A stretch of DNA of 64,000 nt from Bacteroides sp. Marseille-P3684 (GTDB lineage Bacteria > Bacteroidota > Bacteroidia > Bacteroidales > Bacteroidaceae), in NCBI RefSeq assembly GCF_900291465.1, contig NZ_LT985808.1, forward strand, positions 2,606,184 through 2,670,183. Direction: 5' to 3'. The notes under the pieces are model-generated. The model worked only from the letters and a program-made list of their open reading frames with translations, ran no database searches and was not told the DNA's origin. The translations under genes and the position numbers were made by a program. This document shows positions 1 to 64,000 of this stretch, one piece after another. Numbering within the stretch: the stretch's first letter is position 1; each line of letters starts with the position of its first letter.

Positions 1-535
<535 letters not shown>

Positions 536-625
536 TCTTGCGGTATTGCTACCGCTACGGATTATACTCTTGGCTCTTGCGTCTTACTGTTATTGGGTTT
601 GTACAACATGTCAAAGATCTTCTTC

Positions 626-658
626 CAATTGACAATTGATAATGGACAATTGACAATT
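626..658. repeat. short CAATTG-rich repeat in the 23S-tRNA spacer
   Basis: The motif CAATTGACAATTG is followed by GATAATGGA and a second GACAATTGACAATT, giving several near-copies of GACAATTG within 33 bp. This AT-rich simple repeat lies in the transcribed spacer between tRNA-Ala and 23S. No gene is seen in it, and it may contribute to the rRNA processing stem. Confidence 0.6.
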
Positions 659-666
659 CTGGACTG

Positions 667-740
667 TGGAGAATAACGGATTCGAACCGTTGACCCCCTG
701 CTTGCAAAGCAGGTGCTCTAGCCAGCTGAGCTAATCCCCC
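667..740 (-). tRNA. tRNA-Ala(TGC)
   Basis: The reverse complement folds as a 74-nt tRNA. The acceptor 5' GGGGGAT pairs with 3' ATTCTCC (two G-U pairs) and the discriminator is A. The anticodon stem CCTGC/GCAGG encloses a loop with TGC, and the T-loop reads TTCGAAT. No CCA is encoded. It sits in the 16S-23S spacer next to tRNA-Ile, the usual arrangement in this phylum. Confidence 0.97.
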
Positions 741-814
741 TTCGTTTTCCGGGCGGCAAAGGTACGCTTTTCTGTACGTTCCGCAAGCGGATGCCCGGAC
801 TTTTTTTTTCGGAG

Positions 815-888
815 TAGTCCCAGGCAGAGTTGAACTGCCGACCTCTACATTATCAGTGTAGCGCTCTAACCAACTGAGCTATAGGACT
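815..888 (-). tRNA. tRNA-Ile(GAT)
   Basis: The reverse complement folds as a 74-nt tRNA. The acceptor AGTCCTA pairs with TGGGACT and the discriminator is A. The D-arm contains AGCTCAGTTGG, the anticodon loop carries GAT and the T-loop reads TTCAACT. No CCA is encoded. It lies between 16S and tRNA-Ala, so the operon order is 16S-Ile-Ala-23S. Confidence 0.97.
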
Positions 889-1017
889 GTCAGTCTAACC
901 TCAATCTGCCCGGACAGTGCCCGGCTTCTCTGGTTCTCCTTCATATCTTTACAAACAAACATCAGCAGTACAAGACCGGATAGAAAAGCCTACATCCTAT
1001 CGGAATCTCAAAGCTCC

Positions 1018-2554
<1,537 letters not shown>

Positions 2555-2747
2555 ATGAATTTCTTTAATCTCTTTTGCCCGGATTCCGATTTCCTTTTGA
2601 CTTATTGTCCAGGTTTTGACGTTGACCTTTCATACCCATTCCGCTGATAACCAATCATCAGCAGAGCTCTTGTACTACTTGTCTGTTTGTTGCATTCTTT
2701 TCAAGTATCTAACGCTTTGCAGCGGCTTTCCTTATCGAAAGCGGATG

Positions 2748-2779
2748 CAAAGGTAGAGCTTTTGCATATTCCCTCCAAA
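2748..2779 (-). promoter_or_regulatory. rRNA operon promoter (Bacteroidota type)
   Basis: On the minus strand the -33 element TTTG (2776-2779) is followed by exactly 20 nt and then the -7 element TACCTTTG (2748-2755). This matches the Bacteroidota consensus TTTG-N19-21-TAnnTTTG. It lies ~190 bp upstream of the 16S 5' end, leaving a transcribed leader. An AT-rich stretch lies just upstream (about 2790-2810) and could act as an UP-like element. Confidence 0.85.
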
Positions 2780-3003
2780 CATTCTACGCACTTTTTTTGA
2801 ATATTTTTTGAGCCTTTCTCCTAAGGGTTTCATTAACAGATATGTTTTACAACATGTTTTTCGGGGATTGTTACGGGGATGTGACGGGAAAACGGGCGGG
2901 GAATGGTGGATTGGGATGGAGAGAGCAGGATGTTTGTTTGCGTTTGTTTACATTTTAAAAGGGAATTACAGAATTGACGGGTATGGAAAACCTATATAAT
3001 AAT

Positions 3004-3215
3004 GTAGGGGCGACCGGTCTGGTCGCCCGGTCCAATCATTATTGCCACGTTATTATGGGCGACAATATTATTTGTTGGCGATTGAATGGTGGTAATTGGA
3101 TGTTGGCGATTGGTTGTTTATGGAATGTGCACTGATGAACCAACCATCCGTTATTGGGTCGGGCGTTATTGGACCATTCATTGTTGGACCGGGCGACCAG
3201 ACCGGTCGCCCCTAC
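3004..3215. repeat. 212-bp element bounded by perfect 32-bp inverted repeats
   Basis: Positions 3004-3035, beginning GTAGGGGCGACCGGTCTGG, are repeated exactly in inverted orientation at 3184-3215. Each arm also contains its own palindrome GGCGACC-GGTCT-GGTCGCC. The ~148-bp interior is T/G-rich (several TTGGCGATTG and TTATTGG motifs) and encodes nothing recognisable. The size and the long perfect terminal repeats resemble a non-autonomous MITE-like element or a giant hairpin repeat. No target-site duplication is obvious. Confidence 0.75.
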
Positions 3216-3536
3216 ATTCGTGTGGTGGACGTCCCGGAATTACGTTTTGACAAAATGTCAAACGAAGGTTCTGAGAGTGCCAATCCTCGCACCAAAATAC
3301 GATTTGGTGGATTTCGTGGTATTCTCAGGCGATTCGCAAAATGCAGATTGTTGCATACAGGGGCGTTGGAACGACATTACGGAGGATGTTGAGGTTGAAG
3401 GAGTATCATTGTTCTGTTTCCCGTTCCTTACATCCCTCTTTTTATTACCTTCCGATTTGTTGACAGCACCCTTCTTCTAGAGAGTGAAACTCACTTCTTT
3501 TTACTTTCATTTTCCAAAGATTTGACTTCCGGGCAC

Positions 3537-3624
3537 GAAACAATTGTGTTTGGCAGGTGAAACTATATTGTTTGAGGCGGCAAACTATATTGTTTGGCGC
3601 GCGAAACAATATTGTTCCGGGCAC
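3537..3624. repeat. 22-bp-period palindromic array A (4 units)
   Basis: Four consecutive 22-bp units start at 3537, 3559, 3581 and 3603. Each begins with a ~15-bp near-palindrome of the type GAAACAATATTGTTT (variants GAAACAATTGTGTTT, GAAACTATATTGTTT and CAAACTATATTGTTT), followed by a G/C-rich 7-bp spacer such as GAGGCGG. The period is exact. The array is extragenic and lies beyond the 3' end of the flavoprotein gene. Confidence 0.85.
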
Positions 3625-3822
3625 GTTTTGCCTGTTTTTCGAAAATGAAATGTATAGTTTTCTAAAATGAAGGGTATTTTCCCGGCATTCCGTTTGCAAT
3701 CATTCACGTTTCGTCTCCAGATTATCGGATTTTTGAAAAGGACGAGTTAGCGAGAAAGGTCATTTTTCATGCCTGATGATAGTAAATACCTCAATTCGCT
3801 GACATCCTGTTATTTTTCCTTA

Positions 3823-4407
3823 TCAGGAGAGCAACTTCCTTACTGCCCGACGGCAACGCTCCAAATCTTTTGCATCAACCGGTTTTTGACGCGTGCCTCC
3901 CCGCTCTATGCATACACGCAAGCGGAAGCCACTCCATTTCAATACTTCCTTCAAGGCACGAATCACCCCTCTCGTCTGATTAAACCATCTATTAAATGGA
4001 TAGGGAGTCGTGGAAGTGCTCACCATAATCGCCAGCTTTCCTTTATGCAGCGGACGGGGACCATATTTCCCCTCTCCAATCAATCCATACACCATCCGAT
4101 CAAGCAGGACTTTAAGCGTTCCCGGCATATTGCCCCAATAACAGGGTGCTCCTATTATCAAAGCATCACAACAATTAATCCGATGCAACGTGCGTTGTGC
4201 ATCGTCTTCCGGTAAAACGCATTCCAAACGCGAACGACACACCATGCATCCGGTACAGGGAGCTACCTGCAAATCGGATACATTGACCCAATCGACATGT
4301 ACACCGTGTGCCAGCGCTTCCTCACGCATGGCTTCAAGCATACGCGAGAGATTGCCCTTCCGACGTGGACTGGCATTGATAATCAGCAAATGTTCTACCT
4401 TACTCAT
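3823..4407 (-). CDS. flavodoxin-fold NAD(P)H-dependent FMN reductase / iron-sulfur flavoprotein-like
   Basis: This 194-residue protein has the NADPH-dependent FMN reductase fold. The N-terminal strand-loop IINASPRRKGNLSRML (residues 9-24) is the FMN phosphate-binding loop. Cysteines 51, 54, 57 and 63 form CX2CX2CX5C, matching the compact CX2CX2CX4-7C motif that binds a 4Fe-4S cluster in archaeal-type iron-sulfur flavoproteins. It may therefore pass electrons from a reduced carrier through FMN; substrate and partner are unknown. Its start codon overlaps the end of the upstream helicase-nuclease gene by 8 bp, so the two are probably co-transcribed and translationally coupled. Cluster binding is inferred from motif spacing only. 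Confidence 0.82.
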   Translation of the reverse strand: MSKVEHLLIINASPRRKGNLSRMLEAMREEALAHGVHVDWVNVSDLQVAPCTGCMVCRSRLECVLPEDDAQRTLHRINCCDALIIGAPCYWGNMPGTLKVLLDRMVYGLIGEGKYGPRPLHKGKLAIMVSTSTTPYPFNRWFNQTRGVIRALKEVLKWSGFRLRVCIERGGTRQKPVDAKDLERCRRAVRKLLS

Positions 4408-7228
4408 GGATTAAATGATAATTTCCTCCCAAGCACGTTGATTCATAGACCTGCAGGGCATGCACCAACGTTTGTTTGATTTTCTGCTCTTCCCCTGAAC
4501 CCGTTGTCGACAGAACCAGTAAAGGCAAGTCATACTTCCGGAAAACAGATTCTTTCAGTTCATCCCTCAGACTCTGCTCCGTCCCTTCGCGATGGAAACT
4601 GTAGCCATTCACTTCAATTCCCATGACCGGTAATTTACTGACTCTGTTAAACAGCAAAAAGTCCACATGGGTCTTTGCATGCGAAGTGTATTCATACTCC
4701 CGTTGCTCCAGCATCTGTTCTTTATGACGGAAAATAGAGCGTAACGGATAATGCAATACAACCTTCAGGTAAGCATATCCTCCTTCTTCCAGCACTTTCA
4801 GGATCAGCGGATAAAGTAAGTTTTCCGAATCATATTCCGAGACTTTCGGGTGCCGTTCCAGGTATTCCAGACGTTCTTTCGTGTAATGTTCATACAAATA
4901 ATCAAAAATGGACGAGACCTTACTTTCAACGACCGCACAGTTCTGATAGCTGATGTAATGCAGCAAATCTGTGAGATTGCCCTCCTTTTCCTGCTTTTCT
5001 CCGGTCATCACCAGACAGAACTTCTTCTTTGCCCGGGAAACAGCCACATTCAGCATGTTATCATCATCACAAAAGGGTGTAATCTGATTATCCACAGCAC
5101 TGAACACGATAGCGTCATTCTCCCGTCCCTGATACTTATGCACCGTCGCTGCCAGATCCGGTCTGCCAAACTCCTTATTGATGGCATCCACCTGATTATT
5201 GTAAGGAGTAACGATGCCCACATCATCAAAACCAGCCAGCGCGGGGAATACCTCACTCCTGATTACATCTATCTCCCGCTGGTTGCATTTATTCCGGGCA
5301 TGATTGCCTGCAACTGTCGTGAAAGCACTCAAGACATTCTCTTCTCCGGAGTCAGGAGTCATAATCAGCAGTTGCCCTCCATAGAACTTCTGGTTGCAGA
5401 AATTGATGATACGCGGATGGCAACGGTAATGTTCGCACAGCAAGGTCTGCGGAACCTCTTTAATCACTGCCCCAATCGAGGTCAACAAACTGTAAGAGGC
5501 ACAATCGTAACCTTCCGCCAAGTGATAACGCTCCTGCACAATCTTGAAACGCTTCCTGTCATCTTCCGTTACCACATTGGGCAACTGTTGCGAATCTCCC
5601 ACAATCACAGCATTGCGTGCACACGTCAATGCCAGGAAGCCCGTCTCAACAGCTACCTGCGATGCTTCATCGACGATGACATAATCATAAATGGTATTTG
5701 CAGCCAGACAGGAACGTGCCGAAAAGGTCGTGCTCAAGACGATGGGATATTGCTTCAAGACTTCGGAAGAGCGTTTCCACAGGTCTTCCTCCGAAACCAA
5801 GACCGGACGTCCGTCACGATACTTCCGGCAAAGGGCATCTTTCAGCAGGAGCAAGGAGTTCTCAGTCAAGACTGTCATCAAGGCTCCGGCATCCTGACGC
5901 TCCAGCGCTGACTCCAAAGCAGCTATAGCCTCACAAAGTTCCCGGCGACGCTTCGGGTAATACAAGGTCTGCAACCTCGTAATCAACGGAAGCAGATTTT
6001 CCCGCTCCATCCGTTTGGTCAGCCGGAACCAGTAACGGCAGAGGAATTTCAGCAGAAGCCACCTGAATCGTCCGCTCCAGCCATGGATGCCGACAGCAGC
6101 ATCTTCATCCACATAAGGCTGAAGCTCCAGCCACAACCTGAGCAACTTACCAGAAGTGAGGGAGGTGCTTTCCCGAGCGTCCTCTTCACCCAGAGCATGT
6201 TCCTGCTTGAAATGCTCCCATTCCAGGTTTGCAGCTTCCAGCTCCTGCCTCTTAACCGCCAAGTCATTCTGTAGGGAGAACACTGCATCCAACTGCCTGG
6301 AGGCTGTGTCTACCTTCTTTTGGGCATCCTGCACCTCCTCGCTTTGCCAGGAGAGCAACTCCTCGGGAAGAGGAGGTTGGGAACGGATAAATTCTCCCTT
6401 ATTCTCCTTATTGCCTAAGGGAGCGACCATGAAATCAAGACCATACTTTGCCAGCTTCTCCCGGATATTATCTGTTGCCGAATTGTTTGCCGACACCACC
6501 AGGGCGGTCTTGCCACGCATCACGATGTTAGCCAGGATATTCAGAATCGTTTGCGTCTTACCTGTTCCGGGAGGCCCCTGAACGATGCAGACCTGATGGG
6601 TGAAGGCTTGTCTCACCGCCTCTTTCTGACTGGCATTGCTTCCAAACGGATAAATCAGGTTTCCCGGCTCGGTCCTTTTAGGGGACGCCGAATACCCCAG
6701 GTAAAGGGAAGCTACCGTATCGTCGCCTACATAGCTGATAGCCGCATACTGCTTTTCCAGTATTCCTTGCACCGCCTCGTTCTTCCGGGGTTCTCCATTC
6801 TTGCCCAACGGATTCAGCCCGGCGATATGCTTCAGATAATCAAAGACGTCGTTGCTCCTGGAGTTGCACAAGCAATTCGTCACGACCCGGATACATTCAC
6901 CGGGATAATCCCGGTAACGCCCACTGTGAAAGACAATCCGCCAGAAGTCCTGCTCATCGTAAGCATAATGCCACACGTCCTTGAGTCCGGACAGTTCCTG
7001 GCCATTCAGAAAGATACGATTGACATCCGGGGCCGGGTCGACCCATTCACGCATCCGGTTGCCCAGGCATGCCAGGTTCTGCCGGCTATACCTGTAATAT
7101 TTGCTGCTGTTCGTGAAGCGTACCCGGTACATGCCGGCATCATCCTGCTCGAAAGAGGAAATCTCGGCACTCTTCGGCACCCATTTCCCTTCCTTCTTAA
7201 TCAATATATAATGGCTCGGTTCATTCAT
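4400..7228 (-). CDS. superfamily 1 (Upf1/DNA2-like) helicase with C-terminal nuclease-like domain
   Basis: This 942-residue SF1 helicase has Walker A GPPGTGKT (218-225), DEAS Walker B (520-523), GDSQQLP (544-550), YRCHP (601-605), TVHKYQGRE (695-703) and VAVSRAK (729-735). A ~270-residue insertion between Walker A and B (about 250-490) includes a helical, charged stretch. After the helicase core comes a ~190-residue C-terminal domain in which THVDFLLFN (D855) and GIEVNG (E873) look like the metal-binding acid pair of a PD-(D/E)XK or DUF2726/DUF559-type nuclease. The N-terminal ~195 residues are unassigned. It is upstream of, and overlaps, the flavoprotein gene. Helicase-nuclease fusions of this type often act in DNA repair or phage defence, but neither role is proven here. 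Confidence 0.85.
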   Translation of the reverse strand: MNEPSHYILIKKEGKWVPKSAEISSFEQDDAGMYRVRFTNSSKYYRYSRQNLACLGNRMREWVDPAPDVNRIFLNGQELSGLKDVWHYAYDEQDFWRIVFHSGRYRDYPGECIRVVTNCLCNSRSNDVFDYLKHIAGLNPLGKNGEPRKNEAVQGILEKQYAAISYVGDDTVASLYLGYSASPKRTEPGNLIYPFGSNASQKEAVRQAFTHQVCIVQGPPGTGKTQTILNILANIVMRGKTALVVSANNSATDNIREKLAKYGLDFMVAPLGNKENKGEFIRSQPPLPEELLSWQSEEVQDAQKKVDTASRQLDAVFSLQNDLAVKRQELEAANLEWEHFKQEHALGEEDARESTSLTSGKLLRLWLELQPYVDEDAAVGIHGWSGRFRWLLLKFLCRYWFRLTKRMERENLLPLITRLQTLYYPKRRRELCEAIAALESALERQDAGALMTVLTENSLLLLKDALCRKYRDGRPVLVSEEDLWKRSSEVLKQYPIVLSTTFSARSCLAANTIYDYVIVDEASQVAVETGFLALTCARNAVIVGDSQQLPNVVTEDDRKRFKIVQERYHLAEGYDCASYSLLTSIGAVIKEVPQTLLCEHYRCHPRIINFCNQKFYGGQLLIMTPDSGEENVLSAFTTVAGNHARNKCNQREIDVIRSEVFPALAGFDDVGIVTPYNNQVDAINKEFGRPDLAATVHKYQGRENDAIVFSAVDNQITPFCDDDNMLNVAVSRAKKKFCLVMTGEKQEKEGNLTDLLHYISYQNCAVVESKVSSIFDYLYEHYTKERLEYLERHPKVSEYDSENLLYPLILKVLEEGGYAYLKVVLHYPLRSIFRHKEQMLEQREYEYTSHAKTHVDFLLFNRVSKLPVMGIEVNGYSFHREGTEQSLRDELKESVFRKYDLPLLVLSTTGSGEEQKIKQTLVHALQVYESTCLGGNYHLIHE

Positions 7229-7376
7229 GGTCCTAAAACAAACAACGGGTTGACACGTTCATGAGGGGGACGAAGTTCCGGACGAACATTACACTCCTCC
7301 ACTCATCAACCTGCCAACCCGTCACTAAGTTACTTGCTTGTATACGTGCTGACTCCGCACCGGCGTATGGCGGACA

Positions 7377-8867
7377 TCAATAAGCTCGGGCAAAGAGCAC
7401 ACGGCGTGCCGACGGTTTACCGGTCAGCATGTCCACACCCGGCTGGAGACTTTCCTCGTCGGCATCAAACGGAATGCAACGGATGGTTGCCTTGGTTTCT
7501 TCCTTGATGCGCTCCTCTGTCTCGGTCGTACCGTCCCAGTGAGCCAGGATGAAGCCACCCTTCTCTATCTGCTCCTTGAATTGATCCCACGTATCCACCT
7601 TGAAGGTGTGAGACTGACGGTAATTCAGTGCCTTCTGATAGATATTGGCTTGAATCTCATCCAGCAGGTTCTTCACATATTCCTCGATACCGTCGCAAGA
7701 GACTGTATGCTTCTCCAGCGTATCACGACGCATGATTTCCATCGTGTTGTTCTCATAGTCACGGCCTCCCATCACCAGACGGACGGGAACGCCCTTCAGT
7801 TCGTAATCAGCAAACTTGAAGCCCGGACGCTTGTTGTCGGCATTATCATACTTCACCGAAATGCCCAATGCACGCAGACGGTCGACAATGCCAGCCACCT
7901 TTGCATCAATGAGCTTCAACTGCTCGTCACTCTTATAGATAGGCACAATGACAACCTGAATCGGAGCCAACTTCGGGGGCAGCACCAGTCCGTTGTCATC
8001 CGAATGGGACATGATGAGCGCACCCATCAGACGGGTCGACACACCCCATGACGTAGCCCACACGTAGTCCAGTTTGTTATCCTTGTCGACAAACTGCACG
8101 TCAAAAGCCTTGGCGAAGTTCTGTCCCAGGAAGTGCGAAGTACCGCTTTGCAATGCCTTGCCATCCTGCATCAAGGCTTCAATGGTATAAGTATCCAACG
8201 CACCGGCAAAACGTTCATTGGCAGACTTCACGCCTTTCATCACCGGCACTGCCATGTAGTTCTCTGCAAAATCCGCATAGACTCCCAGCATCTTCTGTGC
8301 TTCGGCCTCTGCCTCTTCACGAGTGGCATGTGCCGTGTGTCCCTCCTGCCACAAGAACTCAGCCGTACGCAGGAACAGACGGGTACGCATTTCCCAACGC
8401 ATCACATTGGCCCACTGGTTGCACAAGATGGGCAGGTCGCGGTAAGAGCGGATCCAGTTCTTATATGTACTCCAGATAATCGTTTCCGATGTCGGACGGA
8501 TAATCAGTTCCTCTTCCAGCTTGGCAGCGGGATCGACAATCACCCCACTCCCATCTTCGGCATTTTTCAAACGGTAGTGGGTCACTACGGCACACTCCTT
8601 GGCGAAGCCTTCCACATGTTCAGCCTCACGGCTCAGGTATGATTTCGGGATCAAAAGCGGGAAATAGGCATTCACGTGTCCGGTCTCTTTGAACTTGTCA
8701 TCCAGCACACGCTGCATCTTCTCCCAAATCGCATAGCCATAGGGCTTGATCACCATACATCCACGCACGGGTGATTGTTCAGCCAGGTCTGCCTTTACGA
8801 CCAAATCGTTATACCATTGCGAATAGTTCTCGCTACGCTTGGTCAGTTCTTTCAATTCTTTTGCCAT
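7377..8867 (-). CDS. proS: prolyl-tRNA synthetase (short archaeal/eukaryote-like type)
   Basis: ProRS charges tRNA-Pro with proline in the cytoplasm. The 496-residue length and the N-terminus ([20 protein letters not shown]) match the shorter ProRS class that lacks the editing insertion of E. coli ProRS and carries a C-terminal extension. Class II motif 2 is seen around [26 protein letters not shown], and motif 3-type residues fall in [19 protein letters not shown]. The start ATG at 8867 follows a -7-like element, TACTTTTG on the minus strand (8912-8919). It appears monocistronic: the helicase gene downstream begins ~150 bp further on. Confidence 0.97.
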
Positions 8868-9171
8868 TGCTTTATCTTGTTTTGATTATTACTCTTCGAT
8901 TTTTGCGAATGCAAAAGTAGTAATTTTCTAAAAAAGAGGCTCCATCTTTGACTTAATAAGTTAGGCGGAAGCGCGTGCGGTATCCGTACATTATTCTTCT
9001 ACCTCCTTCTGTCTCCTTGTCTACCCTTCTGCCGACAGAGCTGCTACCTCGCCATGAAGAAGCAGAAAATTAGACTAAATATTAATAAAAGCGGACTTTT
9101 TTAGCAACACTTTGTCAGATAAAGCCTATATTTGTCGATACAAAACGTGACATTAAATCATTAAAATTGAC
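8868..9171. other. divergent intergenic region proS / OmpA-like gene
   Basis: This 304-bp gap holds the promoters of two divergent genes. A minus-strand -7 element TACTTTTG lies at 8912-8919 for proS, and a plus-strand -7 element TATATTTG at 9127-9134 for the OmpA-like gene. Neither has a convincing -33 TTTG at the right spacing. I see no RNA gene or repeat in the remainder. Confidence 0.55.
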
Positions 9172-9891
9172 ATGAATATGAAAGGTATCAAAACAACTTC
9201 CTTGTTACTCAGCGGCCTGTTGGTATTGGGCAGTTGCGGTAATATGAACAACACCACGAAAGGTGGATTAATCGGTGCCGGCGGCGGTGCTGCATTGGGC
9301 GGCATCATCGGAGGTCTCGTAGGCAAAGGCAAAGGTGCAGCTATCGGCGCAGCCATCGGTACGGCTGTCGGAACAGGTGCAGGAGTCATCATCGGCAAGA
9401 AAATGGACAAAGCTGCAGAGGCAGCCCGTCAGGTAGAAGGTGCACAAGTGGAACAAATCACCGACGCAAACGGCTTGCAGGCTGTGAAGGTAACATTCGA
9501 TTCGGGTATCCTCTTCAACACCAGCAGCTCTGCCCTGAGCGCATCGGCACAAAGCGCACTGAGCAAGTTTGCCAACAATGTCCTGAAGCAGAACAACACC
9601 ATGGATATTGCCATCAAGGGTTATACCGACAATCAGGGATGGCGCAACAGTACGGCTGAACAAAGCGTACAGAAGAACATCCAGCTGTCACAACAACGTG
9701 CACAAAGCGTTTCTTCCTACTTGCTGAACTGCGGCGTAGCCTCCAGCCAGATCAAGTCAGTTGAAGGTCTGGGCGAGGCTAATCCCGTAGCCGACAACTC
9801 GACCAAGGAGGGACAGGCACAGAACCGTCGCGTAGAAGTCTACATGTACGCCAGCGAACAGATGATTCGCGATGCCGAAGCAGGTAAGTAA
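9172..9891 (+). CDS. OmpA-family lipoprotein with glycine-zipper region
   Basis: This 239-residue protein is predicted to be outer-membrane anchored. A signal peptide ends in the lipobox LGSC (lipidated Cys22). Residues ~31-75 form a Gly/Ala-rich glycine-zipper helix pair (repeated GAAIGAAIGT-type motifs), which is likely membrane-inserted or oligomerising. The C-terminal OmpA domain (about 100-232) carries the peptidoglycan-binding signature around IAIKGYTDNQG and NRRVEVYMY. The organisation matches the YiaD/Pal class that ties the outer membrane to peptidoglycan. A second in-frame ATG lies two codons in. A strong hairpin terminator follows at 9922-9953, so the gene is probably a single transcription unit. 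Confidence 0.92.
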   Translation: MNMKGIKTTSLLLSGLLVLGSCGNMNNTTKGGLIGAGGGAALGGIIGGLVGKGKGAAIGAAIGTAVGTGAGVIIGKKMDKAAEAARQVEGAQVEQITDANGLQAVKVTFDSGILFNTSSSALSASAQSALSKFANNVLKQNNTMDIAIKGYTDNQGWRNSTAEQSVQKNIQLSQQRAQSVSSYLLNCGVASSQIKSVEGLGEANPVADNSTKEGQAQNRRVEVYMYASEQMIRDAEAGK

Positions 9892-9921
9892 AATCATCAC
9901 ATCCATATTAAATGAATTGTC

Positions 9922-9953
9922 AGAAAGGAGGCACCTCACGGCGCCTCCTTTCT
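9922..9953 (+). terminator. terminator of the OmpA-like gene
   Basis: A perfect 11-bp stem (AGAAAGGAGGC / GCCTCCTTTCT) with a 10-nt loop is followed by TTGGTTTT, 30 bp after the stop codon. Confidence 0.85.
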
Positions 9954-10046
9954 TGGTTTTCAAAGGAAAGCTTCCCGGGCTGCAAGGGGGACAGACACCG
10001 GAAAGCTCTAGAGAAAAACATAAAGAGCATGCTATCAGTAACCTTA

Positions 10047-10244
10047 AACCCAAATCGGTCATTAGACCGCTCAAAGTTCTCTTTGTTTCAAAAGAGCAAG
10101 CTCTTTGAGCATCTTGTCCACCTCTGTCGGCATCTTCTTCCTCGTTCTGTCTCGACGTAGCCCGCTACGTCTTCAACAAAACGAGAAACAAGCTGCAGGA
10201 CAGATGCGAACAATCTACTCAAACTCAAATGACCGATTTGGGTT
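10047..10244. repeat. 198-bp element with 17-bp terminal inverted repeats and inner hairpins
   Basis: AACCCAAATCGGTCATT at 10047-10063 is repeated exactly in inverted orientation at 10228-10244. Inside are nested inverted repeats: GCTCAAAG/CTTTGAGC near 10069-10110, GACGTAGC/GCTACGTC near 10154-10172, and CTCG/CGAG flanks around the second. No coding frame looks real. It may be a MITE-like palindromic element or a structured RNA. It lies between the OmpA-like terminator and array B. Confidence 0.65.
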
Positions 10245-10309
10245 AAACCCAAATCATGCTTATACTATCCGGCGGATAGACTTCGTCTATGCCGTACTTC
10301 AACCGACCA

Positions 10310-10375
10310 AAGTATGATACTTAGGCCCCCTAAGTATCATACTTTGGCAGGCTAAGTATTATACTTTGCCTCATC
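10310..10375. repeat. 22-bp-period palindromic array B (3 units)
   Basis: Units start at 10310, 10332 and 10354. Each begins with the 13-bp palindrome AAGTATNATACTT (N is G, C, T in order), followed by a 9-bp spacer such as AGGCCCCCT or TGGCAGGCT. The last unit runs over the stop codon of the neighbouring minus-strand lipoprotein gene (10371). The same core recurs in array C at 32338. Confidence 0.88.
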
Positions 10376-10907
10376 TAAGCCGGGCTTGTGTCTCATCTGT
10401 CCCGCCGATGTCTTCGATACGGAACTGATGGAATGTCAGACTGACGTTCCGGTCATTCGGATGCATACCCGGCTGTACCGCGACACAGACCGACATGCCA
10501 TCGACAGCTTCCAGCACATAGGAGTGCCCGTCTCCGGAAAGCATCCGGTACCACATCCCGTTCTGGGTATACAGGAACTTGATGGCATTCGATGTCTCAT
10601 ACTCCCAGGTTATCCGGTAATGAGACAGCTCTCCTTTACTGAAGGTGAACATACAGGTCTGTTCGTCGTAGTCCACATAATCCAAGTCTGTCACATCTTC
10701 CTTCAAGAAGTTCAATACCGTCACCCTTGTCAGTGAATCCGTCGTGAAGGACACCAGGTTGGCATCGGTGCATTCATACTGGAAAGGTTCGTCCAATGTC
10801 AGCTTGGGCAAAGGCTGATACTCCGTTGTCACAGCGTCATCGTCGCATGAAGTCATGGAGAAACTCCCCAAAAACAAACCAGCCATCAATGCAAAACGTC
10901 CGTACAT
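10371..10907 (-). CDS. hypothetical lipoprotein, probably surface-exposed
   Basis: This 178-residue protein has a signal peptide and a lipobox-like MTSC with Cys21, immediately followed by three aspartates. An acidic run right after the lipid-anchored Cys is the known Bacteroidota lipoprotein export signal, so surface exposure is likely. The remaining ~155 residues are beta-rich and hydrophilic, and I recognise no domain. Its 3' end overlaps array B. Upstream is a ~480-bp gap shared with the divergent AraC-type gene; a long inverted repeat (10954-11013) sits in its presumed leader. Confidence 0.75.
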   Translation of the reverse strand: MYGRFALMAGLFLGSFSMTSCDDDAVTTEYQPLPKLTLDEPFQYECTDANLVSFTTDSLTRVTVLNFLKEDVTDLDYVDYDEQTCMFTFSKGELSHYRITWEYETSNAIKFLYTQNGMWYRMLSGDGHSYVLEAVDGMSVCVAVQPGMHPNDRNVSLTFHQFRIEDIGGTDETQARLR

Positions 10908-10953
10908 AAGTAAATCTCGTTTAGTTATATGAGTTATTTTGTTTGAAAAAGGT

Positions 10954-11013
10954 GAAGGGACCGGTTCACACTCCGTTCAAATCATCTCTAAACCCGTTTA
11001 TTCCGGTCCCTTC
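10954..11013. repeat. inverted repeat in the leader of the lipoprotein gene
   Basis: GAAGGGACCGG (10954-10964) and CCGGTCCCTTC (11003-11013) are perfect 11-bp complements separated by 38 nt, about 50 bp upstream of the lipoprotein start. This could be a leader hairpin or an operator. The remainder of the 10908-11391 gap is AT-rich and shows no gene. Confidence 0.55.
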
Positions 11014-11356
11014 GACCACTCAAACCGATGCAAAATTGAAAAGAAGAGCCTATAAACTGCTTGTTTGATTCTGTACTAAATTTGTCTATTACTAAACAAC
11101 GTACTCCCTGTCCTACTATTTGGAAAGTCTGTTTGTCAATATGGAAATAATATGACAATACGAATGGAAACTATCAGTAGCGGAACTCTATCCGCGAACG
11201 AAGGAAGATGAAAGACTTATTTACCAATTCCGGTTACTTATCAATTCTATTTAACAGAAACACAAATCATTCGGTAACTTATCGATAGATTTTGGTCATT
11301 AATCTAGAGAAACTCTCCCTTTATCTATTTTAAAACTATCCTTTTTTACAAATTCC

Positions 11357-11364
11357 TATCTTTG
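11357..11364 (+). promoter_or_regulatory. -7 element before the AraC-type gene
   Basis: TATCTTTG fits the -7 consensus TAnnTTTG and puts the transcription start near 11371. That excludes the in-frame TTG at 11362 as the start codon and supports the ATG at 11392. No clear -33 TTTG is present. Confidence 0.5.
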
Positions 11365-11391
11365 CTTGCCTACTTATCCAATGATACGACT

Positions 11392-12303
11392 ATGAAATTC
11401 GAAGAAATCCTCCATAACTACCAGATACGTTCCTATTCAGAGCATGGGATTGCCTTCCATCGCATCACCCCTTCGTTTTATGAGGAAAGTTCTGCGGATG
11501 TCATCATTGAGGAACACTCCATCCTCATCGTCACGGCGGGTCAGCTGAACATCGAACTGGCAGGCAAGCCCTATTGCCTCACCGGCAACAGCCTCGTGGA
11601 CACCGGGGATGAAATGATTCCGCTGCGCATCCTGCAACAGTCGGCAGACATACAAGCCAGCCTGCTGATTCTATCGAAACAATTCCGGAGAGAACTGTTG
11701 GCACGACGCCCGACCTTTCCCATCTCCTATCTCATGCGTATCAAGCTACACCCTATCCTGACCGTCGACACGGAACGGCTCCCCTCCCTCCGCCGATGCC
11801 TGGACAACATCGTCTCATCCATGGACGAGTGTTCCCATCGGTTTCAGAAAGATATCCTGCTCTGCAAAACACATGTATTCCTGATGGAGCTGGCAGATAT
11901 ACGTCTGCAACCGCACCTGGCAGAGCTACCGGGCAACAAGCATGCAGAACGATTGTTCCTGGAGTTTATCAACCTGCTGTCCAGACACGTCCGGCAAGAA
12001 CATGGAGTGGGATTTTACGCTTCGGAGCTGTGCGTCACCACCCAATATCTGGGACGCATCGTCCGTCAGTTTACCGGAAAGACTGTCTATCACTGGATTT
12101 GCGAAGCACTGGTCCGCGAGATTGCCCAGCTTCTGTCAGACACGGACGCCAGCCTGCAGGAGATTGCCGACCAACTGCACTTCTCCGACCAGGCCGTCAT
12201 GTCCAAGATGTTCAAACGCCTCCAGGGTATCCCTCCGTCAGTCTACAGAGACCAGATCGCCCGAAGGAGGACCGAGCTGCCCGCGCCGCACAGCGTGTGC
12301 TGA
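11392..12303 (+). CDS. AraC-family transcriptional regulator
   Basis: This 303-residue protein has an N-terminal cupin-like sensing half (about 1-140, with IEEHSILIVTAGQLNIEL resembling an AraC_binding beta-strand run). The C-terminal AraC DNA-binding domain has two helix-turn-helix motifs (about 205-290: YASELCVTTQYLGRIVRQFTG and LQEIADQLHFSDQAVMSKMF). The second HTH ends in the usual F+R..G..P..YR pattern. The effector is unknown. It converges on a MATE exporter gene whose stop is only 12 bp away, and is divergent from the lipoprotein gene. Either neighbour is a plausible target, but only by proximity. Confidence 0.9.
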   Translation: MKFEEILHNYQIRSYSEHGIAFHRITPSFYEESSADVIIEEHSILIVTAGQLNIELAGKPYCLTGNSLVDTGDEMIPLRILQQSADIQASLLILSKQFRRELLARRPTFPISYLMRIKLHPILTVDTERLPSLRRCLDNIVSSMDECSHRFQKDILLCKTHVFLMELADIRLQPHLAELPGNKHAERLFLEFINLLSRHVRQEHGVGFYASELCVTTQYLGRIVRQFTGKTVYHWICEALVREIAQLLSDTDASLQEIADQLHFSDQAVMSKMFKRLQGIPPSVYRDQIARRRTELPAPHSVC

Positions 12304-12315
12304 CCCCGAGGGGCG

Positions 12316-13674
12316 TCAGACACCACGCAGATTCTCCAGCTTCATCTTACGCAACTGGTAAAGCAGCATGCCAATGGCTGCCAGAGCCGCCAGGAAATCG
12401 GAAATCGGCATGCTGAACCACACTCCTTTCACGCCATAGATGGGAGGAAGCAGCGCCAGACCGGGTAAAAGGAACAGCAGCTGACGGGAGAGGGAAAGGA
12501 AAATGGATATAGCCGCCTTGCCTATGGACTGGAAGAATTGCGTAATGATGATTTGTGAACCGATGATGGGAAAGACTGCCACACCAATCTGAAGGGCAAT
12601 CGTCGCCTGATGCGTCAGTTCTTCGTTGTTGGTAAACATGCCCACGAACAAGCCCGGGAACAATTCGCTGATAAGGAAACCGAATGTCGTGATGCACGTC
12701 GCTGCCACAATGCCCAGCTTCAGTGTCCGCTTCACACGGTCAATGTTTCCGGCTCCGTAGTTGTATCCGCTGATAGGCTGCATCCCCATCGTAATGCCCA
12801 TTACAATCATTACGAACAGCATTTGAATACGGTTCAAAATACCAAAGGCACCGATAGCAAGGTCGCCTCCGTAGTTCAGCAACCGGTTGTTGATAAAGAT
12901 CACAATACAGCAGGCACACACATTCATGATGAACGGCGACATGCCGATGCTGAAGATATTACGGATGATACGCGGACGCAGACGCAGGCTGACACGCTTG
13001 AAGCGGATGTAGCTTTTCTTGTTCACGAAATGCGAAAGTACCCAAATCATACCGGCAAACTGGGAAATGATGGTCGATATGGCAGCTCCACGGATTCCCC
13101 ATTCCAGCACAAAGATACAGACCGGTGCCAGGATGATGTTACACCCGACGGTAAGCATGGCTGAAAACATGGCCTTTTTCGGATAGCCCGTGGCACGCAT
13201 CATGTTGTTCAGACCGATGGTCACATAAGTAATGGGACTGCCCAGGAGGATCACCTGCATGAAGTCCCGTGCGTATGGCAACGTCTCATCACTCGCTCCG
13301 AAGAAGTAAAGCACCTCGTCCAGGAACAGCAAGGTGATGCCACCATATATAAAGGCATTGATAACACACAGGATAGCCACATTGCCCAACACATCTTCTG
13401 CCCCTTTCACATCCTTCTGTCCCAGACGAATGGACGAGATGGAAGCTCCACCCACGCCCACAAGGGTACAGAAAGCCACCAACAGGTTCATCAGCGGGAA
13501 AGTAATAGCCAGACCGGAAATTGCCAACGGACCGACGCCGTGACCAATGAAAATGCTATCGATAATGTTGTAGAGTGAGGTTACTGTCATGGCAATGATG
13601 GCGGGAACGGAATATTGTACCAATAATTTCCCAATGGGCGCACTGCCCAAAATGTGAGGATTGTTCTCTTCCAT
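12316..13674 (-). CDS. MATE-family multidrug/cation exporter (copy 1)
   Basis: This 452-residue inner-membrane protein has the 12 hydrophobic helices and two pseudo-symmetric halves of MATE antiporters, which expel cationic compounds in exchange for Na+ or H+. The N-terminal half begins LLVQYSVPAIIAMTVTSLYNIIDSIFIGHGVGPLAISGLAI, a typical MATE helix 1-2 pattern. A second, separate MATE gene lies at 33630-34985; they share fold but little exact sequence. The minus-strand -7 element TACTTTTG at 13701-13708 gives this gene its own promoter. Substrate is unknown. Confidence 0.93.
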   Translation of the reverse strand: MEENNPHILGSAPIGKLLVQYSVPAIIAMTVTSLYNIIDSIFIGHGVGPLAISGLAITFPLMNLLVAFCTLVGVGGASISSIRLGQKDVKGAEDVLGNVAILCVINAFIYGGITLLFLDEVLYFFGASDETLPYARDFMQVILLGSPITYVTIGLNNMMRATGYPKKAMFSAMLTVGCNIILAPVCIFVLEWGIRGAAISTIISQFAGMIWVLSHFVNKKSYIRFKRVSLRLRPRIIRNIFSIGMSPFIMNVCACCIVIFINNRLLNYGGDLAIGAFGILNRIQMLFVMIVMGITMGMQPISGYNYGAGNIDRVKRTLKLGIVAATCITTFGFLISELFPGLFVGMFTNNEELTHQATIALQIGVAVFPIIGSQIIITQFFQSIGKAAISIFLSLSRQLLFLLPGLALLPPIYGVKGVWFSMPISDFLAALAAIGMLLYQLRKMKLENLRGV

Positions 13675-13792
13675 AAATAGCGCTTTTTGATTTTGGGGTG
13701 CAAAAGTACAACAAATTCACGTCGCTTGTCTACATTTTTGATTTGCATCAAGTGTGTTTCATGTTTTTTAATAACTTGCATTTCGCATACAC

Positions 13793-13863
13793 ATCGGGCT
13801 TGCAATGCACAGGCCCCGGTCACTGTCTGAAGACCGGAGAGCCTTGCGCCTTGCAAGCCCGAT
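13793..13863 (-). terminator. terminator of the tricorn-like protease gene (nested hairpin)
   Basis: A perfect 13-bp outer stem (ATCGGGCTTGCAA 13793-13805 / TTGCAAGCCCGAT 13851-13863) encloses a second 6-bp stem (CCGGTC 13816-13821 / GACCGG 13832-13837). It lies 22 bp past the stop codon. The branched shape is unusual for a simple terminator. Confidence 0.7.
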
Positions 13864-13885
13864 AAAATCAGTCTAAGAGAGTCTG

Positions 13886-16800
13886 TTACTTGGCAGGCAG
13901 CTCGTCCAGTAAGGTCTTGACAGCTGCTTCCAACTGTGCATCACGCCCTTGAAGGACATCTGCCGGAGAATTATAAATCAGCACATCAGGCTCCAGTTCA
14001 TGATTCTCCGCATAGTTTCCTTCCATATCCACACAGCCCACTTGCGGTATACCGAACACGAGGCTGGGGTCAATCTGGTTCTCCCACCATACTGCTGTCA
14101 TCGTTCCCGGTACGGGAGCACCGACGAGCTTACCCAGCTTCAACGCCTGATAGAGTTGAGGCGTGCCGTGGGCATTGCTGTAGTTGTCTTCACAAACCAA
14201 CATACAGGAAGGTTTCGTCCACTGGTTGAACGGGTCGCTACCGATGTACTGACCCTGTGCCACAAAACGTTGATATTCCTTTCCGCCCAACAGAACCATC
14301 AGGTCTTCATGGAGCCATCCGCCCCCATTGTGACGTACGTCGACCACGACAGCCTCTTTGTGACGGTACCGTCCGAGCAACTCGCTGTAAGTCTCACGAA
14401 AGCTCTCGCTGTTCATTGCCTCAATATGGATATAGCCCAAACGACCTCCTGACAGACGCTCCACTTCAGCCCGGTTACGTTCCACCCAACGATGGTAGAG
14501 GACCTTGTTCCACTGACCGGCACCGATACCACGTATGGTCTCTTCAAAACGTTCCTTGGTATCCGGATTATAGACAGCCAGACGTATCTTACGACCGACC
14601 TTGCCCTCCAGCAAGGGGAAGTAGTCTTCTCCCTTCTTCACCTCACGTCCGTCAATCTGCTCGATGATACAGCCTTCAGTCACCTTTGTCTTGATTTGGG
14701 CAAACGGACTCTTTGCAGGAATCTCCTTAATCTTCAATCCGTCTCCCTTGTAGGTTTCATCATAGAAGACACCCAGCGAAGCCGTCGGCATCGCCCCTCC
14801 CCGACCGCTATAACGCGCTCCGGTATGAGAAGCATTGAGTTCGCCCAGCAGCTCGCTCAACATTTCCGCGAAGTCATAATTGTTATTAATGTAAGGGAGG
14901 AACTTCTCATAGACCTTCTTGTATCCATTCCAATCCACCCCATGCAGGTCCTTCATATAGAACTTGTCTTTCACCTGCTGCCAAGCATGTTCAAAGATAT
15001 ATTCCCGCTCGGCATACGGACGATAATTGAAGAATGCCTCAAATTCAATGTGTTCAGGACGTCCGGAGCGCATATCGATTTCACGCATGCCTCCACCGCC
15101 ACAAATGAAGATGCCGCCCTGCTTGGACTGTACCAGGTAGCCCCTGCCAATACCTTTCACCAGAATACGTGTACTGCCCTCCTTCAGGTCCCGTACCCAC
15201 AAGTCCTGCGGACCTTCGAAAGATGTCAGGTAGTAAAGCATGTTACCGTCTTTGGAAAGGAGTGCGTCGCCCAGCAAAGAAGAGTTTGCCGTCAGGCGCA
15301 TGACACGGTCACGACAGTTCTCCAAGTCGAAGGTGAGTGTCTCCTCCTCTTCCTTCTCCTTCTTGTCATCCTTCTTATGCTTCTTGCCCTTCTTCTTCTT
15401 GTCCTGTTCCGCCTTTTCCTTTGCCTCTTTCATCTTACGCTCCTTTTCAGCCTCTTCATACAAGGCAAGGTCTTCGTCATTCATTCTGAACTTCTCATAG
15501 GCTTCCAGATCGAAGAACATGATGTAGACGTCGCTTTCGGCTCCCCAGCTTCCATGGCTACGGAATCCGGCACGGTCGCTGCTCCATATCATGGCTTTTC
15601 CACCGAGTACCCACTTGGCACGTCCATCGTTGTAACCGCTCTGCGTCAGGTTGTGCATCTCGCCTTTTCCATCAGCCTTCAGCAGGACGATATCCTTATT
15701 GTTCCATCCGCCGACACCGATGAAGTCTGAAAGAATCCATTTGCTGTCCGGACTCCATTGGAACCACTGGTCGCCATCGGAGTAGGAATACTGGTATTTC
15801 TTATCCATCACGGTACGGACCTTCTTGCTCTTCAGGTTCATGACTCTGATGGCAGTTCTGTCTTCCAGGAAAGCCACTTCCTTGCCATCAGGACTGTATT
15901 GCGGCTGAAAGGAGGTCTTGCTCGATTTGGTCAGACGCTCTTCCTTGATTTCGGTCGCATACGTAAATTGCTTTTCATCCTCCTTTACCAACGAAGCCTG
16001 GTAAATCTGCCACAAGCCATCCCGCTCGGAAGCATAGACCAGGCTGCGTCCGTCAGGAGAAAAGTCGACATCCCGTTCCTGCTCAGGCGTATCAGTAATC
16101 TGTTTGGTTGTCTTGTATTCCACCGAAGTCACATAGACATCTCCATGTACGATGAAGGCAATTTCGTCGCCATCAGGTGAAACAGCCATTTCTGACACCC
16201 CATTCTGCAATACCTGTCGGATGACATCCCGGTCCAGACGATCCGACATGATTTCAATCTTTACCTTCTTCGGCTGCTTGCCGGGAGTCAGGGTATAAAT
16301 TTCACCATCCAACCCGTAGCACAATGTTCCATTCTCTGCAATGCTCAGGAAACGTACGGGATTCACTGTATGCCTGGTTATCTGAGTCGACGACGCACTG
16401 CCCAATCGGCGCTTGAACACGTTGAAAGTACCGTTCTCTTCACTCAAATAATAGAAGGACTCGCCATCGGGTGCCCAGACCGGATCACGATCCTCACCCC
16501 GGAACGCCGTCAGCTTGGCATAACTCCCCGGGGTGCCCGGCGTATACATCCAGACATCACGTGCAATGGAAGACTTATGGTGCTTGCGCCAAGGGTCTTC
16601 GTACCCTTTCTTATCCTGGTAAAGCCATTGTTTGCCGTCCTTGCGAATGGAGATGTGCTCCATGGGCATGGACGAGAACATCCGGGGACGTCCTCCCTCC
16701 ACGCTTACCTCATAAACCTGATTGAATGTGCCTGAAGGGAACTGCATGTCCTCTGCAGACGGCTGGATAGCGGCAGCAAACAAAACATGTCCGTTATCTT

Positions 16801-17146
16801 TAAAAACAATCGGAGTCTCACTGCCAGAATGAGTGGTCAGACGTTGAGGAACTCCTCCCTCACGCGAAACGATAAACACGTCCAGACTACCCATGCGATC
16901 AGATGCAAAAGCAATCTTTTTACTGTCCGGACTCCACACCGGCGCTGTGTCGTATGCCGGATGAGAAGTCAGCTGCATGGCACGCCCGCCACTGACCGGC
17001 ACCGTGTAAATATCGCCTTTATAAGTGAAGGCAATGGTCGTCCCATCCGGAGAAATGGCACAATCCCTCATCCACCAAGGCGATTCCTGTGCCAACGCCC
17101 ATCCGGTCAGGATACAAGCTGCGGCACTCAACAAAATTTTCTTCAT
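13886..17146 (-). CDS. tricorn-like S41 protease, secreted
   Basis: This 1086-residue protease resembles archaeal tricorn. A signal peptide (about 1-19) predicts export to the periplasm. Residues ~25-540 are WD40/PD40-type beta-propeller repeats (several ...SPDG/SPDSK... motifs). Residues ~563-602 are an extremely Lys/Glu-rich linker. Then come a short second propeller-like part, the C1 core helix region (~705-775), a PDZ domain (~785-870) and the S41 catalytic domain (~900-1060). By analogy with tricorn the catalytic residues are His774 (NASHTG), Ser990 (DNYSNAHG) and Glu1022 (WWENQ). It should cut peptides to small oligopeptides. Minus-strand TTTG-18-TACTTTTG at 17284-17313 is a fair promoter. 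Confidence 0.92.
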   Translation of the reverse strand: MKKILLSAAACILTGWALAQESPWWMRDCAISPDGTTIAFTYKGDIYTVPVSGGRAMQLTSHPAYDTAPVWSPDSKKIAFASDRMGSLDVFIVSREGGVPQRLTTHSGSETPIVFKDNGHVLFAAAIQPSAEDMQFPSGTFNQVYEVSVEGGRPRMFSSMPMEHISIRKDGKQWLYQDKKGYEDPWRKHHKSSIARDVWMYTPGTPGSYAKLTAFRGEDRDPVWAPDGESFYYLSEENGTFNVFKRRLGSASSTQITRHTVNPVRFLSIAENGTLCYGLDGEIYTLTPGKQPKKVKIEIMSDRLDRDVIRQVLQNGVSEMAVSPDGDEIAFIVHGDVYVTSVEYKTTKQITDTPEQERDVDFSPDGRSLVYASERDGLWQIYQASLVKEDEKQFTYATEIKEERLTKSSKTSFQPQYSPDGKEVAFLEDRTAIRVMNLKSKKVRTVMDKKYQYSYSDGDQWFQWSPDSKWILSDFIGVGGWNNKDIVLLKADGKGEMHNLTQSGYNDGRAKWVLGGKAMIWSSDRAGFRSHGSWGAESDVYIMFFDLEAYEKFRMNDEDLALYEEAEKERKMKEAKEKAEQDKKKKGKKHKKDDKKEKEEEETLTFDLENCRDRVMRLTANSSLLGDALLSKDGNMLYYLTSFEGPQDLWVRDLKEGSTRILVKGIGRGYLVQSKQGGIFICGGGGMREIDMRSGRPEHIEFEAFFNYRPYAEREYIFEHAWQQVKDKFYMKDLHGVDWNGYKKVYEKFLPYINNNYDFAEMLSELLGELNASHTGARYSGRGGAMPTASLGVFYDETYKGDGLKIKEIPAKSPFAQIKTKVTEGCIIEQIDGREVKKGEDYFPLLEGKVGRKIRLAVYNPDTKERFEETIRGIGAGQWNKVLYHRWVERNRAEVERLSGGRLGYIHIEAMNSESFRETYSELLGRYRHKEAVVVDVRHNGGGWLHEDLMVLLGGKEYQRFVAQGQYIGSDPFNQWTKPSCMLVCEDNYSNAHGTPQLYQALKLGKLVGAPVPGTMTAVWWENQIDPSLVFGIPQVGCVDMEGNYAENHELEPDVLIYNSPADVLQGRDAQLEAAVKTLLDELPAK

Positions 17147-17283
17147 GTAGAAAAAGGTTTAATGGTTTAATGAATGTCTGCAAACGTCCATTGTCACCTG
17201 ATATGCTTATCACTTACCCAGTAAAACAGAATTCTTACAGATATCCACTATCGTTTGTTTTATATGATAAATACACTCTGCCA

Positions 17284-17313
17284 CAAAAGTAGTGAAGTTT
17301 TCCAAATAACAAA
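17284..17313 (-). promoter_or_regulatory. promoter of the tricorn-like gene
   Basis: Minus strand: TTTG (17310-17313), an 18-nt spacer, then TACTTTTG (17284-17291). This is one base shorter than the usual 19-21 spacing. It lies 138 bp upstream of the start codon and abuts the hairpin that ends the upstream operon. Confidence 0.55.
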
Positions 17314-17377
17314 GCGCGAACTGCACATATATTGCAAGTAAAAATCCAAAACTTGCATCTTTTTGTGCAATTCGCGC
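17314..17377 (-). terminator. nested hairpin ending the nusB-DUF5606 operon
   Basis: The outer stem GCGCGAA-c-TGCACA (17314-17327) pairs with TGTGCA-a-TTCGCGC (17364-17377), with one mismatch. The inner stem TTGCAAGT (17332-17339) pairs with ACTTGCA (17351-17357). It sits 28 bp beyond the DUF5606 stop codon. The two-stem form resembles the structure at 13793-13863. Confidence 0.65.
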
Positions 17378-17405
17378 CCTGTCAGGATACTCGGATCCCC
17401 AACTA

Positions 17406-17828
17406 TCATTCTGCTGTCTCGTCCCCGGCAGAAGCATCTTCAAACTCTGTCACACCGGCATTGATGAGAATGTTATACCACTGAATAAGTTTCTTTATGT
17501 CATTTGCATAAACACGGTCCCGATCAAAGTTAGGAAGTACCTGCGCAAAAAATTCCTGCAATTCAGCAAGACTTGCCTTCTTGTAATCGAAGTCAACAAC
17601 GGCTCCATTCTGCTTGTTCTTAAGGGCTGTCAGTACCTGGCTCAAGGGGACGTCATCTTCTTCTGTATACATGGAAATATCCCCCAATGAAGTCACTTTG
17701 TCACTTGCATAAATGGGGATACGCTTCTTGGTAGCATCAAGTGTCTCGACAATCAACATGTTTCTTCCTTGCGAAAGCAAACGGTACAGTCCCGGCTTTC
17801 CGGAGACAGATAAAATAGTTCTCAACAT
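17406..17828 (-). CDS. DUF5606 domain protein
   Basis: This 140-residue cytoplasmic protein matches the Bacteroidota-specific DUF5606 family. Its N-terminal half (ILSVSGKPGLYRLLSQGRN) has a small SH3-like beta-fold pattern. The C-terminal half (about 85-125) is helical, and the tail is acidic. Function is unknown. It is the last gene of the block nusB-yajC-ybbR-coaE, 125 bp after coaE, so co-transcription is plausible but not certain. The family's restriction to this phylum and its conserved housekeeping context suggest a core role, which is an inference. Confidence 0.85.
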   Translation of the reverse strand: MLRTILSVSGKPGLYRLLSQGRNMLIVETLDATKKRIPIYASDKVTSLGDISMYTEEDDVPLSQVLTALKNKQNGAVVDFDYKKASLAELQEFFAQVLPNFDRDRVYANDIKKLIQWYNILINAGVTEFEDASAGDETAE

Positions 17829-17953
17829 AATTTTGTGTTTTATCTCTTAAAGTAATTTGTTTTCATAACGGGGAGCAAAGATACAATGCCCCGGTCAAGA
17901 TACAAAGCCCGTATTTAAAAAAATGAAGTAGCCGAAGCCATTCTCACGGCCTA

Positions 17954-18553
17954 TCAATGGATTTCGGAAAAAGCATTCAGTTGAGCCAATATCTGTTCCA
18001 ACTGAGGCAACAATGGCGTCACTCCGTCATTGCGCACCACAAAGTCAGCACGGGCACATAGCTCTTCGTCAGGCAACTGATGCTCCATGCGCTTCCGTAT
18101 CTGCTCTTCCCGAGCTGCATCCCGCTTCATGGCACGACATAAACGGACATTCCAAGGAGCCGACACAGCAATCACCTTATCGACTGTGTTTTCAAACCCT
18201 GATTCATAAAGGATGGCGCATTCCATCCCCACCAGACGGCATTGCCTTTGCCGTTCAGACCAGTGTTCGAAATCGGTCTTTACACGTGGATGAATGATTG
18301 CGTTCACACGGGCTATACGTTCAGGAAAACCAAAAATATAAGATGCCAGCACCTCCCTGTTTAACGAACCATCCGACGCATAGACCGCATCGCCGACCAA
18401 TGCCGACAAGTCACGACGGATATGAGGGTCTGCCACTGTGAGTCTTTTGGCTTCATCATCGGTTTGATAAACAGGGATATCCATTATCTGTAACAGACGG
18501 GATACAACCGACTTTCCACTACCGATGCCTCCGGTTATTCCTAGTTTAATCAT
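17954..18553 (-). CDS. coaE: dephospho-CoA kinase
   Basis: Catalyses the last step of coenzyme A synthesis, phosphorylating dephospho-CoA with ATP in the cytoplasm. The 199-residue length is normal. The P-loop GGIGSGKS lies at residues 8-15, and the family signatures VYQTDDEAKRL (substrate Asp) and HPRVK follow. The start codon overlaps the stop of the YbbR-like gene (18550-18553, 4 bp), implying translational coupling. CoA-related panB lies far away at 47325. Confidence 0.96.
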   Translation of the reverse strand: MIKLGITGGIGSGKSVVSRLLQIMDIPVYQTDDEAKRLTVADPHIRRDLSALVGDAVYASDGSLNREVLASYIFGFPERIARVNAIIHPRVKTDFEHWSERQRQCRLVGMECAILYESGFENTVDKVIAVSAPWNVRLCRAMKRDAAREEQIRKRMEHQLPDEELCARADFVVRNDGVTPLLPQLEQILAQLNAFSEIH

Positions 18554-19566
18554 GGCGTTTCGAACGTATTCACTTGTTCTATGATAAAGTCGACCTCCGG
18601 TGGGTCAATACGGATGTAGCTCACATTGTTTGGAAAGCTTTTCAACTTAACCCGGTATTTATCAGAATTACATTTCAACAGTTCATCATACGTAACTGTT
18701 ATCAGAAAATCATTCTCTGTGACACTCTTGAAATGCGCCAATCCCACTTGAAAAGTCAGCGACACCTTTGACGGGAAGGTCTTGAGCATCTTGTCTGCCG
18801 GGAAGTTCACCGGGTGAATGGGAATTTCCAATTTCTTTTCCGTATACATATCTGTACAGATTTCCACATCCACTCCTTCCGGAACAAACTTTGCTCCGAA
18901 AACCGGAGCCAGTGTCTCGTGCCGACGAATCGTGTCGTCAACCTGCGTACAAGCAAAGCTTTTCGTATAGACAGCTGTCAATGTATCCAAAATCTCTTCC
19001 GGAGCATAAACCAATATGGAATCCGGACTGACATGCATCTCAGAGATATAGTATTGCTTCTCCGTGGTGACCTTGCTCTGCACGACCACGGGAACTTTCT
19101 TTGCTTTTCCCCGTGTATATACGATGTCAAAAGCATAAGGACGTATGGCACCGACCTGTGTCGTATTCATCAGCTGCGAAGTGACCATTTTCTGAAATGA
19201 AGAGCTCTCCACACGAACGCGTCCGCTCTCATTTTCCAACTCGCCAAAATCCAACGTGAGCGGATAAAACGAACGTCCCAACATATAATTAATCAATACG
19301 GTTCCACGGTCTTTCACCTGTACCCGGACCGATGCCGGAGGAGGCATCGTCATCACCACATTGTCCGGGACATTCTCCACCCTTACAGGGATGGCCAGTT
19401 CCATCTCATAAGTGTCATTCAACTTCTGCAACATCCAGAAGAAGAAGGCAACGACCAGGAAAAATAAAAAAATCAGAAACTCCCTGCTTTTGGGACTGAG
19501 CAGGAAGTTTCTGACTGTACGTAACGTCCTTTGAACAAGAACAGATATATCTCTTTTCGCGGACAT
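18550..19566 (-). CDS. YbbR-like (CdaR-type) membrane-anchored protein
   Basis: This 338-residue protein has a single N-terminal transmembrane segment (FLIFLFFLVVAFFFWMLQKL, about 30-49) followed by an extracytoplasmic part with YbbR-type beta-domains (for example IPVRVENVPDNV, about 57-68). In Firmicutes YbbR/CdaR regulates the diadenylate cyclase CdaA. The Bacteroidota homologue sits instead in the nusB-yajC-coaE operon, and its role there is unknown. It overlaps coaE by 4 bp and lies 37 bp after yajC. Confidence 0.85.
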   Translation of the reverse strand: MSAKRDISVLVQRTLRTVRNFLLSPKSREFLIFLFFLVVAFFFWMLQKLNDTYEMELAIPVRVENVPDNVVMTMPPPASVRVQVKDRGTVLINYMLGRSFYPLTLDFGELENESGRVRVESSSFQKMVTSQLMNTTQVGAIRPYAFDIVYTRGKAKKVPVVVQSKVTTEKQYYISEMHVSPDSILVYAPEEILDTLTAVYTKSFACTQVDDTIRRHETLAPVFGAKFVPEGVDVEICTDMYTEKKLEIPIHPVNFPADKMLKTFPSKVSLTFQVGLAHFKSVTENDFLITVTYDELLKCNSDKYRVKLKSFPNNVSYIRIDPPEVDFIIEQVNTFETP

Positions 19567-19603
19567 TGATGTCTTGATATATTAATGGAACGAATGGAAG
19601 TAA

Positions 19604-19915
19604 TCACTTGGCAGCATTCTGAGTCGATGCCATATCCGCAAAAATCGAGTTGCGATCAATGCGTATTTTTACACCGGCTGCAATTTCCAGCACCACCACG
19701 TTGTCTTCCAGTTCCTTGATCTTTCCATAGATACCTCCGGCGGTCACGACAGACTGTCCGACTTCCAGATTCTTACGGAAGTTCATTATTTCCTTTTGTT
19801 TCTTGTTTTGAGGACGAATCATGAAGAAGTACATGATTGCAAAGATTGCCACCATCATAATGATGAAGGACAAGCTGCTTCCGCCCCCCTGCAATAATAC
19901 TGTCATTAGGTTCAT
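19604..19915 (-). CDS. yajC: preprotein translocase subunit YajC
   Basis: A 103-residue accessory subunit of the Sec holotranslocon (with SecDF) in the inner membrane. It has one N-terminal transmembrane helix (LSFIIMMVAIFAIMYFFMIR, about 15-34), immediately followed by the family motif RPQNKKQKE. Then comes the small cytoplasmic domain with VVTAGGIYGKI and a C-terminal hydrophilic tail. It lies between nusB and the YbbR gene in the same direction with short gaps. Confidence 0.95.
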   Translation of the reverse strand: MNLMTVLLQGGGSSLSFIIMMVAIFAIMYFFMIRPQNKKQKEIMNFRKNLEVGQSVVTAGGIYGKIKELEDNVVVLEIAAGVKIRIDRNSIFADMASTQNAAK

Positions 19916-19973
19916 AGCGTTTTCTTTGTGTGTGTTTAAAATAACGTTTAATTATCGGTCGAACAAATATAAA

Positions 19974-20900
19974 TCAATTCTTTGTCAACTTGCCTTCTTT
20001 TTTCAATTGATTAACAATTGCATCCAACATTCCATTGATGAATCCAGGACTCTTCGGCGTACTGTAGAGCTTTGCCAGTTCCACATACTCATTGAGCGAA
20101 ACACTCACCGGTATATTCGGAAAACTGAGAATCTCAGCCAATGCGATTTGCATGATAATCAGGTCCATGAATGCTACACGGTCCAAGTTCCAATTACGCG
20201 TATTTTCCATCATCAGATGGCGGTAGTAATCAGCATTCAGAATCGTACGACGGAACAAACGGCGTGCGTATTCCTGATCTTCTTCATCCTTATATTCGGG
20301 AAGCAAAGGCTGCTTGGCTCCAAGCTTAACATCAAAACGCTTGATGGTCTTCAGCACGAAAGTATCGACAATCTCCTTATCATCGTTCCAATAAAGGCTC
20401 TGTTCCTCCAACAATACATCCAACTCGGGATTGTTAAAAATCAGATTCTTATAAATCTTTCTCCACAATTCCCAATCAGCCTCATAAGAGCGGTAGGGAT
20501 CTGCCATATATTCCTGATAATACTCTGTTTCCTGAATCTTCTCATAGAATGATTTCACGAACTCTTCATCATTGTCCCAGCTCTTCTTTTGTGTCTCGGT
20601 AAAGGCACACAACTGCTCGTTGCACTCCAATTGCGCTACAAATCTGTTTTCAATGAATTTCATGTTGGGATTTAATTCTTCAGGAGTGGGGCGCATCTTG
20701 CTCTTCCCGGCCAATACACATTTCTCTGCATATTTAGTCACTTCGACCATGAGAAGCAATAAATAGTTGTATAAGTCGTAAGCTTTGTTTAGGCTAAAAA
20801 ACAATTCTTTTTCAGCTGTGTCCAAATTCTTACCGCCATTCTGGTAATAAGCGTAGACAATCTGTACAACTTTCAAACGAATAAGAGCTCTGTTAATCAT
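19974..20900 (-). CDS. nusB: transcription antitermination factor NusB (long form)
   Basis: NusB binds boxA RNA with S10 and supports rRNA antitermination. At 308 residues it is about twice the E. coli protein. The canonical NusB fold is in the C-terminal ~150 residues (for example DRVAFMDLIIMQIALAEI and VSLNEYVELAKLYSTPKSPGFINGMLD, the signature region). The N-terminal ~140 residues form an extra helical module typical of Bacteroidota NusB. It is the first gene of the operon. The minus-strand -7 element TAAATTTG at 20933-20940 supports a start here. Confidence 0.93.
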   Translation of the reverse strand: MINRALIRLKVVQIVYAYYQNGGKNLDTAEKELFFSLNKAYDLYNYLLLLMVEVTKYAEKCVLAGKSKMRPTPEELNPNMKFIENRFVAQLECNEQLCAFTETQKKSWDNDEEFVKSFYEKIQETEYYQEYMADPYRSYEADWELWRKIYKNLIFNNPELDVLLEEQSLYWNDDKEIVDTFVLKTIKRFDVKLGAKQPLLPEYKDEEDQEYARRLFRRTILNADYYRHLMMENTRNWNLDRVAFMDLIIMQIALAEILSFPNIPVSVSLNEYVELAKLYSTPKSPGFINGMLDAIVNQLKKEGKLTKN

Positions 20901-21265
20901 AACGGTTATTTAAATTCTTGTATTAGAGTGTGCAAATTTACATAAATTCCACATATCCCTATAATATACACCTGACTTTTTCTCACATCCTCCACATTTC
21001 TTTCTGTGACTGCCAGTAAAAATTCATTCCTGTGAATCGGAGAATCCCATATACCTTATTATATAGTATTCATTGGGAACCGACGGTACTAATGGCAAGA
21101 GACCTTCCCCTCATCAAGAGCGCACACACCACAACGTCCGCAGGCCAAACCCTTCAAGTTGCATTTTTCAAAAAAAGAAATATGGAGCAATCACTTTTTC
21201 ACACACAAGCTTGGCTAATTAGAAAAAATTAGCCACCTTTGAAGCACATTTTTATATTTTAAGTT
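20901..21265. other. divergent intergenic region nusB / PUR protein
   Basis: A 365-bp AT-rich gap between divergent genes. It holds the nusB -7 element (20933-20940) and, next to the PUR gene, a 9-bp hairpin TGGCTAATT/AATTAGCCA (21212-21220 and 21227-21235). The open frame at 21032-21232 shows no family resemblance and has basic, low-complexity composition. I see nothing else. Confidence 0.5.
21212..21235 (+). promoter_or_regulatory. palindromic site before the PUR gene
   Basis: The perfect 9-bp inverted repeat TGGCTAATT-6 nt-AATTAGCCA lies ~30 bp before the start codon and is directly followed by CACCTTTG, a poor -7 candidate. The position, spanning or touching the promoter, suggests an operator or a 5'-UTR hairpin. 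Confidence 0.45.
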
Positions 21266-21640
21266 ATGGAAGAGTTTAAAAAGAAAGGTGCTGTTGATGC
21301 AGACAAAGAGATTGTATTCTCAAGGGCTATCAAAGCCGGAAAACGCATATATTATCTGGATGTAAAAAAGAACCGTAAGGATGAAATGTTCTTAGCCATC
21401 ACTGAAAGTAAGAAAGTCGTGTCTGGCGAAGGGGACGATTCACAAGTCAGTTTTGAAAAACACAAGATATTCCTATACAAAGAAGACTTCGAGAAGTTCA
21501 TGAACGGCCTTCATGAAGCCATCGGATTCATAGAACAGGAACAGGGACCTATAGAGCCGAAGCATGGCAACAGTAATACCGAAAATGAGACTGAGACTGC
21601 CCCGATGTCAGATGAAATTAAAATAGACATAGACTTTTAG
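21266..21640 (+). CDS. PUR-family (DUF3276) nucleic-acid-binding protein
   Basis: This 124-residue protein matches the Bacteroidota PUR-alpha-like family (DUF3276). A single PUR repeat (about 15-90: EIVFSRAIKAGKRIYYLDVKK ... FEKHKIFLYKEDFEKFMNGL) is expected to dimerise and bind single-stranded purine-rich DNA or RNA. The C-terminal ~35 residues are acidic and disordered. It is upstream of rplY, which has its own promoter. The gene ends 10 bp before that promoter's -33 element, so the two units are separately controlled. Confidence 0.9.
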   Translation: MEEFKKKGAVDADKEIVFSRAIKAGKRIYYLDVKKNRKDEMFLAITESKKVVSGEGDDSQVSFEKHKIFLYKEDFEKFMNGLHEAIGFIEQEQGPIEPKHGNSNTENETETAPMSDEIKIDIDF

Positions 21641-21649
21641 AGCCACCTG

Positions 21650-21681
21650 TTTGGATATTTCACTGAAAAAGCGTACTTTTG
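21650..21681 (+). promoter_or_regulatory. promoter of the rplY-pth-S4 operon
   Basis: -33 TTTG (21650-21653), exactly 20 nt, then -7 TACTTTTG (21674-21681): a consensus match. It lies ~80 bp upstream of rplY and directly after the PUR gene stop codon. Confidence 0.85.
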
Positions 21682-21759
21682 CGCCGCTTTTTGACACATC
21701 GTGTGATGGTGAATTAAGCAAAACAAACTTAATTTAGAGTAACACAAACATTTACGACA

Positions 21760-22353
21760 ATGAAAACTATCGACGTAAAAGGTACAGCCAGACCTGAAAC
21801 TGGCAAGAAATCGACACGCGAAATCCGTAAAGCCGGTAGCGTTCCCTGCAACCTCTATGGTACTAAGAAAGATGAAAATGGCAATATCGTTGCAACTTCT
21901 TTCACTGTACCCAATGAAGGACTCCGCAACCTGATTTACACTCCGCACATCTACACTGTAAACTTGGACATTGACGGCAAGACCTGCAAAGCCATCATGA
22001 AAGAGATCCAGTTCCACCCGGTAAAAGACAACGTGCTTCACGTTGACTTCTACGAAATCACCGAGGATCAGCCCATCGTTATGGAAGTTCCGGTTCAGCT
22101 CGAAGGTTTGGCTGAAGGTGTACGTGCTGGTGGTAAGTTGCAGCTGCAGGTTCGTAAGCTGAAAGTAAAAGCTACTTACGACAAGATTCCTGAAAGACTG
22201 GTTGTTGACGTAACCAGCCTGGGTCTTGGCAAAACAATCAAAGTGGGCGAATTGTCCTTCGAAGGATTGGAAATCCTGAATGCCAAGGAAACCGTTGTCT
22301 GCGCTGTTAAGTTGACGCGTGCCGCAATGGGTGCTGCTGCCAAGGCAAACTAA
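21760..22353 (+). CDS. rplY: 50S ribosomal protein L25 / general stress protein Ctc
   Basis: This 197-residue, long (TL5/Ctc-type) L25 binds the 5S rRNA. The N-terminal L25 barrel occupies ~1-90 (RPETGKKSTREIRKAGSVPC is the diagnostic region), and the C-terminal TL5 beta-domain ~95-185 (VEVPVQLEGLAEGVRAGG-like). It precedes pth by 31 bp, a pairing seen in many bacteria. The strong upstream promoter fits a ribosomal gene. Confidence 0.95.
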   Translation: MKTIDVKGTARPETGKKSTREIRKAGSVPCNLYGTKKDENGNIVATSFTVPNEGLRNLIYTPHIYTVNLDIDGKTCKAIMKEIQFHPVKDNVLHVDFYEITEDQPIVMEVPVQLEGLAEGVRAGGKLQLQVRKLKVKATYDKIPERLVVDVTSLGLGKTIKVGELSFEGLEILNAKETVVCAVKLTRAAMGAAAKAN

Positions 22354-22384
22354 TGCTTTTGACAAAACCTTTTAATCCTCATCA

Positions 22385-22948
22385 ATGAAATATTTGATTG
22401 TAGGGCTGGGAAACATCGGTGATGAATACCGGGATACCCGCCATAACATAGGATTTAACGTATTGGATGCCTTTGCAAAGGCATCCAATATTGTTTTTAA
22501 GGATGGACGCTACGGAGCGACGGCTGATTTATCACTCAAGGGAAGGCAGCTTGTATTACTCAAACCTTCCACTTACATGAATTTAAGTGGCAACGCCGTC
22601 CGCTACTGGATGCAACAAGAGAAAGTCCCACTGGAGAATGTACTGATTGTAGTCGATGATTTGGCCCTGCCGTTTGGCACCCTGCGTCTGAAACCTAAAG
22701 GAAGCGATGCCGGACACAATGGATTAAAACATATCGCAGCGACATTGGGCACGGAGAATTATGCCCGCTTGCGCTTTGGAATAGGTAACAATTTCCCTAA
22801 AGGTGCACAGATAGACTATGTGCTGGGACACTTCAGCGAAGAAGAAAAACAGCAAATGGGTGAACGGATAGATACCGCCTGCGAGATCATCAAAAGCTTT
22901 TGCCTTGCAGGTATCGCCATCACCATGAATCAATTCAACAAGAAATGA
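22385..22948 (+). CDS. pth: peptidyl-tRNA hydrolase
   Basis: Releases peptides from prematurely dropped peptidyl-tRNA and recycles the tRNA. The 187-residue length is usual. Signatures: [18 protein letters not shown] (catalytic His in TRHNIG), [10 protein letters not shown], and [25 protein letters not shown]. The stop overlaps the start of the S4-domain gene by ATGA, indicating translational coupling. Confidence 0.96.
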
Positions 22949-23391
22949 GTGAAGCCAGAATAGACAAATGGCTGTGGGCTACGCGCATCTTCAAGACACG
23001 CACCATTGCAGCTGAAGCTTGTAAAAAAGGACGTATCAGTGTAAACGGAAGCCAGGTGAAACCATCGCGTATGGTGAAACCGGGAGAAGTAATTCAGGTA
23101 CGCAAACCGCCTGTCACCTACTCATTCAAGGTTCTTCAGGCTATTGAGAAGCGGGTCGGCGCCAAGCTTGTTCCTGAAATTTTGGAAAATGTCACAACAC
23201 CTGACCAATATGAATTGCTGGAAATGAACCGTATCAGCGGATTCGTGGATCGGGCACGAGGAACCGGTCGTCCGACGAAAAAGGAACGTCGCAGCTTGGA
23301 TAAGTTCAATGAACCTGAATTCCTGGAAGACCTTGACTTCGACTTTGATTTTGATGAAGAAGACGAAGAAGAGAACAATCAGCCTGAATAA
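22945..23391 (+). CDS. RNA-binding S4 domain protein (HslR/RqcP-like)
   Basis: This 148-residue protein begins [20 protein letters not shown], the start of an S4 domain (about 1-65), as in HslR/RqcP. Those proteins bind 50S-peptidyl-tRNA complexes during ribosome rescue. The tail (about 125-148) is very acidic with repeated Asp-Phe-Asp motifs. The start at 22945 is chosen because it forms an ATGA overlap with pth; an in-frame ATG further upstream would lie deep inside pth. Coupling to pth fits a shared role in stalled-ribosome clearance (inference). Confidence 0.9.
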
Positions 23392-23474
23392 CTTCAGCTG
23401 GCTATGGGAAAAGATGGATGGCAAGCTACTGCGACAAATTCCAGTGTACAATACACTTAAAATTATGCTATATT

Positions 23475-23515
23475 TCAGGAGTGCAAACACGGGATATCCG
23501 CGATTGCACTCCTGA
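23475..23515. terminator. bidirectional terminator between the S4 gene and GH25 gene
   Basis: A perfect 12-bp stem TCAGGAGTGCAA / TTGCACTCCTGA is followed by a T tract (+ strand). It lies between convergent genes, 6 bp before the GH25 stop codon. Confidence 0.85.
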
Positions 23516-23520
23516 TTTTT

Positions 23521-24435
23521 TTACTTTGATTGAATCGTAAATGACTTAAGCCTCTCCAAATCTCCATTGAATACATTCATATCCACTCTCCCCTTAATAC
23601 CGGGCAAGAGTCCCAAATCCGTGTGTTGCCAGAAAGCCCATTCACCCTGATACGTCAATGAGTCCACATAATAATGGGCAATCCAGAAAGGATAAGTATC
23701 GAGAGAGTCATCACTCAAATAGCGTTCCTTAAATTTGCGGGATGTATAAATTATCGGCTTTACCCCGTAATGCTGTTCCACTCGCTTCAACCAGTTCTTC
23801 ACTTCCAGACGCAACGAGTCTTCACTATAATTTCCACGTGTCTCTACATCAAGGACCGGTGGTAAGTCATTCACAGTCAGTTCAACCTGCTGACAAAAGA
23901 AGTCAGCCTGTTTAATGGCAGATGAAGTATTGCTGAAAAAATGGTATGCTCCACGAATAAACCCGTGTTCACGCGCCCTGACAAAATTATGCTGAAACGT
24001 CGAATCAATCCAGTCGGAGCCTTCAGTAGCCTTCATAAATACAAAATGAATTCCCGAACCGGTATGCTCCGCCTTTGCCAGCTCCCCCCAATCAATGCTA
24101 CCCTGATGATGAGAGATGTCTATTCCATGTACGACCGGATGACCCGCATACATGTCCCCAAAATCCCATCGGTAGAAATAGGGCTTCAAATAATAGGTAT
24201 ATAGAATACAGCAGTAGATGACAACAACTATGCCGGTACCAGTCCAAATGAGCCAACGTGGTGTTTCTGCCCATAACCGCCAGCCTTTCCGACTATTCTT
24301 CCTCTTTCTGTTCTTCTTCCCTGCAGTAACCGACCGCACCTTCCGCCGTGAAGAAGAAGATGCCGAATTACGCTTTACACTACGCGTCTTACGCACCGGC
24401 CTATTGACTGCATCCATCGGAGTTCTTGACACCAT
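23521..24435 (-). CDS. GH25 lysozyme-like muramidase, membrane-anchored
   Basis: This 304-residue protein has a very basic N-terminus (about 12-50, many Arg/Lys), a single transmembrane segment (about 60-83) and an extracytoplasmic GH25 domain (about 98-300). GH25 enzymes cleave the beta-1,4 bond between N-acetylmuramic acid and N-acetylglucosamine. Family signatures are GIDISHHQGSIDW, FVFMKATEG, GAYHFF and PPVLDVETRGN (catalytic acids within DVET). The role could be cell-wall turnover or attack on other bacteria. An alternative start (MDAVN) lies 6 codons downstream. Confidence 0.9.
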   Translation of the reverse strand: MVSRTPMDAVNRPVRKTRSVKRNSASSSSRRKVRSVTAGKKNRKRKNSRKGWRLWAETPRWLIWTGTGIVVVIYCCILYTYYLKPYFYRWDFGDMYAGHPVVHGIDISHHQGSIDWGELAKAEHTGSGIHFVFMKATEGSDWIDSTFQHNFVRAREHGFIRGAYHFFSNTSSAIKQADFFCQQVELTVNDLPPVLDVETRGNYSEDSLRLEVKNWLKRVEQHYGVKPIIYTSRKFKERYLSDDSLDTYPFWIAHYYVDSLTYQGEWAFWQHTDLGLLPGIKGRVDMNVFNGDLERLKSFTIQSK

Positions 24436-24523
24436 AACTTACTATATTCTACAAGAAAACGCAGATTTCCGCATTTCATTCATCAGCGGAAACCTGCGCT
24501 CTTTCCTATTTGCTGCTGCAAAG

Positions 24524-26173
24524 TTAATCAGCTTTTTCTAACTGCAATGTTTTTGTCGGCTTATCACACAGTTCAGAAGGACCAAAATATTGTATCGGAC
24601 CCGGGAAGACATATTCCGTCTCACGTGCCCACTCCTCACGGTGGGAAGCAAACTCCTTGAAAGGACGTCCCTCCAAGTCTACCAAAGCCTTCTTGATAAC
24701 CGGATGCTCTTTTCCACGACGATGCTCCACATTCAGCATCATGCTTAGAGGAGCTCCTCCGGCAACCCATTCATTGGCAGGTGCAACCGTATTGCGTACC
24801 GACGCCATGTAACCGGTCTTACCCGCAAAAATCAACTGGGCAGCCGTGCATCCCAGTGCGTAACAATAATCAGCATCGTAATTGGATGGGAAACCGCAAC
24901 GACCTTCATAGCCTAAGAAGTGATGCTGGGTTGCGAACTTCCCGACATACTTCCCTTCTGCCTTCCACTGAGCCAACTTCGTTCCGACCATGGAGGAAAG
25001 CAATACTTCCGTTTCAATACGCGAAACGCAGACATTACCATGGGGATCACGGTCAAGCGTCAGCTGAGCTGCCACGCTCTCAGGCAGACTGGCAAAAATT
25101 GCCGCATTTTTAGTCGACAGGCGGGAAATCACCCAATTACGCTGTTCCGACTGCTTGGCGGTCTGTCCTTCCGTCGTATCTGCCAACAAGTCGTTCAATT
25201 CCGCAATCAGACTCTTCATGGCCGGGATGAACTCAATCAGACCTTCCGGAATGAGCACCGTACCAAAGTTCAATCCACGTTCCGCACGTTCTGCGACAGC
25301 CTTGGCTATATAGGTTACGATATCATCCAAGGTCTGATTCTTGGCAGCGACCTCTTCGGAGATAATACAGATGTTCGGCTGGGTCTGTAGAGCACATTCC
25401 AATGCAATGTGCGATGCCGAACGTCCCATTAATTTAATAAAGTGCCAATATTTACGGGTGGAATTACAATCACGCTCAATGTTTCCGATAATCTCTGAAT
25501 AAATTTTACAGGTTGTATCAAAGCCAAAGGATGCCTCCACAATATCATTCTTCAAGTCACCATCAATGGTTTTCGGGCAACCGATTACCTGAATGCCAGC
25601 CTGTTTAGCCTGATAATATTCTGCCAGAATAGCAGCATTCGTATTTGAATCGTCTCCTCCTACAATAACGAGCGCCTTGATATCGAGCTTCTTCATGATT
25701 TCCAAGCCTTTTTCAAACTGTTCTTCTTTCTCCAGCTTGGTGCGTCCGGTACCTATCAAGTCAAAACCACCTGTATTCCGATACTCATCGATGATGTCAG
25801 CAGTCAGCTCTTTGTATTCATGATTAATCAATCCGCCGGGACCCAGGATGAAACCGAAAAGACGACTATCTTTGTTGCTCGTTTTCAATCCATCATACAA
25901 ACCTGAAATGACGTTGTGTCCACCCGGTGCAGGACCTCCGGATAGTATAATACCTACATTGATAGCAGGATACTCTTTTTGCTTCGTACTCTCTACAAAC
26001 CGAAGAATTGGCATTCCATAGGTGTTGGGAAACAATTTCTTCAACTCTTCTTTGTGTGTTGCCGGTTCTGTTTTGCCAAGTTCGACCACTTCAATGGCTC
26101 CTCGCAAAGCTTTTGGCAGTTTGGGCTGATACGATTTTCTCGCCAGTTGAAGTGTACTCTGTGTATTATTCAT
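24524..26173 (-). CDS. pfp: diphosphate-fructose-6-phosphate 1-phosphotransferase (PPi-PFK)
   Basis: Reversibly phosphorylates fructose 6-phosphate with pyrophosphate in glycolysis. The 549-residue length matches the long, plant beta-subunit-like class. Motifs: GGPAPGGHNVISG, VGGDDSNTNAA (the GGDD Asp that excludes ATP in PPi-dependent enzymes) and PKTIDGDLKND (catalytic Asp in TIDGD). The upstream leader is AT-rich, with no consensus promoter that I trust. Energy saving by PPi use suits anaerobic fermenters. Confidence 0.95.
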   Translation of the reverse strand: MNNTQSTLQLARKSYQPKLPKALRGAIEVVELGKTEPATHKEELKKLFPNTYGMPILRFVESTKQKEYPAINVGIILSGGPAPGGHNVISGLYDGLKTSNKDSRLFGFILGPGGLINHEYKELTADIIDEYRNTGGFDLIGTGRTKLEKEEQFEKGLEIMKKLDIKALVIVGGDDSNTNAAILAEYYQAKQAGIQVIGCPKTIDGDLKNDIVEASFGFDTTCKIYSEIIGNIERDCNSTRKYWHFIKLMGRSASHIALECALQTQPNICIISEEVAAKNQTLDDIVTYIAKAVAERAERGLNFGTVLIPEGLIEFIPAMKSLIAELNDLLADTTEGQTAKQSEQRNWVISRLSTKNAAIFASLPESVAAQLTLDRDPHGNVCVSRIETEVLLSSMVGTKLAQWKAEGKYVGKFATQHHFLGYEGRCGFPSNYDADYCYALGCTAAQLIFAGKTGYMASVRNTVAPANEWVAGGAPLSMMLNVEHRRGKEHPVIKKALVDLEGRPFKEFASHREEWARETEYVFPGPIQYFGPSELCDKPTKTLQLEKAD

Positions 26174-26311
26174 GTTTTTACATTTTAAAAGGTCAATCTA
26201 TTAACTTTCCTTATATGTGAGCAAATTTCGTTGATTTTTCTGAATAATAAAAATAAAATCCATATCTTTACCGGAAAAGATTTCAAGTATTAACTCTAAA
26301 CACTTACAATT

Positions 26312-26581
26312 ATGGCAAATAAACGGACTTTAAAGAAAACAATTAACTATATCGCCGGAGAATTATTTACGGAGTGCGTCGTATTGAAAAGCTTTATTCC
26401 CGAGGTGAACGTGGAGAAGACCAACGACATTATGACAAAAGTATTGTACATGCAAGATGAATTCCTGCGTCGTGCCAACCACCCGGAACCCGGAAATGTC
26501 AAAGGCTATTACAAGAAACTGCGCGAAGACTTCAACAAGCAACTGCATGCCCTCATTGAAGAAATCGGCACCTTACACTAA
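26312..26581 (+). CDS. small conserved hypothetical protein
   Basis: This 89-residue protein is helical and hydrophilic, with FTECVVLKSF and a YYKKLREDF block. It has no signal peptide or membrane segment, and I recognise no family. The frame is well placed, ending 14 bp before the acyltransferase start codon, so it is probably the first gene of a three-gene operon with the acyltransferase and the amidase-like protein. The strongest support is its codon-like composition and operon position. Confidence 0.7.
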   Translation: MANKRTLKKTINYIAGELFTECVVLKSFIPEVNVEKTNDIMTKVLYMQDEFLRRANHPEPGNVKGYYKKLREDFNKQLHALIEEIGTLH

Positions 26582-26595
26582 TGGCATGGTAACTG

Positions 26596-27150
26596 ATGAA
26601 GAAAGCCATCTACAGCTTTATTTATCATAAACTCTTGGGATGGAAGCATAAGGTTTCCATCCCCGATTATGATAAGTACATCATTTGCGCCGCTCCGCAT
26701 ACATCCAATTGGGACCTGCTCATTGGCAAACTTTTCTACGGAGCCATCGGACGAAAGACATTCTTCATGATGAAAAAAGAATGGTTTTTCGAACCGCTAG
26801 GGTCATTCTTTCGCTTTATCGGAGGGATTCCCGTCAACCGGAGCAAGAAGAACTCCCTGGTAGACCAAATGGCAGAAGAAGCCACTTCACGCAAGACATT
26901 CCATCTGGCTATCACACCCGAAGGTACCCGCTCAGCCAACGGAGACTGGAAGAAAGGATTCTACTACATCGCATTCAAGGCACAAATCCCCATCCTGCTC
27001 GCAGGTATTGATTACCGGACTAAATGTATCACCATCGAAAAGGAAGTGTTCCCCTCCGGCAATATCGAGGAGGACATGCGCACCATCAAAACCTATTTCA
27101 AGAGATTCCAAGGCAAACATCCTGAGAACTTTACCACTGGAGATATTTAA
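26596..27150 (+). CDS. 1-acyl-sn-glycerol-3-phosphate acyltransferase family (PlsC-like)
   Basis: This 184-residue short PlsC-superfamily acyltransferase acts at the cytoplasmic membrane, adding a fatty acyl chain to lysophosphatidate or a related lipid. The catalytic HX4D is in APHTSNWD (about residues 32-39). The substrate block II/III is FRFIGGIPVNRS and TPEGTRS. Such short versions are often accessory acyltransferases rather than the essential PlsC, so the acceptor is uncertain. It lies 9 bp before the next gene. Confidence 0.88.
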   Translation: MKKAIYSFIYHKLLGWKHKVSIPDYDKYIICAAPHTSNWDLLIGKLFYGAIGRKTFFMMKKEWFFEPLGSFFRFIGGIPVNRSKKNSLVDQMAEEATSRKTFHLAITPEGTRSANGDWKKGFYYIAFKAQIPILLAGIDYRTKCITIEKEVFPSGNIEEDMRTIKTYFKRFQGKHPENFTTGDI

Positions 27151-27159
27151 TCACTCGCA

Positions 27160-30042
27160 ATGAAACACATCGGCATCCTCCTTATGCTCGCAGCTTGTAG
27201 CTTCGGCACGGGCGTCCATGCCCAAGGATTGGAACGGACCGTCGAAGAACGGCTCAAGGACTTTTTCTCAAACTACTCCACTTCACAAGCTCATATTGGG
27301 AAGAGCAGCCTGAAGTCTTTCCGGCTGGACAATCAGAAACGAACCCTATCCATCTACTCCAATGCCAACTTCGGCTATCAACCCTTTACCGAAGAGAACG
27401 TCAAGGGCATCTATCGTTCCGTCAAGCAGTCGCTGCCCGGACCTGTCAACTACTATGATATCAAGATTTATGCCGACGGACGTCCCATCGAGGAACTTGT
27501 TCCTAATGCGTTACGCCGTCGGAGTGACCGGGACAAGAGCCGTCTGTGGGAAGACATCCGCTACGAGAGTGCCCCATGGGTGCACAATGCATCGCGTCCG
27601 TTTGACATCGGACGGGGACTGACAAACTGCCACATCGCTTTATGGCAAAGCCACGGGAAGTATTTCAAGAACGACAAGAACGAATGGAGCTGGCAACGCC
27701 CCCGCCTGTTCTGTACCACGGAAGACCTGTTCACACAGTCGTTCGTCGTCCCTTATCTGATACCGATGCTCGAAAACGCGGGTGCTGTCGTATTCACACC
27801 ACGTGAACGTGACTGGCAGAAACGGGAAGTGATTGTCGATAATGACACCGATTCGCCGGGCTCCATCTACTACGAAGATACCAACCGTCGAAGTCGGTGG
27901 AAGAATGGCATGGGAACGGGATTTGCCCAACTGAAACAGGTTTATCTGGACGGGGAAAATCCGTTCAATGACGGCAGCGTCCGTATCGTACCCACCACAC
28001 AACGGAAAAAGGCACAGACCTTTGCCGAATGGATTCCGAACATCCCGGAAACAGGACGCTATGCAGTCTATGTGTCTTACCGCACACAACCGGAAAGCGT
28101 CACTGATGCCAAATACCTGGTATTCCATAAAGGTGGAGTCACTGAGTTTACCGTCAACCAACAAATGGGAGGCGGCACCTGGGTCTACCTGGGCACCTTC
28201 GAGTTTGACAAAGGAAACAACGACTACGGCATGGTCGTACTGAGCAACGAGAGCCGTGAACAGGGAGTCGTCTGCGCTGATGCCGTACGTTTCGGCGGAG
28301 GCATGGGGAATATCGCCCGGGGGAACAGCCCTTCTGCTGCCCGTGTGAGCGGCCTGCCCCGTTACCTGGAGGGAGCACGCTATCAGGCGCAATGGAGCGG
28401 TATGCCCTATCAGGTCTACGGCGGAAGAAAAGGCAGCAATGATTATCCGGATGACATCAACACGCGCTCCAACATGCTCAACTATCTCTCAGGGGGTTCT
28501 GTCTACAATCCCGGACAGCAAGGACTGAAAGTGCCTTTTGAACTCAGTCTCGCCTTACACAGCGATGCCGGATTCTCTGAAGAAAATGAGCTCATCGGCT
28601 CACTGGGCATCTACACCACGGACTTCAATGAGGGCAGACTGGCAGCGGGATTGTCCCGCTATGCTTCGCGTGATTTGGCAGATATGGTCTTGTCTGGCTT
28701 GAAACGTGACATCAGCAGCACATTCAATATTGATTGGGCACGGCGCTCGATGTGGAACCGCAACTACAGCGAAACGCGACTCCCCTCCGTACCTTCGATG
28801 ATTCTGGAGATGCTTTCCCACCAGAACTTTGCAGACATGAAGCTTGGGCACGACCCGCGTTTCAAATTTACGGTGGCACGCTCGGTCTATAAATCCATAT
28901 TGAAATACGAAGCCGTCATGCACGACAGGGATTATGAAGTGCAACCACTGCCGGTAGACCATTTTGCCATCCGCTTCACCGGGAAGAAAAACACGGTGCA
29001 ACTGACCTGGTCCCCGGTGAACGACCCTCTCGAACCAAGTGCATCCCCCCGGGAATACGTGGTCTACACACGCATCGGCTATGGAGGATTTGATAACGGA
29101 GAAATCGTACGCGGGACCTCATTCACCAAGAAGCTGGAACCGGGACTGGTATACAGTTTCAAAGTGACGGCTGTGAACCGTGGCGGAGAAAGCTTCCCGT
29201 CCGAAATCCTATCCGCCTATCAGGCACAACGCAGCCGGGGGACAGTCCTCATCGTGAATGGCTTCGACCGGCTGAGCGGACCAGCCACGGTCGAAACGAC
29301 CAACCTGCAAGGCTTTGACCTCCGCACTGACCCGGGAGTGCCTTATCTCTACAGCCCTGCCTTCTGTGGCAACCAACTCTGCTTTGACAAGGACGGCATC
29401 GGCAAGGAAACGGCTGACGGACTGGGTTACAGCAACAGCAACCTGGAAGGTAAACTGATTGCCGGAAACACCTTTGACTATCCTTTTATTCATGGTAAAG
29501 CCATCCAGGCTGCCGGACGCTATTCGTTCGTGTCATGCAGCGATGAGGCTGTTGAAGACGGACGGGTCCGGTTGACGGATTATCACATGGTAGACCTGAT
29601 TCTTGGCGTGGAGCTGTCTCCGTTCTCACCTGCCCTGAAACGTGCCCTCAGCCACTACTGCCAGAACGGAGGACGTCTGTTCGTCAGTGGGTCCCATCTG
29701 GACAAGGAGACAGACCGAGCGTTTACCAATCTGCTGAAATACATTCCGGTGGATAACCTGCTTCATTCCCAGGAAGCCGAAGTCTTCGGTACGGGCATCC
29801 GCTTCCGGCTGCCCCGCACAGCCAACGAACAGACCTATGCAGTCCCCTCTCCTGCCTGCATTGCTCCCCTCTCTCCTGCCATCCAAAGCTTTATCTATCC
29901 CGGGAGCAATCAGGGGGCAGGCATTGCCTATCGTGGGACAGACTACCGCACGTTCATCCTGGGATTTCCTTTCGAAAGCATCTCGGATGAAGGAAGCCGT
30001 GCCCACATCATGTCCGGCATCCTGCATTACTTTGAGGACTGA
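27160..30042 (+). CDS. exported amidase-like multidomain protein (often called xanthan lyase)
   Basis: This 960-residue protein has a signal peptide (about 1-21). Its core resembles a zinc-dependent N-acetylmuramoyl-L-alanine amidase split by an insert. The first part (about 155-220) contains WQSHG (H165), E188 and an FTPRERDWQ that matches the family's TR..D. The second part (about 455-585) has ALHSDAG (H467) and SMILEML (E550). Between them (about 255-380) is a golvesin C-terminal-like beta-domain (YAVYVSYRTQP). FN3 (about 600-690) and a ~270-residue C-terminal domain follow. Homologues are frequently annotated as 'xanthan lyase', but the motifs argue for amidase chemistry on peptidoglycan or a similar polymer. 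That is an inference. Confidence 0.75.
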   Translation: MKHIGILLMLAACSFGTGVHAQGLERTVEERLKDFFSNYSTSQAHIGKSSLKSFRLDNQKRTLSIYSNANFGYQPFTEENVKGIYRSVKQSLPGPVNYYDIKIYADGRPIEELVPNALRRRSDRDKSRLWEDIRYESAPWVHNASRPFDIGRGLTNCHIALWQSHGKYFKNDKNEWSWQRPRLFCTTEDLFTQSFVVPYLIPMLENAGAVVFTPRERDWQKREVIVDNDTDSPGSIYYEDTNRRSRWKNGMGTGFAQLKQVYLDGENPFNDGSVRIVPTTQRKKAQTFAEWIPNIPETGRYAVYVSYRTQPESVTDAKYLVFHKGGVTEFTVNQQMGGGTWVYLGTFEFDKGNNDYGMVVLSNESREQGVVCADAVRFGGGMGNIARGNSPSAARVSGLPRYLEGARYQAQWSGMPYQVYGGRKGSNDYPDDINTRSNMLNYLSGGSVYNPGQQGLKVPFELSLALHSDAGFSEENELIGSLGIYTTDFNEGRLAAGLSRYASRDLADMVLSGLKRDISSTFNIDWARRSMWNRNYSETRLPSVPSMILEMLSHQNFADMKLGHDPRFKFTVARSVYKSILKYEAVMHDRDYEVQPLPVDHFAIRFTGKKNTVQLTWSPVNDPLEPSASPREYVVYTRIGYGGFDNGEIVRGTSFTKKLEPGLVYSFKVTAVNRGGESFPSEILSAYQAQRSRGTVLIVNGFDRLSGPATVETTNLQGFDLRTDPGVPYLYSPAFCGNQLCFDKDGIGKETADGLGYSNSNLEGKLIAGNTFDYPFIHGKAIQAAGRYSFVSCSDEAVEDGRVRLTDYHMVDLILGVELSPFSPALKRALSHYCQNGGRLFVSGSHLDKETDRAFTNLLKYIPVDNLLHSQEAEVFGTGIRFRLPRTANEQTYAVPSPACIAPLSPAIQSFIYPGSNQGAGIAYRGTDYRTFILGFPFESISDEGSRAHIMSGILHYFED

Positions 30043-30178
30043 TTCTCGTCTGCACATACGCTGAGAACTCAATAAGCACGGGTGACGCAGATTGTTTCCG
30101 AACGCCACCGGCAGCCTGCAGGAGATTACCTTTTCCCCATCACGCATCATCAGCAAACTGCTGTAGTACAAACACACG

Positions 30179-30219
30179 CATGCCGGTCTGCCCGCAGCTT
30201 CTACGGACAGACCGGCATG
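30179..30219 (-). terminator. terminator of the glutamine synthetase gene
   Basis: Perfect 12-bp stem CATGCCGGTCTG / CAGACCGGCATG with a 17-nt loop, 19 bp beyond the glnA stop codon on the minus strand. Confidence 0.8.
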
Positions 30220-30237
30220 AAATGAAAGAAGTATCAC

Positions 30238-31749
30238 TTATCCGCAGTGGAAGAAACGACGTACCAGGGCCAGCATCTGATTGCTGTCCTTGCTGACGGT
30301 CTCATGCAACCGCGTGTCATCAAAGGCACGGAGGGTGCGGATGATGCCGTCAATCATGCGCGGACTGAACACACCTGCCTCCTCATAGACTTCCCGCTGG
30401 CGTTCCAGGCAGGCAGCCGAGTCGACACAACATACGGGCAACTGCTCCAGGGCAGCAAGCTTGGCTGCATTTTCAGCCTTGTGGATGTCCACATTCACAT
30501 ACTTGTCAGCCGCAATCCGCAGCGCTTCCTCCTTCGGCATCTCCAGACCATGGCGGCAAGCGACGCACAGACCTGCCATCAGCTGGTACACATCCGCCGA
30601 ACTGTCAGGAGAACGCATCTCGACAGTCTGCTTCTGAGTCGTGTCATAGTGTGCGGGAGTCTCCAAGGGATTAGCCAAGGCACTCATGTCCTTGTCAGCC
30701 GTCCATCCCAAGGGTACACGGACGAGCACAGAGCGGTTGCGGTCTCCCCAGCAGACGTTCGTCGGCGCTTCCTGGTGGGGCACCAGACGGAAGTAGGATG
30801 TCGGATTCTTGTTGCCGAAGGCGGTAATCGACGGTGCCAGCACCATCATGCCGGCAATGGCACGACGGGCTTCCTCTGACAGTTCTCCGTTGTGGAGCAT
30901 GCAGTTGCTCCCCTCCTTCATCATACGCATGTGAATATGCAAGCCCGAACCGGCTTTCCCGACCGTAATCTTCGGGGCAAAAGTCACATTCAGTTCATGA
31001 CGCCACGCCAGGTTGCGGATGACCCACTTGGCAAGCATCAGCTGGTCAGCTGCCGACTCCACCGGGTTCGGCAGGAACTCGATTTCATTCTGCTCATAGA
31101 CCTTGCCGTCCAGTGTGAAGTTGCCCACTTCGGAGTGCCCATACTTGATTTGTCCTCCCGTCTGGGCAATGTAGGTCATGCACTGTTTGCGGAACTCGTT
31201 GAACTTGGCGTATGGAGCCGACTCATGGTAACCACGCTGGTCGGTAGCCGGGAACATGCCGTCGTCCTCGGCAATGACGTAGTATTCCAGTTCACCCATT
31301 GCCTCGAATGTCATCCCGGTGGATGCAGTGAAAGCCTGTGCGGCACGGTGCAGCGTCTGTTCAGGAGAACAGTCCAACGGCTCTCCCTCCTTATTGAAAT
31401 AAGAACAAAGCATGCAAAGGGTCGGAATCTCGGCAAACGGGTCCATGAATGCCGTGCGGAAACGGGGAATGACATACAAGTCGCTGTTGCCGGCTTCGAT
31501 AAATGAGGGGAAGAGGCTGGAACCGTCCACCCGTTCGCCACTCGTCAGGATAGCCTCCAGGTAAGCCCGGTTATTAATCATGAAGTTCAGCGTCTTCATG
31601 CGCCCGTCCTCGGCAGGATACATGAAGTTCACCATACGGATGCCCTTTTCTTCAATATAGGTCAGAATGTCTGCCTTTGTGAATTCGGCGGCAGGTTTCT
31701 GCAAGAATGCAACCAGTGGGTTGGCATTCATCTCAATCTCTTTGTTCAT
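30238..31749 (-). CDS. glnA: glutamine synthetase, type I
   Basis: Makes glutamine from glutamate, ammonia and ATP in the cytoplasm. The 503-residue protein belongs to the GSI family. Motifs include GERVDGSSLFPSF, MGELEYYVI, VGKAGSGLHIHMRM (metal/glutamate site), NPTSYFRLVPHQEAP and NRSVLVRVPLG. The tyrosine adenylylation site typical of E. coli-type GSI (NLYDLP) is not present, so regulation by adenylylation is unlikely. The start at 31749 and a second ATG six codons in are both possible. Citrate-branch genes elsewhere in the window provide 2-oxoglutarate for glutamate. Confidence 0.93.
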   Translation of the reverse strand: MNKEIEMNANPLVAFLQKPAAEFTKADILTYIEEKGIRMVNFMYPAEDGRMKTLNFMINNRAYLEAILTSGERVDGSSLFPSFIEAGNSDLYVIPRFRTAFMDPFAEIPTLCMLCSYFNKEGEPLDCSPEQTLHRAAQAFTASTGMTFEAMGELEYYVIAEDDGMFPATDQRGYHESAPYAKFNEFRKQCMTYIAQTGGQIKYGHSEVGNFTLDGKVYEQNEIEFLPNPVESAADQLMLAKWVIRNLAWRHELNVTFAPKITVGKAGSGLHIHMRMMKEGSNCMLHNGELSEEARRAIAGMMVLAPSITAFGNKNPTSYFRLVPHQEAPTNVCWGDRNRSVLVRVPLGWTADKDMSALANPLETPAHYDTTQKQTVEMRSPDSSADVYQLMAGLCVACRHGLEMPKEEALRIAADKYVNVDIHKAENAAKLAALEQLPVCCVDSAACLERQREVYEEAGVFSPRMIDGIIRTLRAFDDTRLHETVSKDSNQMLALVRRFFHCG

Positions 31750-31870
31750 AACTCATGTGTTTTTAATGATATTATGGCAATACGACCGATTGCCGTGACA
31801 AATGTAATCATTAAACGGGTTCAAACAAGGGATTGAAGCGTTATTTTAATAACAAAATGTCAGAATTCAG

Positions 31871-32179
31871 CTAACGAAGCTCCCGCCACAGGTGGAGCAG
31901 CGCCGTCACGGGATGATGCCACAACATACGCGGTCCGGCATAACGCATCACGGCGCGCATCCTTTCCCGCTGGTCCGGCTTGTAGCAATGGATGCGGCAC
32001 TGACGGCAACTGCCCTTCGCTTCTCCAAACGGGCAGTGCGACAAACGGCTGTGTGCATAGGCCAGGAGTTCCTGACACGACGGACACAGTTCGGCATGGG
32101 CTTCCTTCCCCCGGCAGTAAAGGCGAATCATCCGTTCGACAATCTGCTTCTCATCTGCTATGCGTGAATACTGTTCCAT
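31871..32179 (-). CDS. YgbA-like (nitrous oxide-stimulated promoter family) protein
   Basis: This 102-residue cysteine-rich protein matches the family named from nitrous-oxide-stimulated promoters, which includes E. coli YgbA, implicated in recovery from nitrosative stress. CPSCQELLAYA (about 32-42) and CPFGEAKGSCRQCRIHCYKP (about 49-68) give six conserved cysteines that could bind a metal or Fe-S cluster. The minus-strand -7 element TATCTTTG lies at 32206-32213. Array C and the candidate RNA lie upstream of it. Function in this organism is unknown. Confidence 0.85.
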   Translation of the reverse strand: MEQYSRIADEKQIVERMIRLYCRGKEAHAELCPSCQELLAYAHSRLSHCPFGEAKGSCRQCRIHCYKPDQRERMRAVMRYAGPRMLWHHPVTALLHLWRELR

Positions 32180-32337
32180 AAAGAAAGCGTTACATTGAAT
32201 CTCTGCAAAGATAACAGTACTTCGTAAATATCATGCCATCCGTCCGGTAGAAATGCAGGAACAGGAGCTGAAGGTCCCGGGATAAAGCCGACATGAGTAC
32301 GGCATCGATGAGATACAAGCCGGGCTTATACAGACCA

Positions 32338-32403
32338 AAGTATTATACTTAGGTAGGCTAAGTATTATACTTAGGGTGCCTAAGTATTATACTTTGCTCC
32401 GTC
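32338..32403. repeat. 22-bp-period palindromic array C (3 units)
   Basis: Units start at 32338, 32360 and 32382, each beginning with the identical 13-bp palindrome AAGTATTATACTT. The spacers are AGGTAGGCT, AGGGTGCCT and TGCTCCGTC. This is the same sequence class as array B, ~22 kb away. It lies between the YgbA-like gene and the candidate RNA terminator. Confidence 0.88.
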
Positions 32404-32479
32404 TATCCGCCACTTATACGATATCTCGGAAGCACATGGACGGGATTAACCCATCGTTTCCCCGGACCGGAGCACCTAC

Positions 32480-32683
32480 AGAAAGAGGGCATGTCAATCG
32501 GAGCCTCAAGCCCGCCTTTGACATACCCTCTCTTTAGTCTCTTTAATGTTTATCTCCTACAAAAACATAGTGTGTAATTAGTCCCTTTAATAATATGTCT
32601 GTTTTTCCATAGGTGTGAATGGTTGTTTCTCTTTAAAGCCTCCCAGAGGGGTGAAATCAGGATGATTGTTTCTTTCGTCCTTG
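32480..32683 (-). ncRNA. candidate ~205-nt small RNA with own promoter and terminator
   Basis: On the minus strand a -7 element TACCTTTG (32690-32697; TTTG occurs 24 nt upstream, longer than consensus) predicts a start near 32683. The region ends with a hairpin (32480-32497 / 32518-32535, GAGGGyATGTCAA stem) followed by TTTCT. A second hairpin is formed by CCTATGGAAAAACA (32613-32600) and TGTTTTTGTAGG (32567-32556). No real protein frame exists; the longest starts after ATG give MEKQTYY only. Size and promoter-terminator layout fit a stand-alone RNA such as a 6S/Bacteroidales-1-type RNA, but I could not confirm the identity. Confidence 0.45.
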
Positions 32684-32759
32684 CACTTGCAAAGGTATCC
32701 GAAAGCTGTTAAAACACCCGACAAAGACTTCTCAAACCCTCCGAAAAGGGCATAAAAAG

Positions 32760-32791
32760 CACCCTAATACACCCTAAAATCACCCTAAAAA
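32760..32791. repeat. triple CACCCTAA repeat
   Basis: Three near-identical copies of CACCCTAAWA, spaced 10-11 bp, start at 32760, 32770 and 32781. On the minus strand they form the T-rich tail beyond the MaoC-gene terminator. Confidence 0.6.
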
Positions 32792-32797
32792 CGCATT

Positions 32798-32839
32798 CAT
32801 GCCCATATTTTCCCCGTCAGGGTGGAAAATATGAGCATG
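32798..32839 (-). terminator. terminator of the MaoC dehydratase gene
   Basis: The stem CATGC-c-CATATTTTCC (32798-32813) / GGAAAATATG-a-GCATG (32824-32839) has one mismatch. It is followed on the minus strand by a GTTTTTAG tract and lies ~11 bp past the gene's stop codon. Confidence 0.82.
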
Positions 32840-32849
32840 ACAGACGCAC

Positions 32850-33314
32850 TTAATTGAAATAGTAGAGGAAGGTGGCAATGCCCTCCAGGGCCTTCTTGGA
32901 GGCACCTTCGATCTCAATGACGAATTTGATTTCTGCTTTTGCCACTCCGCGCAGGTTGGCCAGCGAGTGCAGGGTAGCGACCAGACGGAGGCGGTCTCCG
33001 GTCAGGACAGCCTGCCCAAACTTCATCTTATCGATACCATAGTTGATCATCATCTTCAGGTTGTTCACCTCAATAATCTGATTCCAGAAATAAGGCAACA
33101 GCGACAGGGTCAGATAACCGTGCGCGATGGTCGATTTGAAGGGGCTCTCCACCTTGGCACGTTCCGGGTCGACGTGAATCCACTGGTGGTCGAGCGTCGC
33201 ATCAGCAAACTGATTGATGCGTTCCTGAGTGACTTGCAGGTAATCGGACTTACCAATCTCCTGTCCGAGCAGTTTTGCAAAGTCCTCATAAGAGTTGATA
33301 ATTACTTTACTCAT
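32850..33314 (-). CDS. MaoC-family dehydratase (hot-dog fold)
   Basis: This 154-residue protein is a single hot-dog hydratase domain of the MaoC/R-specific enoyl-CoA hydratase class. The catalytic pair is seen in FADATLDHQWIHVDPERA (Asp and His), with STIAHGYLTLSLLP completing the active site. The likely reaction is hydration of trans-2-enoyl-CoA (or ACP) in fatty-acid metabolism. It lies two genes before a MATE exporter in the same direction, with a small zinc-ribbon gene between them; no clear pathway link is visible. Confidence 0.9.
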   Translation of the reverse strand: MSKVIINSYEDFAKLLGQEIGKSDYLQVTQERINQFADATLDHQWIHVDPERAKVESPFKSTIAHGYLTLSLLPYFWNQIIEVNNLKMMINYGIDKMKFGQAVLTGDRLRLVATLHSLANLRGVAKAEIKFVIEIEGASKKALEGIATFLYYFN

Positions 33315-33364
33315 AACGGTCTTCTTATTTTAATGACTGATATTTAGCATCTGTCTGACAAGTG

Positions 33365-33571
33365 TCAGTATCGGACCATCCGCCGCGGATTCCCATGCCA
33401 GGAACATCCCAGGCAAAAGACTTCCTCCAGGTTGAATCCGTCCAGGGAGGCTTCCGGGTCCTTCGGGACAATCTGTCCGTTGTCGGTCACATACACAGGA
33501 AGGCGGTCGCCTTTCTCATTCTTCACATACACTGCCGCAACCTTACACTGCGGGCATACCAATTTACGCAT
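33365..33571 (-). CDS. small zinc-ribbon-like protein
   Basis: This 68-residue protein has two cysteine pairs, CPQC (about 6-9) and CLGC (about 53-56), 43 residues apart, as in a zinc-ribbon knuckle. It has no signal peptide and is otherwise unrecognised. It is co-directional with the MATE gene upstream (59 bp) and MaoC downstream (51 bp), so it may be co-transcribed with either. Confidence 0.68.
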   Translation of the reverse strand: MRKLVCPQCKVAAVYVKNEKGDRLPVYVTDNGQIVPKDPEASLDGFNLEEVFCLGCSWHGNPRRMVRY

Positions 33572-33629
33572 AAAATCAATTGTTTAAAGTTTCGCATCGG
33601 CTCAGCCTGCCGACTGAGCGTGCACAGGT

Positions 33630-34985
33630 TTAGTTATTCATCACGACACCCCGACTCTTCAAACGGCGATAAATCACTATAAAAGTCGGGACAAGAAACA
33701 GGTCGGCAGCCATCCATGCCGTCGGGTCACCGAAGCAGACGGCAATGTAACCGAAGGCAGGCACGGCAAGCACACTCACCAGAATACGGGCAATCATCTC
33801 CGACACTCCCGACAGCATCGCCAGTGTGGTATACCCCACTCCCTGAATGCTGTATCGCAGGATGCACAGCAGTCCCAACATGGGGAAGAAGGTCGCAGCG
33901 ACATGCAGGAACAGCTCGGTGTCCTTGATTATCTCGACTTCGGAGGCTGACACAAACAGCAATGCCATGTACTTGGCACCGAACCACAGGATAAAGAAGT
34001 TAGCCACGACATAGACTCCCATCAGCAAAAAGCTCGCTTTGATGCCAGACCAGATGCGTTCGGGCTTGCCTGCCCCGTAGTTCTGTCCGCAATAGGTTGC
34101 CATCGCCATACCCAGGCTCTCCAGCGGACAGAGGAAGAACATCTTGATATGCATGGCGGAAGTGAAGGCTGCCACGCAGGCTGTTCCCAATGCATTGTTG
34201 GCACTTTGCAACATGATGCTGCCAATGGCGGTGATGGAGAACTGCAATCCCATAGGAACCCCGATACCCAGCATGTTCAATGCCAACCGACGGTCAAACC
34301 GACGTTCGGAGGGTGTGGCTTGCAGAATCTCGAACTTCCGCATCATGTAGTGATAACAGAGGAAAGCCGACAAGCCCTGGGAGACGACCGTGGCTATCGA
34401 AGCACCCGCCACTCCCCATCCCAACACCAGGATACAGAAAAGGTCGAGCAGAATATTGAGGATGGTGGAAAACAACAGGAACCAGAACGGTGTCTTACTG
34501 TCTCCCAACGCACGGATGATGCAGGAAAACAGGTTGTAGAAGAACGTACAAGGCACACCGATAAAGGTAATGAGCAGGTACAGGTACGCATCGTAGAAGA
34601 TATTTTCAGGAGTACGCATCGTACGCAGGATAAAGGCACAAAGCAGACTCGTCACAATGGCGATCAGGACCGACATGACCATCGTCAGCTTCAAGCTCGC
34701 CCACACATACTTGCGCATCGTCGAATAGTCATGCGCTCCGAACTTCTGGGCAATCGGAATGCCGAAGCCTCCACAACAGCCGTTGCAGAACCCGAGAATC
34801 AGGAAGATGACCGAGCTGCTTGCCCCGACGGAAGCGAGGGCATTTATACCTAAGAACTTACCCACGATGGCAGCATCAACCAATGAATAGGTCTGCTGCA
34901 ACAGGTTGCCTAATAACAGCGGAAGGGTGAAGTTCAAAATCAGAGGCAATGGAGCCCCTGACGTCATTTCTTTTGTGGATGCCAT
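33630..34985 (-). CDS. MATE-family exporter (copy 2, DinF/NorM type)
   Basis: This 451-residue protein has 12 hydrophobic segments. The N-terminal region reads NFTLPLLLGNLLQQTYSLVD..., a typical MATE helix 1, and the central repeat begins MLGIGVPMGLQFSITAIGS. It exports cationic or toxic compounds using ion gradients. It diverges from the other MATE gene in this window (12316-13674) in both halves, so the two are not a recent duplication. The minus-strand -7 element TATCTTTG at 35011-35018 supports its own promoter. Confidence 0.93.
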   Translation of the reverse strand: MASTKEMTSGAPLPLILNFTLPLLLGNLLQQTYSLVDAAIVGKFLGINALASVGASSSVIFLILGFCNGCCGGFGIPIAQKFGAHDYSTMRKYVWASLKLTMVMSVLIAIVTSLLCAFILRTMRTPENIFYDAYLYLLITFIGVPCTFFYNLFSCIIRALGDSKTPFWFLLFSTILNILLDLFCILVLGWGVAGASIATVVSQGLSAFLCYHYMMRKFEILQATPSERRFDRRLALNMLGIGVPMGLQFSITAIGSIMLQSANNALGTACVAAFTSAMHIKMFFLCPLESLGMAMATYCGQNYGAGKPERIWSGIKASFLLMGVYVVANFFILWFGAKYMALLFVSASEVEIIKDTELFLHVAATFFPMLGLLCILRYSIQGVGYTTLAMLSGVSEMIARILVSVLAVPAFGYIAVCFGDPTAWMAADLFLVPTFIVIYRRLKSRGVVMNN

Positions 34986-35082
34986 AGAGTCTTTGTCCTA
35001 AAAAATCGTGCAAAGATACACAAAAGGTCAAAGAGGTTGTCCCGAAGTGATTGTTAAAAAGTGCTTGTATCCTATAAAGCAA

Positions 35083-35123
35083 AGGTGCGCCGGACCAGCC
35101 TGTAAGCTATTCCCGGCACACCT
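35083..35123 (-). terminator. terminator of the ABM-domain gene
   Basis: AGGTGCGCCGG (35083-35093) pairs with CCGGCACACCT (35113-35123) with one G-U. On the minus strand it is followed by TTTGCTTT. It lies 25 bp past the ABM gene stop codon. Confidence 0.75.
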
Positions 35124-35147
35124 CTTATGTCAGTCTTCTTCCGAATG

Positions 35148-35423
35148 TCAGAACGTGAATTTCTCCATCTTCATCTGACAGAGCTGTTCGATCTTCGGAA
35201 CCAATGTCTTGAAATGCCCACTCGCCGAATGTGCCGCCAGAGCGGTTTCATCGGTCCATGTTTCGCAAATCAGCAAGACATCGGGACGTGTGGAACTTTC
35301 AAACAGGTCGTATGCCACACAACCTTTGTCTTTCAGGGAAGCTGCAACCAGCTCCTTTGCCACATTAATCACTTCGGCACGTTGTGCCTCTTTCACTTGG
35401 ATAAAAACATTCAATCTAATCAT
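35148..35423 (-). CDS. antibiotic biosynthesis monooxygenase (ABM/YgiN-like) domain protein
   Basis: A 91-residue single ABM domain (dimeric ferredoxin-like fold). It starts MIRLNVFIQV and contains GCVAYDLFESSTRPDVLLI (the conserved core), WTDETALAAHSASGHFK and a C-terminal beta strand. Homologues degrade quinols or act as heme/monooxygenase-like enzymes; this one's substrate is unknown. The start at 35423 is chosen over an upstream in-frame ATG (35480) because the latter lies inside the upstream gene and precedes the family's first strand. It is 25 bp downstream of the FabK-like gene. Confidence 0.85.
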   Translation of the reverse strand: MIRLNVFIQVKEAQRAEVINVAKELVAASLKDKGCVAYDLFESSTRPDVLLICETWTDETALAAHSASGHFKTLVPKIEQLCQMKMEKFTF

Positions 35424-35448
35424 AGTGTCATTATTTGGGTCAATCATA

Positions 35449-36387
35449 TCAATAGTGTTCCATCGCACGCAGCGCCTCATCGTATTCGATCGTGATTTCC
35501 TTCATGACTTCAGCCACGGTCTGTGACTGACGGAAGAGGGAAGCCACCTGCCCCAGCTCCAGTTCGCCATTCTCCAGGTCACCTTCGAAGATTCCCAGCT
35601 TCGCACGTCCGCGTCCCAACAGTTCACGCAGCTCATCGGCAGAAGCTCCACGGGCCTCCGCCTCCTCCACAGCCTGCCGGAAACCGCCTTTCACCAGACG
35701 GGTCGGCGACAGCTTCTTCAGTAGCAACTTCGTATCTCCTTCTTCCAGGAAGAGTCCGTGTGCCTTGAATCCCGGATGGGCGGAACTTTCCTCCGTCAGG
35801 GCAAACCGCGTGCCTATCTGCACACCTTCCGCTCCCAGAGCCATGGCTGCCAGCATCCCCCGTCCTGTCCCGATGCCGCCTGCGGCAATCAAAGGCAGGG
35901 AAGTGGCACGTCTGACGGCCGGGATGAGACAGAGGGTTGTCGTCTCCTCGCGTCCGTTATGTCCTCCGGCTTCAAAACCTTCAGCTACCACGGCATCCAC
36001 TCCCGCCTCTTCGCACTTGCGGGCAAACTTCGACGACGACACCACATGCACCACCGTCATGCCATGTTCTTTCAGGAAGGGGGTCCACAACTTGGGATTA
36101 CCGGCGGAGGTAAAGACAATCTTCACCTCCTCCTCGACCAGCAGGTTCATGATTTCCTCAATCTGAGGATACATCAGAGGCACATTCACCCCAAAGGGAC
36201 GGTCGGTAGCTTTCCGGCATTTCTGTATATGCTCACGCAACGTGTCGGGATGCATCGAGCCTGCGCCCAGCAACCCCAGTCCACCCGCATTGCTCACAGC
36301 AGACGCCAGACGCCAGCCGCTGCACCACACCATACCACCTTGGATGATGGGATGCTCTACTTGAAACAAAGAAGTGATTCGGTTCAT
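35449..36387 (-). CDS. FMN-dependent 2-nitropropane dioxygenase family (FabK/nitronate monooxygenase)
   Basis: This 312-residue TIM-barrel flavoenzyme has the FMN-binding glycine-rich segments SLPLIAAGGIGTGRGMLAA and GAEGVQIGTRFALTEE, and HPIIQGGMVWCSGWRLAS at the N-terminus. The family splits into enoyl-ACP reductase II (FabK) and nitronate monooxygenase. FabK-like features (the EAGGHNG loop, VAEGFEAGGH) favour FabK, but I cannot exclude NMO. It precedes the ABM-domain gene by 25 bp and follows the nitroreductase gene by 30 bp, so the three may form one operon. Confidence 0.85.
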   Translation of the reverse strand: MNRITSLFQVEHPIIQGGMVWCSGWRLASAVSNAGGLGLLGAGSMHPDTLREHIQKCRKATDRPFGVNVPLMYPQIEEIMNLLVEEEVKIVFTSAGNPKLWTPFLKEHGMTVVHVVSSSKFARKCEEAGVDAVVAEGFEAGGHNGREETTTLCLIPAVRRATSLPLIAAGGIGTGRGMLAAMALGAEGVQIGTRFALTEESSAHPGFKAHGLFLEEGDTKLLLKKLSPTRLVKGGFRQAVEEAEARGASADELRELLGRGRAKLGIFEGDLENGELELGQVASLFRQSQTVAEVMKEITIEYDEALRAMEHY

Positions 36388-36417
36388 AAATGGATATTCG
36401 AGATTAGGTTAAAATTG

Positions 36418-37074
36418 TCATTGCTTGGGATAGCCCACGGGATTGTTCAGCAGTGGTATCTGATGGTCAGCCAGGTTCAGCAGCCGACGTACAGCCGGTT
36501 CGTCCATCGAAGCCCTCGGCACCGTGCACAGCCCCACGGAGGAGCAGAAGAGATTCACGTTCTGCGACACAATGCCGGCGTCCATGGCGGCCATCAGCTT
36601 CACACGCTCTCCGGTCATTTCAAAACGGGACAGATCCGACACAAAGAGCAGAATCACCGGGAATGCCTTTACAAAGTCCTGTGTCCGTGCCGGAGAGGGA
36701 GGCCCGGCGAGCACTTCCCGATGGTCGCCCTCGGCCACCGGCTGCAAAGCATGACGCTGCGGGAGGTACAGGAACACGCCTTCATCGGTGAACACATACA
36801 CATCGATGTCCTGCTTGTTCAGTGCCGAAGGAGCCGTACGCCGTCCTTCCTCCGGACGGTTGATGCCATTGGCTGCCCATATCACATCCGACAAGTCACG
36901 AAGGCTGAGTTCCTCCGGCGAACATTCACGCACCGACACACGGTCGGAGAGAGCTTTCATCACTGCAGTTCCCCTGGTCTTGTCCGGTTCGGGAAGCTGT
37001 ATTTCCTTCAAATCCTGTGCTTCGGCCAATGTCATGCAGCCCATTGCCACAGCAGCCATAATCAGTTTCTTCAT
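36418..37074 (-). CDS. exported nitroreductase (SagB/ThcOx-like)
   Basis: This 218-residue FMN-dependent nitroreductase-fold protein starts with a signal peptide (MKKLIMAAVAMGCMTLAEAQ), so it is probably periplasmic. The SagB-type pattern is present: RVSVRECSPEELSLRDLSDVIWAANGINR, TAPSALNKQ, and C-terminal PLLNNPVGYPKQ. SagB-like enzymes oxidise azolines or reduce nitro compounds with FMN, and an exported copy would need flavin outside the cytoplasm. It is the first gene of the nitroreductase-FabK-ABM trio, 65 bp downstream of the RluA-type gene. Substrate unknown. Confidence 0.85.
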   Translation of the reverse strand: MKKLIMAAVAMGCMTLAEAQDLKEIQLPEPDKTRGTAVMKALSDRVSVRECSPEELSLRDLSDVIWAANGINRPEEGRRTAPSALNKQDIDVYVFTDEGVFLYLPQRHALQPVAEGDHREVLAGPPSPARTQDFVKAFPVILLFVSDLSRFEMTGERVKLMAAMDAGIVSQNVNLFCSSVGLCTVPRASMDEPAVRRLLNLADHQIPLLNNPVGYPKQ

Positions 37075-37140
37075 AGGTCATTCGTCTTTATACGTCGACG
37101 AATATAGCAGATTCTTTCGATACAACACTGTTTAAGGTCG

Positions 37141-38772
37141 TTAAAACATTGCAGCCTGCTCCACTTTTATCCAATGTCCCGTAACCGGATGACGGAATTC
37201 CAGTTTCTCGGCATGCAAATAGAGTCTGTCGGCTGCATGTCCGTAGAGCGCATCCCCCACGATGGGAGCATCCAATCCCAGGGGATGGGCAGCATGCACC
37301 CGGAGCTGGTGCGTCCGCCCGGTCAAGGGGTAAAGAGCAATCCGGGTATGTCCTGCCGCATCTTGCTCCATCACCTCATAGCGGGTCACGGCAGGCTTGC
37401 CATATTCCTCACTTACCAGCTGACGCGGACGATTATCCGGGTCGGGACATAAAGGCAACCGGACGAAACCCGACTGCGGCGACACCTCTCCGTCCAGCAA
37501 CGCCACATACCGTTTCTTCACGGCACGTGTCTCAAACTGAGCCTGCAAGGCTGCATGTACTTCCTTGGTCTTCGCCAACAGAAGCAGTCCGGATGTCGCC
37601 ATGTCAAGCCGATGCACGACCAGCGGTCCTGTCGCTTGCGGACAATAACGGCGCATCCATTCCCAGACAGAGAGTTGCCCATCCTTCCCGGGGACGGACA
37701 GCATGCCTGCCGGCTTATCGACGACCAGCAAATAATCATCTTCCCACACGACACGGACGTTCTCCCTGTATTGCGGAAGTGCCAAAGGATTCGGGTCGAC
37801 CTCCAACCCCTCCAGCATGTGCTTCAGGATGGGCTCACACTTGGTACGGCAAGCAGGATAGTAATAACCGTGGCGTCGTAATTCATTCTTTGGAGAACCT
37901 CCCCACCAGAACTCAGCCATACAGACCGGATGAAGCTGATGGAGGTAGGCATACTGCAACAGCTTCGGCGCGGCACACTCTCCGGCTCCTGCCGGAGGGA
38001 CCGAGCGTCCGGCTTCCTGGAAAATGGTACATAAATCTTTCGCTTCTCCCCTGGCGTTCAACATACGGAACTGACTGAACAGAGCCTGTTGCAATGCCGC
38101 CGACCGCCGGTGCCTCTCCTGTCTCCATGCCTCCAAGCGGGCATCATACTGCTGCAATGCCTGTCGGCAGGCGGCTATCTTCTCCATCCAACGGCGTTCA
38201 AGTCGTTTATATTCCGCCTTCTGATGCTGGCTTTCGCGTACCAGCCTGCCCTGTTCTGCTTCGCTCAGGCTCCCCTGTCTACGCTGGAGGTTGCGGGCGG
38301 CCTTTGCCTCTGCCAGCCGGGTCCGCTCTTTTTCCAATTCACACTTCGACTGCTGTTCAGCCTCATCCAAAGCCCATTGTGCTGTCCGGTAGGCTTCACT
38401 CGTCCGTAACGCTTCCACACGATGGTTGATGGCAGAGATACGACTCTCCTCTTCCCGGAAAAATCCATCCGGACGCAATAAGTCATAGACCGGAGGAACA
38501 AAGTACGTGTGCATGTTCTTTCCGGCAAGAATCCCGGAGAAAGCAGCCAAAAAGCCAAGCTGTCCATCCGTATCCTTCACGACAAGGACTCCAAACATTT
38601 TCCCTTCCGATAACTCTTCAGCCCAGTCACCCCGGGTGGAAAGGTAGGCTTGCACTTGTTTCACTGCCTGCACACATAGCGGATGGGGGACGTAATGGAA
38701 GGGATACGTAAAACGTGCTGGAAGAGGGATTGCCTGTACGTCTGACTCAAAATGATGTATATGGGACTGCAT
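37141..38772 (-). CDS. RluA-family pseudouridine synthase with long N-terminal extension
   Basis: This 543-residue enzyme has a C-terminal ~200-residue pseudouridine synthase domain (from ~340). VVHRLDMATSGLLLLAK carries the catalytic Asp390, and YPLTGRTHQLRVHAAHPLG completes the site. It isomerises uridines in rRNA or tRNA. The N-terminal ~330 residues are extra: a globular part (1-100), a long charged coiled coil (about 107-235) and a conserved AEFWWGGSPKNELRRHGYY segment. Such long RluA-like proteins recur in Bacteroidota, and the target is unknown. Its start lies 20 bp inside the 5' end of an upstream in-frame extension of the divergent GNAT gene. The minus-strand -7 element TATCTTTG is at 38828-38835. 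Confidence 0.9.
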   Translation of the reverse strand: MQSHIHHFESDVQAIPLPARFTYPFHYVPHPLCVQAVKQVQAYLSTRGDWAEELSEGKMFGVLVVKDTDGQLGFLAAFSGILAGKNMHTYFVPPVYDLLRPDGFFREEESRISAINHRVEALRTSEAYRTAQWALDEAEQQSKCELEKERTRLAEAKAARNLQRRQGSLSEAEQGRLVRESQHQKAEYKRLERRWMEKIAACRQALQQYDARLEAWRQERHRRSAALQQALFSQFRMLNARGEAKDLCTIFQEAGRSVPPAGAGECAAPKLLQYAYLHQLHPVCMAEFWWGGSPKNELRRHGYYYPACRTKCEPILKHMLEGLEVDPNPLALPQYRENVRVVWEDDYLLVVDKPAGMLSVPGKDGQLSVWEWMRRYCPQATGPLVVHRLDMATSGLLLLAKTKEVHAALQAQFETRAVKKRYVALLDGEVSPQSGFVRLPLCPDPDNRPRQLVSEEYGKPAVTRYEVMEQDAAGHTRIALYPLTGRTHQLRVHAAHPLGLDAPIVGDALYGHAADRLYLHAEKLEFRHPVTGHWIKVEQAAMF

Positions 38773-38923
38773 GATTCTATACCTTATATTATATATACGC
38801 TACATTGGAAGAAACCGTTTGGGCTTGCAAAGATAAGCAATGACGGGGAGGAAGAGAAACATGCGTTTGCTCAATTAGTTGAAATTTCCGGGAGAGATAT
38901 TAGGCTATCTGAAAGTTTATACA

Positions 38924-38931
38924 TACATTTG
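38924..38931 (+). promoter_or_regulatory. -7 element before the GNAT gene
   Basis: TACATTTG matches TAnnTTTG and predicts a start near 38938, 18 bp upstream of ATG 38956. This excludes the in-frame ATGs further upstream (38752 onward) as starts of this message, unless a second promoter exists. No clear -33. Confidence 0.45.
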
Positions 38932-38955
38932 GATAATCTTCTAAAACACATTCAA

Positions 38956-39258
38956 ATGAACATTGAACATTATCCCGAACGGAAACGCTTCCAGACAGTC
39001 GTGGACGGAATCACGGCTTACGTCACTTATACCATAGAGGCAGACGCCTTGGACATACGGCACACCATCGTCCCGATGGAAATCGAAGGACGGGGCATTG
39101 CCTCCGCTCTCGTACGTACCGCTTACGACTATGCACGCAGTCAGGGGCTCAAGCCTGTAGCTACCTGTTCGTATGCTGCCGTATGGCTTAAAAGGCATCC
39201 GGAATACGGAGGCACGGAGAGTAAGGACTTTGGCGGTACAGACAGCTGTGCCCTGTAG
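38956..39258 (+). CDS. small GNAT-fold N-acetyltransferase (YjdJ-like)
   Basis: This 100-residue GNAT domain of the YjdJ/GCN5-related short type transfers an acetyl group from acetyl-CoA to an amine. VPMEIEGRGIASALVRTAYDYARSQGL contains the acetyl-CoA-binding motif A (Q/R-x-x-G-x-G/A), and WLKRHPEY closes the domain. Target unknown. The start at 38956 is preferred over 38752 because MNIEHYPE aligns with the family's N-terminus and a -7 element (38924-38931) lies just upstream. The next gene starts 37 bp downstream. Confidence 0.82.
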   Translation: MNIEHYPERKRFQTVVDGITAYVTYTIEADALDIRHTIVPMEIEGRGIASALVRTAYDYARSQGLKPVATCSYAAVWLKRHPEYGGTESKDFGGTDSCAL

Positions 39259-39295
39259 GAATCATCATTTCATTCATTTCTAAACTGCTCTCCTT

Positions 39296-40315
39296 ATGAA
39301 GTTGTGCCCTGTTTTCCTCCTTGCCTGTCTGCATGTGGCATTTGCCGGATGCAAACACACTCCTTCCGACACGATTCCCGTAGTGCCGGATACCCTTCGT
39401 GTGGACACAATCGCACCCCCTCCGGCTCCTAAACCGTTACTGACGGCTGGAGATATCGAAGTAAAAAAAGAACTGCTCTACGACAAGTATACCCTAGAGG
39501 ATACCTACCCATACAAAGACACGACAAGGAGCTTTAAATGGGAAACAATCCGCGAGAAGCTGGCTATCGTGGAAAACATGCAGCGGGATACAACTGAAAA
39601 GTGGCTCGTCATGCAGAATTACAAGAATCGTAACCGGGAAGCTCCGGTTGTACGCAACTACCGGCGCAATTCATACGGCAGGGTTGCCGATACACTCGGT
39701 GTAGAACGCTACCAGTCAGTACCGCTCTATCTGCCTGAAGACACAGTGACGCCTGAACGCTACGGGAAAGATGGCACGTTGGCTTACCACAGTGGAAAAG
39801 AGGGAAGCTTCATCCGCATCCGTCCCGTAGAAATCGAAGGCGAATGGCTTGTCCCCGAACGTTATCTGAAGCCACTGCCCGACAGTACACGGTTTCATCA
39901 TGTCATCATCGTGGACCGGGGCGACCAGAACATAGCCACCCTGGAACGCATGGCGGAAGGACAATGGGAAGTGCGCAGCATGAATCCTTGTACAACCGGC
40001 AGAAGATTGCCGCCCTATGCCCAACCCACTCCATTGGGCATGTATCTGCTGCAGGAACAAAAACGCCGGATGGTCTATCTCAAAGACGGGTCGCCGGACA
40101 AAGGGGGCTTTGCTCCTTATGCCAGCCGTTTCACCAACGGTGCCTATATCCATGGAGTACCGGTCAATGTGCCCCGAACGAGCGAGATTGAATACAGCTA
40201 CTCCCTGGGGACGACTCCCCGCTCCCACATGTGTGTACGCTGCGCCACATCCCATGCCGGATTTATCTACGGATGGGCTCCGGTCGGACAATCGCTTGTC
40301 ATTGTCATCGAATGA
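39296..40315 (+). CDS. L,D-transpeptidase (YkuD) lipoprotein
   Basis: This 339-residue protein has a signal peptide with lipobox FAGC (Cys19), so it is probably anchored in the envelope. After a proline-rich linker and a ~130-residue N-terminal region comes a C-terminal YkuD domain (about 200-339) with AYIHGVP and the catalytic motif SHMCVRC (Cys313). The family consensus is SHGCVR; Met replaces Gly here. L,D-transpeptidases form 3-3 peptidoglycan cross-links or attach lipoproteins. It begins a block with another L,D-transpeptidase and DUF3810. Confidence 0.88.
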   Translation: MKLCPVFLLACLHVAFAGCKHTPSDTIPVVPDTLRVDTIAPPPAPKPLLTAGDIEVKKELLYDKYTLEDTYPYKDTTRSFKWETIREKLAIVENMQRDTTEKWLVMQNYKNRNREAPVVRNYRRNSYGRVADTLGVERYQSVPLYLPEDTVTPERYGKDGTLAYHSGKEGSFIRIRPVEIEGEWLVPERYLKPLPDSTRFHHVIIVDRGDQNIATLERMAEGQWEVRSMNPCTTGRRLPPYAQPTPLGMYLLQEQKRRMVYLKDGSPDKGGFAPYASRFTNGAYIHGVPVNVPRTSEIEYSYSLGTTPRSHMCVRCATSHAGFIYGWAPVGQSLVIVIE

Positions 40316-40370
40316 GGTTACACAGGTCATTTTTAACGTATTGCATGAGTTCTTATCAAAGAAAATGATT

Positions 40371-40378
40371 TATATTTG
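40371..40378 (+). promoter_or_regulatory. -7 element before the YkuD_2 gene
   Basis: TATATTTG lies 25 bp before the start codon at 40403 and matches TAnnTTTG. It suggests that the second transpeptidase and DUF3810 genes have a promoter separate from the first. A -33 TTTG is not clear. Confidence 0.5.
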
Positions 40379-40402
40379 CGCCGAATTTAGCCCAAGAACT
40401 AC

Positions 40403-41113
40403 ATGCACAAGACAATCCTTATCCTCATTTCTCTCTTCATCCCGGCATTGTTTGTCCTGACAGGCAGTGCTTCCGTAGAACCCGCTCCTGCTCTCCAGCC
40501 CACGGAGGACGCATCCGTAGACAGCTGTGAGATGCTTTATGAGAAGCTCCATCTGGACAGTGTGGTCAGTCGGAGGGCTTTCCGGCAAGCCGTGGAGGGA
40601 TACAAGAAGATTGAGCAACGGAGAAAGGATATACTTACCCTCATTGACTTCTCAAAACCTTCCACAGAGCAGCGGCTGTTTGTCATCGACATGAAAGCCG
40701 AACAAGTCCTTTTTGCCACAGTCGTGTCACATGGCAAGAACAGCGGTGGCAATTATGCGACTTCCTTTTCCAACGAAGAAGGGTCTCTGAAGAGCTCCTT
40801 GGGCTTTTACCTGACCGGAGAGACCTACAAGGGACGTAACGGATACTCCCTAATCCTCGACGGACTGGAGAAAGGCATCAATGACCGGGCTCGCCAACGT
40901 GCCATCGTGATGCATGGCGCCGCCTATTCCAATCCGTCGGTAATCCGTGCAAACGGACGTTTAGGGCGCAGCTTCGGCTGCCCGGCTGTTCCACAGGCTC
41001 TGTCGCGTCCCATCATCGACGCCATCAAGGGCGGCAGTGTACTCTATATTTATGCTCCAATCCCTGAGTATCTGGCACAAAGCAGCATCCTAACCCCTCG
41101 TCCTCATGCGTAA
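40403..41113 (+). CDS. murein L,D-transpeptidase catalytic-domain (YkuD_2) protein
   Basis: This 236-residue exported protein (signal peptide about 1-21) has the YkuD_2 catalytic domain (about 80-230): RLFVIDMKAEQVLFATVVSHG, a His-containing IVMHGAAYS and the active-site GRSFGCPAVP with Cys193. It probably makes or edits peptidoglycan cross-links. It overlaps the DUF3810 gene by 8 bp, suggesting coupled production. Confidence 0.9.
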   Translation: MHKTILILISLFIPALFVLTGSASVEPAPALQPTEDASVDSCEMLYEKLHLDSVVSRRAFRQAVEGYKKIEQRRKDILTLIDFSKPSTEQRLFVIDMKAEQVLFATVVSHGKNSGGNYATSFSNEEGSLKSSLGFYLTGETYKGRNGYSLILDGLEKGINDRARQRAIVMHGAAYSNPSVIRANGRLGRSFGCPAVPQALSRPIIDAIKGGSVLYIYAPIPEYLAQSSILTPRPHA

Positions 41114-42152
41114 GCCCCATCCCTGCTTACACGACGTCATCAGGTGGAGCATCCTATTCCTGTTACTTGCGTTTATCTTCACTTGCCGGTTTCATGCGGC
41201 AACAGGCGAATGGTATGCCATCCATATTTATCCGGTTGTTTCACTCACATTATCCCGGATTGCCTCCATCGTGCCTTTTTCACTTGAAGAGCTTTTGGCT
41301 GTCGGGGTACTCATCGGCAGCATCATCGGTGTCTTGCTGGCACGCCGACGGAGACGGAAGGTGCGCTTCATCCTCATCCGGCTGCTGGAAACGGCTGCCT
41401 GGCTCTACGTATGGTTCTACATCGGCTGGGGAGCAAACTACTTCCGTGCCTCCTTCTATGAACGCCTCCACGTAGAACCAGCCAACTACGAGGAACAAGC
41501 CTTCCGCTCGTTCCTGCAAACGTATACCGACAGCCTCAACGCCAGCTACATCCGCATAGACAGCCTCAATCCGATATCCACACAACGACTCATCCAGGCC
41601 CAATATCGGTCACTGCCCACGCACTACGGTTTACAGGCTCCACAGGAATGGCAAATACCCAAACGACTCTGTTTCAACAGGCTCTATTCCGGTGTCGGCG
41701 TACTGGGATTCATGGGGCCTTTCTTTTCCGAAATGCAGCTCAACGAGGACCTTCTCCCGTCGCAATACCCCTTCACCTATGCCCATGAACTGTCTCACCT
41801 GTTAGGCATCAGCAGTGAGGCCGAAGCCAACTATTGGGCTTTCCGCACCTGCATACATACAGACAATCCTGCCATCCGCTACAGTGGCTACATCGGACTG
41901 CTACCCTATGTCATCATAAATGCCCGTGCCACCTTACCTGCTGAAGATTATCGTCTTTGGGCACTCACCATACGGCAAGAGGTTGTCCGCGAGATGGGGC
42001 AACGCAGCGACTATTGGAAAGAGCGCTACAGTCCCTTCATCGGCGCAATCCAAGATAAAGTGTATGATCTCTTTCTCAAAGGGAATCGGGTGTCGACCGG
42101 AAAGAAGAACTATGCAGAGGTCATCCAAATGGTGATGTCTGCCGGAGTATGA
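41106..42152 (+). CDS. DUF3810 membrane protein with HExxH metallopeptidase motif
   Basis: This 348-residue protein has three hydrophobic helices in the first ~110 residues and an extracytoplasmic C-terminal part. HELSH (227-231), followed by SSEAEAN with a likely third ligand (E238), is a zinc-metallopeptidase signature. DUF3810 is the matching family, and its function is not established. The 8-bp overlap with the YkuD_2 gene and a terminator after the stop suggest an envelope-processing unit. A shared role with the transpeptidases is an inference. Confidence 0.85.
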   Translation: MRKPHPCLHDVIRWSILFLLLAFIFTCRFHAATGEWYAIHIYPVVSLTLSRIASIVPFSLEELLAVGVLIGSIIGVLLARRRRRKVRFILIRLLETAAWLYVWFYIGWGANYFRASFYERLHVEPANYEEQAFRSFLQTYTDSLNASYIRIDSLNPISTQRLIQAQYRSLPTHYGLQAPQEWQIPKRLCFNRLYSGVGVLGFMGPFFSEMQLNEDLLPSQYPFTYAHELSHLLGISSEAEANYWAFRTCIHTDNPAIRYSGYIGLLPYVIINARATLPAEDYRLWALTIRQEVVREMGQRSDYWKERYSPFIGAIQDKVYDLFLKGNRVSTGKKNYAEVIQMVMSAGV

Positions 42153-42236
42153 ACGAAAATCACGGCTAATGCTTTCTTCCATAGGACAAAGAACATATCT
42201 TTGCGCATCACTATGCCCGACTAGACAGAAATAAAT

Positions 42237-42271
42237 CGAGGGACACAGCAATGTGTTTGCCATGTCCCTCG
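42237..42271. terminator. bidirectional terminator DUF3810 / kbl
   Basis: A perfect 9-bp stem CGAGGGACA / TGTCCCTCG with a 17-nt loop lies between convergent genes. It is 84 bp after the DUF3810 stop codon and 24 bp before the kbl stop codon, and T-rich sequence follows on the + side. Confidence 0.75.
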
Positions 42272-42295
42272 TCATTCTATTCAGATAGCGTCGTA

Positions 42296-43486
42296 TTACT
42301 TGATAACTCCCAATTCCTTGCCAACCTTAATGAAAGCAGCAACTGCCTTATCAAGGTGTGCACGCTCATGACCGGCAGACAACTGTACTCGGATACGTGC
42401 CTGTCCCTTCGGAACAACAGGATAATAGAAGCCTGTCACATAAATGCCCTCTTCCTGCATGCGTGCGGCAAAGTCCTGTGACAACTTGGCATCATACAGC
42501 ATCACTGCGCAGATGGCAGACTGAGTCGGCTTGATATCAAATCCGGCAGCCAGCATCTTGTCACGGAAATACGTTACGTTCTCCACCAGCTTGTCATGCA
42601 AAGCATTGCTTTCCTTCAACATCTTGAACATCTCCAGGCTGGCGCCCACGATGGCAGGAGCCACCGAGTTGGAGAACAGATAAGGACGTGAACGCTGGCG
42701 CAACATGTCGATGATTTCCTTCCGGCCTGTCGTGAATCCACCCATGGCACCACCAAAGGCTTTGCCCAAAGTTCCGGTAAAGATATCCACACGGCCGTAG
42801 ACACCAAACTGCTCTGCCACACCGTGTCCCGTCGGACCTACGACACCGGCGGAATGCGATTCGTCCACCATGACCAGCGCATCATACTTTTCAGCCAACT
42901 CGCAAATCTTGTCCATCGGGGCTACATTGCCGTCCATTGAGAAGACACCATCGGTCGCAATGATGCGGTGACGTTGGGCCTGTGCCTCCTGAAGGCAGCG
43001 CTCCAGGTCTGCCATGTCCGCATTGGCATAGCGATAACGTTTGGCCTTGCAGAGTCGTACACCGTCAATGATGGAAGCATGATTGAGTGCATCAGAGATG
43101 ATGGCATCCTCTTCGGTAAAGAGCGGTTCAAACAATCCACCGTTCGCATCAAAGCAGGCAGCATAGAGAATGGTATCTTCCGTTTTGAAATAATCGGAAA
43201 TAGCAGCCTCCAATTGTTTGTGCAAATCTTGCGTTCCACAGATGAAACGGACCGAAGACATACCATATCCATGGGTGTCCATTGCACGCTTGGCTGCCTC
43301 GATGAGGCGCTTGTTGTCTGAGAGGCCAAGATAGTTGTTTGCACAGAAATTCAATACATCAGTTCCGGCATTGACTTTTATGTCGGCACGTTGGGGAGTC
43401 GTAATCACACGTTCATTCTTATACAATCCGGCTTCGCGGATGCTGTCCAATTCCTGAGTCAGGAATTCTTTCATTTTACCGTACAT
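42296..43486 (-). CDS. kbl: glycine C-acetyltransferase (2-amino-3-ketobutyrate CoA ligase)
   Basis: A PLP enzyme that cleaves 2-amino-3-ketobutyrate with CoA into glycine and acetyl-CoA, the second step of threonine degradation. The 396-residue length is standard. PLP motifs: VMVDESHSAGVVG (cofactor-ring region) and FTGTLGKAFGGAMGG (Schiff-base Lys in LGKAFGG). It is divergent from tdh, 146 bp apart, so the two pathway genes can share control elements. Confidence 0.96.
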   Translation of the reverse strand: MYGKMKEFLTQELDSIREAGLYKNERVITTPQRADIKVNAGTDVLNFCANNYLGLSDNKRLIEAAKRAMDTHGYGMSSVRFICGTQDLHKQLEAAISDYFKTEDTILYAACFDANGGLFEPLFTEEDAIISDALNHASIIDGVRLCKAKRYRYANADMADLERCLQEAQAQRHRIIATDGVFSMDGNVAPMDKICELAEKYDALVMVDESHSAGVVGPTGHGVAEQFGVYGRVDIFTGTLGKAFGGAMGGFTTGRKEIIDMLRQRSRPYLFSNSVAPAIVGASLEMFKMLKESNALHDKLVENVTYFRDKMLAAGFDIKPTQSAICAVMLYDAKLSQDFAARMQEEGIYVTGFYYPVVPKGQARIRVQLSAGHERAHLDKAVAAFIKVGKELGVIK

Positions 43487-43589
43487 AGTCTTTTACTTGT
43501 TTATGTTGATACTGACAAAGTTCTACTTTTTTTTCGAACTTTCACTAAAAAACCTCCACTTTTTTTCACGCCATATACAAATATTGCCT

Positions 43590-43597
43590 TACCTTTG
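43590..43597 (+). promoter_or_regulatory. -7 element of tdh
   Basis: TACCTTTG matches TAnnTTTG, 36 bp before the tdh start codon. -33 TTTG is not obvious at the proper distance. Confidence 0.5.
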
Positions 43598-43632
43598 TTT
43601 CCAAAAGTAACTTAAAAACATCAACAGGTGAT

Positions 43633-44595
43633 ATGAAAAACGTATTGATTATCGGTTCTACCGGTCAGATAGGCTCAGAGCTGACCATGAAGCTCAGGAG
43701 CATCTATACCAATGGTAATATCGTAGCCGGTTACATCCCGGGAGCTGAACCCAAAGGCGAGCTGAAGGAGAGCGGACCTTCTGCCCTTGTAGACATCACC
43801 AATCCCCAACAGATTGCCGATGCCGTCGAGAAATACCAGATTGACACTATTTACAACCTAGCCGCCCTGTTGTCTGCCGTGGCTGAAGCCAAGCCGCAAC
43901 TGGCATGGAAGATTGGCGTAGGTGGACTCTTCAACACGCTGGAAGTGGCACGCGAAAAGAGATGTGCCGTCTTTACTCCCAGCTCCATCGGTTCATTCGG
44001 TCCTGAAACTCCGAAAGACAAAACACCGCAAGACACCATCCGCAATCCACGGACCATGTATGGTGTGACTAAAGTTACAGGAGAGATGCTGAGCGACTAC
44101 TATTTCCGTCATTTCGGCGTAGACACCCGCTCGGTACGCTTCCCCGGTCTGATCTCTTACGTGACTCCCCCGGGAGGAGGCACTACAGACTATGCCGTAG
44201 ACATCTACTATGCGGCAGCCAAGGGTGAGAAATTCCTCTGCCCCATCGCCGCCGGCACTTTCATGGACATGATGTATATGCCCGACGCCCTGCGTGCCGC
44301 CATTGAAATCATGGAAGCCGACCCGTCCAAGTTCATCCACCGCAACTCTTTCAACATCGCGTCCATGAGCTTTGACCCGGAAATCATTTACCACAAAATC
44401 AAGGAATATCGTCCTGACTTCCAAATGGAATATCAGGTTGACCCGCTCCGTCAGAGCATTGCCGAGTCATGGCCGAACTCCCTCGACGACACTTGCGCCC
44501 GGGAGGAATGGGGTTGGAAACCCGAATATGACCTGGATGCCATGACCCGCGACATGCTGGACAAGCTCAGCGCCCGTTTTGGTAAGCAACAATAA
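43633..44595 (+). CDS. tdh: L-threonine 3-dehydrogenase, epimerase (SDR) type
   Basis: This 320-residue extended short-chain dehydrogenase oxidises L-threonine with NAD+ to 2-amino-3-ketobutyrate. The Rossmann GSTGQIGSEL lies at residues 8-17, and the catalytic Tyr-Lys pair is in MYGVTKVTGEM. Unlike E. coli Tdh (zinc-dependent MDR), this belongs to the UDP-galactose-4-epimerase-like Tdh group. The divergent kbl encodes the next step, which supports the assignment. Confidence 0.93.
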   Translation: MKNVLIIGSTGQIGSELTMKLRSIYTNGNIVAGYIPGAEPKGELKESGPSALVDITNPQQIADAVEKYQIDTIYNLAALLSAVAEAKPQLAWKIGVGGLFNTLEVAREKRCAVFTPSSIGSFGPETPKDKTPQDTIRNPRTMYGVTKVTGEMLSDYYFRHFGVDTRSVRFPGLISYVTPPGGGTTDYAVDIYYAAAKGEKFLCPIAAGTFMDMMYMPDALRAAIEIMEADPSKFIHRNSFNIASMSFDPEIIYHKIKEYRPDFQMEYQVDPLRQSIAESWPNSLDDTCAREEWGWKPEYDLDAMTRDMLDKLSARFGKQQ

Positions 44596-44630
44596 ACGGT
44601 AGCACAATACCTATTGCATCAAGCCGGAGA

Positions 44631-44669
44631 CGGATTTTATTCATTCAATCTTCTGATGAATAAAATCCG
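44631..44669. terminator. bidirectional terminator tdh / acyl-CoA synthetase
   Basis: A 14-bp stem CGGATTTTATTCAT / ATGAATAAAATCCG with an 11-nt loop extends outward through GAG/CTC. It lies between convergent genes, 35 bp past the tdh stop codon. Confidence 0.8.
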
Positions 44670-44756
44670 CCTCTTCTTTATGGCTGCATGGGACCACACC
44701 GGTCTTCAGCTTCCGTAAATCATGGAAAGGTACGGGACAGGCTCTTGAGAGAGTTG

Positions 44757-46415
44757 TCAGAGCCGTACATCCTGATAGAGGTAACGCTTGATGCTCTTCT
44801 TGGCGGTCTTCTCAAACTCCTCGGGCCATAACTTGATGCGCGAGATTTGAGCATAGCCGGGCAACTGGGCATTCAGTTCCTGACGGTTCTTCTCCATCAG
44901 CTCCTCAATTCGTGCCGGAGAACGGCTTGCCTCACCCAACTCCGACCAATCGGGATATACCAATGCCACCAGACGGTCGTGATTCAGGATGACAATGCTC
45001 TCCGAAACATAAAGCATATTGTTCAGCTTGGACTCTATCTCTTCCGGATAAATGTTCTGTCCCGAAGCTGTCAACAACATATTCTTGCACCGTCCCTTGA
45101 TGAACACATGACCTTCCTCGTCCATGATGGCCATATCGCCGGTATGGAGCCAACCGTCCTTGTCAATAATCTGATGAGTTGCCTCCTCATTCTTATAATA
45201 ACCCAGCATCACATTGGCTCCCCGACAGACAAGCTCACCGGGAACCGTATGCGGGGAAGGCGAATCAATCTTAAGCTCCATGCGCGGCACAACCTGACCA
45301 CAGGACATATACTTCAGATTCGTCCAAAAATTATGGCAGATGATCGGACCGCATTCCGTCATGCCGTATGCAATGGTATAGGGGAAGTCTATCAGGCGCA
45401 GGAAGGCTTCCACCTCGGCATTGAAGGGAGCACCCCCGATGATGATTTCAATGAAATTTCCACCGAACGTCTGCATCGCCTCCTCGCGTGCCTTCATCTT
45501 TATCTTGTCATTGATAATGGGCACCTTCAGCAGGAAACGTCCCAGCTTGGTATCGACACGCGGCAGGATATTCTTCTTGAAAATCTTCTCTACAACCAGC
45601 GGTACGCTCGAAATGACCCGGGGACGTATCTCTGCAAACGACTCAGCGATGACTTTCGGCGAAGGCATACGGGTCAGGAACCACAGATGGGCACCCTGAC
45701 AGACGCCGAACAAAAAGTCGAAGACCATACCGAACACATGTCCCAGGGGCAACATGGACACGATGCTGTCACCCGGACGGAGGGCAATCCGTTCCCGGCA
45801 AAGCATCACATTGGAGAGGATGCTGCGGTAAGGCAACATGACTCCCTTGGAGTAACCCGTCGTTCCCGAAGTATAGTTGATGATGGCAAGTTCCTCAGGC
45901 TCTTCCCGCCGATAGGCTACCTGCTCCGCACGGAAACTACAGGGGTAATGATGTCCGAAACGCTCGTTGCGATGTGCATGCGCTGCCGAAATCTGTTCCG
46001 AACGTGACACCAACAACGAAAAATCAGGCAAGGAGGCAATCGCTTCCAGTCCCGGCATGAATGCCTCGTTCAGGTTCTCCCACACCTGGTCGCCGACAAA
46101 GAGCAGGCGTGCTTCAGAGTGGTTGACGATATGATGTACGTTGTCCGGCTTGAACTCATGCAAAATGGGGACTGCCACCGCACCATAAGTGATTACTCCC
46201 AGGAAAGCGACCACCCAATGGGCACTGTTACGCCCGCAAATGGCAACCTTGTCACCCGGACGGATTCCTCCATCCTCCAATATAATATGCATCTTGGCTA
46301 TCTTACGTGCTACGTCCTTATAGCGTAATGTGGCCCCCTTGAAATCGGTGAGCGCATCCAATTCCCAATTCTTCTTAATGCTCTCTTCAATAAGTGCGAT
46401 AAAACTGTTGTCCAT
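44757..46415 (-). CDS. AMP-forming long-chain acyl-CoA synthetase
   Basis: This 552-residue ANL-superfamily enzyme activates fatty acids to acyl-CoA through an acyl-adenylate. ATP-binding motif I is IINYTSGTTGYSKGVMLP. The later motifs are AYGMTECGP and DGWLHTGDMAIMDEEGHVFIKGRCKN (C-terminal hinge and core). The closest match is the long-chain FadD type, but the chain length is uncertain. It is convergent with tdh, with the HAD gene divergent upstream. Confidence 0.92.
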   Translation of the reverse strand: MDNSFIALIEESIKKNWELDALTDFKGATLRYKDVARKIAKMHIILEDGGIRPGDKVAICGRNSAHWVVAFLGVITYGAVAVPILHEFKPDNVHHIVNHSEARLLFVGDQVWENLNEAFMPGLEAIASLPDFSLLVSRSEQISAAHAHRNERFGHHYPCSFRAEQVAYRREEPEELAIINYTSGTTGYSKGVMLPYRSILSNVMLCRERIALRPGDSIVSMLPLGHVFGMVFDFLFGVCQGAHLWFLTRMPSPKVIAESFAEIRPRVISSVPLVVEKIFKKNILPRVDTKLGRFLLKVPIINDKIKMKAREEAMQTFGGNFIEIIIGGAPFNAEVEAFLRLIDFPYTIAYGMTECGPIICHNFWTNLKYMSCGQVVPRMELKIDSPSPHTVPGELVCRGANVMLGYYKNEEATHQIIDKDGWLHTGDMAIMDEEGHVFIKGRCKNMLLTASGQNIYPEEIESKLNNMLYVSESIVILNHDRLVALVYPDWSELGEASRSPARIEELMEKNRQELNAQLPGYAQISRIKLWPEEFEKTAKKSIKRYLYQDVRL

Positions 46416-46596
46416 TGTCCTAAGCTTACTATTTAACGGTAAGAATGCGCATTTCTTACCAAAATGTGCACAAACATAGAAAAATAGTCGCGGAGTGAAG
46501 GATTAGTCAATAGAAGTTTACATTCTTTTAACAAGGAAGTCTTCGCCAATCCCCATGCTCTTTCGAACTTTGCACGCGGAAAAAGACTTGTTTTTT

Positions 46597-47247
46597 ATGG
46601 ATAATAATCAACCTATCGCTGCCCTTTTCGATTTGGACGGCGTCATTGTGGATACAGAATCGCAATATACCCTCTTCTGGCGCAGGCAGGGAGAAGCCTA
46701 CCGTCCGGACATGCCGCACTTTGAACAGCGCATCAAAGGCATGACCCTCACCCAAATCCTGGAGTTCTTTGCCGACCAGCCGGGCATCCCCGAGCGTATT
46801 CAGGAGGAGCTCAATCAGTTTGAAACCCGAATGGACTACACCTATATCCCGGGAGCAACAGATTTCATCCGTGCCCTGCGTATACAGAATATCCGCACGG
46901 CGGTGGTGACCAGTTCGAATACGAAAAAAATGGAGAATGTCTACCGCGCCCATCCGGAATTCACGTCCTTGTTTGACCGCATCTTTACCGCAGAAGATTT
47001 CCAACATTCCAAGCCCGACCCGGACTGTTACCTGCTCGGAGCCCGCGTGTTCGGCACTGTGCCTGAACGTTGCTTCGTTTTCGAAGACTCGTTCAACGGA
47101 CTGCTGGCAGGCAGACGTGCCGGAATGACCGTCATCGGCCTGTCTACCACCAATCCCGAAGCCGCCATCCGCGACCTGGCAGACGTGGTCATCCCCGACT
47201 TCACAGGCTTCAGCGTTGAAAAGATGCACGCACTCATACGGCAATGA
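46597..47247 (+). CDS. HAD-family sugar-phosphatase/phosphoglucomutase-like hydrolase
   Basis: This 216-residue HAD subfamily IA protein has FDLDGVIVDTE (about residues 10-20) as motif I with the nucleophilic Asp, VVTSSNTKK (motif II), and KPDPDCYLLGA and VFEDSFNGL for motifs III-IV. The helical cap resembles beta-phosphoglucomutase, but the phosphosugar is unknown. The start at 46597 is preferred over an in-frame ATG at 46555 because the family begins just before the DLDG motif. It precedes panB by 77 bp. Confidence 0.9.
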   Translation: MDNNQPIAALFDLDGVIVDTESQYTLFWRRQGEAYRPDMPHFEQRIKGMTLTQILEFFADQPGIPERIQEELNQFETRMDYTYIPGATDFIRALRIQNIRTAVVTSSNTKKMENVYRAHPEFTSLFDRIFTAEDFQHSKPDPDCYLLGARVFGTVPERCFVFEDSFNGLLAGRRAGMTVIGLSTTNPEAAIRDLADVVIPDFTGFSVEKMHALIRQ

Positions 47248-47258
47248 CACAAAAAGTA

Positions 47259-47266
47259 TAACTTTG
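47259..47266 (+). promoter_or_regulatory. -7 element before panB
   Basis: TAACTTTG matches TAnnTTTG, 58 bp before the panB start codon. No -33 TTTG at 19-21 nt. Confidence 0.45.
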
Positions 47267-47324
47267 CATCCGCTTTACAAGAAGCTCTTGCACATTTATC
47301 TAACAAAACGACTAAAAAAAAATC

Positions 47325-48146
47325 ATGTCAGGCTATATTTGCAATGATACGAAGAAAGTGACTACTCACCGGTTGCTGGAAATGAAAGAGAATGGTGAGA
47401 AAATCTCCATGTTGACTTCCTACGACTTCACTACCGCCTCCATCGTCGACGGGGCCGGTATGGATGTCATCCTCGTAGGCGATTCTGCCTCCAATGTCAT
47501 GGCAGGCAACGCCACAACCCTCCCCATCACCGTCGATGAAATGATTGTCTACGGACGTTCCGTGGTGCGGGGCACCCGGCGTGCACTCGTGGTCATCGAC
47601 ATGCCTTTCGGCTCTTACCAGGCTGCTCCTTACGACGGTGTGGCAACGGCCGTCCGCATGATGAAGGAAACCGGAGCCGATGCCCTTAAGCTGGAAGGCG
47701 GGGAAGAGTTCATCGATGTCATACGCAAGATAATCAATGCTGGAGTACCGGTCATGGGACACTTGGGACTCATGCCGCAATCCATCAACAAATACGGGAC
47801 GTACGGCGTACGTGCCAAAGAGGATGCCGAAGCCCAGAAGTTGCTCCACGATGCGCACCTGCTGGAAGAAGCCGGTTGCTTTGCACTCGTTCTGGAGAAG
47901 ATTCCGGCAACGCTGGCGGCACGTGTCACTGCCGAACTGCACATCCCGGTCATCGGTATCGGTGCCGGAAGCGATGTGGACGGTCAGGTGCTCGTGGTCA
48001 CCGACATGCTGGGCATGAACAACGGCTTCCATCCGAAATTCCTCCGGCGCTATGCCGACCTTCATACGGTCATGACAGATGCCGTCGGACAATACATCCG
48101 CGACGTGAAAGACGGAGATTTCCCTAACGAGAATGAACACTATTAA
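47325..48146 (+). CDS. panB: 3-methyl-2-oxobutanoate hydroxymethyltransferase
   Basis: First step of pantothenate (and hence CoA) synthesis: it adds a hydroxymethyl group from methylenetetrahydrofolate to 2-oxoisovalerate. The 273-residue TIM-barrel protein shows [26 protein letters not shown], GYxxA-type [11 protein letters not shown] and [15 protein letters not shown]. The neighbouring MFS gene begins before its stop codon (14-bp overlap with one candidate start), hinting at co-transcription. No pantothenate partner gene (panC) is visible here. Confidence 0.95.
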
Positions 48147-49314
48147 GCACATGGAAACACCTGTGACCGGTTCGCAACGACCGCAGCGGACAAGACTCTG
48201 GACAAACAACATCTGGCTGATTTGCCTGTCGCACCTGCTCTTGTCCACCTCGCTCTATATGCTCATCCCGACCCTCCCCGTATGGCTGGTGGTGAGGTAT
48301 GGTGCCAATTCGTTTGAGATAGGCGGCATCCTCGCCCTTTCCGGCCTGGTCGCCTTCATGCTGGGCCCATTCTTCAACTACCTGGTTGACCGTTTCCCCC
48401 GGAAAAGCGTCTGCGCCTGGGGACTCCTGGGTGTAGCAGCCTGCTCCCTGGGTTTCTATTGGGTTCCCGTTTTGGGCTGGGTCGTCGCATTGCGTGTCGT
48501 ACAGGGCATGCTGCAAGGCGTGGCACTCATGGCGTCGGGCAGCACACTTGCCATCGACCTGACGACCTCTCCCCACCGCACGGATGTGAACAATGCATTT
48601 GCCTGGTTCGGACGCCTGGGACTGTCCGTCGGGCCGCTGATGGGCTTGCTCGTACAATACCTGTTCGGATTCCACAACGTCTTTATCGCTTCCTTCGTCA
48701 TCGGCATGTTAGCCTGCCTGTGCGTCCTTTGTCTGAAGGTTCCCTTCCGGGCTCCCTTGTGTCCCCCGAAGTTCTCCCTCGACCGCTTCTGGCTGCCCAA
48801 TGGATGGCTGATGTTCCTGCAGACCATCCCGGTCGCTGCCGTCACCGGCATATTGCTCGGGACCATCCACCGTTACGAGTTCTACGTCTTCATCATGGTC
48901 GGCTTCTGCCTGGCACTGCTCGCCCTGCATTTTGTGTTCCTCAATGCCGACATCCGCTCGGAAATCGTCAGTGGGAACATCCTGTGGGCTGCCGGACTGC
49001 TGCTCCTGATATTCCGCGAAGGGACTCCCGCCTTCTATGCCTCCTCCATTCTGATAGGCATGGGTATCGGACTGACCGTAGCCCGTCTGCTGGTGTTCTT
49101 CATCAAGCTGTCCCATCACTGTGAGCGCGGCTCTGCCAACACCTCGTACATGTTTGCCTGGGAACTGGGTATCGGACTGGGACTATTCCTGGGATACACG
49201 GTCTTCCCCGATCCTTTGGAAAGCTACTGGGTATGCCTGTGGATACTTGCCGGAGCACTCGTGTTCTACCTGCTGCTCACCCACCGCTGGTTCATGGCAC
49301 ACAAAGTGCGGTGA
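48133..49314 (+). CDS. MFS-type major-facilitator exporter
   Basis: This 393-residue protein has about 12 hydrophobic helices and an MFS signature region around the loop after helix 2 ([16 protein letters not shown]), typical of drug:H+ antiporters. Substrate unknown. Two starts are possible: 48133, overlapping panB by 14 bp, or ATG 48151, 4 bp after the panB stop. The second gives a tidier junction and cannot be excluded. Confidence 0.88.
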
Positions 49315-49342
49315 GGACGTCATGACATATTCACACCATTTG

Positions 49343-49374
49343 TTTGTCCCCTTCCACAAAATGCGTTAACTTTG
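49343..49374 (+). promoter_or_regulatory. promoter of ssb
   Basis: TTTG (49343-49346), exactly 20 nt, then TAACTTTG (49367-49374): both elements match the Bacteroidota consensus. It lies 28 bp before the ssb start codon. Confidence 0.85.
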
Positions 49375-49402
49375 GCGGACATACTTTAAATACCCTATAA
49401 AC

Positions 49403-49834
49403 ATGTCAGTAAATAAAGTCATATTGTTAGGAAACGTCGGGAAAGACCCGGAAGTGAGATACCTGGACGGTGGTGTCGCTGTAGCAACTTTTCCGCTTGC
49501 CACCACGGAACGGGGGTATACACTGCCCAACGGGACAAAAGTCCCGGACCGCACCGACTGGCACAACATCATCTTGTGGAGAGGATTGGCACAAGTGGCC
49601 GAGAAATATGTGCATAAAGGCGACAAGCTCTACATCGAAGGGAAACTCCGTCCCCGCACGTATGACGACCATAACGGAATCCGCCGCTCCGTCGTCGAGA
49701 TTTATGCCGACGTGATGGAGATGTGCTCCTCGCCGCGCCCTGCCGCTCCTGCCAACACGGCGACGGCGTCCGCTGAACCGAACACGGCAACGGCTTCGGA
49801 GGCTACTGACAGCAACGACGGCTTGCCCTTCTAA
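49403..49834 (+). CDS. ssb: single-stranded DNA-binding protein
   Basis: Coats single-stranded DNA during replication and repair. The 143-residue protein has an OB-fold (about 1-105: SVNKVILLGNVGKDPEVRYL, TDWHNIILWRGLAQVAEKYV, GDKLYIEGKLRPRTYDD). A short Ala/Thr/Ser-rich linker follows, then the acidic C-terminal tip ending DGLPF, used for protein partners. The upstream promoter is consensus. The downstream gldE lies 27 bp away. Confidence 0.96.
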   Translation: MSVNKVILLGNVGKDPEVRYLDGGVAVATFPLATTERGYTLPNGTKVPDRTDWHNIILWRGLAQVAEKYVHKGDKLYIEGKLRPRTYDDHNGIRRSVVEIYADVMEMCSSPRPAAPANTATASAEPNTATASEATDSNDGLPF

Positions 49835-49861
49835 CCCTATTGTTTCACTAATTCATCAGTT

Positions 49862-51220
49862 TTGGACTCAGATTCGTATTCGCGCTTTTGGACAGACATT
49901 GCCAACCAAGTGACAGTAACCATGCCCGATGTGGGGACGTGGTTCATCCTTCTGCTGACCCTGCTCCTGCTCATGGCTTCGGGCATGGTGTCAGCCTCTG
50001 AAACAGCCTTCTTCTCGCTCACACCGGGCGAACGCAACCGGATTGAACAGGGGGAATCAGCCGCCTACCGGCGCATCCACTCCCTGTTGAAGGATTCGGA
50101 ACGCCTGCCCGCCACCCTGCTCATTGCCGACAACTTCATCAACGTCGCCTTCATCATCCTGGGCAACCATGTGCTCATGCAGTCGCTCGATTACGGCGTG
50201 CCGGCCGCTCTCACCCTCTTCTTCAATACCCTTATCCTGGCGGTTCTGATTCTCCTGTTCGGGGAAATCATGCCCAAGACCTATGCCGCCCGGCATGCCT
50301 TGCCCGTCTGTCGTACGGCCTCCCCCTTCCTCACCTTCTTCCGACGCCTCTTCCGCCCCGTCTCCGGAGTGTTGATACGTGCCCATCGGACGGTCAACCA
50401 GGTAGTGGTCAAGGAGAACTACAACATCTCGGTCGATGAACTCTCGCAGGCACTGGAGCTGACGGACAAGAACGACATATCCGACGAACAAAGCATGCTG
50501 CAAGGCATCATCCGCTTTGGAGGAGAGACCGCCAAGGAAGTCATGACACCCCGTCCCGACATCGTCGGCCTGGACATACAGACTCCCTTCCCGGAAGTAA
50601 TCCGCTGCATCATCGACAATGCCTATTCGCGCATCCCCATCTACCAACGGTCACGCGACAACATCAAAGGCATCCTCTATATCAAGGACCTGCTGCCGCA
50701 CCTGGACAAGGGGAACACCTTCCGTTGGCAGTCACTGATACGTCCTCCTTACTTTGTTCCTGAAACCAAGATGCTCGACGACCTGCTGCGCGAGTTCCAG
50801 CAGAACAAGGTGCACATGGCCATCGTCGTCGACGAGTTCGGAGGAACATCGGGACTGGTCACCATGGAAGACATCATCGAGGAAATCGTGGGCGAAATCA
50901 ACGACGAATACGATGAAGACGAACGCACCTACATCAAGTTCAACGACTCGACCTACATCTTTGAAGGCAAGACGCTCCTGTCCGACTTCTACAAGATTGT
51001 CGGGACCGATGAAGACAGCTTTGAAGATGTGGTCGGAGAAGCCGATACCTTGGCCGGGCTTCTGCTGGAACTGAAGGGCGAGTTCCCCAAACGGCACGAG
51101 AAACTGACGTACCGCAACTTCACCTTCGAAATCCTGGAAATGGATGAACGGCGCATCCTGAAAGTAAAAGTCACCTTGTCCCCTCTTCCGGGTAAAGACG
51201 AGGAAACAGCTCATTCCTGA
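49862..51220 (+). CDS. gldE: CNNM/CorC-type transporter GldE (gliding motility-associated)
   Basis: This 452-residue CNNM-like protein begins with a DUF21 membrane domain (about 27-190, several hydrophobic helices), then two CBS domains (about 220-340) and a C-terminal CorC/HlyC-type domain (about 360-440). It matches GldE, named for gliding, but homologues occur in non-gliding Bacteroidota, where Mg2+/Co2+ transport or envelope support is more plausible. The order ssb-gldE-phosphopantetheinyl transferase is typical. The start at 49862 is TTG; an ATG at 49922 gives a 20-residue shorter protein with no loss of domain. Confidence 0.85.
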
Positions 51221-51230
51221 TTCGCTCCCC

Positions 51231-51866
51231 ATGCCTCTCTATCGTTCAGCACCCCTGACTGACGACGGCGGATGGGCCGTCTGGAAGGTAACGGAAACGG
51301 AAGCGACACTACGCTCCCTGTTACCGGCGGAAGGAGCCTACCTGCAGGAACTGTCACTGTTTCAAGCTCACCCCAAGCGTAAGTTAGAGCGCCTCGCCGT
51401 CCGCACGTTGATGTTCAACTGCTGGAAGACAGAACACCCGGTGGCTTACACTCCCGACGGCAGACCTTATCTGACGGACGGCACTTACTCCATCAGCATC
51501 TCCCACACCGACGGCTACGTCGCGCTATGCTGGCATCCGCATCACGACGTGAGCATCGACATCGAACGCCTTTCTCCCAAAGCCCTCCGCCTGAGTACCA
51601 GATTCATGCATCCGGACGAACATGCCGAAGGCGACCCACTGACGGCAGCCGTACTACATTGGAGCAGCAAGGAGACTCTGTACAAGCTCCTTCGCCGGCA
51701 AGAAGACACAGACTTCCTCCACCACCTCCGTATCCATCCTTTCATCCTTGCTTCCCAAGGTCAGCTGACGGGAGAAGACCTTCGCGACAGCCGGGAGCGC
51801 TTTACCATTGATTACCTTTTGGACACAGACTTTGTACTGACACGAGCCATGCGCCAGCCATTCTAA
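51231..51866 (+). CDS. 4'-phosphopantetheinyl transferase (Sfp-like)
   Basis: Transfers the phosphopantetheine arm from CoA to carrier proteins. The 211-residue protein shows YSISISHTDGYVALC, DVSIDIERL (metal-binding Asp/Glu) and HWSSKETLYKLL, the three conserved Sfp/AcpS-type motifs. It starts 10 bp after the gldE stop codon, so it is probably co-transcribed with ssb and gldE. Array D starts 23 bp after its stop codon. Confidence 0.93.
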   Translation: MPLYRSAPLTDDGGWAVWKVTETEATLRSLLPAEGAYLQELSLFQAHPKRKLERLAVRTLMFNCWKTEHPVAYTPDGRPYLTDGTYSISISHTDGYVALCWHPHHDVSIDIERLSPKALRLSTRFMHPDEHAEGDPLTAAVLHWSSKETLYKLLRRQEDTDFLHHLRIHPFILASQGQLTGEDLRDSRERFTIDYLLDTDFVLTRAMRQPF

Positions 51867-52257
51867 CGAAACGAAGTCCAAGCTTTCAGTTCCACGCCGT
51901 GGGAATCGTAGTCCCACGCCGTGGGAATCACAGTTCCACGCCGTGGGAATCACAGTTCCACGCCGTGGAACTCACAGTCCCAAAGCCTGGAACTCACAGT
52001 CCCAAAGCCTGGAACTCGCAGTCCCAAAGCCTGGAACTCGCAGTCCCAGAATATGGACTTCCGATTGGGACTGCCATTTCAGGATACAGGCAGGAGGAAA
52101 CAACTGATTATGAATCACTTTTCAGCATCTGTAAACGAATCGGTCATTCACCGTCTGAAGTTCAGTCTCATATCAGGAAAAGACTTCAGGCAGTGAATGA
52201 CCGACAGGGAATACATGTGATAGCCGGATAAGAGGAACACCTCACCGGATGGTTACC
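51867..52257. other. 391-bp gap between convergent genes
   Basis: The gap contains array D (51890-52065) and ~190 bp of ordinary sequence (52066-52257) in which I see no gene, RNA motif or clear terminator. Both flanking genes end here, so array D may serve as or replace a terminator. Confidence 0.6.
51890..52065. repeat. 22-bp-period palindromic array D (8 units)
   Basis: Eight tandem 22-bp units start at 51890, 51912, 51934, 51956, 51978, 52000, 52022 and 52044. Units 1-4 carry a palindrome of the type TTCCACGCCGTGGAA (variants with TCCC or GGGA). Units 5-7 carry TCCCAAAGCCTGGAA, and units 6 and 7 are identical. The tails are ATCGTAG, ATCACAG, CTCACAG or CTCGCAG. Unit 8 is degenerate. The array lies between the 3' ends of convergent genes. 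Confidence 0.9.
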
Positions 52258-53451
52258 TTAATCTTTGCTCTTGGGCAGGATGAAATTGAGGATGACGCCG
52301 ACGATCGCCGCCAGGCCGATACCGGATAGCGAGAATTCACCCCAGGTGAAAGTCGCTCCTCCAATTCCAACGGTCAGCGTAAGGGAGAAAATAACAATGT
52401 TACGCGTATTGGACAAGTCAACCTTATGTTGCTGGATATTGGCAACCCCCGCCGTGGCAATGGTTCCGAAAAGCAAGAGCATGATGCCTCCCAGGACAGG
52501 ACCGGGAATCGACTTTAGCAGAGCACTCACTTTTCCGACAAGCGAAAAGACGATGCCGGCAACGGCAGCGATACGGATGACCTGCGGATGGGTGACCTTG
52601 GTAATCGACATGGCACCTGTAACCTCGGCATACGTGGTAACGGGAGGACCGCCCAGGATGCCCGCGGCAAAACAGGCAAGGCCATCGCCGAGAAGAGTCC
52701 GGTGCAGTCCGGGATCCTTGACAAAGTCCTTTTGTGCCACCGTATTGACCACATAGATATTGCCGATATGCTCAATCACAGGAGCAATGGCAACGGGGAG
52801 CATGAATAGGAGTGCCTCCCAGGAGACCGTCGGATGTACAAAACGGGGAAGACCAATCCAGGCTGCCTCGCGCACACCGGTCAGGTCCACGTCCCCGGTA
52901 GCAAGGGCAACCAGGTAACCGGCAACAATTCCGCAGAAAATGGGAATCAGACGAAGCAACCCACGCCCCTTGACCGACACGAGCACGGCTACAGCCAGTG
53001 AGATGAGGGCAAGGGGCCAGTCGGCTTCCGCCATCTGAACCCCGGTACCTGCCAACGAAATACCGATGAGGATGATGACGGGACCAATGACTACCGGAGG
53101 AAAGAGACGGTTGATGACGGCAATGCCCTGCCAACGGACAAGCGCACTCATCAGGAAATAGACGAGACCCACGCCCGTGAGTCCAAACAACGTCCCGGAA
53201 AGTCCATAAAGCTCGGTAGCTTTGACAATAGGTGCAATAAAGGCAAAGCTGCTACCGAGAAAGATAGGAACTTTGCCTTTGCTGACAAGATGAAAAATAA
53301 GAGTACCGATGCCTGCCGTAAAAAGAGCCGTCGAAGGGTCAAGCCCTACAAGCAAGGGAACAAGCACCGTAGAACCGAAGGCAACGAAGAGGAACTGAAC
53401 GCCGACGATGCCTTTGCGGAGAGTGGTGAGCTGGTTTGTTTCTGTTTTCAT
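52258..53451 (-). CDS. uraA: uracil/xanthine permease (NCS2 family)
   Basis: This 397-residue inner-membrane symporter takes up uracil or a purine base. The NCS2 fold is seen: about 14 hydrophobic segments, QFLFVAFGSTVLVPLLVGL near the N-terminus and the central PVAIAPVIEHIGNI motif with a conserved Glu. UraA-type is likely, but xanthine transport cannot be excluded. The start ATG at 53451 is chosen because the -7 element TACCTTTG (53472-53479, minus strand) lies between it and an upstream in-frame ATG at 53496. Confidence 0.9.
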   Translation of the reverse strand: MKTETNQLTTLRKGIVGVQFLFVAFGSTVLVPLLVGLDPSTALFTAGIGTLIFHLVSKGKVPIFLGSSFAFIAPIVKATELYGLSGTLFGLTGVGLVYFLMSALVRWQGIAVINRLFPPVVIGPVIILIGISLAGTGVQMAEADWPLALISLAVAVLVSVKGRGLLRLIPIFCGIVAGYLVALATGDVDLTGVREAAWIGLPRFVHPTVSWEALLFMLPVAIAPVIEHIGNIYVVNTVAQKDFVKDPGLHRTLLGDGLACFAAGILGGPPVTTYAEVTGAMSITKVTHPQVIRIAAVAGIVFSLVGKVSALLKSIPGPVLGGIMLLLFGTIATAGVANIQQHKVDLSNTRNIVIFSLTLTVGIGGATFTWGEFSLSGIGLAAIVGVILNFILPKSKD

Positions 53452-53471
53452 GAGGTTTGGTTTAACAGTTG

Positions 53472-53479
53472 CAAAGGTA
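53472..53479 (-). promoter_or_regulatory. -7 element of uraA
   Basis: TACCTTTG on the minus strand predicts transcription from about 53465, 14 bp before the ATG at 53451. It rules out the longer frame from 53496 for this transcript. Confidence 0.6.
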
Positions 53480-53606
53480 AGTTTTCTAATCGACAATCGG
53501 GCATCACCTGTTGGCTATTTTGAGACGACAGAGGCAACTCTCCGCATCCGGACAAAAAGACGGATAAAAGGCGACTTGAAAGGGGGGATGAATCCTTCAA
53601 GTTTAC

Positions 53607-53614
53607 TATCTTTG
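53607..53614 (+). promoter_or_regulatory. -7 element of the GH28 gene
   Basis: TATCTTTG, 42 bp before the GH28 start codon, matches TAnnTTTG. -33 TTTG is absent. Confidence 0.45.
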
Positions 53615-53655
53615 GAGACTTCAATCCTAAGTTATACAACTAAAAACAAAGTACT

Positions 53656-55029
53656 ATGACCAACAAACACATGCGTAACTGGCTGTTGCTGGGCGGACTG
53701 TTTCTGCTGTCTCTCGCCGCATCGGCAGCCAATGATTCTCTACGTATTGCCCAACGCGACGCCATCCTGGCGCAAATCACCGGGGCTTCCCTTCCTGAAC
53801 GTACGTTAACCATCACTTCTTTCGGCGCCAAAGGGGATGGAAAGACGGACTGCAAGCCTGCCTTCGACAAAGCCATGAAACGGGCTGCCAAGGTGGGTGG
53901 AGCCCGTATTGTCGTACCGGCAGGTACCTATTGGCTGGAAGGACCTATCCATTTTGTGAGCAATGTCAACCTGGAGCTTCAGGAAGGTGCCACACTGAAG
54001 TTCTCGCCCGAACCGTCGAGTTATCTGCCGCTGGTAAAGACCAGTTGGGAAGGAACGTTCGTACAGAACTACAGTCCGTTCATCTACGGCTATGGACTGG
54101 AGAATGTCGCCATCACAGGGCGGGGAACCATTGACGGCAATGCCGGAAGCACGTTTGCCACCTGGCGCAGCAAGCAACGTGAAGGGCAGCAGCTCAGCCG
54201 TCAGATGAACCATCAAGAGGTTCCCGTTGCCGAGCGCAACTTCGGCGAAGGCTACTGGCTGCGTCCGCAACTCATCCAGTTCTTCAACTGCCGGAACATC
54301 ACCCTCTCGGGGGTATTCATCACGAATGCGCCTTTCTGGTGCATTCACCTGCTGAAATCAGAGAATGTCATCTGCCGCGGCTTGCGCTATGATGCCAAGC
54401 TGGTTAACAATGACGGCATTGACCCTGAATATACACGCAATGTCCTGATCGAGGACATCGAATTCAATAATGGCGACGACAATGTAGCCATCAAATGCGG
54501 ACGAGACAACGACGGCTGGGCAACAGCCACTCCCTCAGAGAACATCATCATCCGCCACTGCAAGTTCAAGGGACTGCACGGCGTAGTCCTGGGCAGCGAG
54601 ATGTCGGCAGGCGTACAACGTATCTTCATAGAAGACTGCACATATGCAGGCTATTGCAAACGAGGCATCTACATCAAGACGAATCCTGACCGTGGAGGCT
54701 TCATCCGCGACATTTATGTGAACAACTGTGAGTTTGATGAAGTGGAAGACTTGTTCTATGTGACTTCCATGTATGGAGGAGAGGGACTGGACAACGTACA
54801 CTTCACGGAGGTATCGGGCATCCATGTCGACAACCTGCGTTGCCGCAAGGTCCGCGCCGCAGGACTGGTGCTTCAGGGCACGGAAGCAAAGCCTATCACC
54901 GACGTGACTTTCAACCGGGTGAACATCGGGGAAGTAAAGACCGCATTGAGTTTCTCCAACACCATCGGTGTCAAGGTGGATAATTGCCACCTGGGTGGAA
55001 CGGTTGGCGTGCCGTCCATGGCCAAATAA
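53656..55029 (+). CDS. GH28 polygalacturonase-like glycosidase, secreted
   Basis: This 457-residue protein has a signal peptide (about 1-22) and a right-handed beta-helix typical of GH28 (pectin/rhamnogalacturonan hydrolases). Active-site pattern: NNDGID (Asp), FNNGDDNVAIKCG (paired Asp), GLHGVVLGSE (the GHG-like motif with H) and RGIYIKTN (RIK-like). Pectin or a related uronan is the expected substrate, and the exact linkage is uncertain. It is a single gene rather than part of a visible polysaccharide utilization locus; no SusC/SusD genes are nearby. Confidence 0.92.
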   Translation: MTNKHMRNWLLLGGLFLLSLAASAANDSLRIAQRDAILAQITGASLPERTLTITSFGAKGDGKTDCKPAFDKAMKRAAKVGGARIVVPAGTYWLEGPIHFVSNVNLELQEGATLKFSPEPSSYLPLVKTSWEGTFVQNYSPFIYGYGLENVAITGRGTIDGNAGSTFATWRSKQREGQQLSRQMNHQEVPVAERNFGEGYWLRPQLIQFFNCRNITLSGVFITNAPFWCIHLLKSENVICRGLRYDAKLVNNDGIDPEYTRNVLIEDIEFNNGDDNVAIKCGRDNDGWATATPSENIIIRHCKFKGLHGVVLGSEMSAGVQRIFIEDCTYAGYCKRGIYIKTNPDRGGFIRDIYVNNCEFDEVEDLFYVTSMYGGEGLDNVHFTEVSGIHVDNLRCRKVRAAGLVLQGTEAKPITDVTFNRVNIGEVKTALSFSNTIGVKVDNCHLGGTVGVPSMAK

Positions 55030-55035
55030 AATGAG

Positions 55036-55128
55036 GGGTTCTTGAGTATGTCAGGCAGGCCAGAAGGGGCTATCCTGCAATCTGGTCATCCCAGATTTCC
55101 CAACCTGCCTGTACAAACTCAAGAACCC
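55036..55128. terminator. bidirectional terminator GH28 / citrate synthase
   Basis: GGGTTCTTGAGT (55036-55047) pairs perfectly with ACTCAAGAACCC (55117-55128). An inner GTCAGGCAGG/CCTGCCTG pairing (around 55050 and 55104) and a CTGG/CCAG pairing make a long branched hairpin between convergent genes. Confidence 0.75.
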
Positions 55129-55172
55129 TGTACTTTAGAAACTATATCGAAACAGTTCTCCGGTCGTTACAC

Positions 55173-56516
55173 TTACCGTTGAGCCAAAGGAACATACTCA
55201 ACCGTATCAAGCACATTCTTGTATGCCGGACGGATGATACGTTTGCCTTCGAAGTTCAGTTCCTCATTGCGGTGTGCACACCATCCCACGATACGGGCCA
55301 TCGCGAACAGAGGCGTGTAGATCTCGCGAGGAAGTCCAATAAGCTCATAGATGAATCCGGAGAAGAAGTCAATGTTGCTGCTGACCGTCTTGCCGTTGTT
55401 CTTCACACGATAGAAGGTGTCAATCGCGCGTTCCTCAAGCAGCTCCAGGAAAGCAAACTCTTCTTCCCTGCCCTTTTCCTTTGCCAAGGCATGTGCCAGG
55501 TCCTTCAGAAGGAGTGCACGCGGGTCGGAGATGGTATATACGGCATGACCGATACCATAAATCAACCCCTTCTTGTCATAAACCTCCTTATTCAGCATGC
55601 GAGTAAAGTAAGTGTCGATTTCATCGGCATTGGTCCAGTCATGAATAGCCTCTTTCAGGTGGTCAAACATGGCTGCCGCCTGCAGGTTCGCACCTCCGTG
55701 AAGAGGGCCCTTGAGCGAACCGATACCCGCAGCAATTGCCGAATAGGTATCTGTTCCTGTGGATGAGGTGACACGTACGGTGAAAGTAGAGTTATTACCA
55801 CCACCGTGCTCTGCCTGGAGCACAAGCAGAAGGTCCAGCATCCGTGCATCAAGCTCGGTATAGCGGTGCTTCAGCATATAAAGGAAGTTCTCGGCAATCG
55901 AAAGGTTCTCTTGCGGATGGCGGATATGGAGTGAACGCCCGAAGGTCGCATGGCGTAACATGTTGTAGGCATACGCAATGATGGTGGGGAACTTCGATAT
56001 CAGTTCGATGCTCTGACGGACGAGGTTGTCGCGTGAGGTATCATCAGCCTTGGGGTCAAATCGGTACATCTCCAGCACACTCCGTGCAAGGATGTTCATG
56101 ATGTTCGTCCCTTCCAATTCGATGATATTCATCTTTGTCTTCTGTTCGAGCGGCATATTCTCATTGATCAACTCCTTGAAGTTAGCCAACTCTTCCTTAT
56201 CGGGAAGTTTGCCCGAGAGCATCAGGTAAGCCACTTCCTCAAAGCCGAACCGTTTCTCCTTCAGGATGTTTCCGGCGATGTCTTCCAAATCATAGCCCCG
56301 ATAATAGAGCTTACCGGGAATGGGCTTAAGTCCTCCGCCGGGAATACGTTCGTATCCGACCACATTACCTATCTTCGTCAGACCAACCAGCACGCCGGTA
56401 CCGTCTTCGTTGCGTAAGCCACGCTTCACGTCATATTTGGAGAACAGCTCCGTATCGATACGGGTACAGTCTTTCACATCCTCCGAAAGCTTGTAAACTA
56501 AATATTCTTTCTTCAT
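55173..56516 (-). CDS. gltA: citrate synthase
   Basis: Condenses oxaloacetate and acetyl-CoA to citrate. The 447-residue length is normal. Signatures: LQAEHGGGNNSTFTVRV (active-site His), SLKGPLHGGAN and GIGHAVYTISDPRA (second His), with a catalytic Asp in NIDFFSGFIYEL. It is the last gene of the aconitase-IDH-citrate synthase set. The three run in one direction with gaps of 69 and 115 bp, so a single oxidative-TCA operon is likely. Confidence 0.94.
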   Translation of the reverse strand: MKKEYLVYKLSEDVKDCTRIDTELFSKYDVKRGLRNEDGTGVLVGLTKIGNVVGYERIPGGGLKPIPGKLYYRGYDLEDIAGNILKEKRFGFEEVAYLMLSGKLPDKEELANFKELINENMPLEQKTKMNIIELEGTNIMNILARSVLEMYRFDPKADDTSRDNLVRQSIELISKFPTIIAYAYNMLRHATFGRSLHIRHPQENLSIAENFLYMLKHRYTELDARMLDLLLVLQAEHGGGNNSTFTVRVTSSTGTDTYSAIAAGIGSLKGPLHGGANLQAAAMFDHLKEAIHDWTNADEIDTYFTRMLNKEVYDKKGLIYGIGHAVYTISDPRALLLKDLAHALAKEKGREEEFAFLELLEERAIDTFYRVKNNGKTVSSNIDFFSGFIYELIGLPREIYTPLFAMARIVGWCAHRNEELNFEGKRIIRPAYKNVLDTVEYVPLAQR

Positions 56517-56631
56517 CTCTCTGGATTTTTTATGGGTTAGATTCTTTTAGCGGACGAAGTCACCAGCGACAAGCAGCCACCGCAACAGTCAGAGACCTGC
56601 CTGACCACCTGTCGGCTGACGCTTTCATCCT

Positions 56632-57822
56632 TTAGTCAACAATACGTTTTACTATCTCTTGGGCAAATACCGAGGTCGGGAGTGCTACGCCACCGTCCAT
56701 GAAACGTGCCAGATCGCGTGTTGCACGACCTTGCGAGAAGCTGTCTTCCAATGCCCGGGTAATCAGTGCGGCAGGCTCCTTCCAGCCCATGTATTCAAGC
56801 ATCATCACAGCCGAGAGGACCAGCGAACAAGGATTGACGGCATCTTGTCCGGCAAGAGCAGGTGCCGTTCCGTGTGTTGCCTCAAAGATGGCATGTCCGG
56901 AGTTGTAATTGATATTTGCTCCCGGTGCGATGCCAATACCTCCCACCATGGCAGCCAGCTGGTCGGAGATATAGTCACCATTGAGGTTCAGCGTTGCCAC
57001 TACCGAATATTCCGTGGGCTTCAGCAATGTATTCTGCAAGAAGGCATCAGCGATGCAGTCCTTCATTACCAGGCGTCCGTCAGCCAGAGCGTCGCCAAAC
57101 TCACGTTCAGCCAACTCATACCCCCATTTGCGGAAACACCCTTCGGTAAACTTCATGATATTTCCCTTATGAACGAGAGTTACCGAAGGCAATCCGTGTT
57201 CCAGAGCATAACGGCATGCAGCACGAACAAGTCGCTCCGTTCCCTCTTTCGAAACCGGCTTCACACCGAACGATGAGGTCTCGGGAAAGCGTACCTTCGT
57301 AACGCCCATCTCATTATGAATGAAATCGTAAAATTTCTTCGCTTCAGGAGTACCTGCCTCCCACTCAATCCCGGCATAAATGTCTTCCGTATTTTCACGG
57401 AAGATATGCATGTCGACCTTCTGCGGCTCCTTAACCGGAGACACCACGCCCCGGTACCAGCGCACCGGACGCAAACAAACATACAAATCGAGTGTCTGTC
57501 TGAGTGCGACATTCAGCGAACGTATGCCTCCTCCTACAGGAGTAGTCAAAGGACCTTTAATTCCCACCAAATACGTCTTGAAAGCTTCCATCGTCTCATC
57601 AGGAAGCCACGAACCGGTCGCATTGTAGGCCTTCTCTCCTGCCAGGACCTCTATCCACTCGATGGACCGACGTCCCTCATAAGCCTTTTTCACTGCGGCA
57701 TCGACAATAAGCTGCATTGCCGGCGTTATCTCTGCTCCTACACCATCTCCGGTAATATAAGGAATGGTAGGGCAATCGGGCACATGAAGTGTCCCGTCTG
57801 CTGATTTGGTAATCTTACTCAT
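56632..57822 (-). CDS. icd: isocitrate dehydrogenase (NADP-type)
   Basis: Oxidises isocitrate to 2-oxoglutarate and CO2, making NADPH. The 396-residue protein is of the E. coli-like homodimer type: [22 protein letters not shown] (containing the substrate-binding Ser that is the phosphorylation site in E. coli), and [12 protein letters not shown]. The start at 57822 (MSKITK) is chosen over an upstream in-frame ATG at 57867 because it matches the family N-terminus. It lies between aconitase and citrate synthase. Confidence 0.95.
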
Positions 57823-57891
57823 TTTCTGTCTTCTTCTCCTTATTATATATGTATCGTAAATACTCACACCATGATGGGTGCTACTTTCATT

Positions 57892-60156
57892 CTATTTGTG
57901 TTGGTTTGCATTCAAAGCCGATCCGGCACGGAACCAGGCAATCTGCTGTTCATTATAAGTATGCTGTACAGCAAATGTTTCTTCAGTCCCATCCTCATGC
58001 AATACACGTACCTGCAAGGGACGTCCGGGTGCAAACTCCTTCAAGCCGATAACCGAGAGGCGGTCCTTTTCGCGGATACGGTCATAGTCCGCCTTGTCTG
58101 CGAATGTAAGGGCAAGCATTCCCTGTTTCTTCAGATTGGTCTCATGAATGCGGGCAAAGCTCTTGGCCAGAATAACCTTCACATTGAGGAAGCGCGGTTC
58201 CATTGCAGCATGTTCACGGCTGGAACCTTCGCCGTAGTTCTCCTCAGCCACAACAATCGAAGAGATGCCTTGAGACTTGTATTGTTTAGCGACAGCCGAT
58301 ACAGCCTCATACTGACCGGTCAGACGGTTCCACGCGCTGTTGGTCTCCCCATTGAATGCGTTCACTGCGCCCATCAGCATGTTATCGGAAATATTCTCCA
58401 AGTGTCCACGGAAACGCAACCACGGTCCGGCCATGGAAATATGATCGGTCGTACACTTCCCTTTCGCCTTCAGCAACAGCGGCATATTGAGCAAATCATT
58501 GCCATCCCATGCAGGGAAAGGCATCAACCGTTGCAGACGCTTCGAGTCAGGAGCAATGACAACCTCCTGCCCGGCACCGGTCGGAGCGACATATCCCTCA
58601 CTGCCCCGAGCAAATCCTGCCTTCGGCAATTCATCTCCCTGAGGAGGATCCAAGCGGACAGCCTCACCGTCCTTGTTCACCAAGGTATCAGTCAACGGAT
58701 TGAAGCAAAGGTCTCCGGCAATCGTCAGTGCCACCGTCAGTTCAGGGGAGGCAACAAAGGCATGCGTATTCGGATTTCCATCAGCCCGTTTGGCAAAGTT
58801 CCGGTTGAACGAAGTCACGATGGAGTTGGGACGTGTCGCATCACCCACCCGCTTCCATTGTCCGATACAGGGACCACAGGCATTGGTCATTATGGTTGCC
58901 CCCATCTCTTGGAAGAGTTCAATCAAACCGTCACGTAAAGCTGTTGCACGTATTTTCTCCGAACCGGGATTCACAATCAGAGGCGATGCGCTCTGCAGAT
59001 GCTTCGTCTGCACCTGACGCGCCAAGGAAGCTGCACGACTCAGGTCCTGGTAGGACGAGTTGGTACACGAACCAATCAAGCCCACCTCCATCCGCTGCGG
59101 GTAGCCATTCTCCTTTACCTTACGGGCAAACTCCGAAATAGGGCAAGCTGCATCAGGAGTAAACGGACCATTAATATAAGGTTCCAAGGTTGAAAGGTCG
59201 ATGTTTATCACACGATCATAATACTGCTCCGGATTCGCAGTAACTTCGGCATCGGCACGCAGGTCTCCCTTCACATCATCTGCCATACGTGCTACGACAT
59301 CACGTCCGGTTGCACGAAGGTAAACAGCCATCGATTCGTCATAGGGGAAAAGTGAAGTGGTTGCTCCTACCTCGGCTCCCATGTTACAGATGGTAGCCTT
59401 ACCGGTAGCAGACAGGCTGTCAGCCCCTTCACCGAAATATTCAATGATGGCATTTGTTCCACCCTTTACGGTAAGGATACCTGCCAGTTTGAGAATAATA
59501 TCCTTTGGAGATGCCCAACCGGAAAGTTTGCCGGTAAGGTGCACACCGATAAGGCGTGGCATCTTCAGCTCCCATTCCATCCCGGTCATTACATCGACGG
59601 CATCAGCCCCTCCTACTCCGATTGCAACCATACCCAGTCCACCGGCATTGGGAGTATGCGAGTCAGTTCCAACCATCATACCGCCGGGGAAAGCATAATT
59701 TTCCAGCACGACCTGGTGAATGATACCGGCTCCGGGCTTCCAGAACCCGATACCGTAACGGGAAGCAACCGATTGCAGGAAGTCGTAGACCTCCTTATTC
59801 GTAGTCAGTGCCTCAGGCAAATCGACTTTGGCTCCACGATAGGCTTGAATGAGGTGATCACAATGAACCGTTGACGGAACAGCCACCCGATCTTTTCCTG
59901 CATTCATGAATTGCAGAAGGGCCATCTGCGCCGTTGCATCCTGCATGGCCACGCGATTGGGGCGAAAATTCACATAATCTTCTCCCCGTTTGAACGAGCG
60001 TAAGTCTGCGTCACCATAGAGATGTGTATATAATATTTTCTCCGCATAAGTCAGCGGGCGAGCTAATTTCTCTCTAATTCTCCCGATTTTAGCCGCATAC
60101 GCTTCATAGAACTCCTGTAACATTGATAAATCTTGTACCATATTTTCCCTTTCCAT
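57892..60156 (-). CDS. acn: aconitate hydratase
   Basis: Interconverts citrate and isocitrate using a 4Fe-4S cluster. The 754-residue length fits the mitochondrial-type aconitase. Cluster ligands are in [10 protein letters not shown] and [10 protein letters not shown]. The swivel domain is seen around [16 protein letters not shown]. It is the first gene of the oxidative TCA set. Minus-strand TTTG-18-TATATTTG at 60196-60225 is a fair promoter just upstream. Confidence 0.95.
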
Positions 60157-60195
60157 TTGTTAGTTTATTTCAGAATTGTATTAATTACTACCTCG

Positions 60196-60225
60196 CAAAT
60201 ATAAGAGTTATAATATCAATTCAAA
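60196..60225 (-). promoter_or_regulatory. promoter of the aconitase-icd-gltA operon
   Basis: Minus strand: TTTG (60222-60225), 18-nt spacer, TATATTTG (60196-60203). One base short of the consensus spacing, 39 bp before the aconitase start codon. Confidence 0.6.
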
Positions 60226-60403
60226 AGTTTTAGTGCGATAAAATGCAATTATTTTTAGGGTGTCATACGTACACAATACTCCGTTCCATGGTATTCCTGC
60301 CCATAATTCTCTCTCCAGATTCCCAATCTTCATACGCAATAAGCACCTCTATTCAGCAGGGTAAAGGGAAAGCCATGCATCCAGCGGCGCAGGCATAAAA
60401 AAA

Positions 60404-60452
60404 GTGCCGTGACAACAGGCTGCTTCTTTTGGCAACACCTTTGTCACGGCAC
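60404..60452 (-). terminator. terminator of the glycogen phosphorylase gene
   Basis: GTGCCGTGACA (60404-60414) pairs with TGTCACGGCAC (60442-60452), followed on the minus strand by a run of seven T. It lies 29 bp after the stop codon: a strong intrinsic terminator. Confidence 0.9.
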
Positions 60453-60481
60453 CTCTATTTATGTTTCAAGCAAGCTTCTAA

Positions 60482-63046
60482 TCAAGTAAACCAGCGTACA
60501 TAGCAGAAGTCTTGACGATGAGGCAACTCAGGATGCTTCGGGAACATACGGTAGGAAAGGCTGAAGCTTCCGGCATTGTTCAGCACATGCACACACTGGA
60601 AGGTGTACAAGTTGCCTTCCTGCTTCACGACTTCCATCGGTTCTACCGAGTAGATGTGCTCCTGACCATCCTTGTCCTTATGCATGGTTACCAGCTCTAC
60701 ACCGATGGCGTCATTCAGACCTTTCTCATCCAGTACGAGCGTCATTGTATATTCCTTACCGCTCTCAACGCCTCCTTCAAGCAACGCTTCCGAACGTGCT
60801 GTCGAGATGACCTGAATGCTGTCCCAACGTTCAGCTACAGCCAACTTCCATGCTGCAAGTTCTTTTGCCTTGGCATAGTTGTCTTCCAGCAGGTGGTGAT
60901 AACGGGCAGCCTCCTTGCAGTAGAACTTCTCATAGTAATCATCCAACTGACGCTTCATGGTGTAGTGAGGAGCAATCTGTGCAATCGAATTCTTGATGGT
61001 ACGTACCCAACCTTCTGAATAGCCTTTCCGGTTGCGGGCATAATACAACGGCAGAATTTCTGTCTCAAGCAGACTGTAGATGGTAGCAGCATCCAGTTCA
61101 TCCTGATATGCCTGATTTTCATAGGTACGTTTATCCGTTAACGCCCATCCGGCACCTTCGCGGTAGCCTTCCAGCCACCAGCCATCGAGCACGGAGAAGT
61201 TGATGACACCATTCATCAAAGCCTTTTCACCCGATGTACCGGATGCTTCCAGCGGACGGGTCGGCGTGTTCAACCAAATATCCACACCTGAAATCAGGCG
61301 ACGTGCCAACTTCATGTCATAGTTCTCCAGGAAGATAATCTTGCCCAGGAACTCGGGACGGCGGGAAATCTCAACAATCTGTTTGATCAAGCCCTGACCG
61401 GCTCCATCGTGCGGGTGAGCCTTACCGGTAAAGAGGAACTGTACGGGATAATCGGGATTGTTCACGATTTTTGCCAAACGGTCCAAATCGGTAAACAACA
61501 AGTGGGCGCGCTTATAGGTAGCGAAACGACGTCCGAAACCGATGAGCAGTGCATTCGGGTTGATCTTCTCCATCACCGAAACAACACGAGAGGGATCACC
61601 TTGACGCTTCAACCAGTCTTCACGGAACGACTTGCGGATGTAGTCAATCAGTTTCTTCTTCAGAATCTGACGGGTAGCCCAAATCTCTTCATCGGGTACA
61701 TCGTAAATCTTCTCCCAAATCTTCGGGTTTGACAAATCAGACAAGAAGTGGGCATCGAAATGTCTGTTATACAAATCCTGCCACTCCGTAGCACACCAGG
61801 TCTGGAAGTGTACACCGTTCGTCACATAGCCGACATGGTTCTCTTCCGGATAATATCCTTTCCAGATACCGGCAAACATCGCCTGAGACACTTTACCGTG
61901 CAACTTGCTCACGCCGTTCACTTCCTGACATGTATTGCAAGCAAAAGTTGACATGCAGAACCGTTCGTTGTGGTCACCCGGGTTCATACGGCCCAAATCC
62001 ATCAAGTCATCCCAGCTGATGCCCAACATCTGCGGGTAACCGCCCATATACTTGCCAAACAAACCTTCATCAAAATAATCGTGACCGGCAGGAACCGGAG
62101 TATGTACCGTGTAGAGGGAAGAAGAGCGAACCAGTTCGAGTGCTTCGTCGAAAGTCAGACCCTTCTCTACGAAATCGCACAGACGTTTCAAGTTACAAAG
62201 AGCGGCGTGACCCTCATTGCAGTGGTAGATATCCTTCTCAATACCCAAAGCTTCCAGCGTCAGCATACCACCGATACCCAGCAGAATCTCCTGTTTCAGA
62301 CGGTTTTCCCAGTCACCACCATACAGCTGTGAAGTAATCGGACGGTCAAACTCACTGTTCATCTCATTGTCCGTATCCATCAGGTACAAAGGAATACGGC
62401 CCACATTCACGCGCCAGATATAAGCATGTACCCAATAGTTCATGTAAGGAACCTTCACAACCAACGGCTGGCCATTCTTGTCCATGACGCGCTCAATCGG
62501 CAGGCTTCCGAAATTTTGGGCTTCATAGTTTGCAATCTGCTGTCCGTCCATTGCCAACGTCTGGGTAAAATAGCCATGACGATAGAGCAGACCAATACCG
62601 CACATGTTGACATTACTGTCCGAAGCCTCCTTCATGTAGTCGCCGGCCAATATACCCAAACCTCCTGAATAGATTTTCAGCACATGGCTCAAACCATATT
62701 CCATACAGAAATAAGCCACGGAAGGACGGGTCTTGTCCGGTTCCACATCCATGTAAGCACGGAAGTTGTCATAGACCTCATCCATGCGCTTAAGGATGAC
62801 TTTATCCTTTGCCAGCTCTTCCAACTGTTCGTAGCTCAAATGCTCCAGCAACAAAACCGGGTTCTGACCAACTTCTTTCCAAAGAGCAGGGTTCAAATCC
62901 TCAAACAGATCCGTTGCCTCATGATTCCACGACCACCACATGTTGCGTGAGAGTTCCGACAACTTCTTCAGTTCATCAGGGATTCTAGACTTTACAGTAA
63001 CCTCTTTCCAACTTGGAATATTTGCGTTACTAATCTTGACTTTCAT
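60482..63046 (-). CDS. glgP: alpha-glucan (glycogen) phosphorylase
   Basis: Releases glucose 1-phosphate from glycogen or maltodextrin. This 854-residue protein belongs to the bacterial alpha-glucan phosphorylase group. An N-terminal DUF3417-type part is followed by a GT35 catalytic core with [24 protein letters not shown]. The pyridoxal-phosphate Lys is in [14 protein letters not shown], and phosphate-site residues are near [14 protein letters not shown]. The gene starts 43 bp after the glycogen synthase stop codon; the two are co-directional, so one glycogen-metabolism transcript is likely. Confidence 0.93.
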
Positions 63047-63089
63047 AATAAATCGAAGTTATTTGTTTAGTTCTATTTTTAATTGCATC

Positions 63090-64000
63090 TCAAGACAGAC
63101 GGGCTTTCACTTTCTGCAAAGCCACATCGTATGCGTCGTAATAATATTCGATGAAGTGTTTCCACAATGCCTTCTCCGAGATGGCGGCAGCCCGTTTCCG
63201 TATATCCTTTATCTCCTTGTCTGAAAGATGGGAGAAATCCGTCACCGTATCCTTGATGGCATCCGCCACTTCTGAATAGTTATAGTCCGAACGGTGGATC
63301 ACTTTCACCCCGTCAGCCAACGTACTATAGCTGCCATCTGTCTTCAAGGAGTTTGCCCACAACCCGAAACCTGCCAGATCGGTCGTAATGGTCGGTACGT
63401 GGAAAGCGATACTCTCCAGCGGGGTATATCCCCACGGTTCGTAATAGGAAGGATAAATCGTCAGGTCATTGCCCAAGATAATATCATAATAGGAGAAATT
63501 CAGGATACCATCGTTCCCATCCAGATAACACGGAAGGAAGATAATCTTCACTTTGTCTGCCGGAGCATTCGCCATGCCCAGGTATTTCAGCTGGTCCAGC
63601 ACTTTGTCATTGCTCATGTCGTGCAACCAGTGAGTTACGAAGGGACAATAAAGAGGAGTATCGAATGTCTGCTTGCTGTTCAACCGTTCTTTCAGGTCTT
63701 CGCGAGGTTCACCGACCCAACCGGGGACAGTGACAAAGGCAACCACATCCTTGTTCAGGTTCTTATCGCGGTTCAAACGGTTCATGGCTTCCAAATAGAC
63801 ATCCTGTCCCTTGTTCTTGAACTCATAACGTCCACTGGTACTTACCAGAATCGTATCATCGCCCAGATTTGTCCCCAACAACTTGTTTGCCAGATTAAGC
63901 AAAGCCGCACGTGCCTTTTTACGCTTGGCTGCATAGCTGTTGCCCTTCGGCACGAAATCGTCTTCAAAACCGTTCATCAAGACTACATCCACCGGCTTGT
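63090..64000 (-). CDS. glycogen synthase, GT3-like, 3' part
   Basis: The frame runs off the window end, so the N-terminus is missing; ~303 residues are visible. It resembles the GT3 (eukaryote-like, UDP-glucose-using) glycogen synthases common in Bacteroidota: TSGRYEFKNKGQDVYLEAMNRLN, FLPCYLDGNDGILNFSYYD and YPSYYEPWGYTPLESIAF (the GT-B nucleotide-sugar-binding E-x7-E motif), plus a helical tail. It extends alpha-1,4-glucan chains. It is upstream of glgP in the same direction. Confidence 0.9.
   Translation of the reverse strand, partial: KPVDVVLMNGFEDDFVPKGNSYAAKRKKARAALLNLANKLLGTNLGDDTILVSTSGRYEFKNKGQDVYLEAMNRLNRDKNLNKDVVAFVTVPGWVGEPREDLKERLNSKQTFDTPLYCPFVTHWLHDMSNDKVLDQLKYLGMANAPADKVKIIFLPCYLDGNDGILNFSYYDIILGNDLTIYPSYYEPWGYTPLESIAFHVPTITTDLAGFGLWANSLKTDGSYSTLADGVKVIHRSDYNYSEVADAIKDTVTDFSHLSDKEIKDIRKRAAAISEKALWKHFIEYYYDAYDVALQKVKARLS

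Follow-up and report, generated by a model that had tools for sequence, protein, structure and literature searches.

The window, a 64,000-bp stretch of the Bacteroides sp. Marseille-P3684 chromosome (G000:C1:2606184-2670183; genome G000 of approximately 3.7 Mb), holds four arrays of short palindromes with a period of 22 bp, and arrays with this step recur across the genome and upstream of HU-HIG genes in other genomes. We consider it somewhat probable, judging from the sequences, that each array offers several docking sites on double-stranded DNA to sequence-specific proteins of the HU-HIG family (PF18291; HU_rel, TIGR01201).

Palindrome arrays in the window and in the genome

A preliminary description had reported four arrays of period 22 in the window, and inspection of the sequence with a 22-bp ruler located all of them (Table 1). 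In array D, (T/C)CCACGCCGTGG units grade into CCCAAAGCCTGGA units with weaker symmetry, and after merging this class counts 12 genomic places. The HU-HIG gene at 1.96 Mb of this genome has an array of the class to which B and C belong. One array was said to run over a stop codon, and array B indeed ends within the 3'-terminal part of ORF 10371-10907(-). The further statement that the arrays lie near gene 3' ends applies in part: approximately 200 bp separate array A from the 3' end of ORF 3823(-), but it is also located approximately 1 kb upstream of a 16S gene (- strand), as window positions 1-2553 belong to an rRNA operon of the - strand.

Searches of Rfam gave no match at the arrays and one weak match to MicX at 2996-3121, far under its threshold. 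The 221 bp around array B had no DNA match in phages, and the B lattice was not found in viral contigs. The sequences also contain dispersed 7-bp tandem arrays of CAATTGT/CAATTGA (window 626-658, L047:9668, L049:8730, L050:9757, and L052:1632-2516), and a separate element of approximately 35 bp, another abundant repeat family, is present in many stretches.

Table 1. Arrays and repeats of the window (window positions), PF18291 matches of the same genome (chromosomal positions) and arrays of the congener G032 (stretch:position).
Feature	Position	Strand	Description
Array A	3537..3624	.	Four class-A units, period 22, imperfect palindromes AAAC-N6-GTTT
Dispersed repeat of ~510 bp carrying array A	3245..3757	.	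At least 40 genome places, several in rRNA-operon flanks
B element	10239..10436	.	Three cores and about three decaying 22-bp slots per side
Array B cores, AAGTATNATACTT x3	10310-10322, 10332-10344, 10354-10366	.	Exact, period 22
Palindrome AAGCCGGGCTT flanking B	10376-10386	.	On the lattice; absent from the preliminary list
C element	32267..32464	.	Of class B, including the slots of its flanks
Array C cores, AAGTATNATACTT x3	32339-32351, 32361-32373, 32383-32395	.	Exact, period 22
Palindrome AAGCCGGGCTT flanking C	32318-32328	.	On the lattice; absent from the preliminary list
Array D	51886..52065	.	Eight units, period 22
HU-HIG gene	1960065 (1.96 Mb)		Class-B array at promoter
HU-HIG gene	440866		Class-E array ~230-310 bp upstream, ahead of promoter
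HU-HIG genes	208524 and 758412		No array within 900 bp upstream
HU-HIG gene	1555705		No array within 600 bp; A array 650-750 bp upstream
Two PF18291 matches	one at G000:C1:1432727-1432918		In-frame stops; the one with coordinates is a degraded HU-HIG copy
One PF18291 match			Plain HU
G032 arrays, CATATG / GCTCGCGAGC class	L104:2588, 10166, 15080; L105:12238, 17206; L106:7786, 17831		Tandem scan

For the comparison with chance, the genome was sampled as evenly spaced 20-kb stretches, 35 of which (700 kb) were scanned for lattices of at least three palindromes at a fixed step of 14-60 bp, regardless of sequence. Period 22 gave 20 arrays, two of which are to be discounted (the window's own array A and one CAATTGT microsatellite), against 0-4 for every other period; shuffled sequence gave two matches in total and none at period 22. 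A scan for tandem repeats peaked at the same step, with 32 of 1505 tiles at 22, 1-3 at 20, 21, 23, 24, and 30, and 11 at the harmonic 44. The palindrome of arrays B and C, AAGTATNATACTT, has 167 copies in the genome and its reversed-pattern control 1. At up to one mismatch, AAACAATATTGTTT has 237 copies (control 1), and CGGACGCGTCCG, which defines a further class, E, has 85 (control 13). The preliminary description would have abandoned its rule had there been no excess over chance or had periods varied between loci; the 700-kb lattice scan shows an excess at a single period, and the copy counts exceed their controls. That the period is conserved and the sequence is not holds for this genome and for other genera.

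Two further kinds of tandem repeat were observed. Arrays around the palindromes ATACAGTGTAT and ATACGTCGTAT have a period of 41 (L058:15735-15976 and L061:7222-7494), possibly a second helical-step rule of approximately four turns, and a 23-bp tandem array of CACAAATAACCGAACGGAATCGT at L065:5230-5372 has no clear palindrome.

HU-HIG genes and their upstream arrays

Among 1058 ORFs near arrays, HU-HIG/HU_rel was the only family found near arrays in three genomes. In these genomes the array lies at most approximately 160 bp upstream of the HU-HIG gene and starts soon after TACCTTTG. The array-adjoining gene can be assigned to the HU-HIG clade of the HU/IHF family, as it passes the cut-offs of both PF18291 (65 bits, cut-off 26.2) and HU_rel (96.7 bits, cut-off 68.6); among solved structures it gave weak matches to HU/IHF only (best E 0.025). 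A 2017 paper on the HU/IHF clades reportedly predicts roles in chromosome partition and conflict in Bacteroidetes, and we know of no palindromic site arrays described for the HU-HIG clade. HU-HIG matches were obtained in 43 of the 61 genomes searched, including the genome under study, and plasmids yielded only three distant HU_rel relatives.

The association was quantified on 29 HU-HIG loci from this search, the genome under study being set aside, and 16 loci picked by hand from the same matches before their upstream regions were seen; two of these 45 had too little upstream sequence and were dropped. A tandem array, scored as an identity of at least 29/44 at lag 22 within 460 bp upstream, was present in 16 of the 43 genes, compared to 0-2 at other periods and 11 at the harmonic 44. 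The downstream regions of the same genes had such an array in 3/45 cases (Fisher p = 6e-4), the upstream regions of genes predicted on randomly chosen stretches of other genomes in 9/295 (p = 3e-10), and the subset of these random upstream regions whose gap is 150 nt or longer in 7/158 (p = 1e-7). Tiles gave 14/1290 (p = 7e-18), a flattering comparison as the tiles are mostly coding. By a palindrome criterion 12/43 HU-HIG upstream regions scored, with 0-5 at other periods except for 7 at period 15, against 2/45 downstream regions (p = 0.003) and 12/295 random upstream regions (p = 4e-6). Either criterion identified an array in 17/43, leaving 26/43 without one, and 3-4% of random genes carry upstream 22-bp arrays as well.

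The units differ between genes, for instance AAAGGTCTGACCTTT, ATCAATGGCATTGAT, CGAGGCCCTCG, CAATACGGCATATTG, and TTCCGGGAA. A TAnnTTTG box, which we take to be the Bacteroides -7 box, precedes the array by 10-36 bp in 8 of the 21 array-bearing upstream regions (L107, L138, L158, L163, L182, L184, L187, and L194); another 8 of the 21 have no such box. Within one genome the units of paralogs differ as a rule (9 of 10 pairs score 9 or less, one scores 13), with three distinct operators in G032, two in G037, and three in G007. The near-identical HU-HIG genes of G073 and G032 share an operator, and the other paralogs of these genomes have others. The B core is common to operators of G274, CASEKR, and the genome under study, and the operator class of G274 and CASEKR recurs elsewhere in those assemblies. 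Over 21 genes, similarity between proteins correlated with similarity between operators (Pearson 0.38, 0/3000 permutations), a result carried by a few close pairs; the rank test was weak (Spearman 0.15, p = 0.045). The G037 paralogs L167 and L205 are approximately 93% identical (11 differences in 154 residues) and have different operators. Residues 4-20 hold six of these differences and two more are close to the tip of the arm, which makes the residues concerned candidate determinants of specificity.

A binding array for a dimeric protein was one of three roles offered in the preliminary description, and it is the best supported of them, with HU-HIG as the candidate family. A symmetric HU-HIG dimer would read one palindrome, and the 22-bp step, equal to two helical turns, would bring neighboring dimers side by side onto one face of the DNA. 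Different paralogs would read different palindromes. One array would be placed at or near the paralog's own promoter, sometimes just after the -7 box, allowing for negative autoregulation, and the palindrome of that paralog would also be placed in intergenic arrays elsewhere. We infer that HU-HIG itself would bind and repress its own gene, and that the dispersed arrays would organize or mark regions.

Alternatively, one or more unrelated DNA-binding proteins could bind the arrays and regulate the HU-HIG genes among other targets, which we consider unlikely. The promoter arrays do resemble repressor operators, some dispersed classes lack an HU-HIG operator, and binding by HU-HIG is predicted from sequence features. 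However, paralogs within a genome have unlike operators, and the near-identical genes of G073 and G032 have one in common, so that an outside regulator would have to diversify in step with the HU-HIG genes. Binding by HU-HIG would be the simplest account of paralog-specific operators, and it does not yet cover all classes.

The genome under study has eight PF18291 match places (Table 1). No operator matching classes A or D was found upstream of its HU-HIG genes; the A array upstream of the gene at 1555705 was not counted as an operator, the rough chance of such a placement being approximately 7% given some 110 A arrays. In G032, which has ten HU-HIG matches, the CATATG / GCTCGCGAGC class matched none of the seven HU-HIG upstream regions examined. 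Dispersed classes thus do not all have a matching HU-HIG operator in their genome; the unmatched classes either have owners beyond the genes examined or are in part the sites of other proteins. A doubled GTGAACGC motif was observed before the promoters of several HU-HIG paralogs in two species (L208, L210, and L212 of the genome under study and L217 of G032), and is perhaps a second kind of operator.

Anatomy and distribution of class B

Class B arrays have exactly three cores in 25 of 29 cases, the others having 4, 4, 7, and 17. Their flanks remain on the 22-bp lattice with a position-specific consensus that fades over slots 1-4 (16.8, 11.0, 5.8, and 2.0 bits) to 0.9-1.5 bits beyond slot 4. 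As this fading consensus is on the lattice at both sides, the B element comprises approximately nine slots with two-fold symmetry. Units of class-A type adjoin the cores in 6/29 arrays. In 849 kb, which like the sample of 15 arrays used for gene orientation below includes the window as well as the four stretches L067-L070, which were picked for holding B arrays, we counted 65 exact cores, 1 with one mismatch, and 23 with two mismatches (the shuffle background for the latter is 10 per 400 kb), while the flanks diverge. The two spacers of the 25 three-core arrays comprise only 15 distinct words in 50; the expectation for independent sites is 35, and the lowest of 5000 simulations gave 23. These words are reshuffled between arrays in both orientations, in 20 pairings over the 25 arrays. 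Such a small and shuffled vocabulary lends partial support to the earlier suggestion that the arrays are products of unit copying. At L067:9811-10200 and L068:9533-9690, B arrays of 17 and 7 near-identical units stand between mirrored flanks of class-A type, as though they had grown by insertion of units at the center.

The B core is nearly specific to this species: its own genome has 167 copies, and ten congeners have 0-3. Of 298 other genomes, G274, from another genus, has 9 copies, G088 has 8, and the rest have at most 5 among the matches listed. The class-A lattice was found in 1 of 151 genomes, the genome under study only. Two arrays were present in two G274 stretches (39 kb), one of which was chosen for its B match. 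In 20 kb from each of 16 genera, there were two arrays at period 22, one at 55 (at the same place), and none at other periods or in shuffled sequence. A strict palindrome scan of 80-100 kb from each of three congeners detected no arrays; the tandem scan detected seven of the CATATG / GCTCGCGAGC class in 80 kb of the congener G032, one borderline match in G073, and none in G054. In a species-level genome collection, pairs of B cores 22 bp apart occurred in 23 stretches, of which 22 are titled Bacteroidales and one "uncultured bacterium." Seven contigs of a single MAG, JAFVFY of Prevotella sp. RGIG5135, carry such pairs (L125, L128, L129, L134, L140, L145, and L146), and class B may be dispersed in this organism too.

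The arrays could also be MITE- or REP-like mobile palindromic elements built of 22-bp bricks and copied by a transposase or recombinase, with the HU-HIG sites a case of domestication. The location of class A inside the dispersed repeat of approximately 510 bp, the few B spacer words shuffled in both orientations, and the near species-specificity of the array classes all fit this explanation. Nevertheless we judge it improbable: the conservation of B fades slot by slot without a sharp end, the cores are exact while the flanks diverge, and mobility by itself leaves the enrichment at HU-HIG genes unexplained. A Y1/RAYT transposase was also not found, PF01797 having 0 matches in G000 and matching 5 of 14 named genomes in the control. 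The REP/BIME repeats associated with RAYT are described as many short extragenic palindromes with GTAG/CGTC tags that form hairpins (PMC3733652). The arrays likewise consist of many short extragenic palindromes, and differ in their fixed 22-bp step and in the lack of a detectable RAYT gene. Identity with REP/RAYT was rejected on the PF01797 result and on the failure to find compensatory change in hairpins when 23 elements were compared in their spacers and flanking slots.

Another relevant system is the BrickBuilt MITE of Porphyromonas gingivalis. It has a 23-nt unit, AGAYCATARTATCCTCTCRTRTG, at 19 loci, with small inverted-repeat ends (PMC4596501), and shares with our arrays the intergenic tandem repeats of approximately two helical turns, a leader and tail, and a Bacteroidales host; by our reading, its consensus has no clear palindrome per unit. 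Instead of a 23-nt repeat with a leader and a tail ending in inverted repeats, the elements studied here have, in the classes observed, a period of 22 and, in class B, symmetric fading flanks; class A has conserved asymmetric flanks.

The preliminary description further proposed hairpin strings in the 3' ends of mRNAs. We regard RNA or cruciform hairpins at mRNA ends, acting as terminator or stabilizer, as very improbable. Whole arrays do fold better than shuffled sequence (z -3.1 to -12.2), as any palindrome array must. The gaps holding B arrays, assigned with our own gene finder, which misses some genes, were convergent in 8, tandem in 7, and divergent in 0 of 15 cases (background 37, 121, and 48 of 206), an orientation that would suit hairpins. 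In 23 simple B elements, however, the mirrored slots 1-4 showed no covariation (p 0.28-0.72), nor did the halves of slot 1 at its true center (p 0.22); of the 20 tests in all, two off-center ones, both on slot 3, had p values of 0.02 and 0.03. This analysis addressed the flanking slots and spacers, the invariant cores being uninformative, and has modest power with 23 elements. In addition, complementarity between the core spacers is, if anything, below the chance level, the core palindromes have a loop of zero or one base, and the arrays beside HU-HIG genes sit upstream. Covariation thus gave the proposed role no support. Terminator-like sequence was present in 7/30 of the gaps between gene ends and arrays, the only regions scanned for it, against a background of 19/149. 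The genes adjoining the longest arrays encode a GH10 enzyme, an M3 peptidase, Dus, a PKD-like protein, or proteins without known function.

Neutral tandem duplication by slippage, to which the arrays of 7 and 17 near-identical units might be ascribed, has next to no probability, as unrelated palindromes share one exact period and other periods are not raised.

Chromosomal placement and significance

In the sampled stretches the GC skew turns from negative to positive within 0.28-0.6 Mb, with some noise, and back to negative around 2.2 Mb, so that the origin should be located near 0.3-0.6 Mb. Class E, with 30 places by exact matches, has a mean position of 0.54 Mb (R 0.76), and 27 of the 30 places fall within 0-1.235 Mb, a third of the chromosome that surrounds the origin as placed by GC skew. 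Its placement differs from that of A, B, and D (0/5000 permutations each). No concentration was found for the A element (p = 0.45, for a list confined to places of the ~510-bp element) or for the B places (p = 0.13), and class D gave p = 0.07. The B places, at least 51 as assembled from the matches listed and including three single cores, are also not regularly spaced (gap CV 0.88 against 0.97 for random placement, 95% 0.76-1.25). Stretches from the 0-1.235 Mb region have a GC content of 0.50-0.60, and the class-E sequence is itself GC-rich, which makes GC content a possible confounder; the low control count of class E (13) argues against it as the sole cause. The dispersed arrays may organize or mark the chromosome, and for class E this is plausible from its position alone.

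Returning to HU-HIG as the putative binder, we tentatively envisage, as a rather doubtful extension, a multi-specificity chromosome-addressing code in Bacteroidales. An expanded set of autoregulated HU-HIG paralogs, each with a fast-changing palindrome, would bind helically phased arrays that label regions of the chromosome, class E labeling the origin third, and would act as parallel region-specific organizers. In the MatP/matS and ParB/parS systems a dimeric protein recognizes a short palindrome of 13-16 bp at many chromosomal sites with a regional distribution. The regional distribution resembles that of class E; the protein folds are different, and each of these systems has one conserved site, in contrast to the several paralog-specific sites here. 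To our knowledge, neither system has phased 22-bp arrays. The titles and abstract openings covered by our literature search, which extended to few subscription journals, held no description of the arrays.

HU-type proteins are commonly regarded as packagers with weak specificity. The proposed binding, if confirmed, would provide a DNA target for a large and little-characterized family of gut-type bacteria, would account for a class of unexplained intergenic repeats, and would reveal a fast divergence of the sites of a nucleoid-type protein. The predicted site of many paralogs would moreover be readable from the DNA upstream of their genes, allowing for direct and cheap tests.
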